The translations under genes and the position numbers were made by a program. DNA of 64,000 nt from Bacteroidaceae bacterium (GTDB lineage Bacteria > Bacteroidota > Bacteroidia > Bacteroidales > Bacteroidaceae), in contig JAFYNL010000017.1 in the NCBI GenBank assembly GCA_017548075.1, positions 1 through 64,000 of the forward strand. The letters run 5' to 3'. Shown here piece after piece: positions 1 through 64,000 of this stretch. The notes under the pieces are model-generated. The model was not told the DNA's origin, did not search any database, and saw only the letters and a program-made list of their open reading frames with translations. How positions within the stretch are numbered: position 1 is the stretch's first letter; every line of letters starts with the position of its first letter.

Positions 1-919
1 ATGGCGAGACGGGTTGTGGCAGAACCTCAACACCTTGCGGCAGAAAGGGATGAAGCGCAAGGACTATACTCGCAGGCAGAAGGACTTCTTCTCGCTTTTA
101 ATCGACAGAGCCTATGTGCAAACCTGCATGAATTACGAAGGGGTGATAAGTTCAAAAGAGCGACTCGCCAATCCAGACAGCACTTTAGCGCACTTGAAGC
201 AGACCTATACACTGGTCGACCCTCATGCTAAGGACTTGCAGTTTGGTCGCGACGGACGCAGTTTCTGGTTTCCCCTCGATGCAGATTTCCTGCCTTATTT
301 CGAAGCTAACGGACTTAACAAAGGTGAAGTGTATGAGATGACCAAATGCTTTGCCAAAGCACAAGCTATCGGAAAGAAGATGAATAACGCTGAAGTGCAA
401 CCCGATAGCGCCATCCAGTCCGTCCATCCTCTTTTCCAACCTGTGCTTCTTGCCCTTAACGATAGTACGCGTGTCCTTGCAGAGCGACTTCAACGAGAGG
501 CTAAGAACCGGATAATGACGGCTCCGGATGTGCCTGGCGACCAGCTCCTGCAAGCCATTGCTAAGCAGTATCCTGGCAAAGCAGTATTCTTTGATCTTTG
601 GGCTACTTGGTGTGGTCCCTGCAAGATGGGCATCGAAGCGATGGAACCCTTAAAGGAAGAGCTGAAAGGAAAGGATGTGGTCTTTGTCTATCTTACCGAC
701 GAGTCAAGTCCGACAAGCACATGGAACAAATATGTTCTCAAGGTTCCTGGTAAGCATTATCGCATCGACTCCCTGAACAAGATTCCTGGCATTACCAGCA
801 TTCCACAGTATTACCTCTATGACCGTCAAGGCGAGAAAGTCTGGGAGCAGAAAGGCTTCAGCAACGAAGTACTAAAGGACATCGAAACGCAGATAGCGAA
901 GGCTCTGGGAAGCCAATAA
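1..919 (+). CDS. TlpA-like thioredoxin-domain protein, 5' end cut by window
   Basis: Thiol-disulfide oxidoreductase of the TlpA/ResA type, expected to act in the periplasm on reduced or misfolded extracytoplasmic proteins. The reading frame is open to the left edge of the window, so the true start and any signal peptide lie upstream; the visible part is about 300 residues. The C-terminal thioredoxin fold carries WATWCGPCK, with WCGPC at about residues 199-203 counted from the TTG at 14, followed by a plausible cis-proline region (GITSIPQYYLY). The first 160 residues are helical and lack a recognisable domain, as is common for Bacteroidetes TlpA proteins. The next gene, 43 bp downstream, is a second TlpA-like protein, so the two are probably co-transcribed. 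A degraded copy of this gene's 3' end lies downstream of that second gene. Confidence 0.85.
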   Translation, partial: WRDGLWQNLNTLRQKGMKRKDYTRRQKDFFSLLIDRAYVQTCMNYEGVISSKERLANPDSTLAHLKQTYTLVDPHAKDLQFGRDGRSFWFPLDADFLPYFEANGLNKGEVYEMTKCFAKAQAIGKKMNNAEVQPDSAIQSVHPLFQPVLLALNDSTRVLAERLQREAKNRIMTAPDVPGDQLLQAIAKQYPGKAVFFDLWATWCGPCKMGIEAMEPLKEELKGKDVVFVYLTDESSPTSTWNKYVLKVPGKHYRIDSLNKIPGITSIPQYYLYDRQGEKVWEQKGFSNEVLKDIETQIAKALGSQ

Positions 920-962
920 TAATATAAGGTATAAGAAAACGTCACTTAAACAAAGTAGCCAC

Positions 963-2078
963 ATGAAAAAGATTTCTTTAATGACCTTGCTCGCTGCCCT
1001 TTGCTTGGCGGCTTGCGTAGAAACAAAGACAAGGACAACGACCGAGATTACGGTTGTTGGTGATTTGAGCGACCCAAAGCCAATCTACCTCAATACTTTC
1101 GGCAGGCTGAGCCCTATTCAACAAGCACAAAGTATTGAAGATAGTATCATCACCTTTGAGCTTGATACGACAGAGGCAATTTTCGTTGTGATAGACCGCA
1201 GCATCGACAAGAGCAGTCCTTGGGTTTGCTCTGTCATCGCCGACGGCACTCCTGTCGAGGTCACCATCAAGGACGGAGTCGGCGAGATAACAAAGGGCTC
1301 CGAGCAGAACATGAAACTGGCTGAGGGGCGCAATCAACTGAGAATCTTGGACGGCAGGATTGACAGCCTCAGGGGCGAGTATTGGAAACTGCGCGAAAAG
1401 TATGGCGATGAGCTTCCAAAAGTGGCGAAAGCCAACTTGGACAAGCGTCGGGATGACATCGATGCGGAAATAATGGCTACAAAGAAGCAGGCCATTCTGG
1501 ATAATGCCGACAATCTGGTGCCCATCTACTTCCTGTGCAAGAATGCAAACGACCTCGGAGTGGAGTTCCTCGAAAGCTTTATAGCCGACTATAAATACAA
1601 GGACCACAAGCAGATGGACTATATTTATAGCGTCATAAACGGGGAAAAGCTCAAGAAGGAAGGCGCTAAGGTCGCGGACTTCGTGGCGAAAGACATGAAC
1701 GGCAAAGAGTGCCATCTGACGGATTATGTAGGCAAGGGGAAGTATGTCCTCGTGGACTTTTGGGCAAGCTGGTGCGGCCCTTGCAGAGCAGAGATTCCAA
1801 ACATTAAGGCCAACTACGAGAAGTACAAGGAGAAGGGCTTCGAAGTGGTAGGCGTCTCGCTCGACTACAAGCAGGAAGATTGGGAAAAGTGCGTCCAAGA
1901 GATGGGCATCACCTGGCCTCAGATGAGCGACCTGAAGGGTTGGCAAAGCGATGTCTGCTGGCTCTATAACGTTTATGGAATCCCCATGACCCTTTTATAC
2001 GACCCCGAGGGAAAGGTCGTTTCGTACTGGTTGACTGGCGAAGCTTTGGGGCAAAAACTGGCAGAAATCTTCGAGTAA
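963..2078 (+). CDS. TlpA family thiol-disulfide reductase, lipoprotein
   Basis: Predicted lipid-anchored periplasmic oxidoreductase of 371 residues. It starts with a lipoprotein signal (lipobox LAAC, Cys18). An N-terminal beta-rich region of about 100 residues resembles the DUF4369 domain found in many Bacteroidetes TlpA proteins. A charged helical linker follows (about 115-235), then an AhpC/TSA-TlpA thioredoxin domain with WASWCGPCR (WCGPC at 270-274). The CGPC pair is intact, so redox activity is expected. The substrate is unknown; family members reduce cytochrome c maturation factors or repair periplasmic thiols. It lies directly downstream of another TlpA-like gene. Confidence 0.9.
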   Translation: MKKISLMTLLAALCLAACVETKTRTTTEITVVGDLSDPKPIYLNTFGRLSPIQQAQSIEDSIITFELDTTEAIFVVIDRSIDKSSPWVCSVIADGTPVEVTIKDGVGEITKGSEQNMKLAEGRNQLRILDGRIDSLRGEYWKLREKYGDELPKVAKANLDKRRDDIDAEIMATKKQAILDNADNLVPIYFLCKNANDLGVEFLESFIADYKYKDHKQMDYIYSVINGEKLKKEGAKVADFVAKDMNGKECHLTDYVGKGKYVLVDFWASWCGPCRAEIPNIKANYEKYKEKGFEVVGVSLDYKQEDWEKCVQEMGITWPQMSDLKGWQSDVCWLYNVYGIPMTLLYDPEGKVVSYWLTGEALGQKLAEIFE

Positions 2079-2139
2079 GCTTCAGCCCACGAGCTTGTTG
2101 AAGGACATCGAAAAGCAGATAACAAAGGCTCTGGAATAG
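2077..2139 (+). pseudogene. Degraded duplicate of the 3' end of the upstream TlpA-like gene
   Basis: The stretch just after the stop of the 963-2078 gene closely matches positions 852-913, the last codons of the first TlpA-like gene. Both contain AAGGACATCGAAA, CAGATA and AAGGCTCTGG in the same order. The downstream copy still encodes LLKDIEKQITKALE and a stop in one frame, but two extra bases near 2087-2095 break the frame further upstream. It looks like what remains of a third tandem TlpA paralogue, or of unequal recombination between paralogues. No start or regulatory signal goes with it. Confidence 0.6.
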
Positions 2140-2159
2140 CTTAATGTGGAGTGATAGAA

Positions 2160-2250
2160 AAGATAACGTGTTATGATGGCCAACGTAACACGTTATCTTT
2201 GTAAACGTAACACGTTAAGTTTGCCATCGTAACTGCAGTTGTTTTCAACC
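2160..2250 (+). repeat. 22-bp-periodic palindromic intergenic element, copy A
   Basis: First of eight related elements in the window. Cores of the TAACRYGTTA type start at 2164, 2186 and 2208, exactly 22 bp apart, and a half core (TAACTGCAGTT) follows at 2230, again 22 bp on. The first core reads TAACGTGTTA and the next two TAACACGTTA, so this copy mixes core orientations. The spacers are T-rich with TTTGC/TTTGT. It lies between the TlpA gene and the blaI-type gene, both on the + strand. Confidence 0.85.
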
Positions 2251-2262
2251 TCAAAATCCCGT

Positions 2263-2302
2263 ATTACTACGAATAACTGTTCAATTACTACAAATAAACG
2301 TT
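2263..2302 (+). promoter_or_regulatory. Tandem 19-bp direct repeat, candidate BlaI-type operator
   Basis: ATTACTACGAATAACTGTT (2263-2281) and ATTACTACAAATAAACGTT (2284-2302) are near-identical direct repeats offset by 21 bp, so they fall on the same face of the helix. They lie 64-103 bp upstream of the promoter box of the BlaI-like gene. TACTAC is the half-site of known MecI/BlaI operators, which makes autoregulation plausible. The operator role is inferred. Confidence 0.5.
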
Positions 2303-2365
2303 AAAAAACGGGGAATTTCGAAAGTTTTCAATATCTAAAGATTGCGATATTCAGAAAAACTCCCT

Positions 2366-2373
2366 TACTTTGC
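2366..2373 (+). promoter_or_regulatory. -7 promoter box for blaI/M56 pair
   Basis: TACTTTGC matches the Bacteroidetes housekeeping -7 box (TAnnTTTG). A TTG at 2342 lies at about the right distance for the -33 box. Because the box covers the upstream in-frame TTG at 2370, translation must start at the ATG at 2400. Confidence 0.65.
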
Positions 2374-2399
2374 TCTCGAAAACCAAACAATTGTGCAAT

Positions 2400-2783
2400 A
2401 TGAAACGCAAGGACAACACACTCACTAAGGTTGAGTTCGAGGTGATGAACATCCTTTGGGATATTCAGAACGGGGCTTGTGCGTGGGACATTCTAGACCG
2501 TTGCGAAGAGCCGAAACCTGCTTACACAACGGTTGCGACCTATCTGAAAGTGCTCTACGAGAAAGGCTATCTCGACTTCCACAAAGTCGATGGACAAGGG
2601 AAAACGCATCGTTATGTACCTCTTGTAACTCGCGCAGAATATACACGCAGAACAATGCAGGAAGTGAAGAAGAACTTCTTTGGAGGCAGCGTGAAGTCGA
2701 TGCTCAGCTACTTCGTCCACGAAGAAAACCTCTCACCAAACGAAGTCAAGGAGTTGCTGGAGTTGACTCAGGAGTCTAAATAA
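2400..2783 (+). CDS. BlaI/MecI-family winged-helix repressor
   Basis: A transcriptional repressor of 127 residues. The N-terminal winged helix (about 7-75, including LTKVEFEVMNILWDI and AYTTVATYLKVLYEKGYL) is the Penicillinase_R fold, and the C-terminal helices (about 85-127) would dimerise. Family members bind operators with TACA-type half-sites and are inactivated by cleavage when the partner membrane protease senses a signal. The partner M56 gene follows 34 bp downstream. The start is the ATG at 2400 because a promoter box overlaps the earlier in-frame TTG. No beta-lactamase is nearby, so the regulon is probably something else, such as a cell-envelope response. Confidence 0.92.
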   Translation: MKRKDNTLTKVEFEVMNILWDIQNGACAWDILDRCEEPKPAYTTVATYLKVLYEKGYLDFHKVDGQGKTHRYVPLVTRAEYTRRTMQEVKKNFFGGSVKSMLSYFVHEENLSPNEVKELLELTQESK

Positions 2784-2817
2784 ACTGTAAATCGCAAATC
2801 GTCAAAAAGTAAAAGTC

Positions 2818-4647
2818 ATGATGTCTGCTTTGTTACTTTACTCCATAAAGTCGGCTTTGGTGCTGACGATGCTGTATCTGCCTTATATGCTGATGCTTAG
2901 GCGTGAGAGTTTCTTCCGCTTCAATCGTCTGATATTGCTGGGAATCTTGCTTTTGTCGCTCGCTTTGCCGCTTTGCAACGTGCCTTGGATGTCACTCGAC
3001 CACCAGCCAGTAGTTCAAGCAGCTCAGCTTCAGATGCTCGAGTTGGGCATTCCTGTTCATGTTCTTCCTGAGGTTCAAGTGGTTGCAGACGGAGCCGTGA
3101 GTCAGCAGACCTCTCGTTTCAGCGTCTTCTTCCTCGTGAGTCTTATATATATAATAGGTATGGTGGTTCTGCTCGTTGCAAGATTTTGGCAGATTGGCAG
3201 GCTGCATTTCGGACTGCACAAAGGTGTTCTCTGGAAGCAGGATGAACAGGGCGTTCGCGTCTACTGCCACGCAGAAGATGTGTCTCCATTCAGTTGGATG
3301 AGGAACATCGTTATCAGCAAGAAGGACTTCGACGAGGCTGGTCGCGAGATTATGTTGCACGAAATGGGCCACATACAGAACTGTCACTCTTGGGATGTTG
3401 TGTTGCTCACCCTCGTACAGATGCTTCAATGGTGGAATCCGCTTGCTTATGTGCTGGGCATCAGCCTTCGTGATGTGCACGAATACGAAGCCGACGATTA
3501 TGTCCTGAGGCAGGGAGTTTCGGCTCAGAACTACCAGTTATTGCTCATAAAAAAAGCCGTTGGCTCAGGTTCCTACGCTTTTGCCAACAGCTTTAACCAT
3601 AGTTTAACTAAAAAACGTATCACTATGATGAAGAAAATTAAGTCAAATCCGTGGATGAGGAGCAAAGCGCTCTATGTCATCCCTGTAGCTGCTTTGGCAC
3701 TCAGTGCCTTTGCTACACCCAAGTTCGTCGCTCCTGTTGAGGAAGCAGTAACTAAACTCGAGGGCAAAGATACGGAACTTTCCGCAAACTTGCAAGCTTT
3801 AGAGGAAGAAAAAGAGAAAATTGAGGTTAAAGAGATTACTGGCGAAGCTGCAGCAAGCGTCGATGAAGCTCTGGAGAAGGACCTTGATAAAGCTCCTGAG
3901 AAAACACAGCCTCTGATTGTTCTCAACGGTCAAATCTTTGAAATACCTAAGGATGCGCTGAAGAACATCAACAAGGAGGAGCAGCTTACGAAACTTCTTA
4001 ATATCAATCCTGAGGATGTCGAGAGCATTTTCGTGCTTCAGAAGGAGGCCGCCGTTTCCAAATATGGTGACAAAGGTTCCAATGGTGTCATCGAAATTAA
4101 CACCAAGAAGAAAGATGACGTCAAGGAACTCGTAAAGAAACTGCCTGGAGCAGAGATGGACGAAGACGGCAATATTAAAATCAACGGCAAGAGCGTCGCC
4201 AAGATTATGGTCGATGGCAGGGAAGCCTTCAACATAGGGGACAGCATCTTTAACGTTCCTGCTGTGAATGCCAAGTATCCTGGTGGTGAAGGCGAGATGT
4301 TTAAGTTCATCTCGATGAATGTCCGCTATCCGAAGCTCTGCAAGGAGTTTGGTGTGCAGGGTCGTGTTCTCGTTAACTTTGTGATAGAGAAGGACGGCAG
4401 CATTACGGAAATCAACAAGCTAAAGTGCCCTGGAATGGAGCTCTCTCAAGTTGATGTGGTTTCCTACAAGGAGAAGAATCCTGAAAGTACAGAAGAACTC
4501 AAGGAAGGTCAAGACTTAGGAGAGTTGCTTTACGAAGAAGCAGTTCGTGTCTTGAAGCTCATGCCGAAGTGGGAGCCTGCTAAGGATAAGGACGACAACA
4601 TCGTGCGCAGTCGCTTCGTCCTGCCCTTCATGTTCCGCCTCAACTAA
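2818..4647 (+). CDS. M56/BlaR1-like membrane metalloprotease with plug-like and TonB C-terminal regions
   Basis: Integral membrane sensor-protease of 609 residues. Transmembrane segments lie at about 5-25, 36-53, 102-122 and 283-300. The M56 zinc motif HEMGH is at 181-185 and the third ligand is in HEYEAD (Glu224), so the protease looks active. It should cleave the BlaI-type repressor encoded just upstream. After the last membrane segment come a charged linker, a short region resembling a TonB-receptor plug (ESIFVLQ...KYGDKGSNGVIEI, about 400-425), and a TonB C-terminal-like domain (about 490-609, with VQGRVLVNFVIEKDG). This architecture is known in Bacteroidetes; the periplasmic domains probably sense envelope ligands. 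ATG codons at 2818 and 2821 are both possible starts. Confidence 0.9.
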   Translation: MMSALLLYSIKSALVLTMLYLPYMLMLRRESFFRFNRLILLGILLLSLALPLCNVPWMSLDHQPVVQAAQLQMLELGIPVHVLPEVQVVADGAVSQQTSRFSVFFLVSLIYIIGMVVLLVARFWQIGRLHFGLHKGVLWKQDEQGVRVYCHAEDVSPFSWMRNIVISKKDFDEAGREIMLHEMGHIQNCHSWDVVLLTLVQMLQWWNPLAYVLGISLRDVHEYEADDYVLRQGVSAQNYQLLLIKKAVGSGSYAFANSFNHSLTKKRITMMKKIKSNPWMRSKALYVIPVAALALSAFATPKFVAPVEEAVTKLEGKDTELSANLQALEEEKEKIEVKEITGEAAASVDEALEKDLDKAPEKTQPLIVLNGQIFEIPKDALKNINKEEQLTKLLNINPEDVESIFVLQKEAAVSKYGDKGSNGVIEINTKKKDDVKELVKKLPGAEMDEDGNIKINGKSVAKIMVDGREAFNIGDSIFNVPAVNAKYPGGEGEMFKFISMNVRYPKLCKEFGVQGRVLVNFVIEKDGSITEINKLKCPGMELSQVDVVSYKEKNPESTEELKEGQDLGELLYEEAVRVLKLMPKWEPAKDKDDNIVRSRFVLPFMFRLN

Positions 4648-4684
4648 CGCCACAGGTTTTAAAAGTTAATAAATCGGCGCCATC

Positions 4685-4726
4685 CTGCTCCTTCGTTGAG
4701 AAACGGAGGAGCAGTTCTTTTTCTTA
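4685..4726 (+). terminator. Rho-independent terminator after the M56 gene
   Basis: CTGCTCC and GGAGCAG form a GC-rich stem, extended inward by TCGTT/AACG pairing around a GAG-containing loop, and are followed by a T-rich run (TTCTTTTTCTT). It starts 38 bp after the stop codon and precedes the ftsY promoter. Confidence 0.8.
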
Positions 4727-4776
4727 ATAAAGAATAAAATAATGTCAAATCTTGCGATGAATTGGGGATTTTTTGC

Positions 4777-4784
4777 TATATTTG
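4777..4784 (+). promoter_or_regulatory. -7 promoter box for ftsY
   Basis: TATATTTG matches TAnnTTTG, with a TTG at 4752-4754 at -33 spacing. It lies 26 bp before the ATG at 4810 and supports that start over the earlier in-frame TTG at 4762. Confidence 0.7.
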
Positions 4785-4809
4785 CACACGAAACAAAGCA
4801 AGAAAAGAT

Positions 4810-5766
4810 ATGGGACTCTTTAACTTCTTTAGCAAAGAGAAAAAGGAAACGCTCGACCAAGGGCTTGAGAAAACGAAGGAAAGCTTTTTGGGTAAGTTGA
4901 CGAGAGCCGTTGCTGGTAAGTCGAAGGTGGATGATGAAGTGCTCGACAACCTTGAGGAAGTGCTTGTGACGAGCGATGTTGGAGTGGATACAACACTAAA
5001 CATCATCAAGCGCATCGAAGCAAGAGTGGAGCGGGATAAGTACGTCACAACCGACGAACTGAATGGCATTTTACGCGATGAAATCGCACAATTGCTCACG
5101 GAAAACAACACCGACGACACCGAAGGCTTTCAGATTCCTGCGGACAAAAAACCGTATGTCATCCTTGTTGTGGGTGTGAATGGAGTGGGCAAGACGACCA
5201 CTATCGGCAAACTTGCCTACCAGTTCAAGGAGGCAGGACTCAAAGTTTGTCTTGGTGCTGCCGATACTTTCAGAGCTGCTGCCGTTGAGCAGATAAGCAT
5301 TTGGGGTGAGAGGATTGGCGTTCCCGTCATCAAACAGAAGATGGGAAGCGACCCTGCAAGTGTGGCTTACGACACTTTGAATAGTGCGATTGCAAACCAG
5401 ATGGATGTTGTTCTCATCGATACTGCAGGCCGACTCCACAATAAGAAGGGCCTCATGGATGAGCTTACGAAGATTAAGAGGGTGATGCAGAAGCTGATGC
5501 CTGATGCTCCTCATGATGTTATGCTTGTCCTCGATGGCAGTACTGGCCAGAATGCTTTCGAGCAGGCAAAGCAGTTCACGTCTGCCACAGAAGTCACCAG
5601 TATGGCCATCACCAAACTCGATGGCAGCGCAAAGGGTGGGGTAGTGATTGGTATCAGTGACCAATTCAAGATTCCTGTTCGCTACATCGGCCTCGGAGAA
5701 CGAGCCGAAGACCTCCAGCCCTTCAATCGCAGAGAGTTCGTTGACTCGCTGTTCAAGCAATCATAA
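4810..5766 (+). CDS. ftsY: Signal recognition particle receptor FtsY
   Basis: GTPase receptor for the signal recognition particle, which delivers ribosomes making membrane proteins to the Sec translocon. It has 318 residues. A short charged N-terminal region and the helical N domain (about 20-95) precede the G domain with GVNGVGKT (122-129), DTAGR (204-208) and TKLDG (268-272). The GVVIGISDQFKIPVRYIGLGE segment is typical of SRP GTPases. The long acidic A domain of E. coli FtsY is missing, as in many Bacteroidetes. The start at 4810 follows the promoter box at 4777. rimO follows 10 bp downstream. Confidence 0.97.
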   Translation: MGLFNFFSKEKKETLDQGLEKTKESFLGKLTRAVAGKSKVDDEVLDNLEEVLVTSDVGVDTTLNIIKRIEARVERDKYVTTDELNGILRDEIAQLLTENNTDDTEGFQIPADKKPYVILVVGVNGVGKTTTIGKLAYQFKEAGLKVCLGAADTFRAAAVEQISIWGERIGVPVIKQKMGSDPASVAYDTLNSAIANQMDVVLIDTAGRLHNKKGLMDELTKIKRVMQKLMPDAPHDVMLVLDGSTGQNAFEQAKQFTSATEVTSMAITKLDGSAKGGVVIGISDQFKIPVRYIGLGERAEDLQPFNRREFVDSLFKQS

Positions 5767-5776
5767 CCTTCCTTTC

Positions 5777-7090
5777 ATGAAGCGCAACTGCATAGATATC
5801 ATTACTCTTGGCTGCAGCAAGAACCTTGTTGACAGCGAGAAGCTCATTCACCAACTTGAGTTGAACGGCTTCGAGGTGACGCATGATGCTGAAGACCCCA
5901 AGGGTGAGATAGCTATTGTGAATACTTGCGGTTTCATCGGTGATGCCAAAGAGGAAAGCATCAACATGATTCTCGAACTAGCTCAACGCAAACAAAAAGG
6001 TAAGCTCAAGCAGCTAATCGTGATGGGTTGCCTGTCTCAACGCTATTTGCAGGAGTTGAAGGTGGAACTTCCGGAAGTAGATTGCTTTTATGGCAAGTTT
6101 GATTGGGAGCAGATTATCACAGACCTGAAGGGCACTTATCACAAGGAAGCCTGCAACGAACGCAGGTTGACGACGCCTTCGCACTATGCCTATCTGAAGA
6201 TAAGTGAGGGCTGCAATCGCCATTGTGCCTATTGTGCCATTCCCATCATCACAGGCAAGCAAAAGTCCCATTCCATCAAGGAAATCGTGGCTGAAGTGGA
6301 GAGTTTGGTGGCAAAGGGAGTGAAGGAGTTTCAAGTGATTGCCCAAGAGTTGACGGGCTACGGCACAGACCTTTATGGCAAGCAGATGATAGCGCCGCTT
6401 ATCGAACGCATTGCCGAGGTTCCGGGAGTGGAATGGATCAGGCTTCACTATGCTTATCCGACCAACTTCCCAATGGAACTTCTGCAGGTCATGAAGCGTC
6501 ACAAGAACGTCTGCAAGTATCTCGACATCGCCCTTCAGCATATCTCCGACAGCCAGCTCTCGGCTATGAGGCGACACATCAATCGTCAGCAGACCTACAA
6601 CCTCATCGAAACCATTCGCCGAGAAGTGCCTGGCATTCATCTTCGCACAACCCTGATGGTCGGCTTCCCTGGTGAAACTGAGGAGGATTTCAAGGAGTTG
6701 CTCGATTTTGTGAAGTGGGCGAAGTTCGAAAGAATGGGCGCTTTTGCCTATAGCGAAGAGGAAGGAACCTACGCTGCAGAGCATTACAAAGACGATGTTT
6801 CAGAGGAAGTGAAGCAGGTTCGCCTAAGTAAGTTGATGCGGCTCCAGCAGCAGATTAGCGAAGAGGTTCAGCAAAGCAAAGTCGGTCAGACTCTGAAGGC
6901 CATCATCGATAGAGAAGAAGGCGATTACTTCATTGGCCGAACTGAGTTCGATTCCCCAGAAGTTGACCCCGAAGTGCTCTTCAAGAAGACCGATTCGCCC
7001 AACCTAAAACCAGGAATGTTCGTCCAAGCAAAGATAGAAAATGCCGATGAATTCGACCTTTATGCTCGGATAGAAGAACGAACAAATTGA
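5777..7090 (+). CDS. rimO: Ribosomal protein S12 methylthiotransferase RimO
   Basis: Radical-SAM enzyme that methylthiolates a conserved aspartate of ribosomal protein S12. It has 437 residues. The N-terminal UPF0004 domain carries the auxiliary-cluster cysteines Cys13 (LGCSKNLVDSE), Cys51 and Cys85. The radical-SAM motif is at Cys146, Cys150 and Cys153 (GCNRHCAYC), and the C-terminal TRAM domain ends the protein. LGCSKNLVDSE separates RimO from MiaB. The ATG at 5777, just after the ftsY stop, fits the family start (MKRNCIDIITLG). It is probably co-transcribed with ftsY. Confidence 0.97.
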   Translation: MKRNCIDIITLGCSKNLVDSEKLIHQLELNGFEVTHDAEDPKGEIAIVNTCGFIGDAKEESINMILELAQRKQKGKLKQLIVMGCLSQRYLQELKVELPEVDCFYGKFDWEQIITDLKGTYHKEACNERRLTTPSHYAYLKISEGCNRHCAYCAIPIITGKQKSHSIKEIVAEVESLVAKGVKEFQVIAQELTGYGTDLYGKQMIAPLIERIAEVPGVEWIRLHYAYPTNFPMELLQVMKRHKNVCKYLDIALQHISDSQLSAMRRHINRQQTYNLIETIRREVPGIHLRTTLMVGFPGETEEDFKELLDFVKWAKFERMGAFAYSEEEGTYAAEHYKDDVSEEVKQVRLSKLMRLQQQISEEVQQSKVGQTLKAIIDREEGDYFIGRTEFDSPEVDPEVLFKKTDSPNLKPGMFVQAKIENADEFDLYARIEERTN

Positions 7091-7111
7091 TTAACTTATA
7101 ACCTCAAACAT

Positions 7112-7387
7112 ATGAACAACAAAGAATTTATTGCCGACTTGGCGAATCGCACCAAGTTAGGAAGCAGAGAAGTCACTTCGTTGGTGAGTGCCACAGTTTC
7201 TGCTATCATTAGTGAACTAAAGGAGGAGAACACGATAACTGTTCCCGGATTCGGTTCTCTCGAAGTGAAAAAGAAGTTGGAAAGGGTGTTGGTTAATCCC
7301 ACGACCAAGCAAAGAATGCTTATTCCGCCTAAGATGGTGGTGAACTTCAAACCAAATACTTCGTTGAAATCAAAGGTTAAAAATTAA
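7112..7387 (+). CDS. HU family DNA-binding protein
   Basis: Histone-like protein of 91 residues, the usual HU/IHF length. It has the N-terminal helical dimerisation part (NKEFIADLANRTKLGSREVTSLV) and the beta-arm region starting TVPGFGSLEVKKK. The arm is short and lacks the usual RNP run, reading TTKQRMLIPPKMVVNFKP instead. It follows rimO by 21 bp and precedes, by 12 bp, a second HU-type protein that carries a membrane anchor; the pair may form heterodimers (inference). Confidence 0.93.
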   Translation: MNNKEFIADLANRTKLGSREVTSLVSATVSAIISELKEENTITVPGFGSLEVKKKLERVLVNPTTKQRMLIPPKMVVNFKPNTSLKSKVKN

Positions 7388-7399
7388 GATTTAGGCACT

Positions 7400-8350
7400 A
7401 TGAATACCAAGATAAACCTCCAGCAACTGGCCAAAATATTGGCTCAGAAGACTAGTATTGCGCAGAAAGATGCAGAAGTTTTCCTAAAAGAATTTTTCGA
7501 TTCCATCGTTCAAAATGTAAGCGCAGACAAGCTTGTCAAGATTAAAGGTTTGGGAACTTTCAAGTTGATTGAGGTTCTCGACCGCGAAAGTGTGAACATA
7601 AATACTGGCGAACGCATTGTGATTCCTGGTCATTCGAAGCTCTCGTTTACGCCCGAACCTACTCTCAAAGATCTTATTAACAAGCCTTTCGCTGACTTTC
7701 AAACAACCGTTATCAACGAAGGAACAAGCATAGAGGAAATGGAACGCATTCCCCAAGAAGAGATTGCGGAAGAAGAGATAGAAGAAGCGGCACAGGAAGT
7801 GCCTGTTCAACTTGTTGAGCCCCAAGTCGAGGAAAAGGCTGAAGTTGTGGAAACTCCTGTTCAAAAGCTTGTGGAAGAGCCAGTTGGGACTCCGAAGCCT
7901 GAGGCTAAAGTAGAAGAGACTCCAGTTCAAAAGCCCGGTTCAGACGAGAAAAAACCGAAAGGTTCCTTTGGGAAGATTCTGGCTTGGATACTCGGGATCT
8001 TGCTCCTTTGCCTGCTTGCTTTCTTCGCTTACAAGTATTTGTCTGGTCAGCCGTCTGCCAAAGTTGAGGATGAAAGCGAGATGATAGAGGAGGTTACAGC
8101 AGACTCTATTGCTGAAACTTCAGTGGAAGAAGTGCAATATGCGCAGGTTCCTGATGGGGAATACAAGATTGTGGGCACTCGCAAGACTTATGTCATGAAG
8201 CCGGGTGATTACCTTGCTAGGATAGCAAGGCAGGAGTACGGGGACAAAGAGTTTGCCAAATATATTATTGTTCATAATGATTTCCCCAATCCGGACAACG
8301 TTCCTGTCGACACGGAAATTAAGCTTCCTGAACTAGAAAAGGTGGAGTGA
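7400..8350 (+). CDS. HU domain - transmembrane - LysM fusion protein
   Basis: A protein of 316 residues that joins three parts. Residues 1-92 are a full HU-type DNA-binding domain (INLQQLAKILAQKTSIAQKDA, KIKGLGTFKL, INTGERIVIPGHSKLSFTPE). Residues 110-188 are an acidic, Pro/Glu/Val-rich linker with repeated ETPVQK-type motifs. A membrane segment lies at about 190-212 (ILAWILGILLLCLLAFFAY), and a LysM-like domain at about 262-312 (YVMKPGDYLARIARQEYGD). With no signal peptide, the expected topology puts HU in the cytoplasm and LysM in the periplasm, where LysM binds peptidoglycan. It could therefore link DNA to the cell wall. HU-CCDC81-SPOR proteins of Bacteroidetes are a comparable arrangement. 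Confidence 0.88.
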   Translation: MNTKINLQQLAKILAQKTSIAQKDAEVFLKEFFDSIVQNVSADKLVKIKGLGTFKLIEVLDRESVNINTGERIVIPGHSKLSFTPEPTLKDLINKPFADFQTTVINEGTSIEEMERIPQEEIAEEEIEEAAQEVPVQLVEPQVEEKAEVVETPVQKLVEEPVGTPKPEAKVEETPVQKPGSDEKKPKGSFGKILAWILGILLLCLLAFFAYKYLSGQPSAKVEDESEMIEEVTADSIAETSVEEVQYAQVPDGEYKIVGTRKTYVMKPGDYLARIARQEYGDKEFAKYIIVHNDFPNPDNVPVDTEIKLPELEKVE

Positions 8351-8371
8351 TATTCAAACAAAAGAAACAAA

Positions 8372-8386
8372 TTTAACAAAGTTAAA
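8372..8386. promoter_or_regulatory. Perfect dyad upstream of moxR
   Basis: TTTAACAAAGTTAAA is a perfect 6-3-6 inverted repeat, 55 bp upstream of the moxR -7 box. It may be an operator; this AT-rich motif could also be chance. Confidence 0.3.
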
Positions 8387-8440
8387 CATTTCGATAACTC
8401 TTTTTAAATCTTCCAGTTTGGAGAGAAAAAGAGTAAACTG

Positions 8441-8448
8441 TAATTTTG
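8441..8448 (+). promoter_or_regulatory. Promoter of the Bat operon
   Basis: TAATTTTG is the -7 box and TTTG at 8417-8420 lies at -33 spacing, the best promoter match in the window. It lies 31 bp before the moxR ATG. Confidence 0.75.
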
Positions 8449-8478
8449 TGCCCGAATTTATAACAAACAAAACACAAT

Positions 8479-9474
8479 ATGGCAGAAAATATCGACATTC
8501 GCGAACTCAATGAACGCATTGAGAGACAAAGTGGATTCGTCACGAACCTCGTGACAGGAATGAATCAAGTTATCGTGGGACAAAAGCATCTGATTGAGTC
8601 GCTCCTCATCGGACTGCTCAGCGACGGACACATCCTGCTGGAAGGTGTGCCGGGACTGGCTAAGACGATGGCTATCAAGACGCTGGCGCAACTGGTGGAC
8701 TCTAAGTTCAGTCGCATTCAGTTTACGCCAGACCTCTTGCCTGCCGACGTCATCGGTACGATGATTTACAGCCAAAAGGACGAGAAGTTCTTGGTGGAGC
8801 AAGGTCCCGTCTTCGCTAACTTCGTGTTGGCCGACGAGATAAACCGTGCTCCGGCAAAGGTGCAGAGTGCTCTTCTGGAAGCGATGCAGGAACGCCAGGT
8901 GACCATCGGTAAGAACACATTCAAGCTTCCGAAACCTTTCCTGGTGCTTGCCACTCAGAACCCAATCGAGCAGGAAGGCACTTATCCTCTGCCCGAAGCA
9001 CAGGTGGACCGTTTCATGCTTAAAGTGGTTATCGACTATCCGAAGCTCGACGAGGAGAAGCTCATTATACGCCAACAGATCAAGGGCGACCAGCAGGAAG
9101 TGAAGCCGGTTATGGGTACGGAGGAAATCATGAAAGCCCGTGAAATCGTTCGCGAAGTGTATCTCGACGAGAAGATCGAGCAGTACATCGCCGATATCGT
9201 GTTCTGTACGCGCTATCCTGAGAAGTATGGATTGAAGGAAATCAAGGACTACATCGAGTTCGGTGGCTCGCCTCGTGCCAGCATTAACCTGGCTTTGGCT
9301 GCTCGCGCCTTTGCCTTCATCAAGCGTCGTGGCTATGTGATTCCCGAGGATGTGCGCAGTGTGGCTCATGATGTGCTTCGTCATCGTATCGGCCTTACCT
9401 ACGAGGCAGAGGCCAACAACGTCGTCAGCGAGGAAATCATCAGCAAGATTGTCAACAAGGTTGAAGTGCCCTGA
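8479..9474 (+). CDS. MoxR-family AAA+ ATPase of the Bat operon
   Basis: AAA+ chaperone-like ATPase of 331 residues. Walker A is GVPGLAKT (56-63), Walker B VLADEINRAP (about 117-126), followed by sensor 1 (ATQNPIEQEGTYPLPEAQ) and the C-terminal helical lid. MoxR proteins work with von Willebrand A domain proteins, here the DUF58, BatA and BatB-like products encoded just downstream, and are thought to remodel or activate metal-binding or envelope complexes. It is the first gene of the operon, with its own promoter at 8441. Confidence 0.95.
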   Translation: MAENIDIRELNERIERQSGFVTNLVTGMNQVIVGQKHLIESLLIGLLSDGHILLEGVPGLAKTMAIKTLAQLVDSKFSRIQFTPDLLPADVIGTMIYSQKDEKFLVEQGPVFANFVLADEINRAPAKVQSALLEAMQERQVTIGKNTFKLPKPFLVLATQNPIEQEGTYPLPEAQVDRFMLKVVIDYPKLDEEKLIIRQQIKGDQQEVKPVMGTEEIMKAREIVREVYLDEKIEQYIADIVFCTRYPEKYGLKEIKDYIEFGGSPRASINLALAARAFAFIKRRGYVIPEDVRSVAHDVLRHRIGLTYEAEANNVVSEEIISKIVNKVEVP

Positions 9475-9481
9475 TTTGAAG

Positions 9482-9502
9482 TTCATAATTCATAGTTCAT
9501 AG
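9482..9502 (+). repeat. Heptamer tandem repeat, three units
   Basis: TTCATAA, TTCATAG and TTCATAG lie in direct tandem in the 42-bp gap between moxR and the DUF58 gene. This is a simple-sequence tract of a kind often seen in Bacteroidales intergenic DNA. Confidence 0.6.
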
Positions 9503-9516
9503 TTAAAGAACAGGAA

Positions 9517-10386
9517 TTGGAAACGTCAGAGATATTAAAGAAGGTCAGGCAGATTGAGATAAAGACTCGAGGCCTGAGCAGCAACATCTTTGCAGGCGAG
9601 TACCACTCTGCCTTCAAGGGTCGCGGTATGACCTTCTCCGAAGTGCGCGAGTACCAGTATGGCGACGATATTCGCGACATCGAATGGAACGTGACTGCTC
9701 GTTTTGGCAAGCCTTATGTCAAGGTCTTCGAGGAGGAACGAGAGCTGACGGTTATGCTCCTGGTCGATGTCAGCGGAAGTCTCGACTTCGGTTCTGTGAA
9801 GCAGTTCAAGCGCGATATGGTGACCGAGATTGCTGCCACGCTTGCTTTCTCAGCCATTCAGAACAACGATAAGATTGGCGTCATCTTCTTCTCGGACAAG
9901 ATTGAGAAGTTCATCCCGCCTAAGAAAGGTCGCAAACATATCCTGTATATCATCCGCGAACTCCTCGACTACAAGCCCGAAAGCCAACAGACGAACATCG
10001 CTTATGCCCTCGAGTATATGACGAGAGCCATCAAGAGGCGGTGCATCGCCTTTGTGCTGAGCGACTTCCTCGACCAGCATTCTTTCCTGCAACCGCTCTC
10101 TATCGCTGCTCACAAGCACGATGTCGTTGCCATTCAGGTTTATGATAAACGAGTTGCGGAACTGCCCAACATCGGCCTCTTGAAAGTGCATGATGCTGAA
10201 ACGGGACAGGAAAGGGTGATTGATACAAGCAGTAGTGCAGTCAGGAATGCGCAGGCTCGTTGGTGGAAACTGCAGTCGATGCGGCTCAAGGACACCTTCA
10301 GTCGCAGTCAGGTTGATGCGGTAAGTGTTCGGACAGATCAGGATTATGTGAGTGTGTTGAGGAGTTTGTTTGCAAGTAGAAGTTAG
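9517..10386 (+). CDS. DUF58 domain protein (vWA-like) of the Bat operon
   Basis: A 289-residue DUF58 protein. The signature GRGMTFSEVREYQYGDDIR lies at about 35-53, ending in DIEWNVTAR. A MIDAS-like motif DVSGS (84-88) in a von Willebrand A-like fold suggests metal-dependent protein contacts. There is no membrane segment, so it is likely cytoplasmic and a partner of the MoxR ATPase encoded 42 bp upstream. The start is a TTG at 9517, which gives METSEILKKVRQIEIKTRGLS, a normal N terminus for the family; there is no suitable ATG. Confidence 0.92.
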   Translation: METSEILKKVRQIEIKTRGLSSNIFAGEYHSAFKGRGMTFSEVREYQYGDDIRDIEWNVTARFGKPYVKVFEEERELTVMLLVDVSGSLDFGSVKQFKRDMVTEIAATLAFSAIQNNDKIGVIFFSDKIEKFIPPKKGRKHILYIIRELLDYKPESQQTNIAYALEYMTRAIKRRCIAFVLSDFLDQHSFLQPLSIAAHKHDVVAIQVYDKRVAELPNIGLLKVHDAETGQERVIDTSSSAVRNAQARWWKLQSMRLKDTFSRSQVDAVSVRTDQDYVSVLRSLFASRS

Positions 10387-10393
10387 GGAAATA

Positions 10394-11470
10394 ATGAAAC
10401 GAATACAGATAGTTCTATTGTTGTTCCTGTCCTTGTTGATGGGAGTGAAGGCGCAGGTTCAGGTCGATGTGAAGCTTGATTCGCTGCAGCTCTACATCGG
10501 TCAGCAGACAGACCTCACGCTTTCTGTCACTTTCGATGCGAAGCAGAAGCTCAAGATGCCTGATATCAAGAAAGGGCAGGAACTCATTCCCGACATCGAA
10601 GTTGTGGAGGTCGGCAAGCTGGATACTGCTGTCCTGAACGATGGCAAACGCTTGACTGTCAGTCAGGCCTACACGATAACGGCCTGGGACTCAGCCTTCT
10701 ACTACTTGCCGCCGATGCAAGTGATGGTCGATACCAGCAAGTATGAGTCGAAGAGCCTCGCTCTGAAGGTCTATACGGTTGACATCGATACGCTTCATCT
10801 CGACCAGTTCTTCCCTCCAAATGGTATTATGGAGCTGCCTTTCCTATGGGAAGAATGGCGAATGGTTGTGTTTGGAGGCATCTTGTTCCTGTTGATGCTT
10901 GCCTGCATAGCTGTGCTTTACTATCATGTTAAGCACGGCAAACCCATCGTAAGATTCATTCGCAGGAAGAAGAAACTGCCGCCTCACCAAGTGGCAATGG
11001 AGGAGATAGAGCGCATCAAGAGCGAACGGAAGTGGGCAGAAGAGGACAGCAAGGAGTATTATACGCTGCTTACCGATACCCTCAGAAACTACATCCGCGA
11101 CCGATACGGCTTCAATGCGATGGAGATGACGTCGAGCGAAATCATCGACAGACTCGTTTCTGAGAACAATCAGGAAGCGCTTGATGAGTTGAGGGAAATC
11201 TTCAGGACGGCCGATTTGGTTAAGTTTGCGAAATGGAGCACCCTGATAAATGAGAACGATGCAAACCTTGTTGCAGCCGTCGAGTACGTTAATCAGACCA
11301 AGATAGAAGTTGATCCGAATGCTAAACCAGAGCCCGAAGTCATCAAGGAGACTGACCAGAAGCGCCTCACTCAAGTGAAGATAATGCGAGTTGCGATGAT
11401 TGTTCTGGGTGTTCTCTCTGTAGCTTTGCTGGCTTGGATAATTTGGCGTTCAGTAGATTTGCTAATGTAA
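10394..11470 (+). CDS. Bat-operon membrane protein, BatD-like N-terminal region
   Basis: A 358-residue envelope protein found between the DUF58 and BatA genes in Bacteroidetes Bat clusters. It has a signal peptide (about 1-20), a beta-rich periplasmic region (about 20-145), a membrane helix (about 155-178, FGGILFLLMLACIAVLYYHV), a charged cytoplasmic domain (IERIKSERKWAEEDSKEYYT, RNYIRDRYGFNAMEMTSSEI) and a final membrane helix (about 335-354). The middle domain resembles the C-terminal region of BatD. The ATG at 10394 is chosen because it begins a proper signal peptide. Its molecular role is unknown. Confidence 0.8.
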   Translation: MKRIQIVLLLFLSLLMGVKAQVQVDVKLDSLQLYIGQQTDLTLSVTFDAKQKLKMPDIKKGQELIPDIEVVEVGKLDTAVLNDGKRLTVSQAYTITAWDSAFYYLPPMQVMVDTSKYESKSLALKVYTVDIDTLHLDQFFPPNGIMELPFLWEEWRMVVFGGILFLLMLACIAVLYYHVKHGKPIVRFIRRKKKLPPHQVAMEEIERIKSERKWAEEDSKEYYTLLTDTLRNYIRDRYGFNAMEMTSSEIIDRLVSENNQEALDELREIFRTADLVKFAKWSTLINENDANLVAAVEYVNQTKIEVDPNAKPEPEVIKETDQKRLTQVKIMRVAMIVLGVLSVALLAWIIWRSVDLLM

Positions 11471-11481
11471 ATGACTGAGTT

Positions 11482-12480
11482 ATGACATTTCAAAGTCCAC
11501 TATATCTGCTTCTGTTGTTGCTTGCGATACCTTATCTCATTTGGTATTGGTTCAAGTACAAGGCTTCGACGCCTTCTATTCGCGTCAGCAGCACAGAGGC
11601 TATGTTCCAGGCTCCCAAGAGTCTCAGGCAACGTTTGCTGCATTTGCCGCTCCTCTTGAGGTTTGCCGCTTACACATTTGCCGTGATTGCTTTGGCTCGA
11701 CCACAAACCTCAAACAGCTGGAGCAGCAAGCATACCGAAGGCATAGACATCATGCTTTGTATGGACGTCAGCACCAGTATGCTCGCAGAAGACCTGAAGC
11801 CCAATCGAATAGAGGCAGCCAAGAATGTTGCCCTCGAGTTTATAAGCGGTCGTCCAGACGATAATATCGGCCTGACTCTCTTTGCTGGAGAGGCTTACAC
11901 ACAATGTCCCATGACAGTGGATCATGCTGTTTTGCTGAATATGCTTAATGGTATGCGTGTCGATATGGCACAAAGAGGTCTCATCGATGATGGTACTGCA
12001 ATCGGAATGGGAATTGCAAATGCAGTAACACGACTCAAGGATAGTAAGGCTAAGAGCAAAGTCGTTATTCTGTTGACGGATGGTACCAACAACTGCGGAC
12101 AAATAAGTCCCAATACTGCAGCCGATATTGCGAAGAGCTTCGGCATTCGCGTCTATACCATTGGTGTCGGCAGTAATGGAACAGTTCCTTATCCATTTGT
12201 CGTAGCAGGACAAACAATCTATCAGAATGTCCCAGTTGAGATTGATACAAAGACACTCGCCACGATTGCCCGCAAGACTGATGGTGAGTTCTATCGCGCC
12301 ACAAATAATCAGAAGTTGCACGAAGTCTATCAGGAAATTGACAAGTTGGAGAAGACCAAGATGAATGTGAAACAATACTCCAAGCGCTACGAAGCCTTCG
12401 GAATGTTCCTGCTCATCAGCGTTCTCTGCCTCTTGCTTGAAATCCTGTTGAGGAACACTATATTGAAGAGAATACCATAA
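11482..12480 (+). CDS. batA: BatA-like von Willebrand A membrane protein
   Basis: A 332-residue inner-membrane protein. Membrane helices lie at about 6-23, 56-73 and near the C terminus (FGMFLLISVLCLLLEILL). The vWA domain between them has an intact MIDAS, DVSTS (95-99), plus LTDGTNNCG downstream. BatA is part of the Bacteroides aerotolerance cluster, linked genetically to survival in oxygen and probably acting as a scaffold with MoxR. It is 11 bp after the previous gene and 31 bp before the BatB-like gene. Confidence 0.93.
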   Translation: MTFQSPLYLLLLLLAIPYLIWYWFKYKASTPSIRVSSTEAMFQAPKSLRQRLLHLPLLLRFAAYTFAVIALARPQTSNSWSSKHTEGIDIMLCMDVSTSMLAEDLKPNRIEAAKNVALEFISGRPDDNIGLTLFAGEAYTQCPMTVDHAVLLNMLNGMRVDMAQRGLIDDGTAIGMGIANAVTRLKDSKAKSKVVILLTDGTNNCGQISPNTAADIAKSFGIRVYTIGVGSNGTVPYPFVVAGQTIYQNVPVEIDTKTLATIARKTDGEFYRATNNQKLHEVYQEIDKLEKTKMNVKQYSKRYEAFGMFLLISVLCLLLEILLRNTILKRIP

Positions 12481-12511
12481 ATAGTAAATCGTTAAATCGT
12501 AAATAAACTCG

Positions 12512-14215
12512 ATGTTTCGCTTTGCAAGTCCACAATATCTGTATTTGTTGTTAGTGCTTTTGGCACTGGCTGCGATACATTATTACATTATATATAGGAA
12601 GAAACAACAGGTTAAACGCTTTGGTGACCCTGAGTTGACCAAGCAACTTTTCCTTGGTGTTTCGCGTTGGAGGCCTGAGGTAAAGTTCTGGCTAACGATG
12701 GCGGCTTTGGCTTCTTTCATCGTTGCTTTAGCTCGTCCTCAGTTCGGCACTCGCCTTGATACCCGCGAAAGAATGGGCATAGAGGCAATCATTGCACTCG
12801 ATGTCAGCAATTCCATGCTGGCAGAAGACGTGAAGCCCAACCGCTTGGAAAAGGCGAAGATGATGGTCAGCAATATGGTCGATGGCATGAAGGACGATAA
12901 GATCGGCCTGATTGTCTTTGCTGGAGAAGCCTTCGTGCAGTTGCCCATTACCAGCGATTATGTGAGTGCCAAAATGTTCCTCGAAACCATTTCGCCTTCT
13001 ATGATTAACGTCCAAGGCACAGATGTTGCGGAAGCCATCAACCTTTCTATGCGAAGCTTCACTCAGCAGGAAGACGTTTCCAGAGCCATTTTCGTGATTA
13101 CTGATGGCGAAGACAACGAGGCTCGAGGCGTTGAGGCTGCCAAACAAGCCGCTTCTAAAGGCGTTCGCGTCTATGTTTTGGGTATTGGAAATCCAAATGG
13201 AGCACCCATTCCCATTTCTGGAACCGGCCAATACATTATCGATGAGGAGGGCAACACAGTCGTTTCGAAGTTGAGCGAGGAGATGTGTCGCGAGATTGCA
13301 ACTGCTGGAAACGGTTCCTACATTTATGTCGATAACAGCAGTTCGGCTCAGAAGAAACTTTCGGAGCAAGTAGATCGACTCGCTAAAGCTAAGATGGAGA
13401 GCCAAATTTATAGTGAATACGACGAGCAGTTCCAAGGTTTCATCCTTATTGGAATCCTGCTTTTGCTTATTGATGTTCTGCTTCTCGAAAGAGAAAGTAA
13501 GTCAACTTGGCTTAGCAGTCTTTTCCGTAGAGGGCGCTCTGTTTCAGCAGTTTGCCTGTTGCTCTTCAGTTTGGCTGCTTTCTCGCAAACCGATAGAGAC
13601 TATATTCGCAGAGGCAATCGCTTGATGCGAGACAGCGTTTACGACAAAGCTCAGGTCGAGTACCAAAAGGCAATCGAGAAAGACAACACGAATCCAATCT
13701 CGCATTACAATCTTGGGAATGCTCTCCTCTATCAGAATAAGGCCGAAGATGCCATGAAGGAGTATGAAACGGCGGCTCGACTGGAGAAAGACAAAACTCG
13801 TCTCGCTCAGATTTATCACAATATGGGAGTTATCCTGCAGAGTGCCAAGCAGTTCGATAAAGCAGTTGCCTGCTATCGGAACTCCTTGCGAAACGATCCG
13901 ACGAATGATGAGACGCGATACAACTATGCCTTGAGTCTCTTCCAACTCAAAAAGAATCAAGGCGGTCAGGACAATCAGGATCAGCAGAAGGACGACAAGG
14001 GTCAGGACGAGAAGAAGGAGAAACAACAAGAACAACAGAAACAAGAACAAGATAAGAAAGACGAGCAACAACCTCAACCTCAGCAGGATCAAATGAGTCG
14101 CGAGAATGCCGAGCAGATGCTGAATGCTGCGATGCAAGACGAGAAAGCTACGCAGGAAAAGATCCAGAAAGCTCAGCAAAAACGTCAACCCAAACAGTTG
14201 CAGAAACAATGGTAA
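12512..14215 (+). CDS. BatB-BatC fusion (vWA plus TPR)
   Basis: A 567-residue protein that covers two usual Bat proteins. Residues 1-325 match BatB: membrane helices at about 8-27 and 58-74, a vWA domain with MIDAS DVSNS (97-101) and ITDGEDNEARG, and a third helix at about 308-325. A second hydrophobic segment at about 343-360 (VCLLLFSLAAFSQ) looks like a signal peptide. It is followed by TPR repeats (about 365-478, with SHYNLGNALLYQNKAEDAMKE) that match BatC. The tail (about 480-567) is Gln/Lys/Asp-rich low-complexity sequence. The leftover signal-like segment suggests that two genes merged and BatC became tethered. Confidence 0.9.
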   Translation: MFRFASPQYLYLLLVLLALAAIHYYIIYRKKQQVKRFGDPELTKQLFLGVSRWRPEVKFWLTMAALASFIVALARPQFGTRLDTRERMGIEAIIALDVSNSMLAEDVKPNRLEKAKMMVSNMVDGMKDDKIGLIVFAGEAFVQLPITSDYVSAKMFLETISPSMINVQGTDVAEAINLSMRSFTQQEDVSRAIFVITDGEDNEARGVEAAKQAASKGVRVYVLGIGNPNGAPIPISGTGQYIIDEEGNTVVSKLSEEMCREIATAGNGSYIYVDNSSSAQKKLSEQVDRLAKAKMESQIYSEYDEQFQGFILIGILLLLIDVLLLERESKSTWLSSLFRRGRSVSAVCLLLFSLAAFSQTDRDYIRRGNRLMRDSVYDKAQVEYQKAIEKDNTNPISHYNLGNALLYQNKAEDAMKEYETAARLEKDKTRLAQIYHNMGVILQSAKQFDKAVACYRNSLRNDPTNDETRYNYALSLFQLKKNQGGQDNQDQQKDDKGQDEKKEKQQEQQKQEQDKKDEQQPQPQQDQMSRENAEQMLNAAMQDEKATQEKIQKAQQKRQPKQLQKQW

Positions 14216-14227
14216 AATAGGATGATC

Positions 14228-14338
14228 AAAAACAACCCCAGTTACGTTTGCAAACATAACACGTTAACTTTGCAAACTTAACACGTTAAAATCGTCAACA
14301 TAACACGTTACGTTTGGCAACGACCCTAGCATAGTTGA
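14228..14338 (+). repeat. 22-bp-periodic palindromic intergenic element, copy B
   Basis: One of the best-preserved copies. TAACACGTTA cores start at 14257, 14279 and 14301. The left end AACAACCCCAGTTACGTT (14231-14248) and the right end (AACGACCCTAG, from 14319) are inverted relatives. It fills the 138-bp gap between the BatB-BatC gene and batD, 12 bp after one stop and 15 bp before the next ATG, inside an apparent operon. Confidence 0.9.
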
Positions 14339-14353
14339 AAGAGACACCATAAG

Positions 14354-16198
14354 ATGAAAAGACTTTACACGATATTCGTTCTAATCCTTCTTGCGTTAAG
14401 TCCTGTCTTTCCGCAAGTTACACTCAAGGTTCAGGCTCCTGCTCAAGCCGAAGTTGGGCAGAGAATCCGCATCAGTTATGTGGCCAACACTCAGGACATA
14501 GAAGACTTCCAAGTCGGAAACTTCGAGGGTTTCAATGTCCTTTATGGTCCGAGCACAAGTCGTTCGAGCAACATTTCGATTGTGAATGGCCGAACAACTC
14601 AGAGTAGTACGGTAACCTTCACTTATACCGTCGTTCCCACTTCGGAAGGAACTCTCAAGGTGCCTGCAGCAACTATCAAGGTCGATGGAAAGGCCATCAA
14701 GAGCGGCTCGCCAAGTATGGAGGTGCTTCCTGCAAGCCAACAACAAAGTCAGCAACCTCAGAATCAACAACAAAACACAAATCCTCGCCAACAGCGTCAG
14801 CAACAAAGTGCTGGTAGTAATGGTCAAATCGCTGGTAATGAACTCTATATGACCGTTACTGCCAATCGAAAGAAGATTTATGAGCAAGAGGCTGTAATGC
14901 TTACTTACAAGCTTTACACTTTGGTGAACATCCAGCAAATTTCAGGCGAAATGCCTCAGATTGATGGTTGTCACGTTCAAGAACTTGATAGAGCCGCTCA
15001 AATGACGCTCAAGTACGAACGCGTTAATGGCAGGAACTATGGCACAGCCGTCTGGAAGCAATACGTCATCTTCCCGCAAAAGACGGGCAAGATCACGATT
15101 CCCAGCATTACTTTTGACACGCAAGTCGAGGTTCAGAACCACTCGATGGACCCCTTCGACATCTTCTTTGGAGGAGGAAGTCTCTCGCAAATGGTGCGTA
15201 AAGAGATTAAGACATCTCCCGTCGAAATTGAGGTTATGCCCCTTCCAACGCCAAAGCCCGCCAACTTCTCGGGTGCCGTAGGTAAGTTCTCTGTGTCTGC
15301 TTCTCTCACTCCCGACCAGGTGAATGCGAACGATGCTGCAACCTTGAGACTCGTCGTAAGCGGTCAAGGCAACATGAAACTCATGAAGGCTCCGACCATT
15401 CGATTCCCTCAAGACTTCGAAGTCTATGACCCCAAGGAGAACAATAAAACGTCGAATACGGCTACAGGCTCAAAAGGAAACATCATCTACGACTATGTCG
15501 TTGTTCCTCGTCACGGCGGAAAATTCTCGATTCCACCGGTTGAATTCTGTTATTTCGACCCCGATCAAGCCAAATACAATACGGTTCGAACGGACTCTTT
15601 CCATCTCGCTGTTGCCAAAGCAAAAGGTCAGCCAGTCGCTTACTCTCGCGAACAAGAGGATCTTAATGTGCTAAGTAACGATATTCGTTTCATCAAATTG
15701 GGTGAGTTGGAGAGCGAAGAGAAGGATGATTTCTTCGGAACTTCCTCATATTGGCTTACTTATCTGCTTCTCTTCCTTGCTTTCATTGCTGCTTTCCTCT
15801 GGTTGAGAAGGCAACAGAAACTCAATCCGAACTCTTGGAGTGTGAAGGGAAAGAAGGCAGGCAAAGTGGCTTCTCGTCGACTCAAAAAGGCTTCGAAGCT
15901 CATGCACAATAAGGACGATGCCACTTTCTATGATGAAGTAATGCGTGCTTTGCTGGGTTATGCAGGCGACAAACTTTCCTTGCCAACCAACGAACTCAAT
16001 AAGGAGAACGTTATCAGCAAACTTACATCGAGAGGCGTAGAACAGAATGTTGTCGATTCCTTCATAGCAGTTTTGAGCGATTGTGAGTTTGCTCGCTATG
16101 CTCCAACTGCCGATGCGAACCTTGCAAAAGAGAAGATTTATCAGCAGGCTTCAGATGTGATTACGCAGATGAATGCCTCGCTCAAGTCACACAAATAA
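14354..16198 (+). CDS. batD: BatD family protein (oxygen tolerance)
   Basis: A 614-residue protein of the Bat cluster. It has a signal peptide (about 1-21, ending SPVFPQ), a first beta-sandwich region (about 22-125), a Gln-rich linker (about 128-158), further beta-rich periplasmic domains with BatD-typical GNGQ-like turns ([13 protein letters not shown]), a membrane helix at about 465-487 ([18 protein letters not shown]) and a C-terminal cytoplasmic helical domain. The function is inferred from the operon: it probably forms an envelope complex with BatA, BatB/C and BatE. Confidence 0.92.
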
Positions 16199-16211
16199 TC
16201 AGAAAAACACG

Positions 16212-16967
16212 ATGAAACGGTATATTTTTGTCCTTTTCCTCAGTCTTGGCTCCCTCTTAACTCAAGCTGCAGGTCTTTCCGAAACGAAGACTTTGGCCGA
16301 TAGTGCTTATGCGAAAGCCGATTACGAGACGGCCATCAAGCTTTATGGCAAGTTGGCAAAGCAGAATCCTACTTGCGATGTGTGCTACAATCTTGGTTGT
16401 GCCTACTATCGTATTGACGATATGGCACATAGTGTGCTTTGGTTCGAACGTGCCTTGAAACTTGATCCCAGCAACAAAGACGTGCTCTTCAACCTCGAAA
16501 TGGCACGCTCAAAGACTATCGACAAGATAATCCCGCAGCATGAATTCATCCTCTTCACTTACTTTAGAAGTATGACGAATTGGTTCAGCCTACGGATTTG
16601 GACCATAATAGGCTTGCTTTCCTTCGTCTTGATGCTTGTCTTGTTGCTCATCTTCTGGGCTTCCGATAGCATATTTGTGCGAAAATTGGCCTTTTCATCG
16701 GCAGTTTTGCTCCTGCTTATCTCCATTCTTGCCAATGTTTGTGCCTTGCAACAAAGGAACTTTAAGCAAACTCATACTAGCGGAATCATTACTGTTCCAG
16801 CCGTTACAGTCAAGAGTACTCCATCCGATAACGGCAACGATCTTTTCGTCCTTCACGAAGGTTCTAAGGTGGAAATCCTTGATAGCAGCCTTAAAGAATG
16901 GTGCGAAGTGAGCATTGCTGACGGCAAAATAGGATGGATTCCTAAGAAGTCATTCGACCTCATATAA
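16212..16967 (+). CDS. batE: BatE-like protein (TPR, two membrane helices, SH3)
   Basis: A 251-residue protein that closes the Bat cluster. It has a signal peptide ([21 protein letters not shown]), TPR motifs (about 25-105, with [20 protein letters not shown]), two membrane helices (about 127-147 and 155-177), and a C-terminal SH3-type domain (about 195-251, [20 protein letters not shown] and GWIPKKS). The start is the ATG at 16212, 13 bp after batD. SH3 domains of this kind often bind peptidoglycan or peptide tails. The kinase gene begins 32 bp downstream. Confidence 0.88.
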
Positions 16968-16999
16968 AGCCAACTATATTACCCTCAAACATTAATTAG

Positions 17000-19900
17000 A
17001 TGAAAGTCCGAGCCACCCTTTTCTCCCTCATTGTCCTTTTCGTCGCTTGTTCGCAGGTCGATGAAAGGGAAGAGGCTGCTATGAAGGGTAATGATTTGGC
17101 TTATTGTCTGCGTTATACTGATGTTGCGGCTTCGCTCCAAGCTGCAAAAGAGGCATATTCTTGCTCTCCAAAGAATTCCGACGGACAAGCTGAGGCACTC
17201 AACAATATGGCCTATGTTGCCTATCAGCAAATGCGTTATGACCAGGCTCTTCATCTTCTTCAGCATATTTATGGCTTTAGTCGCAACCAAATAGAATTGC
17301 TTTGTGCCGATGTGCTTACTATGAAGGTGATGCAAAGAATAGGTCGAGGGAAGTCTTTCTTCGATGCTCGTCTTCGTGCACAAAAGCGTTTGCAACGCAT
17401 TCTATCTGAGGAGAATAGCCTTACTGGCCGCCAAAAGCATCGTCTTCATTATGCTTTGATAGAGTTCCATATTGTTGCTTCCACCTATTATTATTACCTT
17501 GGACAGGATGCTTCGGCTCAGCAAGAGATAGAGGAGGCTGCAAATGAGGTCAATCTTGAAAAGGATACAACTCAATGGCTCTACTATCATTATATGATGG
17601 GAAGCGGCGGTCTTGTGAAAGGTGACCTGGAGGAAGTGACTATAACGGAGTTCAACCATCTTTTCCGAGTATATACTTTGGCAAAGGCTAACCACTTTAC
17701 TTATTTCGAGGCTAATGCTTTGCAGTCGCTTTCAGCTATGGTTGCCGACTCGGTCCGTGCTAATCTGATTAAGCAGCAACGCATTGATGCATACAGTTAT
17801 CTTTATGGCGAGCATCTCAGTTGGCAGGCAGATAGTTCGCTTTCTCCGCGACATCAGTTTGCTGCAGCTTTGTCCCATCACTCAATTGCCCTTTTCCGGG
17901 AGTATCGCGACCTCTTCCAAACGGCTTGTGCCTTGCGAACTTTAGGCGAAGTTTATTTCTCTGCAAGACAATATGATGCAGCTCTCCAAAGTTTCCTCTC
18001 TGCGTTACATCTCGCTTCTAACCGCAAACGTTCACCTTATCAGGTAATTCCTTGGCTGGCTGGCATACATGAGAATCTCAGTCTTACCTATAGTGCTTTG
18101 GGCAACAAACAGCAGGCTGACGTACATCGAAATACTTATCTTGACCTTCTCGACCAGTCGCGTCAGAATAAAGAACTGGATAGCCGAAAAGCTTTGCTGA
18201 AGCAGGAAGCTCATAGTGAACAGATACAATTCCTCCTGCTCTTGTTGCTTGCTTTAGTTGTTACAGTTCTTGCGATTATTTATTCTCGTCAATTAAGACA
18301 TCGTTCCCGTTCCTTCGAACAAAAAGTCCGTGAGATAAGTTCCAGCGAAGCCTGTCAAGAGGCAGAACAGAAACTTCAGAAACTCCTGCAAGAAAGTGAG
18401 GAGCGACTGGAAGAAAATAAGGAAGATTGCCAAGTTATGGAGCAACGCATTCTCCAACAACAGCAGAGGCACATCTTCGGACGCACTAAGTTGTCTGTTG
18501 TTTATGCGATAATTCCATACTTGGATCGCGTTATTTCTGAGGTCAAAAAACTCGATGGAATGGGCGAAAATGCGTCTGAACACCTTTCTTATATACAGGA
18601 ATTGTGTTCTGGCATGATGGGCATCAACGACCGACTGACGAATTGGATTCAGATGCAACAAGGTCGGCTCAACCTCCAAGTGTCTCGTTTCCCACTTAGT
18701 GATGTGTTGGATGTCATTTCCATGCAGCAGTACGCCTTCGCTCAAAAGCAGCTCACACTTGAAGTTCCTGAGACAGAACTGCAGGTGAAAGCCGACAAAG
18801 CTTTGACTCTTTTCATGGTTAATACCCTTGTTGACAATGCTCGCAAGTTTACACCAGAGGGAGGGAAAGTATCCATTTCGCTCGATTCCACCGATGATTT
18901 TGTTGAGGTGAGCGTCTGCGATACAGGTATAGGTCTTTCTCCAGAAGATGTGAAAACTCTTAACGACAGCAAGGTTTATGACTCAAGCCATATTGGGTCT
19001 TCGGATGAAGGGAAGGGTTTTGGCTTTGGCATCATGAATTGCAAAGGTATCATCAACAGCTATAAGAAACTCTCTTCACTCTTCAATGTTTGCGATTTCG
19101 GCGTAGAAAGCGAGCAGGGAAAAGGAAGCCGCTTCTGGTTCCGCTTGCCGAGAGTGTTGCCTTTGCTGTTCCTCTTTGTTTTCAATCTCTTTGTTCAAGC
19201 AATGCCGCAACGTTGCTATGAGCTTTACGACTCGACTTATAAGGCCAATCTTGAAGACAGATACGTTGATGCTTGCAACTTTTCCAATAGTGCTATCAGC
19301 ATGATGGAAGAGCCAGTCGATACGCCTTTGCTTGTTTCTCTCTATAATGAAAAAGCAATTGCGGCACAGGCTCTTGGAGATTGGGGCGCTTATCGTTTGA
19401 GCAATGCTGAGTGTGTGCGTCTGCATCGCCTTTATAGCACAGATGGAACACTTGCTTCGGACTGCCAGAAACTTGAGAAGATGACTGAAGATTCTCGAGT
19501 GCTCTATGTCCTGATTGTCTTACTTCTCATCGCTTCTCTTGCTTTGTTCTATAGAGTTGTGTTGCGTCATCGACTGCGCCATCGTGCCTCTCTGGATGAC
19601 CTTTACCAGCGTCTCTTATCTGTTCTGCGTTCGTTCCCCAAGAATGCAACGATTATGGATAGTGAATTGAAGAGTGTCGCTCGCAGCCTTCAACAGCCTG
19701 AACTTCGTGAGTCTGTACAGCAATTGCGGCAACAGTTCTCTTCAAGATTATCACAACTGCAGGAAACAGAGGTCGCCATTCAAGAGGCCGATGAGAAGAA
19801 ACAGCGAATGAGTTTCGAGCACGACCGCCTCTATGTCATGAATCAGATACTCGACAATTCGTTGAGCACCATCAAGCATGAAACGATGTACTTCCCCTCT

Positions 19901-20446
19901 CGCATCAAGCAAATGGCCGATGAAATGGAGGAAAAAGGCTTCGATTCGGAGACAAACCACAATCTACTTGACCTTGTTACATATTATCGACAGATTTATA
20001 TGCTGCTTTATGAGCAAGCTAAAGGGCAGACTGACCAGACTTCTTTACGAATGCAGCCTGTTGCAGTCAGCGATCTCTTTGCCTATGCAAAGTCGCATGG
20101 AATCGAGTGTCAGCCTACTAATGCTTGGGTCAAAGGAGATGAGACGTTACTCTTGCTGTTGCTCGACCAGATGATTGCTGTTACATCGGCCAACGCAACA
20201 CTAAGCATCGAGCAACGTAACAGCATGCATTTTATAATATGTAATGTAGAGGGACAGAAACTCACACCTCAGCAACTCTCAGAACTCTTCTCGCCTCAAA
20301 CAGAACGACTGGAGTATCTTGTTATGCGTCAGATAGTTCGCGAGCATGATGCTGCTTGTGGTCATCCTGGACTTCGACTTGTGGCAGAGAATACGGAGCA
20401 GGGTTATCGAATCTCTTTCTCGCTTCTCGCAACCAATCAAAGATAA
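17000..20446 (+). CDS. Two-part sensor kinase-like protein (TPR, HATPase, second membrane-anchored DHp/ATPase-like half)
   Basis: A 1148-residue envelope sensor. First half: lipoprotein-like signal (Cys17), helical TPR-type periplasmic region (about 30-400), membrane helix (about 410-431), coiled coil (about 435-495) and an ATPase domain with an intact N box (NTLVDNARKF), DTGIGL and GKGFGFGI (about 600-715). I see no clear phospho-accepting histidine there. Second half: a signal-like helix (about 718-735), a short periplasmic region, a membrane helix (about 834-854), a coiled coil with an H-box-like KHETMYFP (His960), and a degenerate ATPase-like end (about 1030-1140). The layout fits what I recall as DUF5112/DUF5113 proteins of Bacteroides. 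The response regulator gene follows after 17 bp. Confidence 0.85.
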   Translation: MKVRATLFSLIVLFVACSQVDEREEAAMKGNDLAYCLRYTDVAASLQAAKEAYSCSPKNSDGQAEALNNMAYVAYQQMRYDQALHLLQHIYGFSRNQIELLCADVLTMKVMQRIGRGKSFFDARLRAQKRLQRILSEENSLTGRQKHRLHYALIEFHIVASTYYYYLGQDASAQQEIEEAANEVNLEKDTTQWLYYHYMMGSGGLVKGDLEEVTITEFNHLFRVYTLAKANHFTYFEANALQSLSAMVADSVRANLIKQQRIDAYSYLYGEHLSWQADSSLSPRHQFAAALSHHSIALFREYRDLFQTACALRTLGEVYFSARQYDAALQSFLSALHLASNRKRSPYQVIPWLAGIHENLSLTYSALGNKQQADVHRNTYLDLLDQSRQNKELDSRKALLKQEAHSEQIQFLLLLLLALVVTVLAIIYSRQLRHRSRSFEQKVREISSSEACQEAEQKLQKLLQESEERLEENKEDCQVMEQRILQQQQRHIFGRTKLSVVYAIIPYLDRVISEVKKLDGMGENASEHLSYIQELCSGMMGINDRLTNWIQMQQGRLNLQVSRFPLSDVLDVISMQQYAFAQKQLTLEVPETELQVKADKALTLFMVNTLVDNARKFTPEGGKVSISLDSTDDFVEVSVCDTGIGLSPEDVKTLNDSKVYDSSHIGSSDEGKGFGFGIMNCKGIINSYKKLSSLFNVCDFGVESEQGKGSRFWFRLPRVLPLLFLFVFNLFVQAMPQRCYELYDSTYKANLEDRYVDACNFSNSAISMMEEPVDTPLLVSLYNEKAIAAQALGDWGAYRLSNAECVRLHRLYSTDGTLASDCQKLEKMTEDSRVLYVLIVLLLIASLALFYRVVLRHRLRHRASLDDLYQRLLSVLRSFPKNATIMDSELKSVARSLQQPELRESVQQLRQQFSSRLSQLQETEVAIQEADEKKQRMSFEHDRLYVMNQILDNSLSTIKHETMYFPSRIKQMADEMEEKGFDSETNHNLLDLVTYYRQIYMLLYEQAKGQTDQTSLRMQPVAVSDLFAYAKSHGIECQPTNAWVKGDETLLLLLLDQMIAVTSANATLSIEQRNSMHFIICNVEGQKLTPQQLSELFSPQTERLEYLVMRQIVREHDAACGHPGLRLVAENTEQGYRISFSLLATNQR

Positions 20447-20463
20447 CTCAAACAAATACAGAT

Positions 20464-21186
20464 ATGGATAAATTCAAAGTAATCATCGTCGAAGACGACA
20501 AGCTGGAACTTAAAGGCACTCAGCAAATCCTGCAGACCGAAGTGCCGGAAGCAGAGATAATAGGTACGGCTTCTGGGGAAAGTGACTTCTGGAAGTTGAT
20601 GCGCGAAGCTATGCCCGACCTCGTTCTTCTTGACCTCGGACTTGGTGGCAGCACAACTGTGGGCGTGGATATCTGCCGACAACTCAGAACTCGTTATGCC
20701 GACATGAAGATTCTCGTCTTTACTGGCGAGATACTCAACGAACGCCTTTGGGTAGAGGTGTTAAGTGCAGGAGCAGATGGTATCATCCTCAAGACAGGAA
20801 ACCTCTTGCAGAGAGATGATATCGTGCAAGTTATGCATGGTCGTCATCTGGTCTTCAACGAGCCTTTCCTGGAGAAAGTGATGGCTCGTTTCCGTAAGAA
20901 TGTCTGCAAGGAACAGGCTGCCGTTGATGCCTTTGTCGAGTATGAGATTGATGAATACGACGAGCGTTTCCTGCGTCATCTGGCATTAGGGTACACGAAG
21001 GATATGATTGCAGGACTTCGTCAGATGCCTTTCAGCACAAAGAGTCTTGAGAAGCGTCAAGTTGACCTTACTAATCGTCTCTTCTCTGAGCGAGAGCGGA
21101 GTGGCGTTAATGCTGTTCGCCTTGTGGTTCGAGCCATTCAGTTGCACATTATCGATCCTGACAACCTTGTAGCTGATGAACAATAG
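20464..21186 (+). CDS. Response regulator with C-terminal helical output domain
   Basis: A 240-residue two-component regulator. The receiver domain (about 1-125) has the acidic pocket Glu10-Asp11-Asp12, the phospho-acceptor Asp57 (LVLLDLGLGG) and the conserved lysine in IILKTGN. The C-terminal region (about 155-240) is helical and LuxR-like in position, but lacks an obvious strong helix-turn-helix, so DNA binding is likely but unproven. It should take phosphate from the kinase encoded just upstream. Its last 11 bp overlap the next gene. Confidence 0.9.
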   Translation: MDKFKVIIVEDDKLELKGTQQILQTEVPEAEIIGTASGESDFWKLMREAMPDLVLLDLGLGGSTTVGVDICRQLRTRYADMKILVFTGEILNERLWVEVLSAGADGIILKTGNLLQRDDIVQVMHGRHLVFNEPFLEKVMARFRKNVCKEQAAVDAFVEYEIDEYDERFLRHLALGYTKDMIAGLRQMPFSTKSLEKRQVDLTNRLFSERERSGVNAVRLVVRAIQLHIIDPDNLVADEQ

Positions 21187-21730
21187 AGAACGAGCATTTG
21201 TCTTCTGTCTGGTGATAGCAGGAGTGCTGCCATTCCTTTCATGGGTTTTGTCGGCTATGGGCGTTCCTTGCAGAAGCATTCTCGATGACGAAGGTCTGCG
21301 TTGGCTTTTCCGTCATGCAAGTGACTGTCTGCACAGCCGATTGGTAATGCTTGCTCTCTGTTGTACAATGATGCAAGGCGTCATTCAGAAGAGTAGATTA
21401 CTTCCTCTCAGCAAGACTTTCCGCCAGCCTCGTTTTTATTATTATGCAGCCATCTATGCCGTTGTCCTTATCCTTATCTTTTGGGCAGCCTTGTCTCCCG
21501 ATAGTGCTTTGCTTAGCATAACTGGTGGTCTTGCCGGAAGCCCGTTGGTGGATGGTTTGTTCTTCTTGGGTTGGTTCACTTTCATGGTGTTTTGTCTCTG
21601 TTATGGGCACAGTAAACAAGAGCCTTGGACAAAGATGTTGACCTATGGAATTCGCCAACATCCCCTTGCCCTTCCATTTGCAGTAGTTATTTCTTTCTGC
21701 TGGCAATGCATAATGTATATGATAGAATGA
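21176..21730 (+). CDS. Small multi-pass membrane protein, AbgT-like N-terminal motif
   Basis: A 184-residue protein with about four or five membrane helices. The region SWVLSAMGVPCRSILDDEGLRWLF-like (written here in part: SILDDEGLRWLF) resembles the start of AbgT family transporters, but those are about 500 residues, so this is either a short relative or a separate family. It overlaps the response regulator by 11 bp and uvrD by 4 bp (ATGA), which implies translational coupling. The function is unknown. Confidence 0.65.
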   Translation: MNNRERAFVFCLVIAGVLPFLSWVLSAMGVPCRSILDDEGLRWLFRHASDCLHSRLVMLALCCTMMQGVIQKSRLLPLSKTFRQPRFYYYAAIYAVVLILIFWAALSPDSALLSITGGLAGSPLVDGLFFLGWFTFMVFCLCYGHSKQEPWTKMLTYGIRQHPLALPFAVVISFCWQCIMYMIE

Positions 21731-24006
21731 ATCTCGAAGACCTCAACGAAAGCCAGCGGGAAGCGGTGCTTTGCATCGATGCTCCTTCTCTCGTTATTGC
21801 GGGAGCGGGTAGTGGGAAGACGCGTGTCCTTACCTATAAGGTCGCCTATCTTTTGGAGCAAGGCATGGAGCCCTGGAATATACTTGCTCTCACCTTTACC
21901 AATAAGGCTGCCAGAGAGATGCGAGAGCGTATCGCCACCCTTGTTTCTCCCGAGAAAGCCGCTTCTCTTTGGATGGGAACTTTCCATAGCATCTTTGCTC
22001 GAATCCTTCGTGTCGAAGGCAATCGTTTAGGGTATGACTCCAACTATACTATCTACGATACAGCCGACAGCCTAAGTCTTATAAAGATTATCATTCGAGA
22101 GATGAATCTCGACGAGAAAGTCTATAAGCCTAGTGCTATACAGAATCGTATTTCAACTGCCAAGAATCGGCTTGTATTGCCTTCTGGCTACTCTTCTGTT
22201 CGCGAGTTCCGCGAGAACGATGCCTTCTATCATCGTACCCTCGTACCTGAGATCTACAACCGCTATCAGGAGCGTTGCAAGCAAGCGAATGCAATGGACT
22301 TCGACGACTTGCTCTTGAATACTTGGCTCCTTTTCAAGCATAATCCAGAAGTTGCGGCACATTGGCAAGACCGCTTCCACTTTGTTCTCGTTGATGAGTA
22401 TCAGGACACCAACTTCGCTCAGCATCAGATCATTCGCCTTCTTACTGACCAAAGGCAAAGAGTTTGTGTGGTGGGTGACGATGCTCAGAGCATTTATAGT
22501 TTTCGAGGAGCAGACATCGATAATATCTTGCGCTTCCGTGAAGTCTATCCAGGGGCTCGTCTTTTCAAACTGGAACGCAACTATCGTTCCACGCAGACCA
22601 TTGTGAATGCGGCTGGAAGCCTGATTCGAAACAATCGCGAACAGATAACCAAGAGCGTTTATAGCGAGAAGGAAGTTGGCAATCCCATCGCTCTTTTCCC
22701 TGCTTATAGCGATACCGATGAAGCTAATATCATCTTGCGAGAAGTTCAACGGGCTCATCGTTTAGGTGTTCCCTACAAAGGCATTGCCGTACTTTATCGC
22801 ACTAATGCTCAAAGCCGAAAGATAGAGGATAGTTTCCTTTATGGTCGTGTGCCTTATCACATCTATGCAGGCACATCTTTCTATCAGCGCGAAGAAATCA
22901 AAGACCTTCTTTGCTACCTTCGTCTCGCAGTCAATCTTACTGACGAAGAGTCGCTTCGACGCATCATCAACAAGCCTGCTCGAGGCATTGGTGACACTAC
23001 TGTCGGCAAACTTTTTCTTGAAGCAAGAAGGACGGACAAACCTGTTTGGGATGTTCTTAAAGCAGGTACTTGCCCTGACCTCAATGCTGGCACTCTTGCT
23101 CGTCTGAAGAACTTTTGTGAGATGATAGAAGCCTTCCATCAAAGTTCAGCAACCGACGATGCTCATACACTTGCTCTTCGCGTTGCAAAGGAGAGCGGGT
23201 TGCAGGCTTACTACTTCAGCGGACACGAGCCTGAGGACATCTCGAAACAGGAGAATTTCCAGGAAATGCTCGATGGAATCGCTAGTTTTGTGGCAGACAA
23301 TCAAGAGCAAGGTTTGGGAATTTCTCTGAGTGATTACCTGCAAGATGCCAGTCTCGCTACCGATTTCGACCGCAATACAGCCGAAAAAGATGCCGATTGC
23401 GTGAACATGATGACCATTCATTCTGCCAAAGGTCTCGAGTTTCCATTCGTCTTCATTGCTGGCTTGGAAGAAGGACTCTTCCCAAGTGAATTGTCGGCAG
23501 AGTCGCCTCGAGAACTCGAGGAAGAGCGTCGTCTTTTCTATGTCGCTTTGACCAGAGCTGAGAAGCAAGTCGTCCTCACTTATGCGAAGTCGCGTTTCCG
23601 CAATGGAAAGATGGAGTTCTCCAGCCCAAGCCGCTTCATTAGGGAGATTCCGCAGCAGTATTTCAGTAATAGACAAAGGACAACAGACTTCCGCGGAGCG
23701 CCTGAGCACCAACTGGAGCGCAAGAACGGACAAAGGACTTCGCCTCGTATTGAACAGAGAATGAAACCTCTTCGTCCTCAAAGTACAATGCCCTTTATTC
23801 CCCGCCCATTGTCTCCAACCTCTTCTCCCAACATAGGTAAAGGAGCGAGTCTCTCCATTGGTTGTTCCGTTGTTCACGAACGCTTTGGGCGCGGAGTAGT
23901 GCAGGCTTTAGAGGGCACAGGCCTTGATGCCAAAGCGACAGTCCAGTTTGAGAATGCTGGCACGAAAGTCCTCATGCTTCGCTTCGCAAAACTTACGGTT
24001 ATATAA
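21727..24006 (+). CDS. UvrD/PcrA-type superfamily 1 DNA helicase
   Basis: ATP-dependent 3'-5' DNA helicase of 759 residues, expected to act in nucleotide excision and mismatch repair and at stalled forks. Motif I is GAGSGKT (26-32), motif II DEYQDT (223-228) and motif III GDDAQSIYSFRGA (250-262). MTIHSAKGLEFP and VALTRAEKQV give the later motifs. The C-terminal 50 residues form a Tudor-like domain (VVHERFGRGVV, ATVQFENAG), as in PcrA. The ATG at 21727 overlaps the previous stop as ATGA. Confidence 0.96.
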   Translation: MNLEDLNESQREAVLCIDAPSLVIAGAGSGKTRVLTYKVAYLLEQGMEPWNILALTFTNKAAREMRERIATLVSPEKAASLWMGTFHSIFARILRVEGNRLGYDSNYTIYDTADSLSLIKIIIREMNLDEKVYKPSAIQNRISTAKNRLVLPSGYSSVREFRENDAFYHRTLVPEIYNRYQERCKQANAMDFDDLLLNTWLLFKHNPEVAAHWQDRFHFVLVDEYQDTNFAQHQIIRLLTDQRQRVCVVGDDAQSIYSFRGADIDNILRFREVYPGARLFKLERNYRSTQTIVNAAGSLIRNNREQITKSVYSEKEVGNPIALFPAYSDTDEANIILREVQRAHRLGVPYKGIAVLYRTNAQSRKIEDSFLYGRVPYHIYAGTSFYQREEIKDLLCYLRLAVNLTDEESLRRIINKPARGIGDTTVGKLFLEARRTDKPVWDVLKAGTCPDLNAGTLARLKNFCEMIEAFHQSSATDDAHTLALRVAKESGLQAYYFSGHEPEDISKQENFQEMLDGIASFVADNQEQGLGISLSDYLQDASLATDFDRNTAEKDADCVNMMTIHSAKGLEFPFVFIAGLEEGLFPSELSAESPRELEEERRLFYVALTRAEKQVVLTYAKSRFRNGKMEFSSPSRFIREIPQQYFSNRQRTTDFRGAPEHQLERKNGQRTSPRIEQRMKPLRPQSTMPFIPRPLSPTSSPNIGKGASLSIGCSVVHERFGRGVVQALEGTGLDAKATVQFENAGTKVLMLRFAKLTVI

Positions 24007-24035
24007 AGTTTTCCACAGTTAACAACCTTATTTTG

Positions 24036-24160
24036 TTACAACTGCAAGGTCGTAGCCAAACGTAACACGTTAAGTTCGCCAACTTAACACGTTAACTTTG
24101 CAATCGTAACACGTTAACTTTGCCAACGACACTGGGGTTGTTTGCAAACGACTCTAGTTA
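24036..24160 (+). repeat. 22-bp-periodic palindromic intergenic element, copy C
   Basis: TAACACGTTA cores start at 24063, 24085 and 24107. The right end AACGACACTGGGGTTGTT (24125-24142) is close to the reverse complement of copy B's left end. The left end is weaker (CAACTGCAAGGTCGT). It fills the convergent gap between uvrD (+) and the ClC gene (-). I see no other terminator there. Confidence 0.9.
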
Positions 24161-24173
24161 TATCTGAAAAGCC

Positions 24174-25958
24174 TTAATCGTTCGAGAGGTCGGCAAGCAT
24201 TTGGCGATAGACTGTGAGGACTGTACTCTTGCGAATGAAGCCCACAAAAACGCCATCGGCATCAACGACGGGCAATGTCCAAGCTCCTGTTCGGTCGAAA
24301 ACACTCACCACTACATCCATCGCATCATTCACGGAGAGCAAAGCCTCTGGCTGTTTCATAAGGCCCGAAACGGCGAAGTCTCTGTACAATTCTGTGCGGA
24401 AAACAAGGTGGCGAATATCATCCAGATAAACGGCTCCGACGAACTGCATCTGTTTGTTCACCACAGGAAAAACGTGGTTCTTACTGTTTGAAACCTGCGT
24501 CGCAACGTCTCCCAAGTTCATATCAGGGTAAAGGACTTGGTCGTAATGCTGAATCACACTATCCATGCTCATCAAGGTCAGAATGGATTTATCTGTGTGA
24601 TGCGTCAGGAGTTCTCCTCTTTGAGCGAGTCGCATCGCATAGATACTGTGCGGCTCGAAGTACTTGATGGTGAGGTAAGAGCCAGTCGCAACTATCATCA
24701 AAGGCATGAAGAGGGCATAACCTCCCGTCAGTTCGGCGATGAGGAAGATGCCTGTAAGGGGTGCATGCATCACGCCGCTCATCAAACCACACATGCCCAA
24801 CATTGCGAAGTTTCGCTCAGGTATGTCGATGCCAAGCAGGTCGTATGTGTTCCAAAGCCTGCAGAAGATGAAGCCGCAAATGCATCCCAGGAACAAACTG
24901 GGCGCGAAGATACCGCCACAACCACCGCCTCCGTTGGTCGCCGTCGAAGCAAAAACTTTGAAGACAACAATGAGGAAAAGGTAGATGAGCAAGTGGTCGC
25001 TGCCATAGAAAAGCGACCTATCCATTGCAGTATTCCAGTCGCTCTGCCCGTTTCCATTAAGGAGAAGAGTAATAAGGTCGTAGCCCTCGCCATAAAGCGA
25101 CGGGAAGAGGTAGATGAGCAAGCTCAGCATCACGGCTCCCAGCACGAACTTCTTGTAGCGACCTTGCAGCTTTCGAAAGACGCCTTCGAGCATGTTCATC
25201 GTCCTCGTGAAATAGAGCGCCACCAATCCGCAAACGATGCCCAAAGCCAGATAGGCAGGGATGCGATTGACCGTGAAAGCGTCTTGTAGATGGAACTCGA
25301 AGATGGGATTGGTGCCGGAAATGGCGAAAGTGAGTCCCGCAGCCGTCACACTCGTCACGAGCAAAGGCAGAAGGCTGGTCATCGTCAAATCAATCATCAG
25401 TACCTCGAGCACGAAGACAAGGCCTGCGATGGGTGCTTTGAAGATTCCTGCAACTGCTCCTGCGGCTCCACATCCCACGAGAAGCATCATGTATTTGTTG
25501 CTCAAACGACAAAGCTGACCAAGTGAACTTCCAATTGCACTGCCGGTCAGGACGATTGGAGCCTCAGCTCCGACACTACCGCCAAAGCCGATTGTGATGG
25601 CCGAAGCCGCGATAGAACTCCACGTATTGTGTGGCTTGATGCGGCTCTGCTTGCGTGCAATCGCGAAGAGAATCTTGGTAACTCCGTGACCAATATCGTC
25701 TCTTACCACATATTTGATGAAGAGCATCGTCAGCCAAATGCCGATAACGGGATAGACGAGGTAAAGCCAGTTGGCTCCCGTTACGACGAATTCCTGCGTC
25801 AAGAGGTGCTCAATCTGAGCGATAAGCCACTTCAAAAGCAAGCCCGCAAGCGCAGTAAAGATGCCGACAAGAAAGCTGATGATCAGGACAAAACTGTTGT
25901 CGGAGAAGTGTCTGCGCCGCCAACGAAGAAGACAAGCTATGGAGTTGCGAATGTTCAT
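24174..25958 (-). CDS. ClC-family chloride channel/transporter with CBS domains
   Basis: A 594-residue anion channel or H+/Cl- exchanger with about ten or more membrane helices. The selectivity-filter motif is GSVGAEAP (127-134), with the gating glutamate Glu132 kept. GGGGCGGIFAPSLFLG gives the second filter region. About the last 130 residues hold a pair of CBS domains (LMSMDSVIQHYDQVL, HVFPVVNKQ, WTLPVVDADGVFVGF), which often bind adenine nucleotides and regulate gating. The ATG at 25958 is used; it lies 2 bp after the stop of the Sua5 gene, so the two form one operon. Confidence 0.95.
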   Translation of the reverse strand: MNIRNSIACLLRWRRRHFSDNSFVLIISFLVGIFTALAGLLLKWLIAQIEHLLTQEFVVTGANWLYLVYPVIGIWLTMLFIKYVVRDDIGHGVTKILFAIARKQSRIKPHNTWSSIAASAITIGFGGSVGAEAPIVLTGSAIGSSLGQLCRLSNKYMMLLVGCGAAGAVAGIFKAPIAGLVFVLEVLMIDLTMTSLLPLLVTSVTAAGLTFAISGTNPIFEFHLQDAFTVNRIPAYLALGIVCGLVALYFTRTMNMLEGVFRKLQGRYKKFVLGAVMLSLLIYLFPSLYGEGYDLITLLLNGNGQSDWNTAMDRSLFYGSDHLLIYLFLIVVFKVFASTATNGGGGCGGIFAPSLFLGCICGFIFCRLWNTYDLLGIDIPERNFAMLGMCGLMSGVMHAPLTGIFLIAELTGGYALFMPLMIVATGSYLTIKYFEPHSIYAMRLAQRGELLTHHTDKSILTLMSMDSVIQHYDQVLYPDMNLGDVATQVSNSKNHVFPVVNKQMQFVGAVYLDDIRHLVFRTELYRDFAVSGLMKQPEALLSVNDAMDVVVSVFDRTGAWTLPVVDADGVFVGFIRKSTVLTVYRQMLADLSND

Positions 25959-25960
25959 GC

Positions 25961-26539
25961 TCACTTCCTTAGGATTTGAATGCGGCCATCGATGCCAAGT
26001 TTGATGATTTGGCTGGGCTTCGACTTGCTGAGATCGTTCTGACGAGACTTCATGATGTAATCGACGCCCTGCTTTATCTCGTCCGTTATCTCGTTGAAAC
26101 AAGCAGGAGAAGGTTGTCCGCTAATGTTTGCACTCGTGCTCACGATAGCTTTCTCGAAACGATAGCAAAGTTCGTGACTAATGTTCTCTTTGGTCACTCG
26201 AAGTCCGATGCTACCATCCTCGGCAATAAGACTTGGAGCGAGATTCACGGCTCCATCGAGGATGAGGGTAAGCGGCTTCTCTGCAAACTCCACCAGATCC
26301 CAAGCCACATCCGGCACTTGTCGGAGGTAACGCTGCATCCTGTTGGCACTATCCACAAGGCAAATCATCGCCTTACTGTCTTCGCGCCTTTTGAGTTGGA
26401 AGATTCTGCGAACCGCTTCTTCGTTGCTCGCATCACAACCAATGCCCCAAATCGTATCGGTTGGGTACAGGATGAGACCGCCTTGCCTTAAGGTCTGCAC
26501 GGCTTGCTTGATGTCTTCTGCTATCTCTTTCTGTGTCAT
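25961..26539 (-). CDS. L-threonylcarbamoyladenylate synthase (Sua5/YrdC/YwlC)
   Basis: Makes threonylcarbamoyl-AMP from threonine, bicarbonate and ATP, the first step of the t6A37 modification of ANN-decoding tRNAs. It has 192 residues, the single-domain YrdC type. Typical motifs are GLILYPTDTIWGIGCDA, KRREDSKAM, PLTLIL and SIGLRVT, ending with VSTSANISGQPSP. It lies 3 bp from the RF3 gene upstream and 2 bp from the ClC gene downstream, in a tight operon. Confidence 0.95.
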   Translation of the reverse strand: MTQKEIAEDIKQAVQTLRQGGLILYPTDTIWGIGCDASNEEAVRRIFQLKRREDSKAMICLVDSANRMQRYLRQVPDVAWDLVEFAEKPLTLILDGAVNLAPSLIAEDGSIGLRVTKENISHELCYRFEKAIVSTSANISGQPSPACFNEITDEIKQGVDYIMKSRQNDLSKSKPSQIIKLGIDGRIQILRK

Positions 26540-26542
26540 AGG

Positions 26543-28117
26543 TTAGAACTCGCTTGTAAAGTGGAATCTTATGTGCTCGAAGTCTTGTTGAGCCATCTGC
26601 AGGACATAACCCGAATCGGCAAGGAAAACATCTCTTCCTTCTCTGTCGCGAGCCATATATTGATGCTTTCGCTTCTTGAAGTTCTCCAGTTCTTGCTCAT
26701 AACCAGGCATTGCTTCCACCCAACAAGCCTTGTAGAGACTGATGGGTTCCCAACGGCACTTGGCTCCGTACTCGTTCTCTAATCGGTACTGAATCACTTC
26801 GAACTGCAGTTGTCCAACTGTTCCAATGACTTTGCGATTGTTGAACTGGTTGATGAAGAGCTGTGCCACGCCTTCGTCCATGAGCTGATTGATGCCCTTT
26901 TCCAATTGTTTGGTTTTCATCGGATCGGCATTCTCGATGTACTTGAACATCTCGGGCGAGAAGGAAGGCAGACCGCGATAATGCAGGTTCTCGCCTTCTG
27001 TCAAAGTGTCACCAATCTTGAAGATGCCGTTATCAGGCAAGCCGACAATGTCTCCAGGCCAAGCCTCATCGATGGTTTCCTTTCGTTGCGCCATAAATTG
27101 TGTCGGGCTCGAGAAACGCAAGGTCTTGCCTTGACGAACATGAAGATAAGGTGCGTTGCGGATGAACTTGCCGGAGCAAACCTTGCAGAAAGCAATACAA
27201 GAGCGATGGTTTGGGTCGATATTGGCCGTTATCTTGAAGATAAAACCAGTGAACTTGGGCTCGTCAGGAGTAACTGTTCGCTCCTCTGCCTTTGTTGGAC
27301 GCGGATATGGAGCGATGCGAACGAAGCAATCAAGCAGTTCCTGAACGCCGAAGTTATTGAGGGCAGAGCCAAAGAAGACAGGCGCAACTTCTGCATCAAG
27401 ATAAGTCTGAACGCTGAACTCAGGATAGACGCCATCTACCAGTTCGAGGTCTTCGCGCAGCTTAGTTGCATCTCGCTCCCCAACTCTCTCTTCGAGTTCC
27501 TGGCTATTGATATCAACCTCAACCTTTTCCGTCACCTTTTGTTTGTCTGGGGTAAAGAGGTTGAGGTTCTGCTCGTAAATGTTATAAACGCCTTTGAACT
27601 TAGCACCTTGGTTGATTGGCCACGAAAGAGGACGCACATGAATCTGCAACTCTTCCTCGAGTTCGTCAAGGAGGTCGAAGGGATCTTTGCCTTCACGGTC
27701 CATCTTGTTGATGAAGATGATGACTGGCGTCTTCCTCATTCGGCAGACTTCCATCAGTTTACGAGTCTGAGCCTCGACGCCTTTGGCTCCATCTACAACG
27801 ATGATTGCGCTGTCAACGGCAGTCAAGGTACGGAAAGTATCCTCGGCAAAGTCTTGGTGACCAGGCGTATCAAGGATGTTGACTTTGTACCCATCATAGT
27901 CGAACTCCATCACGGAGGTCGTGACTGAGATGCCGCGCTGCTTCTCGATTTCCATCCAGTCGCTGGTCGCGGTCTTGCGTATCTTGTTGCTCTTCACAGC
28001 ACCAGCCACCTGAATCTGTCCTCCAAAGAGGAGCAGCTTCTCAGTTAGCGTTGTCTTACCAGCATCAGGATGCGAGATGATGGCAAAGGTGCGGCGACGT
28101 TCTATTTCTTGATTCAT
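26543..28117 (-). CDS. prfC: Peptide chain release factor 3
   Basis: GTPase that recycles RF1 and RF2 from the ribosome after termination. It has 524 residues, the usual length. G1 is [12 protein letters not shown] (starting at about 16), G3 DTPGHQDF (83-90) and G4 NKMD (137-140). The [20 protein letters not shown] switch region is characteristic of RF3 rather than EF-G or ribosomal-protection tetracycline resistance proteins. It lies in an operon with the DUF5063 gene (3 bp upstream) and the Sua5 gene (3 bp downstream), so the operon is mainly translation-related. Confidence 0.97.
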
Positions 28118-28120
28118 TAT

Positions 28121-28645
28121 CTAATTCTTATTTCTTTCTAGTTCTTCGCCCAAACGAAGCAGTTCGCTGATAGGCTTGAGAGCAGCTTGTGTGCCTGCAG
28201 AAAGCTCTTTGCCTTGCATCTTGAGCAGGGTGGCTCCATAGAGGGCATCAATGCAGTTCTCCATCTCTTTCTTGTCCTTATTGTTGCCCTGAGTTCGCAA
28301 AGCAACAATATGCGGCAGAGCTTTATAGTAAGCAGCTCTGTAGTCTTGTTCGTCTGTATCGGCAAGGAGTTCCTGATGATGGTCTTCAAGGAGTTCGAGA
28401 GTGTTCTGTACAACTTGAACATGTCCTGTTTCAACCTTCCCTTCCTCTTTCATCATTCTAGCCAACGACTCGTACCATTCCTTTGCTTGCTTCATCTGTT
28501 TCTCATCATAGCCAAAGCGCGGCAGATATTCGGCTGCAATGCGATCTGCATCAAGTCCGTAGGCTCGAATCAAGTCTTCTACCTGATACATATATATAAG
28601 GTAGGCGCTGACACTTTGACTTCTGAGTTTTTGAGCGATGAACAT
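28121..28645 (-). CDS. DUF5063 family protein
   Basis: A 174-residue, mostly helical, soluble protein with no signal or membrane segment. It resembles the Bacteroidetes DUF5063 family (VEDLIRAYGLDADRIAAEYLPRFGYDE, QDYRAAYYKALPHIVALRTQG), for which I know no function. The ATG at 28645 is chosen because an earlier in-frame codon would overlap the upstream lysE-type gene; an ATG at the MYQVEDL codon is also possible. Its tight packing with RF3 suggests co-expression. Confidence 0.75.
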   Translation of the reverse strand: MFIAQKLRSQSVSAYLIYMYQVEDLIRAYGLDADRIAAEYLPRFGYDEKQMKQAKEWYESLARMMKEEGKVETGHVQVVQNTLELLEDHHQELLADTDEQDYRAAYYKALPHIVALRTQGNNKDKKEMENCIDALYGATLLKMQGKELSAGTQAALKPISELLRLGEELERNKN

Positions 28646-28649
28646 AATC

Positions 28650-29297
28650 TTATCTAAATAATGTATAAAGCAAACCAACAGCTGAGCCTACCATAACCAG
28701 CAAGCCAAGCAAGCGGTTGAGAAGACTGATAGTGCTCATTTCGAAGCGAGAGCCAAGTCTGTTGAGAGCAGTTGTCAGGCAAAGCCACCAAACGATAGCA
28801 CCTGCCAATACTCCTGCATAGCCGATTGCCTGTTCTACAGGATGGTCGGGCACGACGAAGCCAACTCGTGCAAAGAGTGCAAGAAAGAGGAGAATGATGA
28901 GCGGATTGCTTACGGTAATGGCAAAACCCGTGAACATATTGTGCCAAAGCGTGCCTCGTTTTCCGCTGGGTTTGTGAGGCTTTACAGGCTTTGAGTAATA
29001 GGTGTAAGCACCAAAGCAGAAGAGCAGGATGCTACCCAGTATCTTGATGTAGAAAATCGTGGACGGACGCTCGATGAAGTCCATCACGAAACTCATGCCC
29101 AAACCTGTTATCACAGCATAGATGAGGTCGCTCAACGCTGCTCCACAGCCAGTGGCAAAACCATACCAACGTCCTTTGTTGAAAGTGCGTTGAACAGTAA
29201 GCACCCCAACTGGTCCCATCGGAGCACTTGCCACTATTCCTACCATCATACCTCTTACTGCAAGGTCGATAGCGTTGACTGATTCAATCCACATCAT
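28650..29297 (-). CDS. LysE family exporter
   Basis: A 215-residue inner-membrane exporter of the LysE/RhtB superfamily with about six membrane helices. The family signature is near the N terminus (GMMVGIVASAPMGPVGVLTVQR), with the GFATGCGAALSDLIYAVI segment after it. Members export amino acids or other small solutes; the substrate cannot be read from the sequence. The start is the first of two adjacent ATGs (29295-29297), just downstream of the promoter box at 29310-29317. Confidence 0.88.
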   Translation of the reverse strand: MMWIESVNAIDLAVRGMMVGIVASAPMGPVGVLTVQRTFNKGRWYGFATGCGAALSDLIYAVITGLGMSFVMDFIERPSTIFYIKILGSILLFCFGAYTYYSKPVKPHKPSGKRGTLWHNMFTGFAITVSNPLIILLFLALFARVGFVVPDHPVEQAIGYAGVLAGAIVWWLCLTTALNRLGSRFEMSTISLLNRLLGLLVMVGSAVGLLYTLFR

Positions 29298-29309
29298 ATT
29301 TTGCGGGTG

Positions 29310-29317
29310 CAAAGATA
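29310..29317 (-). promoter_or_regulatory. -7 promoter box for the lysE-prfC-ClC operon
   Basis: Reads TATCTTTG on the - strand, 12 bp before the lysE ATG. It gives a very short leader. Confidence 0.6.
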
Positions 29318-29326
29318 CGAAAAAAA

Positions 29327-29360
29327 GTTTAGAGTTTGGAGTTTAGAGTTTAGAGTTTTA
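29327..29360 (+). repeat. Heptamer tandem repeat, about five units
   Basis: GTTTAGA, GTTTGGA, GTTTAGA, GTTTAGA and a shortened GTTTTA follow each other without gaps in the divergent region between the lysE-type and glucokinase genes. A tract of this type can change length by slippage, and it lies between the two promoters. Confidence 0.7.
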
Positions 29361-29413
29361 ATAATTAAGGAAAAAATATGAACTGCGAACAAGATATTAT
29401 GAACTATTTTTCT

Positions 29414-29421
29414 TACCTTTG
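29414..29421 (+). promoter_or_regulatory. -7 promoter box for glucokinase
   Basis: TACCTTTG, 51 bp before the ATG at 29473. No good -33 TTTG is visible. Confidence 0.6.
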
Positions 29422-29472
29422 TGCAGAAACCAACGCATTTATTACTTTCAATCATATCAAAATAAACTCATT

Positions 29473-30444
29473 ATGGACAAAGTTAAACCTTATGTGATTG
29501 GTGTGGACCTTGGTGGTACCAACACCGTTTTCGGAGTCGTTAACGCTCGTGGCGAGGTTGTTGCAGAGAATAGCATCAAGACGCAGCAGTACAAGACTGC
29601 AGAGGCTTTCGTGGAGGCTGGCGTTGCTTGCATGAAGCCCCTGTTGGCACAGATTGGCGGAGCCGACCAAGTGCAGGGAATGGGCATTGGTGCTCCTAAC
29701 GGCAACTACTACAACGGCACCATCGAGTTCGCTCCCAATCTGCCTTGGGCTCACGAGGGAATCATTCCTCTGGCCGATATGTTCAACAAGGCTACAGGTA
29801 TTCCAGTGAAGCTCACGAACGATGCCAACGCAGCTGCTATGGGCGAGATGGCTTATGGTGCAGCTCGCGGCATGAAGAATTTCATCGTCATCACTCTCGG
29901 TACTGGCGTTGGTAGTGGTATCGTCGTTAACGGACAGATTGTTTATGGCAGCGATGGATTTGCTGGTGAATTAGGTCATGTTATCATGGACCGCACAGAG
30001 AAAGGTCGTAGCTGCGGTTGCGGACGTACTGGTTGCTTGGAAGCATACTGCTCAGCTACGGGTGTGGCTCGTACTGCTCGCGAAATCCTTGCTACCACCG
30101 ATCGTCCTTCTCTGCTTCGCGAAAAGCCAGCAGAGGAACTTGAGTCGCTCGATGTCAGCATCGCAGCAGGCAAGGGTGATGAAGTTGCCAACGAAATCTT
30201 CCAGTTCACAGGCAAGATGTTGGGTGAGGCTTGTGCCGACTTTGCAGCCTTCTCCAGCCCAGAGGCTTTCATCTTCTTCGGCGGACTCTGCAAGGCAGGT
30301 GACCTCATCATGAAGCCCATAGAAGAGGCTTACAACAATAAGGTGCTCAAGATTTTCAAGGGCAAGGCAAAGTTCCTCGTATCAGGCCTGATGAACGCCA
30401 ACGCAGCCGTTCTCGGAGCAAGTGCCCTCGGCTGGGAGGAATAA
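29473..30444 (+). CDS. ROK family glucokinase
   Basis: ATP-dependent sugar kinase of 323 residues, probably phosphorylating glucose to glucose-6-phosphate. It has the phosphate-1 motif DLGGT (12-16), the catalytic aspartate in NDANAAA (Asp117), and LGTGVGSGI. The ROK zinc-site consensus is ELGH (166-169) with CGCGRTGCLE (Cys181, Cys183, Cys188). The ATG at 29473 fits the family N terminus and the promoter box at 29414. The substrate could also be another hexose such as N-acetylmannosamine. Confidence 0.93.
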   Translation: MDKVKPYVIGVDLGGTNTVFGVVNARGEVVAENSIKTQQYKTAEAFVEAGVACMKPLLAQIGGADQVQGMGIGAPNGNYYNGTIEFAPNLPWAHEGIIPLADMFNKATGIPVKLTNDANAAAMGEMAYGAARGMKNFIVITLGTGVGSGIVVNGQIVYGSDGFAGELGHVIMDRTEKGRSCGCGRTGCLEAYCSATGVARTAREILATTDRPSLLREKPAEELESLDVSIAAGKGDEVANEIFQFTGKMLGEACADFAAFSSPEAFIFFGGLCKAGDLIMKPIEEAYNNKVLKIFKGKAKFLVSGLMNANAAVLGASALGWEE

Positions 30445-30468
30445 CCAATCTTTATCTAAAGACTTCTT

Positions 30469-30502
30469 TAAAGCCCTTCCCCATCTAGGAGAGGGGCTTT
30501 AT
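30469..30502 (+). terminator. Terminator hairpin after glucokinase
   Basis: AAGCCC pairs with GGGCTT around a loop rich in further C and G pairs (CCCC/GGAGAG), followed by TTATT. It starts 25 bp after the stop codon. Confidence 0.6.
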
Positions 30503-30542
30503 TGTAAACAGGTTATGGCAAAATGTGACGTTGTCACATTTT

Positions 30543-30660
30543 CGGTTGTGATGCATGCAGGTGTAAAGGCAAACGCAACACGTTATGTTTCCAAACGTAA
30601 CACGTTAAGTTTGCTATCGTAACACGTTATCTTTGCCCATCCTGATATCAGTCGTTTGGA
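30543..30660 (+). repeat. 22-bp-periodic palindromic intergenic element, copy D
   Basis: Cores start at 30576 (CAACACGTTA), 30598 and 30620 (both TAACACGTTA). The outer ends have diverged. The right end runs through the stop codon (30648-30650) of the convergent gene, so the element contributes the last codons of that gene. Confidence 0.85.
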
Positions 30661-31256
30661 TAAAGCTTCTTGAATACCCTTGTCAAGGACTCAACCTCGG
30701 GAAGCAATGCTTTCAGTTCGTCCTCATTTTGGTTCTTGACAGCAGTCATGGCTTTCTCCAATACATCCGTCAGCCTCTTGCAGTTGCTTCCACTCTCTGG
30801 CGACCATATCGTGGCAACACGAATACTATTCCCAAAGAAGTATGTGGTTCCGTCGAATCCCAGTCGCTCGTCAATAAACATACATGTTTTGACGGCATGT
30901 TCAATTAAGTCGGAAAACTTCAATGCCGTGGCCTTGTCTGTCTTAACCTCTATAGAGTCCAGTTTCAGTTTTGGTTCATCCGGTCCAGCCTCTTTATTCA
31001 CCACGCACCTCTTTACCTGCAATCGTCCGCTTTCCCCTTTGCCACAATATACATACAGTGCAGAGGGGAAGTCTTCCATAGGTGTAGGGAACTTGAGCAT
31101 CTGTTGGCTTGCCTTTTTAGAAAGCCATGTCCCAAATTCCTTTTCTCCCCATAACTCCTGATCAATTTGCGTCATGGGCTCCAGTCTGCTCTGAGCCTGT
31201 GTGCCAATAGCTGCTGCCATCAGCACTGTCACTAATGTAATGATTCGCCTTTTCAT
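30648..31256 (-). CDS. Secreted protein of unknown function, sigma-factor operon
   Basis: A 202-residue protein with a signal peptide (MKRRIITLVTVLMAAAIGTQAQ) and a mature part without a domain I recognise. Two cysteines (in VYCGKGES and VKRCVVN) and a later pair might form disulfides. It starts 2 bp after the anti-sigma-like gene and is the third gene of the sigma/anti-sigma operon, so it may be a regulated product or a co-sensor. Its 3' end overlaps repeat element D. Confidence 0.75.
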   Translation of the reverse strand: MKRRIITLVTVLMAAAIGTQAQSRLEPMTQIDQELWGEKEFGTWLSKKASQQMLKFPTPMEDFPSALYVYCGKGESGRLQVKRCVVNKEAGPDEPKLKLDSIEVKTDKATALKFSDLIEHAVKTCMFIDERLGFDGTTYFFGNSIRVATIWSPESGSNCKRLTDVLEKAMTAVKNQNEDELKALLPEVESLTRVFKKLYPND

Positions 31257-31258
31257 GT

Positions 31259-32389
31259 TCAAAATTTTAGATTTTTCCTCAAGCTTTTTAAGTTGTCATT
31301 AGGTAGAAGATAGATTGTTTGGAACGTATCGCTTGGTTCGACGACGACAGCCTTATAAAAGCCAACGTATGTGAACTCCATCTTGACGTCTGTGCGGGGA
31401 ACCCAAAAGGTAAAGTTTCCCAAAGAGTCTGTTGTTTCGAATCCCCATACCCTTTTCCCATGCCATATATAAATCATGGTGTGGGCTAAAGGCTCGTCGT
31501 TTTCGTCATACACTACGCCCGACACACGGCGACGACTTGCTTTCAGTTCCTCGTGTTGGTTCATATAGTAGTCGCATAATGTGTCCTCCACGCAGAAGTA
31601 CTCTATGACGCCGTGCTTTGCCGCCTCGCCAAACTTCTCGATGTAGCGTTGCTTGGCTTCCTCATTCATGTATCTCATCACTTTGTCTACAAGCAAGTGT
31701 TGCCCTTTGAAGTAGTCGAGATAAGACCTCCGGCCTAACCATTTGTTGTTCTCCTTAGGTTGAGGCTCTCCGTTGACAAGGTAGAGGATGGAGTCATTGG
31801 GCGGGCTGTCATGTGAACCACCTATGACGCCTTGGGGAAGAAGCCGTATTTCGTTTTCGTCAGGCACATAATTAGGTAAACTGGCAATTTGCTCCTGTGA
31901 GTTCCCTTTCAGACTCGCGATTTGCTCTTGAAGAGCTTGGTCAACAGACTCGAAGGCGAGGTCTTCCAAGTCGTTCATATTGAATTTCTGAACAGCGCCT
32001 GTATATTCACGGGCAGGAATATCAAGCGACGAAGCAGCTGGGGCATTGGCTTTTGCCATAGCCAGCTTTTTGTTCTGGGCAATGAATGGCGTTGAAGCCT
32101 TTGTCGCCGTTTCCTGTTCCTTTGCCTGCACCTCTTTTCTTACGGGCTGAGGCGTTGGCTGCGGCTTGATCTCCTCTGTCTGCGCTATAGGAGGCGTTTG
32201 CTCTGTCGGTTCCTTTCCTAAATCAAATATGAGGAGCAAAGCAAGGGAAGCTGCGATGCCGATGCTCAAAGCCCATGCGAGTGCAGAGCGTCTCGTTGTT
32301 CCTCCCGAGATGACTTCCTGCTCGAAGCGTGCCCATTCCTTGTCCACATCGGGCATCTCGATTCTCTTGTCGATATCTTCTGTCTTCAT
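31259..32389 (-). CDS. Anti-sigma-like membrane protein with carboxypeptidase-regulatory-like C-terminal domain
   Basis: A 376-residue single-pass protein encoded 1 bp after an ECF sigma factor gene. The N-terminal 34 residues are cytoplasmic and charged (DVDKEWARFEQEV), as in Bacteroidetes anti-sigma factors. A membrane helix lies at about 35-56 (LAWALSIGIAASLALLLIF), followed by a Pro/Gln-rich periplasmic linker. The last about 90 residues form a CarboxypepD_reg-like beta-sandwich (VSGVVYDENDEPLAHTMIYI, TTDSLGNFTFWV). The middle contains ILYLVNGEPQPKEN, a short plug-like element. The likely role is to hold the sigma factor and sense an envelope signal. It is not FecR-like. Confidence 0.75.
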   Translation of the reverse strand: MKTEDIDKRIEMPDVDKEWARFEQEVISGGTTRRSALAWALSIGIAASLALLLIFDLGKEPTEQTPPIAQTEEIKPQPTPQPVRKEVQAKEQETATKASTPFIAQNKKLAMAKANAPAASSLDIPAREYTGAVQKFNMNDLEDLAFESVDQALQEQIASLKGNSQEQIASLPNYVPDENEIRLLPQGVIGGSHDSPPNDSILYLVNGEPQPKENNKWLGRRSYLDYFKGQHLLVDKVMRYMNEEAKQRYIEKFGEAAKHGVIEYFCVEDTLCDYYMNQHEELKASRRRVSGVVYDENDEPLAHTMIYIWHGKRVWGFETTDSLGNFTFWVPRTDVKMEFTYVGFYKAVVVEPSDTFQTIYLLPNDNLKSLRKNLKF

Positions 32390-32390
32390 G

Positions 32391-32882
32391 TCACTTTGCA
32401 ATTTTAAGGGTTTCTCTGATTCTTGCCAAAGAGCGTGTGATGTGCTTGTTGACTGCCGACGAACTGATGCCAAGCGCAGAAGCCGTTTCCGCGTAGGTCA
32501 TCTCGTCCTCGTAGTGAAGCTGCAGCACGCGCCGGTCCTGTTCAGTCAGGTTGTCGTCGATGACCTGCCGCAATTGTTTCAGCAACTCATCCCGATCCTC
32601 TTCCTTCTGCCAGGCTGTTTCCTTCTGAAGCTCTTCCTTCAGCCGCCTCTGCAGTTGCTTGTCGCGCAGGATATGGAGGCATTGGTTCCTTGTGGCAGCC
32701 AGCAGATAGCCTCTGATGCTACCCTCGCTCACTTGCGGCTTGCTGCTCCACATTCGGACAAACACCTGATGCACCGCATCTTTTGCATCGTCGGCATTCT
32801 CGACCAATGAAAACGCCATGCGATACATATGCGGATAGTTGTCTTTGAAGAGACGTTCGAACTTTTGTTTATTGTAATCCAT
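32391..32882 (-). CDS. ECF-type RNA polymerase sigma factor
   Basis: A 163-residue extracytoplasmic-function sigma-70 factor. Region 2 includes FKDNYPHMYRMAFSLVENADDAKDAVHQVFVRMW, written here only as its core DAKDAVHQVFVRMW. Region 4 is near the C terminus (EMTYAETASALGISSSAVNKH), with a helix-turn-helix that would read the -35 element. It heads an operon with an anti-sigma-like membrane protein and a secreted protein. The ATG at 32882 follows a leader with TATTTGAATTG and GTCTTATAG, which may be an autoregulated promoter, though I cannot define it firmly. Confidence 0.93.
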   Translation of the reverse strand: MDYNKQKFERLFKDNYPHMYRMAFSLVENADDAKDAVHQVFVRMWSSKPQVSEGSIRGYLLAATRNQCLHILRDKQLQRRLKEELQKETAWQKEEDRDELLKQLRQVIDDNLTEQDRRVLQLHYEDEMTYAETASALGISSSAVNKHITRSLARIRETLKIAK

Positions 32883-32964
32883 GTGTTTTTAGGTCTCGTT
32901 ACATCTATAAGACCATTGAACTGTCAATTCAAATACCCCTAATTGCGAGAAAAAGCAAAAATGT

Positions 32965-33960
32965 TTATATCTTCCCCAAGATGCGGTCCATTACCCAGTT
33001 GACGCTGGTGGCGCTGATGCTGTCGGCTGTGCAGATGCTGCTTTGCTGTAAGTGCTCCACTACGCTCTGTATGAGGGGCAACTGAACATGCTCTGGGTTC
33101 TCGACCTGAAACTCCTGTCGTCCCTGCTCAGTCCGCAAGACAATGGGTTCGTAGGTAAAGACAGAGAAGTGAAGTTGGCCTCTGTCGCCCACAAGTTCGA
33201 TGCGGTCTGTGCGGGCACTCTCGTGGCTGACAAAGCACCAGGAACCGCTGCCAGGTAAGCCGTCGGCAAACTGGAAGGCAGCACTCACAGTGTCCTCCGT
33301 CTCGTAAAGTCCACCACGATTGCTGCTGAAGCCTTTCGCTTTGACAATGGGACCGAAGATTTCCTGAAGCAAGTCAATCTGGTGAGGAGCGAGGTCGTAG
33401 AAGTATCCTCCGCCAGCAATGTCGCGTTGCACTCGCCAAGGTAGAGCGGTGCTATTGTAGTCAAGGTCGCGAGGTGGGCATGCAAAACGTATCTGTACAG
33501 AAGTAACTTTACCGATGGCACCATTCTCTACCAACTCTTTCACCTTTTGGAAGTAAGGTAAATTGCGCCTGTAGTATGCAACAAAACAAGGAACACGCGT
33601 CTGTTCGCTGACACGATTGATGCGCTGGCAGTCGAGATAACTGCTTGCAAGAGGCTTTTCTACATAAACAGGTTTGCCGGCTTTCATTGCCATAATGGCG
33701 TATGTAGCATGGGAAGAGGGTGGGGTAGCAATGTAGATGGCGTTCACATCGGGGTCGTTGATGAGTTGCTGAGCATCTGTGTACCAGCGAGGAATGTTGT
33801 GTCGCTCGGCATATGAACTAGCTTTCTCTTTGCTGCGACTCATCACAGCCTGTATTCGCGAACCTGGTACAAGATTAAACGCAGGGCCGCTCTTTTTTTC
33901 TGTGACTTCACCGCATCCGATGAAGCCCCATCGTATCTCTTTATAAATAGGTTGAGGCAT
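32965..33960 (-). CDS. Gfo/Idh/MocA family oxidoreductase
   Basis: NAD(P)-dependent sugar or sugar-derivative oxidoreductase of 331 residues. The Rossmann motif GFIGCGEVTE is near residue 13. The family motif EKPLA appears as YVEKPLASS, and a C-terminal alpha/beta domain follows (YFYDLAPHQIDLLQEIFG, with the typical HQID-type histidine). There is no Tat signal, so it is cytoplasmic. The substrate is unknown. The ATG at 33960 lies 1 bp after the stop of the porin gene, so the two are co-transcribed. Confidence 0.93.
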   Translation of the reverse strand: MPQPIYKEIRWGFIGCGEVTEKKSGPAFNLVPGSRIQAVMSRSKEKASSYAERHNIPRWYTDAQQLINDPDVNAIYIATPPSSHATYAIMAMKAGKPVYVEKPLASSYLDCQRINRVSEQTRVPCFVAYYRRNLPYFQKVKELVENGAIGKVTSVQIRFACPPRDLDYNSTALPWRVQRDIAGGGYFYDLAPHQIDLLQEIFGPIVKAKGFSSNRGGLYETEDTVSAAFQFADGLPGSGSWCFVSHESARTDRIELVGDRGQLHFSVFTYEPIVLRTEQGRQEFQVENPEHVQLPLIQSVVEHLQQSSICTADSISATSVNWVMDRILGKI

Positions 33961-33961
33961 T

Positions 33962-36217
33962 TTAATTGAAGAAGTTCCAACTGACACCAAAGTGGATTGT
34001 CATCGGGTTGATAGGATAGTGTGGCACGAGGAAAGAATGACCTGAACCTGCATTAACATGACGCAGAGAAACATATATGCGACAATGTTTAAGATGCAGA
34101 TTGGCATAGGCACCAATAATGGGATAATTGCCTATCTTCATTCGCTCGTGGGTTGCATCCTGCACGGCAAACTGTTGAATGGCAGGACAGTAATCAGGAG
34201 CATAGTAGGAAGTAAAATAACGCATATCTCCACCTATCTGTACTCGCAGCACTTTGGCAATGCCAATGCGGAAAAGCAAGTAGAGATTAGAGTAGATATT
34301 GAGCTTGGGTAGTGGCAAAGCATCCTGATTGCTGCTCGTTTGATAGCTTATTTGATTGTCCCAATGAATTACCTTCCAGTTCAAATCCTGAGCAAGTGTG
34401 GCACCGAAGACTTGTACGCTACTAGCTTGATTAACGCCAACTGCATGGCTGAAGTCGGTAGGTATGATGCTTCCCGCATCTTTCCCTTCGAACAAGGTAT
34501 TCTGCATACCGAAGTAGGTGTAGTTCGATACGTTCTCGAAACCGATATGTAATCTTGTTCCAAACTTCTTGAGACGTAAAGCGCCGTCAATCTTGAAGCG
34601 CACTTCACGACTGAGGTCATCGTTGTCCCACCAAGTGCTCTGCGAATGATAGTGGCGGAAGAAGAATGTTGGTTTGCGATGCATGAAGTTGGCGTGAACG
34701 TCGGCTACAAGGGTGTCTCGACCAAGTCGTAGGTTCAGGTCGGTCTTGCCATCGATGCTTAAGTCGCCCATATGTTCACCGACGAGCCAAACCTCGGCAG
34801 ATGTGTTGAAGTGGAAACGAGAGCCTTGTGTGCGAGCAAGTTCGCCACCCACAGAAATGTCGCTTTCTGTGTAACGTGTCATACCTCCTTGTCCATCCAT
34901 TAGCTTGTAGGTGCGTAGCTTGTGAGTGCCGAATAGCGTAATGCCCATGGCTGCCCATTTGTTAAAGCCTTCGCGAAGAGCTATGCCGAAAGTGTTACGA
35001 ATAGAAAGAGCTCTCGTCAGATCCTTCATCTCATTACCTTTGCCAAAGTAATTGTTTGTGTAGTAGTTTTCGGTTGTGTTATGTGCCAAATATTCATGCT
35101 TGAGATTGCTTACATCAAGTGTATGAATGAGGCTTGTAACAGGGATGAATTCCTTGGGAATCTCTTGTTTGTCGTTCCAAACTTGCATGAGCGAATCAAG
35201 CATCAACCTACGTGCTAAGGTGTCTTCCCGAAGTTCCATTCGTATGCTGTCAGGCAAGTCAGATAGGAGTTCTGAGGCGGAAGGTGGGATAGGCTTCAAC
35301 GAGTCGGGCACCTCAATGATGCGTGTAAAGCCGAGATTGTAGCGGTGTGTCAGATAATAATGTTGCTCGTGGTTGCGGTTCCATGTTTGGCTGAGCATTG
35401 TGGGAATGTTACTCGAGCTGTATGTCTGTCCGAAACTCAAGGGGTCTTCAATATATCTGTCATCTTCAATACCGCCGTTCTCACCCATCTTCATGTGGTT
35501 GATGCCGGCATAAGCATGCAGATTGTATCGCTCACCCCGATAATAGCCATAGAAAGTGCTTCCAAACATACTATTTGGCTGAGCATAGTAATAGCCGACA
35601 CCATAGCTGTAGTCAATCTTGAAGCCCAAACCTGCTTGTTTGTTGATGTTTGTAGCGAAGTAACCTCGAACTCTATCTTCACCCGTTTGCCTGTTGCCGC
35701 AAGAATGATAGGCTAGGTTTGTGATAGGACTCTTTGTATTGGTGAAACGGAAATCCTGTAGCGAACTCCGGAAGAAGCTAAGAGGTTGCAGGAAGAGGAA
35801 CTCGTCGGAAGTATTCTCTCGATTGAAGTACAGACGACTCAAACGCGGAGAACCGATATTGGCAAGGTAGTTATACTCGCCGGCATAGCCGTCTGTGGCA
35901 TTCCACTTTTGGAAGTCATGCACCACAGTATCATTGTTCTCCGCATCGACGATTGTGCCGAGTCGAGGCTCTAACACCCATTGGAACTGTCCGATAGGAA
36001 TGTTCTTCTCGCCTTTGTGCTTCGTCGTATCGCGCCCCCAAGTTGTGCGATTGCCTGCTCCATCAACATAGGAGCCGTTTTCGGGAGCCACAATGAATGT
36101 CTCGCCATCATTGTAAAGAGTGGCATTACTCCCGTCTTGATTGACGCGATGCACTTGTGCTCCTACAGGAAGCATAGAGCATAGGATGAGCAATAATATG
36201 TAGAGCCTTTTGTTCAT
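33962..36217 (-). CDS. Putative porin, outer-membrane beta-barrel (Bacteroidetes type)
   Basis: A 751-residue outer-membrane protein with a signal peptide (MNKRLYILLLILCSMLPVGAQ). The mature protein is rich in alternating aromatic/polar strands ending in aromatic residues (HFGVSWNFFN at the C terminus), as expected for a beta-barrel. It fits the Bacteroidetes 'putative porin' family (Porin_10 type). A helical insertion with many Ser/Asp/Leu residues (SELLSDLPDSIRMELREDT) lies at about 310-345. It probably forms a general or specific outer-membrane pore. Confidence 0.85.
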   Translation of the reverse strand: MNKRLYILLLILCSMLPVGAQVHRVNQDGSNATLYNDGETFIVAPENGSYVDGAGNRTTWGRDTTKHKGEKNIPIGQFQWVLEPRLGTIVDAENNDTVVHDFQKWNATDGYAGEYNYLANIGSPRLSRLYFNRENTSDEFLFLQPLSFFRSSLQDFRFTNTKSPITNLAYHSCGNRQTGEDRVRGYFATNINKQAGLGFKIDYSYGVGYYYAQPNSMFGSTFYGYYRGERYNLHAYAGINHMKMGENGGIEDDRYIEDPLSFGQTYSSSNIPTMLSQTWNRNHEQHYYLTHRYNLGFTRIIEVPDSLKPIPPSASELLSDLPDSIRMELREDTLARRLMLDSLMQVWNDKQEIPKEFIPVTSLIHTLDVSNLKHEYLAHNTTENYYTNNYFGKGNEMKDLTRALSIRNTFGIALREGFNKWAAMGITLFGTHKLRTYKLMDGQGGMTRYTESDISVGGELARTQGSRFHFNTSAEVWLVGEHMGDLSIDGKTDLNLRLGRDTLVADVHANFMHRKPTFFFRHYHSQSTWWDNDDLSREVRFKIDGALRLKKFGTRLHIGFENVSNYTYFGMQNTLFEGKDAGSIIPTDFSHAVGVNQASSVQVFGATLAQDLNWKVIHWDNQISYQTSSNQDALPLPKLNIYSNLYLLFRIGIAKVLRVQIGGDMRYFTSYYAPDYCPAIQQFAVQDATHERMKIGNYPIIGAYANLHLKHCRIYVSLRHVNAGSGHSFLVPHYPINPMTIHFGVSWNFFN

Positions 36218-36218
36218 A

Positions 36219-36452
36219 TTAGAGAAGACGCAACACGAATTCTATTACTTTGAACACCATTCCGATAGCAATGACGACGAGAGCTGGCATGTGATTCTTT
36301 CCGCCAAAGAAGTACATAGCAAGTCCGATGGCTGCTAAGACGAGGAAGAGCGCGTTGAGTATGGCTCTGACCTTAGTGGAGTCGTGTCGCCCAGCTCGTT
36401 TCTTGCGAATGCGCTCCACTTGTTCTTCGAGGGAAAGTTCTTCCTTGTTCAT
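36219..36452 (-). CDS. Small two-helix membrane protein
   Basis: A 77-residue protein with a charged N-terminal segment (EELSLEEQVERIRKKRAG) and two membrane helices (about 30-48 and 55-74). I do not recognise the family, although similar small proteins often sit beside porin genes in Bacteroidales. It lies 1 bp upstream of the porin gene, so they are probably translated together. Confidence 0.7.
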   Translation of the reverse strand: MNKEELSLEEQVERIRKKRAGRHDSTKVRAILNALFLVLAAIGLAMYFFGGKNHMPALVVIAIGMVFKVIEFVLRLL

Positions 36453-36471
36453 TATTATATTATAATGTTGG

Positions 36472-40242
<3,771 letters not shown>

Positions 40243-40260
<18 letters not shown>

Positions 40261-41400
40261 TCCCTCTTCAGGAACCCATTCCTCGGCAGGCTTGACGACA
40301 CTCTTGTATTCGCCGTCCTTAAGGCTCTTCCTGGCTGGTGCCGGCGTACTGCTACTACTGTAAGAACGGGCACTTCCTCGATATTGATTCCATCGGTTCA
40401 TGATGAGTCGGACATAAGCCTCCGTCTCGCTTCCACGCATATAACCGTTCAAAACATCCGGATCTCGGTAGTATTGGGGCTCGGAAAGGTGCAGAATAAA
40501 GGGGGCTACATCTTGCCAGACTTGATGATTTCGCCCGTTCTTTCGAGCCAAAGTCTGAGCATCTTGAACGTGCCCAACGCCTCCATTATAGGCCGCAAGC
40601 GTGAATCGGATACGCTCTTCGCCGTCCTTAATGTCCGCAAACGACTGGCTGACCTTCCTGATATAACGAGCCGAAGCCGAAATGTTCTGCTCTGGATCGA
40701 ACCGTTTATCCCTGGGAACTCCCATTGCATCTGCAGTCGAGGGCATCAACTGCATGAGTCCCATCGCTCCCATCGAAGAGACTGCATTGGGGTCGAAACC
40801 TGATTCCTGATAACATATCGCAGCCAAAAGTCGCCAATCCCAACCGGCAGAACTACTGTATTTGCGAAAGAGATCGTCGTAGGCGGAGATAATTCCGTGA
40901 GCGGCATCCTGCATGACTGGCCGCATTCGACGTTTCACAGTAACGGTCACATTGTTGGCCTTACTCTCAATTTGATGAATGCGTTCAGGCTTCCACCACT
41001 CTGCAATCGCCTTTTTCAGTAGGGATTCACCCTCTCGAACCTGCCATTTCGGCATTTCGAGGGCAATGAAGTCAATCTCTCCAGCCTCCAATCTCTTCAA
41101 AAGAGTCGCGGTATCAGGGGAAATCTCCATTTGTACGACGACTCCGATACTTTGTGCAAAGGCTTCTGCAAGCTTGAATTGCAGGCCCATTCCTTTGCCG
41201 TGATACTCGTAATAAGTGTCTGGCCCGCTCAAAGTTCCCGCAATAATCGTACCGCTAGCCTGTATTTCGTGGAGGTCGTAATACTGCAAAGTGTCCGTCT
41301 TCTCTTCTTCTGTCGCAAAGAGAACAGAAGTGTCTTTCTCCTGTTTAACGGTACAAGCGACAAACAGGAAAAGCAGAGAAAAGACGACAGAATACTTCAA
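40243..41400 (-). CDS. MltF-like lytic murein transglycosylase, lipoprotein
   Basis: A peptidoglycan-cleaving enzyme of 385 residues. It has a lipoprotein signal (FLFVAC, Cys16) and an N-terminal solute-binding-protein-like domain (about 45-155: SGTIIAGTLSGPDTYYEYHG, GLQFKLAEAFA). The C-terminal SLT domain has catalytic Glu199 in ICYQESGFDP, followed by GAMGLMQLMP and AAYNGGVGH. The start is a TTG at 41400; an in-frame stop lies shortly upstream and no ATG fits. The last three codons and the stop (NDPS region) lie inside repeat element E. Confidence 0.92.
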
Positions 41401-41411
41401 GTTCAGGAGTC

Positions 41412-42023
41412 TTATGGCTTTATTCTATGAATAATGTATGTCCTCATGATCTCGATGGCCTGCTTGTTCTCTCCGCCTTGCGGGATAATCAGGTCGGCAT
41501 AACGCTTCGTAGGCTCGATAAACTCTTCGTGCATCGGCTTGAGGACATCGCGATAACGGTCGAGAACCATTTGTGTGGTGCGTCCTCTCTCTACCGTATC
41601 TCGCTGAATAACGCGGATAAGTCGTTCATCGGGGTCAGCATCTACGAAGATCTTCAAGTCCATGAGGTCGCGCAACTGCTTCTTCCACAAGGCCATAATG
41701 CCTTCGATGATGATGACTTCGCAAGGCTCGATGTGGACAGTTTCCGGCAGACGATTGCTGATGAGGTAGCTGTAAGTGGGTTGCTCGATGCTTCTCCCTT
41801 CTCGCAAAGCCTGGATTTGTTGGGTAAGAAGCTTCCAGTCGAAGGCGTCAGGATGGTCGAAATTGATGCGACGACGCTCTTCTGGAGTGAGATGAGTAGT
41901 GTCGTTGTAGTACGAATCCTGCGGGATGAGCGCCACTCTATCTGTAGGAAGTGTTTCGATAATCTTCTTTACGACTGTTGTTTTGCCAGAGCCTGTGCCT
42001 CCAGCTATGCCGATGATATACAT
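41412..42023 (-). CDS. udk: Uridine kinase
   Basis: Phosphorylates uridine and cytidine in pyrimidine salvage. It has 203 residues, the usual length. The P-loop is GGTGSGKTT (8-16). The substrate-binding segments DSYYNDTTHLTPEERRRINFD-like (core NFDHPDAFDW) and VIIEGIMALW are present, as is VERGRTTQMVLDRYRDVLKPMH. It is 1 bp from the fucosidase gene upstream and 11 bp from mltF downstream. Confidence 0.96.
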   Translation of the reverse strand: MYIIGIAGGTGSGKTTVVKKIIETLPTDRVALIPQDSYYNDTTHLTPEERRRINFDHPDAFDWKLLTQQIQALREGRSIEQPTYSYLISNRLPETVHIEPCEVIIIEGIMALWKKQLRDLMDLKIFVDADPDERLIRVIQRDTVERGRTTQMVLDRYRDVLKPMHEEFIEPTKRYADLIIPQGGENKQAIEIMRTYIIHRIKP

Positions 42024-42024
42024 A

Positions 42025-43326
42025 TTATTTTAGTGTTGCTTTTAGGATGCAATCAGTTGTTTCAGGTTGTTTTGGCAGGAAGATGCGATAACCTTCCTTT
42101 TCGCGTTTGAACTTCAAAGGTGTTCCGTCGCTAAACATACTGACCTTCGAGAGTTTCCGTTCTGTAAGTGGAAGGAAGAGTTGTCCGTCCTCTACCTTAT
42201 TAAGAATATGTATGAAGAGGTCTTTCCCCTTTTGTGTCGTCACACCCCAATCTTGCGGAGGAACGCATCCACCTCGAGTTTCATAGATGGTCGAGCCATT
42301 GACTTTCATAAACTCACCAATCTGCTTGAGTCTTTCAACTGCTTGATCGGGCAGTTTTCCATCGGGTCGAGGGCCGATATTCAACAGGAAGTTGGCATTC
42401 AGACCTGCAGCCGTGACGAGCTTTCGAATGAGTTCATCGCCACTTTTATAGTTCTTGTCGGTAATGCTATAACCCCAAGTGTTGTTCATCGTCATGCAAG
42501 TCTCAAGGGGAAGCTGTGATATAACCTCTTCTCCATTGAAGCCTGCGGTATTTTGTCCCGGCAGATCTTGCTCGAATAACTGAAAGTCTTCGAGTCCGAT
42601 AGGCGAGCCATGATGGTTGTTACCAATAAGGCAAGTGGGCTGCAAACGCTTGATGAGGGCGTATTGCTCCTCGAGTCGCCAGTCGAATTCCTTCTCTTTG
42701 TGGTCCCACATGCCGTCGAACCAAATGGCTCCAATCGGGCCATAATTGGTCAGAAGCTCAGTCAACTGACGATTCATGAAAGCATAATAGCTATCCCAAT
42801 TCGTGGTGGCTGGGTCGTGAGGGCAGTTCTTGCAGATTCCCGTCGGGTAGTCTGTCCGCTGCCAATCCATGTGGCTGTAGTAGAAATGGAGTTTGAGACC
42901 TTGTTCTCTGCAAGCCTCTGCGAGCATACCCACCACATCTTTCCCGTAAGGAGTGGCTTCGACGATATTATAAGGACTTGCCTTCGTTGCCCACATCGAA
43001 AAGCCGTCATGATGCCTGCTGGTAAAGGTAACGTATTGAGCACCAGCCTCTTTGAAGAGTTTTGTCCATTCGCGAGCATCGAACTGGGCAGGATAGAAGC
43101 CTCCAGCTAGCTTTGCATATTCGTCGCGATCAAGGTGGCGATTGTGCATTACCCATTCTCCATCGGCCAACATAGAATAGATGCCCCAATGGAGGAAGAT
43201 GCCGAACTTGCGGTCTTGAAACTCTTCCCTGATGCGTTTTGTCTCGTCGCTCAGGGTAGAGAGGCTTTGTGCTGAGACTGAAAGAACCAGCAGAAGAAGG
43301 GAAAGAGACGTGAGTAAGCGCTTCAT
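42025..43326 (-). CDS. GH29 alpha-L-fucosidase
   Basis: Secreted enzyme that releases terminal alpha-L-fucose. It has 433 residues and a signal peptide (MKRLLTSLSLLLLVLSVSAQ). GH29 hallmarks are FGIFLHWGIYS, TSRHHDGFSMWATKASPYN and the nucleophile Asp204 in IWFDGMWD. The acid/base is less certain, as is usual in GH29. The ATG at 43326 begins a proper signal peptide; the upstream in-frame codon would place the start inside a terminator hairpin. Together with the GH2 beta-galactosidase it suggests degradation of fucosylated galactosides. Confidence 0.95.
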   Translation of the reverse strand: MKRLLTSLSLLLLVLSVSAQSLSTLSDETKRIREEFQDRKFGIFLHWGIYSMLADGEWVMHNRHLDRDEYAKLAGGFYPAQFDAREWTKLFKEAGAQYVTFTSRHHDGFSMWATKASPYNIVEATPYGKDVVGMLAEACREQGLKLHFYYSHMDWQRTDYPTGICKNCPHDPATTNWDSYYAFMNRQLTELLTNYGPIGAIWFDGMWDHKEKEFDWRLEEQYALIKRLQPTCLIGNNHHGSPIGLEDFQLFEQDLPGQNTAGFNGEEVISQLPLETCMTMNNTWGYSITDKNYKSGDELIRKLVTAAGLNANFLLNIGPRPDGKLPDQAVERLKQIGEFMKVNGSTIYETRGGCVPPQDWGVTTQKGKDLFIHILNKVEDGQLFLPLTERKLSKVSMFSDGTPLKFKREKEGYRIFLPKQPETTDCILKATLK

Positions 43327-43340
43327 GTTATTAGTAAAGA

Positions 43341-43364
43341 GCCCCACCCAAAAGGGTGAGGCTG
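43341..43364 (-). terminator. Terminator hairpin between nucleotidyltransferase and fucosidase genes
   Basis: On the - strand, AGCCTCACCC and GGGTGGGGCT form a 10-bp stem with a TTTT loop, followed by CTTTACT. It lies 8 bp after the nucleotidyltransferase stop. Confidence 0.65.
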
Positions 43365-43371
43365 GTTTGTA

Positions 43372-44286
43372 TTAGAACATCTGAGCGGGATATTGACCTG
43401 CTTCGTGAAGCGCAGCAAGCTTTGCAACAACTTCAGGACGGTCTTCAGGATAGGTCACACCAAACCATTTGCTGGTTGTGTCGAGCACTTCGCAAGTGGC
43501 CTGACCTGTTTTAATCAGGTGGTCGACCATCAGAGGAATGAAGAACTCGCTCTTGAGGTTTGCCTGATTCTTCGGGTCAGAAAGGAACTTCTTAAAGAAG
43601 TCTTCGCTATACTTAAAGTAGTCTGGAGTGAATCCCCAGAAGTTCATGCTGACGGGAGTGGTGTCAGGGATGCTTACCCATTCGTCGTTCTCATCGAGAT
43701 ACTGCACGACACCATTGTGGCGTTCAATCTTTGTGCGCTCAACAACGCCAGTAAGCAAGTGTGTTTGCTCGTCGTTTTCGCAGATGCCGCGACTAACTGT
43801 TCCGCTCTCGCTCAAAGTGTTATCTACGCGGAAGCCCACCATAGCATACTTGCCGGTGCTGCCTTCGGGAAGCTCGCTAAGGAACTTCGCCATTACACGG
43901 AAAGCGTCACGATCATAGAAGTCATCGCAGTTGAGGACTGCGAAAGGCTCGTTGATGACGTCCTTACCCATCATTACGGCGTGGTTTGTACCCCAAGGTT
44001 TCTGCCTTCCTTCAGGGACTGTGAAGCCTTCGGGAAGTGCGTCGAGACTCTGGAAACAGAGTTCACAAGGCACATGACCCTCGTACTTAGAGAGGATTTG
44101 GGTGCGGAACTGGTCCTCGAAATCACGTCGAATGACCCAAACTATCTTGCCGAAGCCGGCCTGAATAGCATCATAAATGCTATAATCCATGATGCTTTGT
44201 CCCTGAGGACCCAGCGTATCAAGCTGCTTAAGGCCGCCGTAACGGCTTCCCATACCTGCAGCTAGGAGGAAAAGTGTCGGTTTCAT
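43372..44286 (-). CDS. Sugar nucleotidyltransferase family protein
   Basis: A 304-residue nucleotidyltransferase (GT-A-like fold). The N-terminal signature is LLAAGMGSRYGGLKQ, with FAVLNCDDFYDRDAF supplying the metal-binding aspartates. It belongs to a group common in Bacteroidetes that is often annotated simply as nucleotidyltransferase. The nucleotide and sugar cannot be assigned, and it is shorter and different from GalU and RmlA. No membrane segment is present. Confidence 0.85.
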   Translation of the reverse strand: MKPTLFLLAAGMGSRYGGLKQLDTLGPQGQSIMDYSIYDAIQAGFGKIVWVIRRDFEDQFRTQILSKYEGHVPCELCFQSLDALPEGFTVPEGRQKPWGTNHAVMMGKDVINEPFAVLNCDDFYDRDAFRVMAKFLSELPEGSTGKYAMVGFRVDNTLSESGTVSRGICENDEQTHLLTGVVERTKIERHNGVVQYLDENDEWVSIPDTTPVSMNFWGFTPDYFKYSEDFFKKFLSDPKNQANLKSEFFIPLMVDHLIKTGQATCEVLDTTSKWFGVTYPEDRPEVVAKLAALHEAGQYPAQMF

Positions 44287-44310
44287 ATTATCCTTTTTTA
44301 GTGTCTAACT

Positions 44311-46662
<2,352 letters not shown>

Positions 46663-46666
<4 letters not shown>

Positions 46667-47268
46667 GCGATCTCCTCCTTTCTCTTCTCCTGAAGTGACT
46701 TTAGAATCTTCTGTGACGACTTGCTGAGGTTTTCCTCGTCCTCCATGAAACGCTTGATCTTACGCACAGCTTCCTGGAAACCAGGGATTTGAACCTTCTC
46801 GAAGAGGTTGACCTTCTGAGTCGTTTTTCTTCGTGCATGATCCAAGAGGTGCAGCTTTGCGAAGACGAATTCGCGTTCTACGGCAGTCTTCGCAAGCCCT
46901 TGCAGGAGCTTGATTCCGTCGAAATACCACTTCGGAGCGCTGAACAAACCGAAGGGTTTCACTTTGAGACTGATGTTGTCGAGCACAGGAACTCTGACGC
47001 CGGCAACTTTCTTGACGCTCAACTTCACATCGTCCAAGCTGACGAGCGAAGTGTCGAACTCGCCCCAAAGTGCATACATCCGCTCGTAACCGGCGATTTG
47101 ACTTTGCAGTTTTCGCTCCAGTTCTTCGGCCTCTTCCTTGCATTTCTTGACCTCAAGTCGCAGAGCCGTTTCCTTGCTCTTAATGATTGGAAGGGTGCGT
47201 TGACGCATCTTCAGAGCCTTCTCAATCTGTTGCAGCGAGGTCTTATTATATTGAAACTTTATCGCCAT
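46663..47268 (-). CDS. V-type ATP synthase subunit D (central stalk)
   Basis: A 201-residue central-stalk subunit, nearly all helical with long N- and C-terminal coiled coils (KFQYNKTSLQQIEKALKMRQ and RKTTQKVNLFEKVQIPGFQE). The NLFEKVQIPG motif is diagnostic for the V-type D subunit. It is the first gene of a D-I-K unit with its own promoter at 47308. The catalytic subunits A and B and the peripheral subunits are not in this window. Confidence 0.95.
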
Positions 47269-47307
47269 TCTTTATGTCTGTCGTTTCTCTTTTGCCAAAT
47301 ACGGGCG

Positions 47308-47315
47308 CAAAGGTA
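47308..47315 (-). promoter_or_regulatory. -7 promoter box for the V-ATPase D-I-K genes
   Basis: Reads TACCTTTG on the - strand, 39 bp before the subunit D ATG. It shows that D-I-K is an independent transcription unit here. Confidence 0.7.
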
Positions 47316-47591
47316 CAAAAAAAATAGGAATATAGAAAGAAGAAACGAAGATTTATTTGAGCGAAATGAAAAAAACAGTTGTGGTATTCGAGTGGATTCG
47401 GCATTGTTTTGTAAAGATTTTGGTGAGGTGAGTGAGTGGAATTAAAGTGGCTCTCTAACTGACTTCGCTTTGAGGAAAGGGGAGAGGGGAATGAGTTTTT
47501 GCCCCTCGAAAAGAGCTAGAAAAGGTAAGATTTCAGGCCTCTCGTAACCCCTTAATACAGAGTCTATTACAAGACAGCTAAGATAAATTGA

Positions 47592-47718
47592 AAATGACGG
47601 CAGTTAAGTTGGCCGATTTAACGTGTTACGTTTGCATTTTTAACGAGTGAAGTTGACCAACTTAACGAGTGAAGTTTGCAATCTTCACAGGTTAACTTTT
47701 GAAACTTCACTAAGGTCT
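47592..47718 (-). repeat. 22-bp-periodic palindromic intergenic element, copy F (diverged)
   Basis: The most diverged copy. Starts at 47619 (TAACGTGTTA), 47641 and 47663 (both TAACGAGTGA) keep the exact 22-bp spacing, and a fourth related block (TTCACAGGTTA) follows at 47684. The left end CAGTTAAGTTGGCC is recognisable. It is the only copy in a divergent intergenic region. Confidence 0.8.
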
Positions 47719-47864
47719 CGAACCCTTTTAACCTTTTGCGTTGGAAATCCTGTCGAGTTAAAGTCGCCGATTTTGTCAAGATATTTTCTTCGCTCGAAAA
47801 GTTTGTCCCACTCTTTTAGCTCAAATTAATCGATAATCTTCTTTATTTATTCAGCAGAAATTAG

Positions 47865-47872
47865 TAACTTTG
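47865..47872 (+). promoter_or_regulatory. -7 promoter box for the glycan cluster
   Basis: TAACTTTG, only 7 bp before the flippase ATG at 47880, so the mRNA would be leaderless or nearly so. Confidence 0.65.
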
Positions 47873-47879
47873 CAGAGCG

Positions 47880-49322
47880 ATGGAAGAGAAATCATTGAAG
47901 GAAAGAACTGCTGGCGGAATGCTTTGGGGCGGGCTGTCGAATGGCTTGATGCAGTTGATGGCAGCCATCTTCGGCTTGGTTCTGCTTCGCTATCTCACGC
48001 CAGACGACTACGGAAAAGTGGCTATGCTGACCATCTTTTCTGCAATTGCCTGCGCCCTTCAAGAGAGCGGATTCATCGCGGCCCTTTGCAATAGACGCGA
48101 GCCGACTCACGAAGAATATAATGCGGTCTTTTGGTTCAACCTCCTGGTAAGTGCCTCGCTCTACATTATATTATGGTTCTGCGCCCCGCTTATCGCTCGA
48201 TTCTATGGAATTCCTGAACTCATTCCGCTTGCAAGAGTGCTTTTCCTGAGTTTCTTCTTCTCAGGTCTTGGAACCGTTCAACGTGCCTATCTCTTTGGAC
48301 ATCTGATGGTTAGGCAGACGAGCATCTGCTCCCTGACGGCTATGCTCCTCTCTGGAATTATTGGCGTAACGATGGCTATGAACGGCTTCGCTTATTGGGC
48401 AATTGTGACGCAGGCAGTCTGCTTTGTCCTCATCACTCAGTTGATGGCCTGGTATTTCTCGAGTTGGAGGCCAACACTCAACTTCGACCTGACTCCTGCT
48501 TGGAAGATGTTTGGCTTCAGTAGCAAGTTGATGCTGACAAATATCGTGAATATCTGCAACCTTCACGCCTTTTCCGTCCTGCTTGGCAAGTTCTTTGGCG
48601 ACCATACTGCAGGCATTTATTCGACTGCCAGAAAGTGGGACGATATGGCTTCGAGCACGATAAACGGAATGGTGACGAGTGTTGCTCAACCCACTTTGGC
48701 ACAAGTGAACGATGAAATTGGCCGTTATCGTCAGGTCTTTCGAAAGATGCTTCGCTTCGTTTGCTTTGTGAGTTTCCCTGCTATGCTCGGCTTGGGATTG
48801 GTGGCGCAAGAGTTCATCTTGCTTGCAGGAGGCGAGAAATGGAGGGAGAGCGGCTTGCTCCTCTCGTTGCTTTGCCTGCATGGAGCCTTCGTTCCCATTA
48901 CCACTCTCTATAGTAATCTTACGATAAGTCGAGGCAGAAGCGGAGTGAATATGGGTTGCACAATTGCTCAATGTCTTGCAGTTTGGGTGGGACTCATCCT
49001 GCTTTATCCTTATGGATTGCTTCCGATGGTAATTTATTTCGTGGCTCTCAACATAGCTTGGCTCGCGATTTGGCAGTGGTTTGCCTGGCGTTTGACTGGC
49101 CTCACCTTCATGGAAGCCCTAAAAGACATTCTGCCTTTCCTCGTTTTCACCCTCGCCGTCCTTACCCTCACTTGGTGGCTCACCAAGGGAATCGAGAACC
49201 TTTGGCTGCTCCTGATAAGTCGTATCCTTATAGCCGCAATCCTATATGCCGGCATAATGTGGGTGAGTGGGGCAAAGATAATGCGAGAAGCTATACATTA
49301 TATATTTAATAGGAAGCTATGA
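47880..49322 (+). CDS. Polysaccharide flippase (Wzx/PST type)
   Basis: A 480-residue membrane protein with about 12-14 helices, of the MOP superfamily that moves lipid-linked oligosaccharides across the inner membrane. The N-terminal signature GGMLWGGLSNGLMQLMAAIF and RYLTPDDYGKVAM is typical of lipopolysaccharide/exopolysaccharide flippases. It is the first gene of a surface-glycan cluster and overlaps the next gene by 4 bp (ATGA). Confidence 0.92.
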   Translation: MEEKSLKERTAGGMLWGGLSNGLMQLMAAIFGLVLLRYLTPDDYGKVAMLTIFSAIACALQESGFIAALCNRREPTHEEYNAVFWFNLLVSASLYIILWFCAPLIARFYGIPELIPLARVLFLSFFFSGLGTVQRAYLFGHLMVRQTSICSLTAMLLSGIIGVTMAMNGFAYWAIVTQAVCFVLITQLMAWYFSSWRPTLNFDLTPAWKMFGFSSKLMLTNIVNICNLHAFSVLLGKFFGDHTAGIYSTARKWDDMASSTINGMVTSVAQPTLAQVNDEIGRYRQVFRKMLRFVCFVSFPAMLGLGLVAQEFILLAGGEKWRESGLLLSLLCLHGAFVPITTLYSNLTISRGRSGVNMGCTIAQCLAVWVGLILLYPYGLLPMVIYFVALNIAWLAIWQWFAWRLTGLTFMEALKDILPFLVFTLAVLTLTWWLTKGIENLWLLLISRILIAAILYAGIMWVSGAKIMREAIHYIFNRKL

Positions 49323-50317
49323 AGACGCGAAACCATGCCTTCGATCTGCTCTGCGGACTCTGCATCCTGCGAATGGTAACCCTGCATGCAATTTGCCAGA
49401 CGCAACTTCGACAGACTCCTTGGTGGAAGGAAACGATGGCTTGGACATTCTTCTTCATGAGTTTCTTCTTCTTCAAAGCCGGCTACTTCAACAAAGGTAT
49501 TACGGGCAAGACACTTCCCTATCTTCGCGACAGAGTGCGTCGTCTCTTCATTCCTTACCTTTCTTGGGGCATTATTGGAGGTGTGATAGCATTCTGTTGG
49601 CTGTGTCTCTTCCCAGAAGGTCCCAGCAAAGCCTTTACGGCTCTGGCAAAGTTCCGTTGGCATGTGGGCGGTTTGACTTTCGGGAATAGCCCGCTTTGGT
49701 TTCTGCTTTCCTTCTTTACGACTTATGTTCTGATGCATTTCATAGAACGAGTTCGCTACCTTCATTGGCTCGTTCTCCTCTTTCCTGCAATCGGTTATTG
49801 GCTTTTCAAGCACGATAATCCTTTGTGGTTCTACCTGAGTAATGTCTTTTGCGGAACCTTCTTCTTCTATATGGGAAAGGTTTGGCACCATATTCTCGAC
49901 GTTCTCACAAATCAGTTTGCGCTCTTCATAAGCATCCTGCTTTGCATAGGTTTCGTGTTTGCCAACATCTATCTGCATGGAGAATACGAGATGAAGACCA
50001 ATCTCTGGATAGGTCCATTCTGGCAAGTTCTGCTCATTATGCCGCTTTCGTTGTTGGGCATTTCTGGCGTCTTGCTCTCTCTTCCCACACCTCGAGTGCC
50101 CGTCATCAACTTCATAGGCGAGCATAGTATGGTCTTCTTCGTCATGCATTACCCGATAATCCTGAGCTATGCATATGCTAGCATCCTTCTCGGACACAAT
50201 ATACATAAGAGCATACCCGACCTTATCATCATCCTGCTCCTAACCTTTGCGCTTTGCTTTATTGCAGTTCCCTTAGTGGAAAGCGTGCCTTGGTTGAGCG
50301 GACGATGGAGGAAATGA
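49319..50317 (+). CDS. Acyltransferase 3 family membrane protein
   Basis: A 332-residue inner-membrane protein with about ten helices, of the OafA/WecH acyltransferase-3 family. It resembles enzymes that add acetyl or other acyl groups to surface sugars. The N-terminal FDLLCGLCILRMVTLHA holds the position of the usual catalytic histidine (His22), and the motif KAGYFNKGITGKTLPYLRDRVRRL-like region (core RDRVRRLFIPYL) follows. It is translationally coupled to the flippase gene. Confidence 0.88.
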   Translation: MKTRNHAFDLLCGLCILRMVTLHAICQTQLRQTPWWKETMAWTFFFMSFFFFKAGYFNKGITGKTLPYLRDRVRRLFIPYLSWGIIGGVIAFCWLCLFPEGPSKAFTALAKFRWHVGGLTFGNSPLWFLLSFFTTYVLMHFIERVRYLHWLVLLFPAIGYWLFKHDNPLWFYLSNVFCGTFFFYMGKVWHHILDVLTNQFALFISILLCIGFVFANIYLHGEYEMKTNLWIGPFWQVLLIMPLSLLGISGVLLSLPTPRVPVINFIGEHSMVFFVMHYPIILSYAYASILLGHNIHKSIPDLIIILLLTFALCFIAVPLVESVPWLSGRWRK

Positions 50318-50327
50318 GCAAACGCAA

Positions 50328-51371
50328 ATGACCGTATACTTCTATCATACACAAGACACAGAACGAATCGTTCAGGAATGGAAACAAGGGACCTTCCCCT
50401 CGCATTTCCTTTATGGTGCTTTGCAGTTGGAAGATTACGGCATAAGTGTGGTCTGGCACCATCAGAAACATACTTACAAGCGACTTCGAGATATGCTTGT
50501 TGCCACTTGGAAAGTGCTCACTTGCCGCAAGTCTTATGATGTTCTCTATGCCACTCATTCCTTGGGAATCGAGCCTATCATCCTGCTTCGGGCTTTGAGA
50601 CTTTATCGTCATCCCATAGTTGTGTGGCATCATCAGCCTATTGTAAAGGCAAAGAACCCACTTCGAGAGGCCTTTGCTCGCCTGTTCTATCGAGGGATAG
50701 ACCACATGATCTTCTTTTCCGAAAAACTCATTCAGGACAGTCTTCTCTCGAAGAAAGCCGACCTGAAGCGAATGAGTATGGTGCATTGGGGAGCGGATCT
50801 CGACTATTACGGCCCCCTCCTTGCCTCCCCCAAAGGGGAGAAACCTTTTATTTCGACAGGCAAAGAGTTGCGAGACTTCGAGACTCTAATCCAAGCTTTC
50901 CACGAAACAGAACTTCCTCTAACACTCTTTGTCGAGAAAAAGCGGCAGTCGTACTTCGAATCGCTTCTTGCTGGCAAGCAGAACATCGAAGTCCATTATG
51001 GCAATCGTCCCATTCCTCATGAGATAGCTCAATATGTCGCGCAAAGCAAATGTGTGTGCATTTGTTGCCAGAAGAGCAACTATACAGTAGGCCTGACCAC
51101 AGTTGTGGAGGCTCTTGCTCTTGGCCTTCCCATCCTTTGTACCCGCAATCCTCAAATGCCGATGGACATTGAGGCGGAAGGTTGCGGCTTTTGGCTTGAG
51201 CCGAAAGATGTGGAAGGTTGGAAAGAGAAACTCAGGTATATTGCCAATCATCCTGAAGAAGCAAAGGCAATGGGCAAGCGAAGTCGTGCTCTGGCAGAGC
51301 ATTACTATAATGTCGAACAATGTGGCAAAGAAGTGGCAAAGATATTAAAGAACACTAAAGAAAAAGTATGA
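50328..51371 (+). CDS. Glycosyltransferase family 4-like protein
   Basis: A 347-residue GT-B glycosyltransferase. The N-terminal half is a Rossmann-like acceptor domain (HQPIVKAKNPLREAFARLFY). The C-terminal half has the donor motif region (TVGLTTVVEALALGLPILCT), with the usual E-x7-E spacing partly changed. It probably adds a sugar to the surface glycan. An in-frame hairpin (CTCCCC CAAA GGGGAG, 50826-50841) encodes part of the interdomain loop (ASPKGEK). The gene starts 10 bp after the acyltransferase and overlaps the next gene by 4 bp. Confidence 0.88.
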   Translation: MTVYFYHTQDTERIVQEWKQGTFPSHFLYGALQLEDYGISVVWHHQKHTYKRLRDMLVATWKVLTCRKSYDVLYATHSLGIEPIILLRALRLYRHPIVVWHHQPIVKAKNPLREAFARLFYRGIDHMIFFSEKLIQDSLLSKKADLKRMSMVHWGADLDYYGPLLASPKGEKPFISTGKELRDFETLIQAFHETELPLTLFVEKKRQSYFESLLAGKQNIEVHYGNRPIPHEIAQYVAQSKCVCICCQKSNYTVGLTTVVEALALGLPILCTRNPQMPMDIEAEGCGFWLEPKDVEGWKEKLRYIANHPEEAKAMGKRSRALAEHYYNVEQCGKEVAKILKNTKEKV

Positions 51372-53134
51372 GCGAAGTACTAAACAAGCGTCTCTCTTGG
51401 CTGGATGCTTTGAGAGGCTTTACGATGATATTGGTTGTGGCCTATCATGTTGCGCAATTCGCTTTCCATGAGAACGAGAAAACGAGTTCAGCTCTGCCGT
51501 TCTTGGTGTTGATGCGAATGCCTTTGTTCTTCTTCGTAAGCGGTTTCCTTGCCTATAAAGCCACGTTTTCTTGGACGATTCCTAATGCTTTGAAACTTAC
51601 TTGGAAAAAGTTCAAGGTGCAAGTTATCCCGACTTTGGTGTTCCTTTGCATCTTCGTGATATTCAGGATGAAAGGTGACTTTGGGGATAACTTCATGCGT
51701 CTGATGGCGAGTCCCACTAAAGGAGGCTATTGGTTCACTTGGGTTCTCTTGCAGATGTTCATTATTTATTACGTCTGTTGCTATGTTGGAAACCTCTTGC
51801 AAAGACTTGTGGGCAAGAACGATTGGCTGACTCCACTCCTCTTGTTTGCAGGTTGGGCTGCCAGTGTCTTTGCTTACGAAACCCTTTATCTGCCGAGAAC
51901 TTTTACCTATCACAAAGACCTCTTCTTCGACTATTCCAGCCTTATACAGACGATTCGCTATATGCAATTCTTCCTTTTGGGTAATATAGTTAGGTGTTAT
52001 TGGAGTAGGGTAGAGCAACTCTTCGATAGTTCTTGGTTCTTCCCATTTGTTGTAACGTTGGCTGTTGTCTGTTGTGCTGAGTTCTTCCAACTGCATACAC
52101 TAAAGAAAGTCTGGGTTAATCTGCCTCGAACAACTGCAATGTATGCGCTTCTTTTGCTTGTTGTAATGTTCTTCAGACACTATAAAACATGGTTTGATGG
52201 CGAGAAAAGAGCAGGTCGTTTGCTCAGTTTTATCGGCACAAGAACACTCGACATTTACCTCCTTCACTTCCTTCTCTTGCCAAAGATGCCGCAAGTGGGA
52301 GAGTGGTTGAATGCCAATCAGCCGAACTTTGTGCTATCATTAGTATTGTCCATAAGTGTCGCTCTTGTAGTTATTGCCTTCTGTCTTTTGGTGAGCCAAC
52401 TGCTTCGCGTCAGTCCTTTCCTGCAGTTGTATCTGTTTGGAAAGAAGGCTTCTACCAAACTTCCTCTAATTCTTCTGGTTACTTTCCTTAGTTTCGGAAC
52501 TCTTTCCGCTTCTGCAAAGAAGAAAGAGAAACGTCATATAGTTCGCATCGAAACGAGTATGGGCAACATTCGAGTCGCGCTTTCCGACGATACACCTCTG
52601 CACAGAGACAACTTCCTCAAACTTGCTCGCGAAGGTTTCTACAATGGAACTCTCTTCCATCGATGCATTAAGAACTTCATGATTCAAGGAGGAGACCCTG
52701 ATAGTCGAGGCGCAGAACCAGGGAAACTGCTGGGTGATGGGGGTACTAACTACACTATTCCTGCTGAGTTCGACCTTCCTTATCTCTATCATTGGCGAGG
52801 TGCTTTGGCAGCTGCAAGAGAGCCTGATGATGTCAATCCCGAGATGGAGAGCAGCGGTTGCCAATTCTATATTGTCTATGGAAAGAAGCAGGCAGCAGCC
52901 GATATCCGCAAAGTTCGTGAAATGCTCGAAGAGAAAGGCATCGAGCTCACACCCCAAATGATAGACGATTACATTATGCGAGGCGGTACACCTTACCTTG
53001 ATGGGCAATATACAGTCTTTGGTGAGGTCATAGAAGGCATGGAAGTCGTTAAGAGAATTCAGCAAGTGAAAACAGATGAGAACGACCGTCCGTTGGAAGA
53101 TGTCGTTATTCGTCGAATGGTAGTGGAGCAATAG
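51368..53134 (+). CDS. Acyltransferase 3 fused to a cyclophilin-type peptidyl-prolyl isomerase
   Basis: A 588-residue fusion. Residues 1-355 are a complete acyltransferase-3 membrane domain (LDALRGFTMILVVAYHVAQ, with catalytic-type His24). A hydrophobic segment at about 363-383 (LPLILLVTFLSFGTLSASA) looks like the signal peptide of a once-separate secreted protein. Residues 388-588 are a cyclophilin domain (ETSMGNIRVALSDDTPLHRDN, FHRCIKNFMIQGGDP at about 430-444, SSGCQFYIVYG). No stop separates the two; a TTG at 52427 could be an internal start. The predicted topology puts the cyclophilin in the periplasm. Confidence 0.88.
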   Translation: MSEVLNKRLSWLDALRGFTMILVVAYHVAQFAFHENEKTSSALPFLVLMRMPLFFFVSGFLAYKATFSWTIPNALKLTWKKFKVQVIPTLVFLCIFVIFRMKGDFGDNFMRLMASPTKGGYWFTWVLLQMFIIYYVCCYVGNLLQRLVGKNDWLTPLLLFAGWAASVFAYETLYLPRTFTYHKDLFFDYSSLIQTIRYMQFFLLGNIVRCYWSRVEQLFDSSWFFPFVVTLAVVCCAEFFQLHTLKKVWVNLPRTTAMYALLLLVVMFFRHYKTWFDGEKRAGRLLSFIGTRTLDIYLLHFLLLPKMPQVGEWLNANQPNFVLSLVLSISVALVVIAFCLLVSQLLRVSPFLQLYLFGKKASTKLPLILLVTFLSFGTLSASAKKKEKRHIVRIETSMGNIRVALSDDTPLHRDNFLKLAREGFYNGTLFHRCIKNFMIQGGDPDSRGAEPGKLLGDGGTNYTIPAEFDLPYLYHWRGALAAAREPDDVNPEMESSGCQFYIVYGKKQAAADIRKVREMLEEKGIELTPQMIDDYIMRGGTPYLDGQYTVFGEVIEGMEVVKRIQQVKTDENDRPLEDVVIRRMVVEQ

Positions 53135-53198
53135 AACAGAAATGTGGTACAATTGCATCTTTCTACCGAAAAGAAGAAGTTATTTCCAAATAAAGTTG

Positions 53199-53206
53199 TA
53201 CCTTTG
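53199..53206 (+). promoter_or_regulatory. -7 promoter box for the PCMD gene
   Basis: TACCTTTG, 28 bp before the ATG at 53235. Confidence 0.65.
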
Positions 53207-53234
53207 TACGCAAAATACGAAACCATAATATAAA

Positions 53235-54446
53235 ATGAAGAAAACATCCATTTTTGCTTTTGTCGCAGTTCCTCTCCTCTTGGCTTCTTGTATTGCGGCA
53301 GAGCAGGATAATACAGAGTGCGACATAGAAGAGGTTTCCCTACACCTCGATTCTCCTATCGACTTTTTCTTTCACGAATACGACACACTCCAGACAGTCA
53401 TTTCAACAGAGACAGATATTGTCTTCACCATCCGCAGTTATGCCAACATACAGAGTGTTCCTCTCTCCCTTCGAATCACAGAAGGAGCTTCAATATACAT
53501 GATTTCGGAAGACGGAACAGAGACTCCTTTCCTTAGTGGTTCGCCAGTTGACTTCTCGAACGAGAAAGTTTATCATTTCCGAGTTGTTTCTGAGGATAAG
53601 GTCTGGAGCCGCAACTACAGCATTTCTGTCGTGCATGACAAACCCAGCGAAGGCAACCTCTTCATAGATTATGAGAGTTATCATTTGGATGCTTCGGGCA
53701 AGTACTTTGTTTGGGATGCTCCAGAAGTCTTTCCTGATGCCACTTGGAAGAACGGCAATCCAGGTTTCAAGATTAGTAAGTCTTCTGCCAAACCGATGGA
53801 TTATCCCTCGACTCCTGCAGTTGGAGCGGGTCCTGATGGTAGTGATTGTGTTAAGCTCGAGACTTGCGATACAGGACCTTTCGGCAGAATGGCGAATATG
53901 CGTCTTGCTTCCGGCTCTATGTTCAATGGCATCTTCGATGTTGGTAATGCTTTGACGGCTCCCCTCGAAGCTACTTTGATGGGCTCTCCCTATACCCACA
54001 AACCTATTCAGGTACGAATTTGGTTGCGTTATGAGCAAGGAAGTGTCTTCCAAGATCGCGATGGCAAACTTGTTGAGGGAGTTGTTGATGAGCCAGACTT
54101 CTATATTGTATTTTATCGGAATGAAGATGCAGAAGGGAACAAGGTGCAACTTAATGGTGGCGATATCCTGACCAATCCTAATATTGTTGGCCTCGGACGT
54201 TTGCCGCATCATTACAATTCAGATGGTAGCGACCAACTTTCCAACGATCCCATTCATGGGGTAACTGACGAGTGGCAAGAGTTCACGATTCCTGTTGTCT
54301 ATAGGAGCGAGATTGATGCCACCATCTTGGAGAATCAAGGTTACAGTATCGCTTTTGGTTCTGCAAGCAGTTGGCAAGGAGGTTACTTTGCAGGAGCAAT
54401 CGGAAGTAAACTATATATGGACAACTTGCAACTCTTTTGCGAATAA
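53235..54446 (+). CDS. PCMD-domain lipoprotein
   Basis: A 403-residue surface or periplasmic lipoprotein with lipobox LLASC (Cys19). An immunoglobulin/DUF4493-like N-terminal region (about 40-140) is followed by a PCMD domain (putative carbohydrate metabolism domain, about 150-403: KYFVWDAPEVFPDATWKNGN, GSDCVKLETCDTGPFGRMAN). The exact role is unknown; the fold resembles carbohydrate-binding jelly rolls. It lies 11 bp before a beta-barrel protein gene, as often seen for this family. Confidence 0.88.
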   Translation: MKKTSIFAFVAVPLLLASCIAAEQDNTECDIEEVSLHLDSPIDFFFHEYDTLQTVISTETDIVFTIRSYANIQSVPLSLRITEGASIYMISEDGTETPFLSGSPVDFSNEKVYHFRVVSEDKVWSRNYSISVVHDKPSEGNLFIDYESYHLDASGKYFVWDAPEVFPDATWKNGNPGFKISKSSAKPMDYPSTPAVGAGPDGSDCVKLETCDTGPFGRMANMRLASGSMFNGIFDVGNALTAPLEATLMGSPYTHKPIQVRIWLRYEQGSVFQDRDGKLVEGVVDEPDFYIVFYRNEDAEGNKVQLNGGDILTNPNIVGLGRLPHHYNSDGSDQLSNDPIHGVTDEWQEFTIPVVYRSEIDATILENQGYSIAFGSASSWQGGYFAGAIGSKLYMDNLQLFCE

Positions 54447-54457
54447 ACCGGACAAAT

Positions 54458-55255
54458 ATGAAACACATACTCTATACCATTGCCGCACTCTTTGTTTTTG
54501 CAGCATCAATACAAGCTCAAGAAGAGGATTCTTGGGAGAAGTGGGGGCCAACGACTGGACTTAAAGACGGCGGCTTTATTGCTCGAGTTGGTTATGTCTT
54601 AGGCGGAACCACACCAATTCCCTTGCCTGCAGAGATAAGAAAGGTGAACGGCTTTAGTCCCAGAGGCGGAATAAGTCTGGGAATAGATGGCTACAAGATG
54701 TTTTCGAAACGTTGGGGCGTTAGTGCCGGAGCACACTTCTTCTGGGAAGGGTTTCACACGAATGCAGATGTCAAGAACTACTATGTGTGGCTTGAGCAGG
54801 AAGGTGAGGTTACGAAAGGCTACTTCACAGGTACCAATGTCACAAGCACGGAAATGTGGGGCGTAACACTTCCCTTGCTTGCCACCTTCAGAATGAGCCC
54901 GAGATGGAACGTCAGCGCTGGTCCTTATCTGAGTCTTTACTTCCATCAAACGTTTTCGGGTGAGGTTTTCGACAATGACGAGGGCGTAGGTTATTTGCGA
55001 GAAGATACGCCGACAGGCACCAAGATTCTGATGACAAGAGAGAATCCGACTCCCTATCCCGACAACTTTCCTGAGAAGATGCAGCCTGTAGCTCTTGGCA
55101 TAGAGATTGCTTTCGACTGGAAAGCCATGAAACACATGAACGTCTTTGGTCTTCTCGACTGGGGTATGACAGATATTTGGGATCGCAATTTCGAGGCTAT
55201 CACCTTCAAGATGTATCCCATCTATGCCACTGTTGGTTTAGCTTACAGATATTAA
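54458..55255 (+). CDS. Outer-membrane beta-barrel protein
   Basis: A 265-residue protein with a signal peptide (MKHILYTIAALFVFAASIQAQ) and alternating amphipathic strands (WNVSAGPYLSLYFHQTFSG, YATVGLAYRY at the C terminus, ending on an aromatic residue). It belongs to a general OmpW/PorT-like group of Bacteroidetes barrels; no enzyme motif is visible. It probably forms a unit with the PCMD lipoprotein upstream. Confidence 0.82.
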   Translation: MKHILYTIAALFVFAASIQAQEEDSWEKWGPTTGLKDGGFIARVGYVLGGTTPIPLPAEIRKVNGFSPRGGISLGIDGYKMFSKRWGVSAGAHFFWEGFHTNADVKNYYVWLEQEGEVTKGYFTGTNVTSTEMWGVTLPLLATFRMSPRWNVSAGPYLSLYFHQTFSGEVFDNDEGVGYLREDTPTGTKILMTRENPTPYPDNFPEKMQPVALGIEIAFDWKAMKHMNVFGLLDWGMTDIWDRNFEAITFKMYPIYATVGLAYRY

Positions 55256-55261
55256 GGGAAC

Positions 55262-55374
55262 AAACGCAGGCAGTTACGATGTCAAACGTAACACGTTAAG
55301 TTGGGCAACTTAACACGTTAACTTTGCAAACATAACACGTTAAGTTTGCATTTTAACCTAGGTGTGTTTGAAGA
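55262..55374 (+). repeat. 22-bp-periodic palindromic intergenic element, copy G
   Basis: TAACACGTTA cores start at 55289, 55311 and 55333. The left end CAGTTACGATGTC and right end TTTTAACCTAGGTGTGTTTG are diverged but recognisable. It fills the whole 121-bp convergent gap between the beta-barrel gene (+) and the DUF1846 gene (-). Confidence 0.9.
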
Positions 55375-55376
55375 GA

Positions 55377-56840
55377 CTATACCTTCTTGACTGGATCGCA
55401 AGTAAGGTCGACGCCTAACTTCTTGAAAATCTTACGGTCAACCTCGCCAAGCATAATGGTTGTGTGTGCTTGCAGACCAGCCAAGCTGGGCAGTTGTGCG
55501 AGGGCTCTTCGGCAGTTCTCATCCTGACGACTCAATACACTCAAAGCCACAAGAACTTCGTCGGTATGCAGACGAGGGTTGTGTCCACCTAAGTATTCTA
55601 TCTTTGTGCGTTGAATAGGTTCGATGAAGTCCTGCGAAATGAGCTTGAGTTCGTGGTCGATACCTGCAAGATGCTTGGTGGCATTAAGCAGGAGTGAAGA
55701 CGCAGTACCAAGCAGAGGAGAGGACGCAGCCGTAATGATGGTGCCATCTTCGAGTTCCATAGCTGACGATGGAACGCCAGATTCTTCTTTTCTCTTGCGG
55801 GCTTCAACAGTCACTTTACGGTCGTCGGTACTGATTTTTGCCTGTTTCAGGAGCAAGTCAATCTTGTTTACTTCGGCATCGTTAATAGCTCCGTCGGCCA
55901 TTTGATTGAGGGCTGTGTAGTAACGACGGATGATTTCGTCCTTACCTGCTTGCTGGCAAACCTTGTCATCACAAATGCAGAAGCCCACCATATTCACACC
56001 CATATCGGTCGGCGACTTGTAGGGACACTCGCCATAAATGCCTTCGAAGAGGGTGTTCAAGACTGGGAATATCTCCACATCTCGGTTGTAGTTGATGGCC
56101 ACTTTATTGTAGGCATCCATGTGGAAGGGGTCGATCATATTGACATCACCCAAGTCGGCTGTGGCAGCTTCGTAGGCAATATTGACAGGATGCTTGAGAG
56201 GAAGGTTCCAAACAGGGAAGGTCTCGAACTTCGCATAACCAGCTTCGATTCCTCTTTTACGTTCAGCATAGAGCTGACTCAAGCAGACGGCCATCTTGCC
56301 ACTACCAGGACCTGGAGCCGTTACGATAACAAGAGGCCGAGTTGTCTCCACATAATCGTTCTTGCCGAAGCCTTCGTCGGAATTAATCAACTGTACATTA
56401 TTGGGATAACCCTCAATATTATAATGGTAGTAGGCACGAATGCCGAGATGCTCCAAGCGACGGCGATAGATGGCGGCACTACTTTGTCCGTTGTAATGAG
56501 TTATGACTACGCCGTTCACAAGAAAACCTCGCTTCTGGAATTCATTGCGCAGTCGAAGTACATCTTCATCGTAGGTGATGCCCAAGTCTTGACGGACTTT
56601 GTTTTTCTCAATGTCGAGAGCACTAATGACGATTACTATTTCGGCGCTTGAGCTGAGCTGTTGGAACATCCGCAGCTTGCTGTCAGGCTGGAAACCAGGC
56701 AACACTCTACAGGCATGATAGTCGTCGAAAAGCTTGCCGCCAAGCTCCAGATAGAGCTTTCCTGAGAACTGAGCGATACGCTCTTGAATGTGCTGCGACT
56801 GAATGGAAATGTATTTGTCGTTGTCGAAACCGTACTTCAT
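55377..56840 (-). CDS. DUF1846 family protein
   Basis: A 487-residue cytoplasmic protein. DUF1846 is a widespread family of solved but uncharacterised proteins with a nucleoside-binding-like fold. The characteristic VTAPGPGSGKMAVCLSQLY segment (about 180-198) resembles a P-loop. The ATG at 56840 is chosen because the promoter box (56869-56876) lies too close to the longer reading start. The gene stands alone in its own unit. Confidence 0.9.
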   Translation of the reverse strand: MKYGFDNDKYISIQSQHIQERIAQFSGKLYLELGGKLFDDYHACRVLPGFQPDSKLRMFQQLSSSAEIVIVISALDIEKNKVRQDLGITYDEDVLRLRNEFQKRGFLVNGVVITHYNGQSSAAIYRRRLEHLGIRAYYHYNIEGYPNNVQLINSDEGFGKNDYVETTRPLVIVTAPGPGSGKMAVCLSQLYAERKRGIEAGYAKFETFPVWNLPLKHPVNIAYEAATADLGDVNMIDPFHMDAYNKVAINYNRDVEIFPVLNTLFEGIYGECPYKSPTDMGVNMVGFCICDDKVCQQAGKDEIIRRYYTALNQMADGAINDAEVNKIDLLLKQAKISTDDRKVTVEARKRKEESGVPSSAMELEDGTIITAASSPLLGTASSLLLNATKHLAGIDHELKLISQDFIEPIQRTKIEYLGGHNPRLHTDEVLVALSVLSRQDENCRRALAQLPSLAGLQAHTTIMLGEVDRKIFKKLGVDLTCDPVKKV

Positions 56841-56868
56841 CTTGGTGCCCTTTTTTGTTTTCAAAGCA

Positions 56869-56876
56869 CAAAGGTA
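56869..56876 (-). promoter_or_regulatory. -7 promoter box for the DUF1846 gene
   Basis: Reads TACCTTTG on the - strand, 28 bp before the ATG at 56840. Confidence 0.65.
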
Positions 56877-56931
56877 CGAAGAAAATTAGAAAATTAAGGA
56901 AGAAGAGAACAAGAATTTGAAGAAAAAAGTG

Positions 56932-56939
56932 TAATTTTG
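56932..56939 (+). promoter_or_regulatory. -7 promoter box for the HD-domain gene
   Basis: TAATTTTG, 9 bp before the ATG at 56949. The earlier in-frame TTG at 56937 lies inside this box. Confidence 0.6.
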
Positions 56940-56948
56940 TGCAAGTTT

Positions 56949-57482
56949 ATGGTAGAGGAATTAATTCATAAGTATTGCGAAGGCAACAAGCCGTTGGAGG
57001 AGTTGCTCCTTCGGCATAGTGGTGATGTGGCTCGTCGTGCTCTTCTGATAGCCAAGAAACATCCCGAATTGGGGGCAGACGAAACCTTTCTTTGGGAAGC
57101 CGCAATGTTGCATGATATCGGGAATGTTCGCGTAAATGCTCCTTCCATCCATTGCTTTGGCACAGAGCCTTACATCTGTCACGGCATTCTTGGAGCTGAA
57201 ATCTTGCGTAATGAAGGCCTTCCTCGGCATGCTCGAGTGGCAGAACGGCACACGGGTACAGGCCTTACTGCAAGCGAGATAGAGCATCAGAACCTGCCCC
57301 TTCCTCATCGAGATTTCAGGCCTGAAACTATCGAAGAACAAATCGTTTGTTATGCCGACAAGTTCTACTCCAAGTCTCGTCCCGAAATAGAAAAGACTCC
57401 GGAACAGGCTTTGCGCAGTTTGGAGAAGTTTGGTAGCGAGGGTTTGGACGTCTTCAAGGCCTGGATGGCTCGCTTTGAGTGA
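56949..57482 (+). CDS. HD-domain phosphohydrolase
   Basis: A 177-residue HD-superfamily metal hydrolase. The metal ligands are His23 (LLRHSGDVARRA), the HD pair His55-Asp56 (AAMLHDIGN), and a later aspartate in VCYADKFYSK. Such proteins cleave phosphomonoesters or phosphodiesters of nucleotides; the substrate is unknown. The ATG at 56949 fits the family and the promoter. Confidence 0.9.
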   Translation: MVEELIHKYCEGNKPLEELLLRHSGDVARRALLIAKKHPELGADETFLWEAAMLHDIGNVRVNAPSIHCFGTEPYICHGILGAEILRNEGLPRHARVAERHTGTGLTASEIEHQNLPLPHRDFRPETIEEQIVCYADKFYSKSRPEIEKTPEQALRSLEKFGSEGLDVFKAWMARFE

Positions 57483-57532
57483 AAAAATCATAATAATAAA
57501 AGGAAAAGACGTAAAGTCTCGGAAAATAATCT

Positions 57533-57540
57533 TACCTTTG
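57533..57540 (+). promoter_or_regulatory. -7 promoter box for lptD
   Basis: TACCTTTG, 24 bp before the TTG start at 57565. Confidence 0.65.
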
Positions 57541-57564
57541 CAAATTGGAATAATTGTATAGCAA

Positions 57565-60342
57565 TTGAAGGCAAGACTATTATCGATACTGACGGCTTGT
57601 TATGTGCTGGCATCATTGGCGGCCCGTCCTACAGGAAGAATGTTCTTCCTGCGGGGAGACGTTGATTCGCTTTTGAGGGACAGCATTCCTTTGCGTCCTT
57701 ATACCATCTTGCCCGATACTGTGCCAGAAGATACTGTGGCTGTCGATACGACTCGAAAGAGCAAGAATGCCCTCGATATGCCCGTCACCTATTCAGCCAA
57801 AGACTCTATTACCTTCGATTATGGTCGTTCTCGAGCCCATCTCTATGGCGAAAGTAAGGTTCAGTACCAGAATCTGGAACTCGAGGCCGAGATTATCAAT
57901 ATCTCCATCGACAGCAGTCTTGTGCACGCTAGCGGCAGAACCGATTCCACGGGAAATGTTAAGGGCAAGCCTCTCTTCCGCCAGGGGAGAGATGAATACG
58001 AGCCTGATAGCATCAGTTACAACTTCAAGACGCGCAAAGCCTTCATTTCCAATGTCTATACTCAGCAGGGAGAAGGCTACATGAAGAGTATGGATGGCAA
58101 GCGCGACAGTAGTGGAACGATGTATGTAAGGAAGGCATTCTATTCGACTTGCGATGCCCAACATCCTCATTTCTACTTGAATATGACCAGAGCCAAGATG
58201 CGTCCAGGCAAGGATGTGGTGTTCGGACCGACCTATCTGGTTGTTTGCGATGTGCCTTTACCCTTGGCTATTCCATACGGATTCTTCCCCTTTAAGAACA
58301 AGTACAGCAGCGGTTTCATCATGCCAAGCTATGGTGATGAGACTACTCGAGGTTTCTATTTGCGAGACGGAGGCTATTATTTTGCCTTCAACGACTATGT
58401 GGATGCTAAAGTTTTAGGTGAGATCTATACGAAAGGTTCTTGGGCTCTTTCCCTGCAATCCACTTATAGAAAGCGATACAAATTCAACGGAGGTCTTTTC
58501 GTAAGCTATCAACACACCCAAACTGGCGAGAAGAATATGCCCGATTTTACTGTTTCGAAGAGTTTCAAGATAGCTTGGACGCATCGTCAAGATGCAAAAG
58601 CCAACCCCACACAAACGTTTTCGGCCAGCGTTAACTTTGCTACAAGCAGTTACGAGCGCAACAATCTCACCAGTATGTACAATCCTGAGAGCTATACGCA
58701 AAGTACCAGAACAAGTAGTATAGCCTACAGTAAGTCCTTCCCAAATATAGGTCTGACGCTGAGTGCAACTCTCAACTTGGCTCAGAATATGCGTGATAGT
58801 AGTATTGCCCTCACTTCGCCCAACCTCACAATCCAGCTCAACCGCTTCTATCCCTTCAAGCGAAAGAAGGTGGCAGGCAAGGAAAGATGGTACGAGAAGA
58901 TTGGTATGAGCTACTCTGGTTCACTCACAAATACCATCAACACCAAAGAAGATATGCTCTTCAAGAGCAGTCTGGTGAAGGATTGGCGTAATGGTATGCG
59001 CCATCAAATCCCGATTAATGCGAACTTTACTGTGCTCAAGTACATCAACATCACTCCTGGCTTCAGCTTTACAGACCGCATGTATAGCAAGAAAGTCATG
59101 CAGTCGTGGGACGAAGAAGCTCAGAAAGTTCAGCGAGATACTGTGTTTGGCTTCTACAATGTCTACAACTTTAACATGAGTGTGGCTGCAAATACGAAGC
59201 TTTACGGCTTCTATACTCCCATGCCTTGGTTTGGCGGAAAGAAGATTAAAGCCATTCGACATGTGTTAACTCCCCAGGTATCTTTCAGTTATGCTCCTGA
59301 TTTCAGCACTTCAAACTGGGGCTTCTACGACACTTATGTCCGCACAGATTCCAAAGGAAACGTTTCCACAGTAACCTATTCTCCCTTTGCCGGAAGTGCT
59401 TACGGAACGGCTCCAAGTGCAAAGACGGGTAGTGTTCAGTTCGACGTCTCCAATAATCTTGAGATGAAAGTGCGTTCAGAGCGCGACTCGACGGGTGAGA
59501 AGAAGATCAGTCTTATTGATGAACTTGGTATGTCCATGAGCTATAATATGGCTGCGAAGCGAAAGCCTTGGAGCGATTTGAACATGCGAGTCCGCTTGAA
59601 ACTCTCGAAGAGTCACACTTTCTCCATGAATGCAGTCTTTGCCACTTATGCCTACGAGTTCAACCAGAGCGGGAATGTAGTTGTGGGAGACCATACTGAA
59701 TGGGGTAGAGGAAGGTTTGGCCGTTTCCAAGGTATGAGCCAGCATTGGTCCTGGACCTTCAACAACCAGACTCTCAAAAAGTTGTTGGGTATGAGGGATA
59801 AGTTGACGAATCGTTTCTCAGGTCAAGATGTTGATGACGAAGACGAAGATGAATACGACGACGATGAAGCAGATCCGACGATGCAGAACCTCGATCCTGA
59901 AAGGAAGAAAAGCAGGGATGCGGCTAAGGAAGAAGGTTCGAAAGACGTTGATGATGATGGTTACCTGAAGTTCCAACTGCCTTGGAGTCTTACAGTCAGC
60001 TATGGTGTTTCGATGAGGGAAAATACTGCGGCAAAGATCAATGTCAAACGAATGCGCTATCCTTACCGCTTCAACCAAACACTCAACTTCTCTGGAAACG
60101 TTCGCATAGCTGAGGGTTGGAACTTTAATTTCTCGTCGGGTTACGACTTCAACTACAAGAAGTTGAGTATGACGACTGTTTCTTTGGCTCGAGACCTCCA
60201 TTGCTTCACGATGTCTTGCAGTATGGTAATCTCTCCTTACACCAGTTTCAACTTCCTCTTTGCCTGCAAGGCCGGCACTCTTACAGACGCTCTTCGATGG
60301 AAGAAGCAAAGCTCCTACAGTAGTAATGTCGAGTGGTATTGA
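57565..60342 (+). CDS. lptD: LPS assembly protein LptD (Bacteroidetes type)
   Basis: A 925-residue outer-membrane beta-barrel that inserts lipopolysaccharide into the outer leaflet. It has a signal peptide (about 1-20), then a periplasmic OstA/LptA-like jelly roll (about 60-210: ITFDYGRSRAHLYGESKVQY, with Asp/Tyr-rich repeats). The barrel domain is large, with IPYGFFPFKNKYSSGFIMPS at its start. A very acidic insertion (about 755-795, QDVDDEDEDEYDDDEADP) interrupts the barrel. The start is a TTG at 57565; an in-frame TAG two codons upstream and the signal peptide leave no better choice. Confidence 0.92.
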   Translation: MKARLLSILTACYVLASLAARPTGRMFFLRGDVDSLLRDSIPLRPYTILPDTVPEDTVAVDTTRKSKNALDMPVTYSAKDSITFDYGRSRAHLYGESKVQYQNLELEAEIINISIDSSLVHASGRTDSTGNVKGKPLFRQGRDEYEPDSISYNFKTRKAFISNVYTQQGEGYMKSMDGKRDSSGTMYVRKAFYSTCDAQHPHFYLNMTRAKMRPGKDVVFGPTYLVVCDVPLPLAIPYGFFPFKNKYSSGFIMPSYGDETTRGFYLRDGGYYFAFNDYVDAKVLGEIYTKGSWALSLQSTYRKRYKFNGGLFVSYQHTQTGEKNMPDFTVSKSFKIAWTHRQDAKANPTQTFSASVNFATSSYERNNLTSMYNPESYTQSTRTSSIAYSKSFPNIGLTLSATLNLAQNMRDSSIALTSPNLTIQLNRFYPFKRKKVAGKERWYEKIGMSYSGSLTNTINTKEDMLFKSSLVKDWRNGMRHQIPINANFTVLKYINITPGFSFTDRMYSKKVMQSWDEEAQKVQRDTVFGFYNVYNFNMSVAANTKLYGFYTPMPWFGGKKIKAIRHVLTPQVSFSYAPDFSTSNWGFYDTYVRTDSKGNVSTVTYSPFAGSAYGTAPSAKTGSVQFDVSNNLEMKVRSERDSTGEKKISLIDELGMSMSYNMAAKRKPWSDLNMRVRLKLSKSHTFSMNAVFATYAYEFNQSGNVVVGDHTEWGRGRFGRFQGMSQHWSWTFNNQTLKKLLGMRDKLTNRFSGQDVDDEDEDEYDDDEADPTMQNLDPERKKSRDAAKEEGSKDVDDDGYLKFQLPWSLTVSYGVSMRENTAAKINVKRMRYPYRFNQTLNFSGNVRIAEGWNFNFSSGYDFNYKKLSMTTVSLARDLHCFTMSCSMVISPYTSFNFLFACKAGTLTDALRWKKQSSYSSNVEWY

Positions 60343-60347
60343 TGCTC

Positions 60348-60478
60348 GAAACTGGAGTCGTTTGGAAACACTCCCAGTTACGTTGGCAAACTTAACGTGT
60401 TACGTTGGCGATTTTAACGTGTTAAGTTTGCAAAGTTAACGTGTTACGTTTTGATTTTAACTGAGGATTGTTTTTCCG
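60348..60478 (-). repeat. 22-bp-periodic palindromic intergenic element, copy H
   Basis: Read on the - strand, TAACACGTTA cores lie at 60393-60402, 60415-60424 and 60437-60446. The left end CTCCCAGTTACGTTGGC and the right end TTAACTGAGGATTGTTTTT are related by inversion. It spans the convergent gap between lptD (+) and engB (-), starting 5 bp after one stop and ending at the other. Confidence 0.9.
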
Positions 60479-61072
60479 TTACCCCTGAATGATGGTTTCG
60501 ATATACGAGAGAACTTCCTCTTTTCCCTGTTTTGTCTCGCTACTTGTAATGAAGTGTGGGGGCAATTCTTCCCATTGTTTCGAGAGTTCGCTCAAGTAGT
60601 GTTTGATGTTCCCAGCCAGTTTTCCCTTCGACAACTTATCGGCCTTTGTGAAGACAATACTGAAGGGAATCCCGTTTTCGCCAAGCCATTCTATGAACTC
60701 GAGGTCGATTCGTTGAGGCTCGTGACGAGCATCAATAAGCAGGAAGAGGTTCATCATCTGCTCCCTTCGAAGGATGTAACCCGTTATCATCCTTTGCAAC
60801 TCTTCCCTTTGCTTCTGTCCTCTCTTTGCATAACCATAGCCTGGAAGGTCCACCAAATACCAGTTCTGATTGATAAGGAAATGGTTAATCAGGATGGTTT
60901 TGCCAGGAGTTGCAGACGTTTTGGCGAGATGCTCCCTTCCAGTCAGCATGTTGATGAGACTCGACTTACCAACATTACTTCGCCCTATAAAAGCGAATTC
61001 CGGCAGTTCTCCAGCAGGACATTGGTCCACGCGAGCACTACTGATGGTATATTCGGCTGATTTTATGAGCAT
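60479..61072 (-). CDS. engB: Ribosome biogenesis GTPase EngB (YihA/YsxC)
   Basis: Small GTPase of 197 residues needed for large-subunit assembly. G1 is GRSNVGKSS (starting at residue 30), followed by [16 protein letters not shown] (G3) and TKADKL (G4). The length and motifs are typical of EngB. It is 20 bp upstream of the DUF3078 reading frame's stop, in the same direction, and ends against repeat element H. Confidence 0.96.
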
Positions 61073-61092
61073 CTGAGGAAGGGTGAAAGTAT

Positions 61093-62430
61093 CTAGAAAT
61101 TGTAGGTCAAGCCGAGACTAATCAGTTCCTTGAACATGAGATAAGTGCCGTCGTGTTTCTCTCCAGAACGATAATTCTTGTTACTATTATCGAAGCGAGG
61201 ATAGAGATGAAGGTTCGCAGTAATGAGTTTCGTGACTGTGAAGTTGAAGTTATTCTCCCATTCCCAGATATGATAGTCAAAGTTGCTGAACCAATACATT
61301 CGGTTAACCCAGAGAATTTGCTTGCAGACCTGCCACTTTGTATTCAGGGTAATGTTGGGACCAAACGTGGTCTTCTGGTGCTTTCCTTCAGGTAAGCCGA
61401 AGTTCTTGACGAGGTCATCATCATTGACATACAGAATCTTCATGGCAAGAGGGGCTATGTTGAGTTGTCCTGTCATAGGTCTCTTTTTGCCCCACTTTAT
61501 TTCGTATTTCATACTGGGGGCAACCGTAACTTCAAGAGGAGACAGGAATTTCGAGGTGACCGTATTGGTATTTCTCTGGTAGTTGGGTGCTATCTGAGTC
61601 TGAAGAATTACCAAAAGAGAGTAGTACCAGTTCTTCCAAGCCTTGTAGCCGGCATTCGAAGTATAGCGAAGCAAGTTGTGGCTTGGGCGGAAGACGCGTA
61701 ATGTATCGGTTCCTGTCGTTTGGAAACCCAGTTGAGCATCCAGCGTATTCTCCCAAGTTATCTTGCGCATGTCGTTATAGTTGGCTCGCAAAGTGACGTC
61801 GAAGTTACCAGTCCAGTTGGTCTCACCACCTTTGTACCAGTTGTCCGAGATATAGTTTTGGGCAAACTGCAACGAACTTGTACCCGAGTATTTCCAGAAG
61901 TTGGGACGACGAGTAATGACTTCAACAGGTTCGTCCACTTGCGGAAGCATAGAAGCAGCAGCAACCTTATCGGCCAGTTTGTCTGCAGTCTGAATTCTGT
62001 CATGAATGTCACTTCGAATCGCAACCTGTCCTAAAATGTCACTTTCAGTTTGTGTAACCAGTTGAGGTGCCCCAGCATAAAGCGAAGATAGCATCTTTCG
62101 GGCTGCATAAAGGCGTTGCAACTGAAGGTCAGGACTTGAGGTATTTGTCTGACTTAGCGATTGATGAATCGAAGAACTGTATAGAGCGGGCTGAGAAAGA
62201 ATCTGATAATAATAAGGATTAGGGAAGGGAGATGCGGTAGATGAGTTCAAAGAGTCGCGTTCCTTCACCAGAGCCTCGAGCGCTTTCAGGTAGTTATGCA
62301 GCAAATGAGAGGAGTGGCCGAGAGAATCGGTAATCTCCTGTTCTGGCATAGTTTTTGTTTCTGCCTTTATAGAATGACTGGCTCCAAAAGTCACCAGAAT
62401 GAGAAAGAAAAGTATAGTTAAGCGCTTCAT
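61093..62430 (-). CDS. DUF3078 outer-membrane beta-barrel protein
   Basis: A 445-residue protein with a signal peptide ([19 protein letters not shown] to IKA). The middle and C-terminal parts match the Bacteroidetes DUF3078 family ([35 protein letters not shown]), with amphipathic strands and an aromatic end (LGLTYNF), as expected for an outer-membrane barrel. The first 150 residues are Ser/Gln-rich and disordered. The ATG at 62430 begins the signal peptide and follows the promoter box at 62447. Confidence 0.88.
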
Positions 62431-62446
62431 TTGTTCTATTTTTGTG

Positions 62447-62454
62447 CAAAGATA
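62447..62454 (-). promoter_or_regulatory. -7 promoter box for the DUF3078 gene
   Basis: Reads TATCTTTG on the - strand, 16 bp before the ATG at 62430. Confidence 0.6.
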
Positions 62455-62528
62455 GGACATTTAATCCATAAATCATAGCTCAGAATTCATAATTCTTCTT
62501 TTTTAACTCTTAATTGCTAATTTTTTCG

Positions 62529-62536
62529 TAACTTTG
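62529..62536 (+). promoter_or_regulatory. -7 promoter box for yidC
   Basis: TAACTTTG, 22 bp before the yidC ATG at 62559. No clear -33 TTTG is visible. Confidence 0.6.
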
Positions 62537-62558
62537 CGCCCAAAATGAATTAACGAAT

Positions 62559-64000
62559 ATGGATAAAAACACAATTACGGGATTTATTCTCATCGCCCTC
62601 GTTGTTATTGGCTTCAGTTGGTATAGTCAACCCAGCCGCGAAGAGTTGGAGGCGATGGCCAAACAAGATAGTATTGCTGCCGTAGCTAAGCAAAAGCAGG
62701 AAGAAACAGAGAAGGCTAAGGTCGTTGAGGCAGAAGTGGTGCCTCAAGCACAAGATAGTAGTGCACTCTTTTTCTCGCAACTTGGTGGCGAAGAGCAGCG
62801 TGTCGTCTTACATAATAATAAGGTAAAGATTGGCATCAACAGTAAAGGTGCCGTCGTAGAGGATGCTGAGATTATCGGTTACAAGAGCCGTCGCAGAGAT
62901 GGTGACGTCATGATTCTTGGCAAAGAAGACGCTTCTATGAAGTTCACTCTGCCTCTCAAACAGGAGAATCTTTGCCTGACCGACCTCAGTTTCAATATTA
63001 CGGAACAGACCGACTCGAGCGTCACCTTCGCAGTAGAGCAGGAAGGCAAGCAGTTGCAGGTAATCTACTCGCTTCGTCCAGAGTCTTATATGCTCGATAT
63101 GGACATAGTTTGCGAGGGCTTGGAAGGTCTGACGATGCCTGGCCAAAGCAACCTCCTTATCGATTGGAACGCTCGAATTCTTCAACAGGAAAAGGGTAGG
63201 GACTTCGAGAATCGTTATAGCTCTCTCACTTATAAGCGCCAAGGAAAGGGTGTGAAGAAGCTTAGCGAGATGAAGGACGAAAGCAAAGAACCGGAAGAAG
63301 CCCTCGAATGGGTTGCCTTCAAGAACCAGTTCTTTAGCGCAGTTCTCATTAGTGAAAAGCCGATGACTCAGGCTTCGCTCTCTACAGAACAACTTAAAGA
63401 TGAGGAAGATTACCTGAAGGCTTATCAGGCTTCTGCACAGATTCCGTTCGACGCAACAGGCAAAGAACCCACTCATCTGCAGATGTATCTGGGTCCGAAC
63501 GACTTCCATATCCTCAAGGCACACAGCAAGATGACGGCTTACGGCTCGGATGCCGACCTCGACGAACTCGTTTATCTTGGTTGGTCGTTCTTCCGTTTCA
63601 TCAATCGTTGGTCAATCCTCTACATCTTCGACTGGCTCAAAGCCTTCGGTTTGCCGATGGGTATTGTCCTTCTTCTGCTGACAGTCATCATCAAAGTGCT
63701 TGTCTTCCCAACTCAGAAGAAGAGTTTCATGAGTAGCGCAAAGATGCGTGTCCTCAAGCCGAAGATTGATGAACTCTCAAAGCAATATCCCAATCCCGAT
63801 CAGGCTATGCAGAAGCAACAGGCAATGATGCAAATCTATAGCCAGTACGGAGTTAGTCCTATGGGTGGCTGCCTGCCGATGCTCATACAGATGCCTATCT
63901 GGATAGCGATGTTCAACTTCATTCCTAATGCCATAGATTTGCGAGGTGAAAGCTTCCTTTGGGCAGATGACTTGAGTGCTTATGACGACCTTATCCGTTG
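62559..64000 (+). CDS. yidC: Membrane protein insertase YidC, 3' end cut by window
   Basis: Inner-membrane insertase that works with or without SecYEG. The 480 visible residues cover a first membrane helix (about 6-22, TGFILIALVVIGFSWYSQPS), a low-complexity linker, the large periplasmic beta-sandwich P1 domain (about 65-330), and the start of the conserved insertase core (about 345-480: WLKAFGLPMGIVLLLLTVII, FPTQKKSFMSSAKM, GGCLPMLIQMPIWIAMFNF). It runs off the right edge with no stop seen. The ATG at 62559 gives the typical MDKNT(I/L) N terminus of Bacteroidetes YidC. Confidence 0.95.
   Translation, partial: MDKNTITGFILIALVVIGFSWYSQPSREELEAMAKQDSIAAVAKQKQEETEKAKVVEAEVVPQAQDSSALFFSQLGGEEQRVVLHNNKVKIGINSKGAVVEDAEIIGYKSRRRDGDVMILGKEDASMKFTLPLKQENLCLTDLSFNITEQTDSSVTFAVEQEGKQLQVIYSLRPESYMLDMDIVCEGLEGLTMPGQSNLLIDWNARILQQEKGRDFENRYSSLTYKRQGKGVKKLSEMKDESKEPEEALEWVAFKNQFFSAVLISEKPMTQASLSTEQLKDEEDYLKAYQASAQIPFDATGKEPTHLQMYLGPNDFHILKAHSKMTAYGSDADLDELVYLGWSFFRFINRWSILYIFDWLKAFGLPMGIVLLLLTVIIKVLVFPTQKKSFMSSAKMRVLKPKIDELSKQYPNPDQAMQKQQAMMQIYSQYGVSPMGGCLPMLIQMPIWIAMFNFIPNAIDLRGESFLWADDLSAYDDLIR

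Follow-up and report, generated by a model that had tools for sequence, protein, structure and literature searches.

Regularly spaced intergenic arrays of near-palindromic units that look like an unknown chromosome-layout system in a group of gut bacteria

In three genomes of Prevotella-like bacteria, short intergenic arrays of near-palindromic units are regularly spaced, and their places are conserved among relatives while the sequence word of which they are built changes. These regular arrays look like an unknown chromosome-layout system in a group of gut bacteria. They were followed up from a window of 64,000 nucleotides (the whole stretch of DNA that was analyzed) of the host genome, referred to here as G000, a Prevotella-like assembly of 2.66 Mb (2657 kb) that is 88% complete. 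Arrays were sampled in 604 of the 2657 kb of G000 and, for G051 and G011, in a single long contig per genome; their gene context is based on gene calls made with a home-made heuristic.

Each element consists of about six 11-bp half-sites in alternating orientation (consensus GCMAWCDTAAC in G000), which pair into three 22-bp near-palindromic units, closed in the better copies by a weaker inverted end unit at either side. The initial annotation had described eight elements on one plan in the window, with cores set exactly 22 bp apart, and all eight are present at the positions given (Table 1), the one at 47.6 kb in degenerate form. The core word TAACACGTTA, with up to one mismatch, has 24 matches in the window (100 shuffles gave a mean of 1.66 and a maximum of 6), 22 of which fall inside the eight elements. 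The inverted ends, described as being of the AACRACCCCAGTTA / TAACTGGGGTYGTT type, are clear in the better copies and only there. In the G000 profile, the columns outside the cores hold much less information than the cores themselves, and the half-sites of the arrays vary independently of each other.

Table 1. Location, units, and setting of the eight elements of the window.
Element	Coordinates	Strand	Cores	Remarks on units and ends	Setting	Syntenic gap in relatives
1	2141..2252	+	2164, 2186, 2208	first core inverted		
2	14229..14336	+	14257, 14279, 14301	left end AACAACCCCAGTTA	VWA/TPR gene on one side, BatD gene on the other	
3	24040..24159	+	24063, 24085, 24107	right end ACACTGGGGTTGTTT	convergent; UvrD-type helicase / chloride channel	
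4	30553..30660	+	30576 (1 mismatch), 30598, 30620		convergent	
5	40145..40270	-	40178, 40200, 40222 (1 mismatch)	both end units clear		
6	47588..47721	-	47619 (exact)	degenerate; three weaker units at 47641, 47663, 47685	divergent	array also in G051
7	55262..55377	+	55289, 55311, 55333		convergent	arrays in G051, G026, G052; none in G035
8	60350..60481	-	60393, 60415, 60437		convergent; lptD-type gene / small GTPase gene	arrays with other sequence in G051, G026, G035, G011, G023; empty (14 bp) in G012

The near-palindromic units, the 22-bp period, and the intergenic siting described for the window are also borne out on a larger scale. A scan of intergenic DNA for periodicity at lags of 8–59, which makes no use of the word, recovered 54 arrays at lag 22 in 461 kb of G000 (47 in a second window setting) and 25 (22) at its multiple, lag 44, with no more than three at any other lag. 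The whole assembly contains 209 instances of the pair TAACACGTTA-N12-TAACACGTTA and none of its reversed control, so the genome-wide copies number in the hundreds, and the eight elements of the window belong to a set of 72 arrays found in 604 kb. Predicted genes of G000 hold one of 57 elements, the remainder being intergenic. No account of this array plan was found in the literature searched, chiefly open-access texts, which is in line with the novelty initially attributed to it, and no Rfam family matched the elements.

The regularity of the spacing was assessed against 2000 draws of random intergenic positions in which the gap context was kept. The 72 arrays of G000 identified with the TAACACGTTA profile define 66 gaps with a mean of 7800 bp (SD 2862, minimum 3531) and a coefficient of variation (CV) of 0.37, as opposed to 0.77±0.07 under the null model, none of whose draws fell to this level. 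When the observed minimum was imposed on a hard-core Poisson process, this regularity was matched in seven of 5000 draws, and in 484 of 5000 when the two added G000 contigs were taken alone. The word-free detector, applied to 461 kb of G000, yielded 61 intergenic arrays (five in-gene candidates being left out) with a CV of 0.48 (null 0.79±0.09; 1/2000 as low); it adds seven hits, of which several look AT-rich or resemble microsatellites by eye, and with these seven included four gaps drop below 3 kb. The contig of G051 has 31 intergenic arrays and 29 gaps (mean 7300 bp, minimum 2650; two in-gene candidates left out), with a CV of 0.46 versus 0.75±0.10 (0/2000 as low). In G011, where one in-gene candidate was left out and one heptamer microsatellite removed, 31 arrays define 30 gaps (mean 7924 bp, minimum 2394) with a CV of 0.49; with the microsatellite kept, the CV is 0.52 versus 0.82±0.12 (2/2000 as low). 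The largest array-free gap (C2, 14.6–31.4 kb) encodes 13 predicted proteins, 10 of which were scanned, and the Pfam matches found in six of these included no mobile-element family.

The arrays of G051 and G011 share the build and the mean spacing of those of G000, although their words are mostly different. Each of the two genomes carries several unlike words, CCGC-GT-GCGG, TAAC-AC-GTTA, and ATACATGTAT in G051, and CACGTG, CTGCAG, and GGTTAACC in G011. Some G051 arrays also hold an inner block with GTTC/GAAC ends, and its CCGC arrays often terminate in GCGGCGTTTT. Across six relatives, the syntenic gaps are occupied in 15 of 17 cases when the gap is occupied in G000 and in five of 82 when it is empty (15/18 and 5/94 with the addition of G012). 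Between G011 and G023, which are 92% identical over 20 kb, neither movement nor any change in unit number is seen at three loci. There is moderate support for a tendency of unlike array types to keep apart. Within 2.5 kb of each other, one of 13 was observed in G051 (mean 4.9; 62 of 10,000 circular shifts as low), in a test that takes in the CCGC array at 14755, and none of eight in G011 (mean 3.5; 396 of 10,000 as low). The exceptions are this same CCGC array, which lies about 100 bp from a non-CCGC array (14657), and core words of other types found some 80–100 bp from two GGTTAACC arrays of G011.

The arrays are found mainly downstream of genes. The distance from the element to a stop codon is less than 100 bp in 46 of 63 cases, and occupancy reaches 17 of 34 convergent gaps, compared with 9/33 among divergent gaps and 29/239 among tandem ones. 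Convergent gaps that hold an element have a median length of 167 bp, versus 62 bp for those without. There is no strand preference with respect to transcription (15 vs. 14), and the genes beside the scanned elements of the window vary in kind.

This siting, together with the folding of the elements and the GCGGCGTTTT ends of the CCGC arrays, counts in favor of bidirectional intrinsic terminators or stabilizers of RNA 3' ends. Folded as RNA, the elements score a mean z of -2.2 relative to shuffled sequences, with 54% of 70 strands below -2, and the DNA folding z of the eight window copies ranges from -1.1 to -4.6. Folding better than shuffles is, however, what any palindromic repeat would give, so that the initial suggestion of folding as RNA or single-stranded DNA is weakly supported, given that the predicted fold differs among the eight copies and that compensatory changes, which had been named as a check, are nearly absent. 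Of 26 mirrored pairs (144 units, 87 spacers), three pass at p<0.01 (core 13–20, spacer 8–23, and spacer 14–17), several pair less than shuffled sequences, and the dyad of the whole element pairs at 0.522, versus 0.530 when shuffled. For the more symmetric dyad, which was picked for its symmetry, the complementarity of the arms within units exceeds that between units of the same array by 0.25 of 10 positions in G000 (p = 0.0006), 0.23 in G051 (p = 0.04), and 0.48 in G011 (p = 0.003), while for the other dyad it falls short (-0.32, -0.63, and -0.36, respectively). Runs of T beyond the element edges (41/114) are at the level of random array-free intergenic windows (39%), and a terminator scan of 19 kb of the window returned 19 hits, versus 18.7 expected by chance, with a single hit inside an element. 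The near-absence of arm covariation, the orientation blind to transcription, and the lack of a T-run excess therefore disfavor both a hairpin RNA and the terminator role that had been listed as an option, and a hairpin of RNA or single-stranded DNA was rejected as the main function in view of the dyad comparison and the differing folds. Terminators would not predict the 3.5-kb minimum spacing either, and the rival of terminators or stabilizers is considered improbable.

A stronger rival, albeit an unlikely one, is that the arrays are REP- or MITE-like selfish repeats, spread by a transposase acting in trans, with the evenness resulting from target immunity and the recombinational loss of close pairs. 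The hundreds of similar copies, the greater length of the element-bearing convergent gaps, suggestive of an inserted unit, and the inner block of some G051 arrays are all compatible with this origin. No Y1 transposase of the RAYT family (PF01797), the family covered by the search, was found in the 88%-complete assembly, however, while the control matched in five of 14 genomes, which weakens the REP option of the initial annotation. In addition, no sharp boundary was seen by eye in the 14 best-matching pairs of copies, places are kept across species, the three loci compared between G011 and G023 are unmoved, and the regularity in G000 exceeds that of exclusion at a minimum distance, a result that the two added contigs do not give by themselves. 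The arrays might instead be sequences for DNA uptake or mate recognition, that is, a word particular to the species that uptake bias has accumulated, with a drive that fades at one copy per fragment. The species dialects, the strand symmetry, and the even spacing, for which Karlin et al. are cited in the case of known uptake sequences (PMC1939737, in the passages at hand), would fit, as would the presence of a ComEC-family gene, the only such competence gene found in G000, and the lack of a phage or plasmid match for the one element searched. Against this, arrays of about 110 bp, at one per 7.8 kb and with one of 57 in a predicted gene, are far from the 65% (H. influenzae) and 35% (N. gonorrhoeae) of uptake sequences given as lying inside open reading frames in the same passages (PMC1939737). 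The word also changes at conserved places, and a single uptake receptor does not fit, because one genome carries several unlike words; this possibility is accordingly given a slim chance.

An ordinary regulon, in which the arrays would be the incidentally numerous sites of a sequence-specific regulator, is highly improbable. Dimeric regulators typically have tandem operators of palindromic sequence, which speaks for this option, but 3' ends are favored over promoters, the spacing is even, the scanned neighbors are varied, and the words differ inside one genome. Other candidates were also rejected. As regards a viral origin, the sole exact-pair hit in IMG/VR was a short duplication before a gene rather than an element, and the hit on an Avisuccinivibrio contig was an isolated pair. 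A Noc-like network of sites was discarded given that the assembly has a single ParB-family gene (one ParB_N match) and no second, Noc-like protein. The helical-period rhythm of A/T and G/C (about 10.5–11 bp), which gyrase might read, reached a mean percentile of 0.67 in G000 and 0.34–0.57 in the other four sets, and is not general across the five.

The leading interpretation, held with a little less than even confidence, is that the arrays are protein-bound duplex sites that mark evenly spaced units of chromosome organization, both the binding factor and the function being presumed. The cooperative DNA-binding protein proposed at the outset is favored indirectly, by the independent variation of the half-sites and the scarcity of covariation. 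Among the roles proposed initially, the chromosome-organizing site now leads, given the even spacing and the places that are kept as the word changes. Arrays lying in intergenic gaps, at about one per 7.5 kb along the chromosome, would be loaded with an oligomeric DNA-binding or architectural factor, and each loaded array may delimit or anchor a loop or a supercoil domain. A single array would suffice for each domain, with close pairs selected against, and the gaps downstream of genes, above all the convergent ones, may be used either because arrays are least harmful at these sites or because they are where supercoils meet. Several observations sit uneasily with such domains, namely that one genome has several unlike words, which is odd if one protein reads the sequence, that the avoidance between types is not absolute, as in the near pairs of G051 and G011, that the even spacing of about 7.5 kb is not universal, because arrays in G012 come once per 15.7 kb, and that the rhythm of about 11 bp, which gyrase could read by wrapping, is not general.

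A more far-reaching proposal, advanced tentatively, is that the arrays constitute a chromosome-wide ruler in Prevotella-like bacteria, in which tandem arrays of 21–22-bp near-palindromic units, nearly arbitrary and swappable in sequence, are held by selection at conserved, even places (in the clade sampled best, one for every 7.5 kb or so) and set the chromosome's basic loop or topological domain. Build and position would be what is read, and the word would turn over, perhaps keeping pace with a DNA-binding protein that evolves fast. It has long been asked how the bacterial chromosome comes to be split into domains and whether their boundaries are fixed by sequence, and sites that are nearly constant in spacing, conserved in place, and changing in sequence would, if the proposal is true, provide a direct and countable handle on these domains. 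The arrays are open to deletion, moving, and swapping, and the bound factor could be retrieved with array DNA. Cases in which hundreds of dispersed sites change their word but keep their place and build are rare; the arrays would be one of them, which raises the question of the coevolution of site and reader.

Dispersed palindromic sites bound by chromosome-organizing proteins are known from the matS/MatP and Noc/SlmA systems, which resemble the arrays in this respect and differ in having far fewer sites of fixed sequence. The uptake sequences of the Pasteurellaceae and Neisseriaceae, whose species dialects are reportedly the subject of one paper, offer another parallel. These sequences share with the arrays a large number of copies and a claimed even spacing, but are described in the passages at hand as single short, non-palindromic motifs, denser and often located in open reading frames (PMC1939737), whereas the arrays are long and intergenic, with several unlike words per genome. 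Within the Bacteroidales, the BrickBuilt element of Porphyromonas gingivalis is likewise intergenic, with a tandem 23-nt unit within inverted ends, but its available description gives 19 copies of 84–991 bp, with IS5-like terminal repeats, a leader, and a tail (PMC4596501), in contrast with arrays that mostly have three cores, hundreds of copies, and no IS-like ends seen. The PINSR repeat of Prevotella intermedia differs by its description, being 188 bp long without terminal inverted repeats, and neither a 22-bp array nor even spacing is described in the passages at hand (PMC4755523). A further parallel is offered by the REP/BIME repeats, which are also short, palindromic, intergenic, and present in many copies, with a suggested topological role (PMC3733652, PMC6379681, both in part); gyrase cleaves at BIME-2 (PMC6379681), and the REP tag is defined as GTAG/CGTC, with CGTC-tagged repeats reported from some Bacteroidetes (PMC3733652). 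No such tag was seen beside the palindrome in the G000 consensus profile. By comparison with that definition (PMC3733652), the arrays differ in that neither tag nor RAYT gene was found and in having a strict 22-bp lattice of half-sites, and they further combine even spacing, as measured for the arrays alone, with a change of word at fixed places.

All eight palindromic intergenic elements that the initial annotation had placed in the window are borne out as described, and they hold 22 of its 24 core matches against 1.66 expected over the whole window. In the genome to which they belong (G000, an assembly of 2.66 Mb, 88% complete, with the window on contig C8), a sequence-free lag scan of 461 kb recovers 54 intergenic arrays at lag 22, and three or fewer at each other lag from 8 to 59, except for the multiple 44. 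Scanning 461 kb with a profile yields 57 elements, 35 of them with three cores at 22-bp steps, and the same scan over 604 kb yields 72; the whole genome would carry about 310–330. The unit profile, derived from units with exact cores, is GCMAWCDTAAC-AC..., in which a non-symmetric AC is flanked by two inverted 11-bp half-sites, so that half-site orientation flips every 11 bp. Mirrored positions of the unit show identical alternative letters, which vary independently.

On each strand, the half-sites of window elements read TAnnTTTG in the outward direction (TTAACTTTG, TTACGTTTG), the -7 promoter word of Bacteroidota; the likeness may be a coincidence, and the word is not apparent by eye in the CCGC arrays of the relative G051. 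Two elements elsewhere in the genome, on contigs C13 and C15, match over 162 bp at 85% identity, and have in common about 110 bp of non-array flank that includes GTACCTTTG, perhaps a duplicated promoter region.

Positions of individual elements and other features (G051, G026, G035 and G012, genomes of relatives; C numbers, contigs; L numbers, DNA stretches from the searches)
Stretch	Position	Feature
Window	24063-24130	Example of outward TAnnTTTG half-sites
Window	36472-40152 (-)	Beta-galactosidase-type GH2 protein, ricin-type lectin domain near N-terminus
G000:C13	63675	Element with common flank
G000:C15	60241	Element with common flank
G051:C5	120512, 130746, 139452	Arrays with bracketed inner units
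G026:C14	about 9685	Array with bracketed inner units
G035:C4	about 15161	Array with bracketed inner units
G012:C1	84238/84400, 96686/96848	21-bp array/second 21-bp repeat
L085 (Candidatus Avisuccinivibrio contig, outside Bacteroidales)	about 3200-3240	Isolated TAACACGTTA pair; short duplication beside gene, not an array
L208 (IMG/VR)	2467-2498	Isolated TAACACGTTA pair; short duplication beside gene, not an array

The elements are evenly spaced along the genome. The 66 gaps between profile elements have a mean of 7800 bp (SD 2862, minimum 3531) and a coefficient of variation (CV) of 0.37, compared with 0.77±0.07 for context-matched random intergenic positions, and none is shorter than 3 kb, against a mean of 14.4 in this null. 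The last-added contigs, C20 and C17, provide 15 gaps with a CV of 0.25 (as regular in 0 of 2000 draws), a 20-kb part of C20 having already been within the first set. With all contigs pooled, 7 of 5000 draws of a hard-core Poisson process with an equal minimum match the observed regularity; with C20 and C17 alone, 484 of 5000 do. Elements with exact pairs (two cores separated by N12), among the matches listed, leave no gap below 3 kb in 50 (minimum 3456; 13 contigs, overlapping the first set). A word-free detector, applied to the 461 kb, recovers 54 of the 57 elements plus seven extra detections, of which several are AT-rich or short-period by eye and one adjoins a one-core element; its CV is 0.48 against 0.79±0.09 (1 of 2000), with four gaps below 3 kb.

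Exact core pairs occur in at least 63 stretches of a public genome collection, and those listed, 62 of them in Bacteroidales assemblies, have as their main sources the rumen and other gut sites of ruminants. Within the genus, the exact pair is present in eight of 61 genomes, G000 included, while the reversed control (ATTGCACAAT pairs 12 bp apart) is found only in G039, with three matches, perhaps a further array word. Arrays of the same build with other words are more widely distributed than the exact pair. The assemblies are drafts, those named being mostly metagenomic, and whereas G000 was mainly scanned with the TAACACGTTA-word profile, relatives were scanned for a period of 21 or 22 plus dyad symmetry. 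This gave 95 detections in 1.08 Mb of 22 genomes of the genus (19 with at least one; average for one control lag 4.75), and four in 0.39 Mb of 18 genomes of other genera (control 0.75), two of these in the single same-family genus; both counts include in-gene detections and microsatellites. The centres seen include CCGC-GT-GCGG, CGAC-GT-GTCG, TCAC-GT-GTGA, CTGCAG and GGTTAACC, and, with a period of 21 bp, TTTTCA-N5-TGAAAA in G012. Two arrays of G012 each have a further 21-bp repeat (GGACTTTCAAAATTTACAATC) 162 bp downstream in the coordinates, which suggests a composite element in that species. In some arrays, normal outer units enclose inner units that are centred on ATACATGTAT or TCATGATG and lie between GTTC...GAAC or similar brackets, which gives the impression of a swapped array middle.

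Even spacing recurs in the relatives. One G051 contig of 244,534 bases has 31 intergenic arrays (the close pair 14640/14755 entered as one), with a mean gap of 7300, a minimum of 2650 and a CV of 0.46 against 0.75±0.10 (0 of 2000). In G011, 31 arrays remain when one microsatellite is removed (mean 7924, minimum 2394, CV 0.49); with it, the CV is 0.52 (2 of 2000). The eight arrays in 120 kb of G012 lie at a mean of 15.7 kb (CV 0.36, 34 of 2000), so spacing differs between genomes. Unlike arrays, assigned to types by eye, also tend to avoid each other. None of the eight GGTTAACC-type arrays of G011 lies within 2.5 kb of any of the 23 others, while circular shifts of the two types relative to each other place a mean of 3.5 within this distance (none in 396 of 10,000). 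In G051, one of 13 non-CCGC arrays is this close to a CCGC array, that at 14755 counted (shift mean 4.9; one or fewer in 62 of 10,000). A cruder uniform placement gives 1 of 20,000 for G011; in G051 it omitted the CCGC array at 14755. Mixed neighbours exist, as in the 14657/14755 pair of G051, and core words of the other type lie about 80–100 bp from two GGTTAACC arrays of G011. Given this avoidance, unlike arrays are probably, but not certainly, equivalent.

The places themselves are conserved. Syntenic gene pairs compared with six relatives (G051, G026, G035, G052, G011 and G023) were occupied in both genomes in 15 cases, in G000 only in two, in the relative only in five and in neither in 77 (Fisher 9e-12, the pairs being non-independent); restricted to gaps of 90 bp or more, the counts are 15, 2, 5 and 29 (Fisher 5e-7, with the same non-independence). 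The 17 pairs occupied in G000 represent seven loci, each occupied in at least one relative. G012 contributes 0, 1, 0 and 12 in the same order, and G113, without a syntenic pair, adds nothing. The array 3' of the lptD-type gene reads TAACGTGTTA in G000, CCGCGTGCGG in G051 and yet other words in G026, G035, G011 and G023; in G005, G034 and G052, no array is evident in the first 230 bp past this gene. Directly 3' of the gene in G006 (L162) lies an 11-bp-period tandem repeat (GCTATCGAAGG), where some relatives have 22-bp arrays. G011 and G023 share 92% identity over 20 kb; of three loci compared between them, two carry identical arrays and one has the same number of units in both, which indicates slow turnover between close species.

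Within the 461 kb, 29 of the 57 elements lie in tandem gaps, 17 in convergent and nine in divergent ones, with one inside a predicted gene and one unassigned (gene calls follow a hexamer heuristic). This corresponds to 17 of 34 convergent, nine of 33 divergent and 29 of 239 tandem gaps; convergent gaps have a median of 167 bp with an element and 62 bp without. The neighbouring stop codon is less than 100 bp away in 46 of 63 cases, and orientation relative to tandem genes shows no preference (15 to 14).

The initial annotation had also proposed folding as RNA or single-stranded DNA, and the elements do fold better than their shuffles (mean RNA z -2.2), which counts against a reading as duplex half-sites. 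Compensatory pairing, however, is confined to three of the 26 mirrored pairs, the only ones to exceed shuffled pairing at p<0.01, that is, core 13-20 (p 0.0016), spacer 8-23 (core positions 13-20 of neighbouring units; p 0.001) and spacer 14-17 (p 0.004). Several of the 26 pair below shuffled, and over the whole-element dyad the 35 elements with three cores pair at 0.522, against 0.530 in shuffles. Independent half-site variation and the near-absence of extra pairing thus fit half-sites read by a protein on the duplex, and not a selected hairpin. The even spacing shared by three genomes whose words mostly differ, together with the conserved places, argues that position is selected and sequence is secondary, which favors an architectural or topological site. 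The leading reading, at somewhat under even chances, is therefore that the arrays are evenly spaced sites of this kind, bound by a putative oligomeric factor.

The claim that no described family has such a plan has held so far, as neither Rfam nor a literature search of incomplete coverage gave a match; a search of plasmid and phage records with one element was likewise without a match. A co-occurring transposase had been proposed as a check, and no gene for a RAYT, the Y1 transposase linked to REP elements, was found in the 88%-complete assembly. The helical rhythm expected of gyrase-type sites could not be demonstrated for the arrays. The nearest Bacteroidales repeats found, BrickBuilt (PMC4596501) and PINSR (PMC4755523), differ, in the available parts of these sources, in unit, ends, copy number or in being without arrays. 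The nearest functional analogy is provided by gyrase-type sites such as the BIME-2 elements, which are enriched in gyrase cleavage sites according to the accessible part of the source (PMC6379681).
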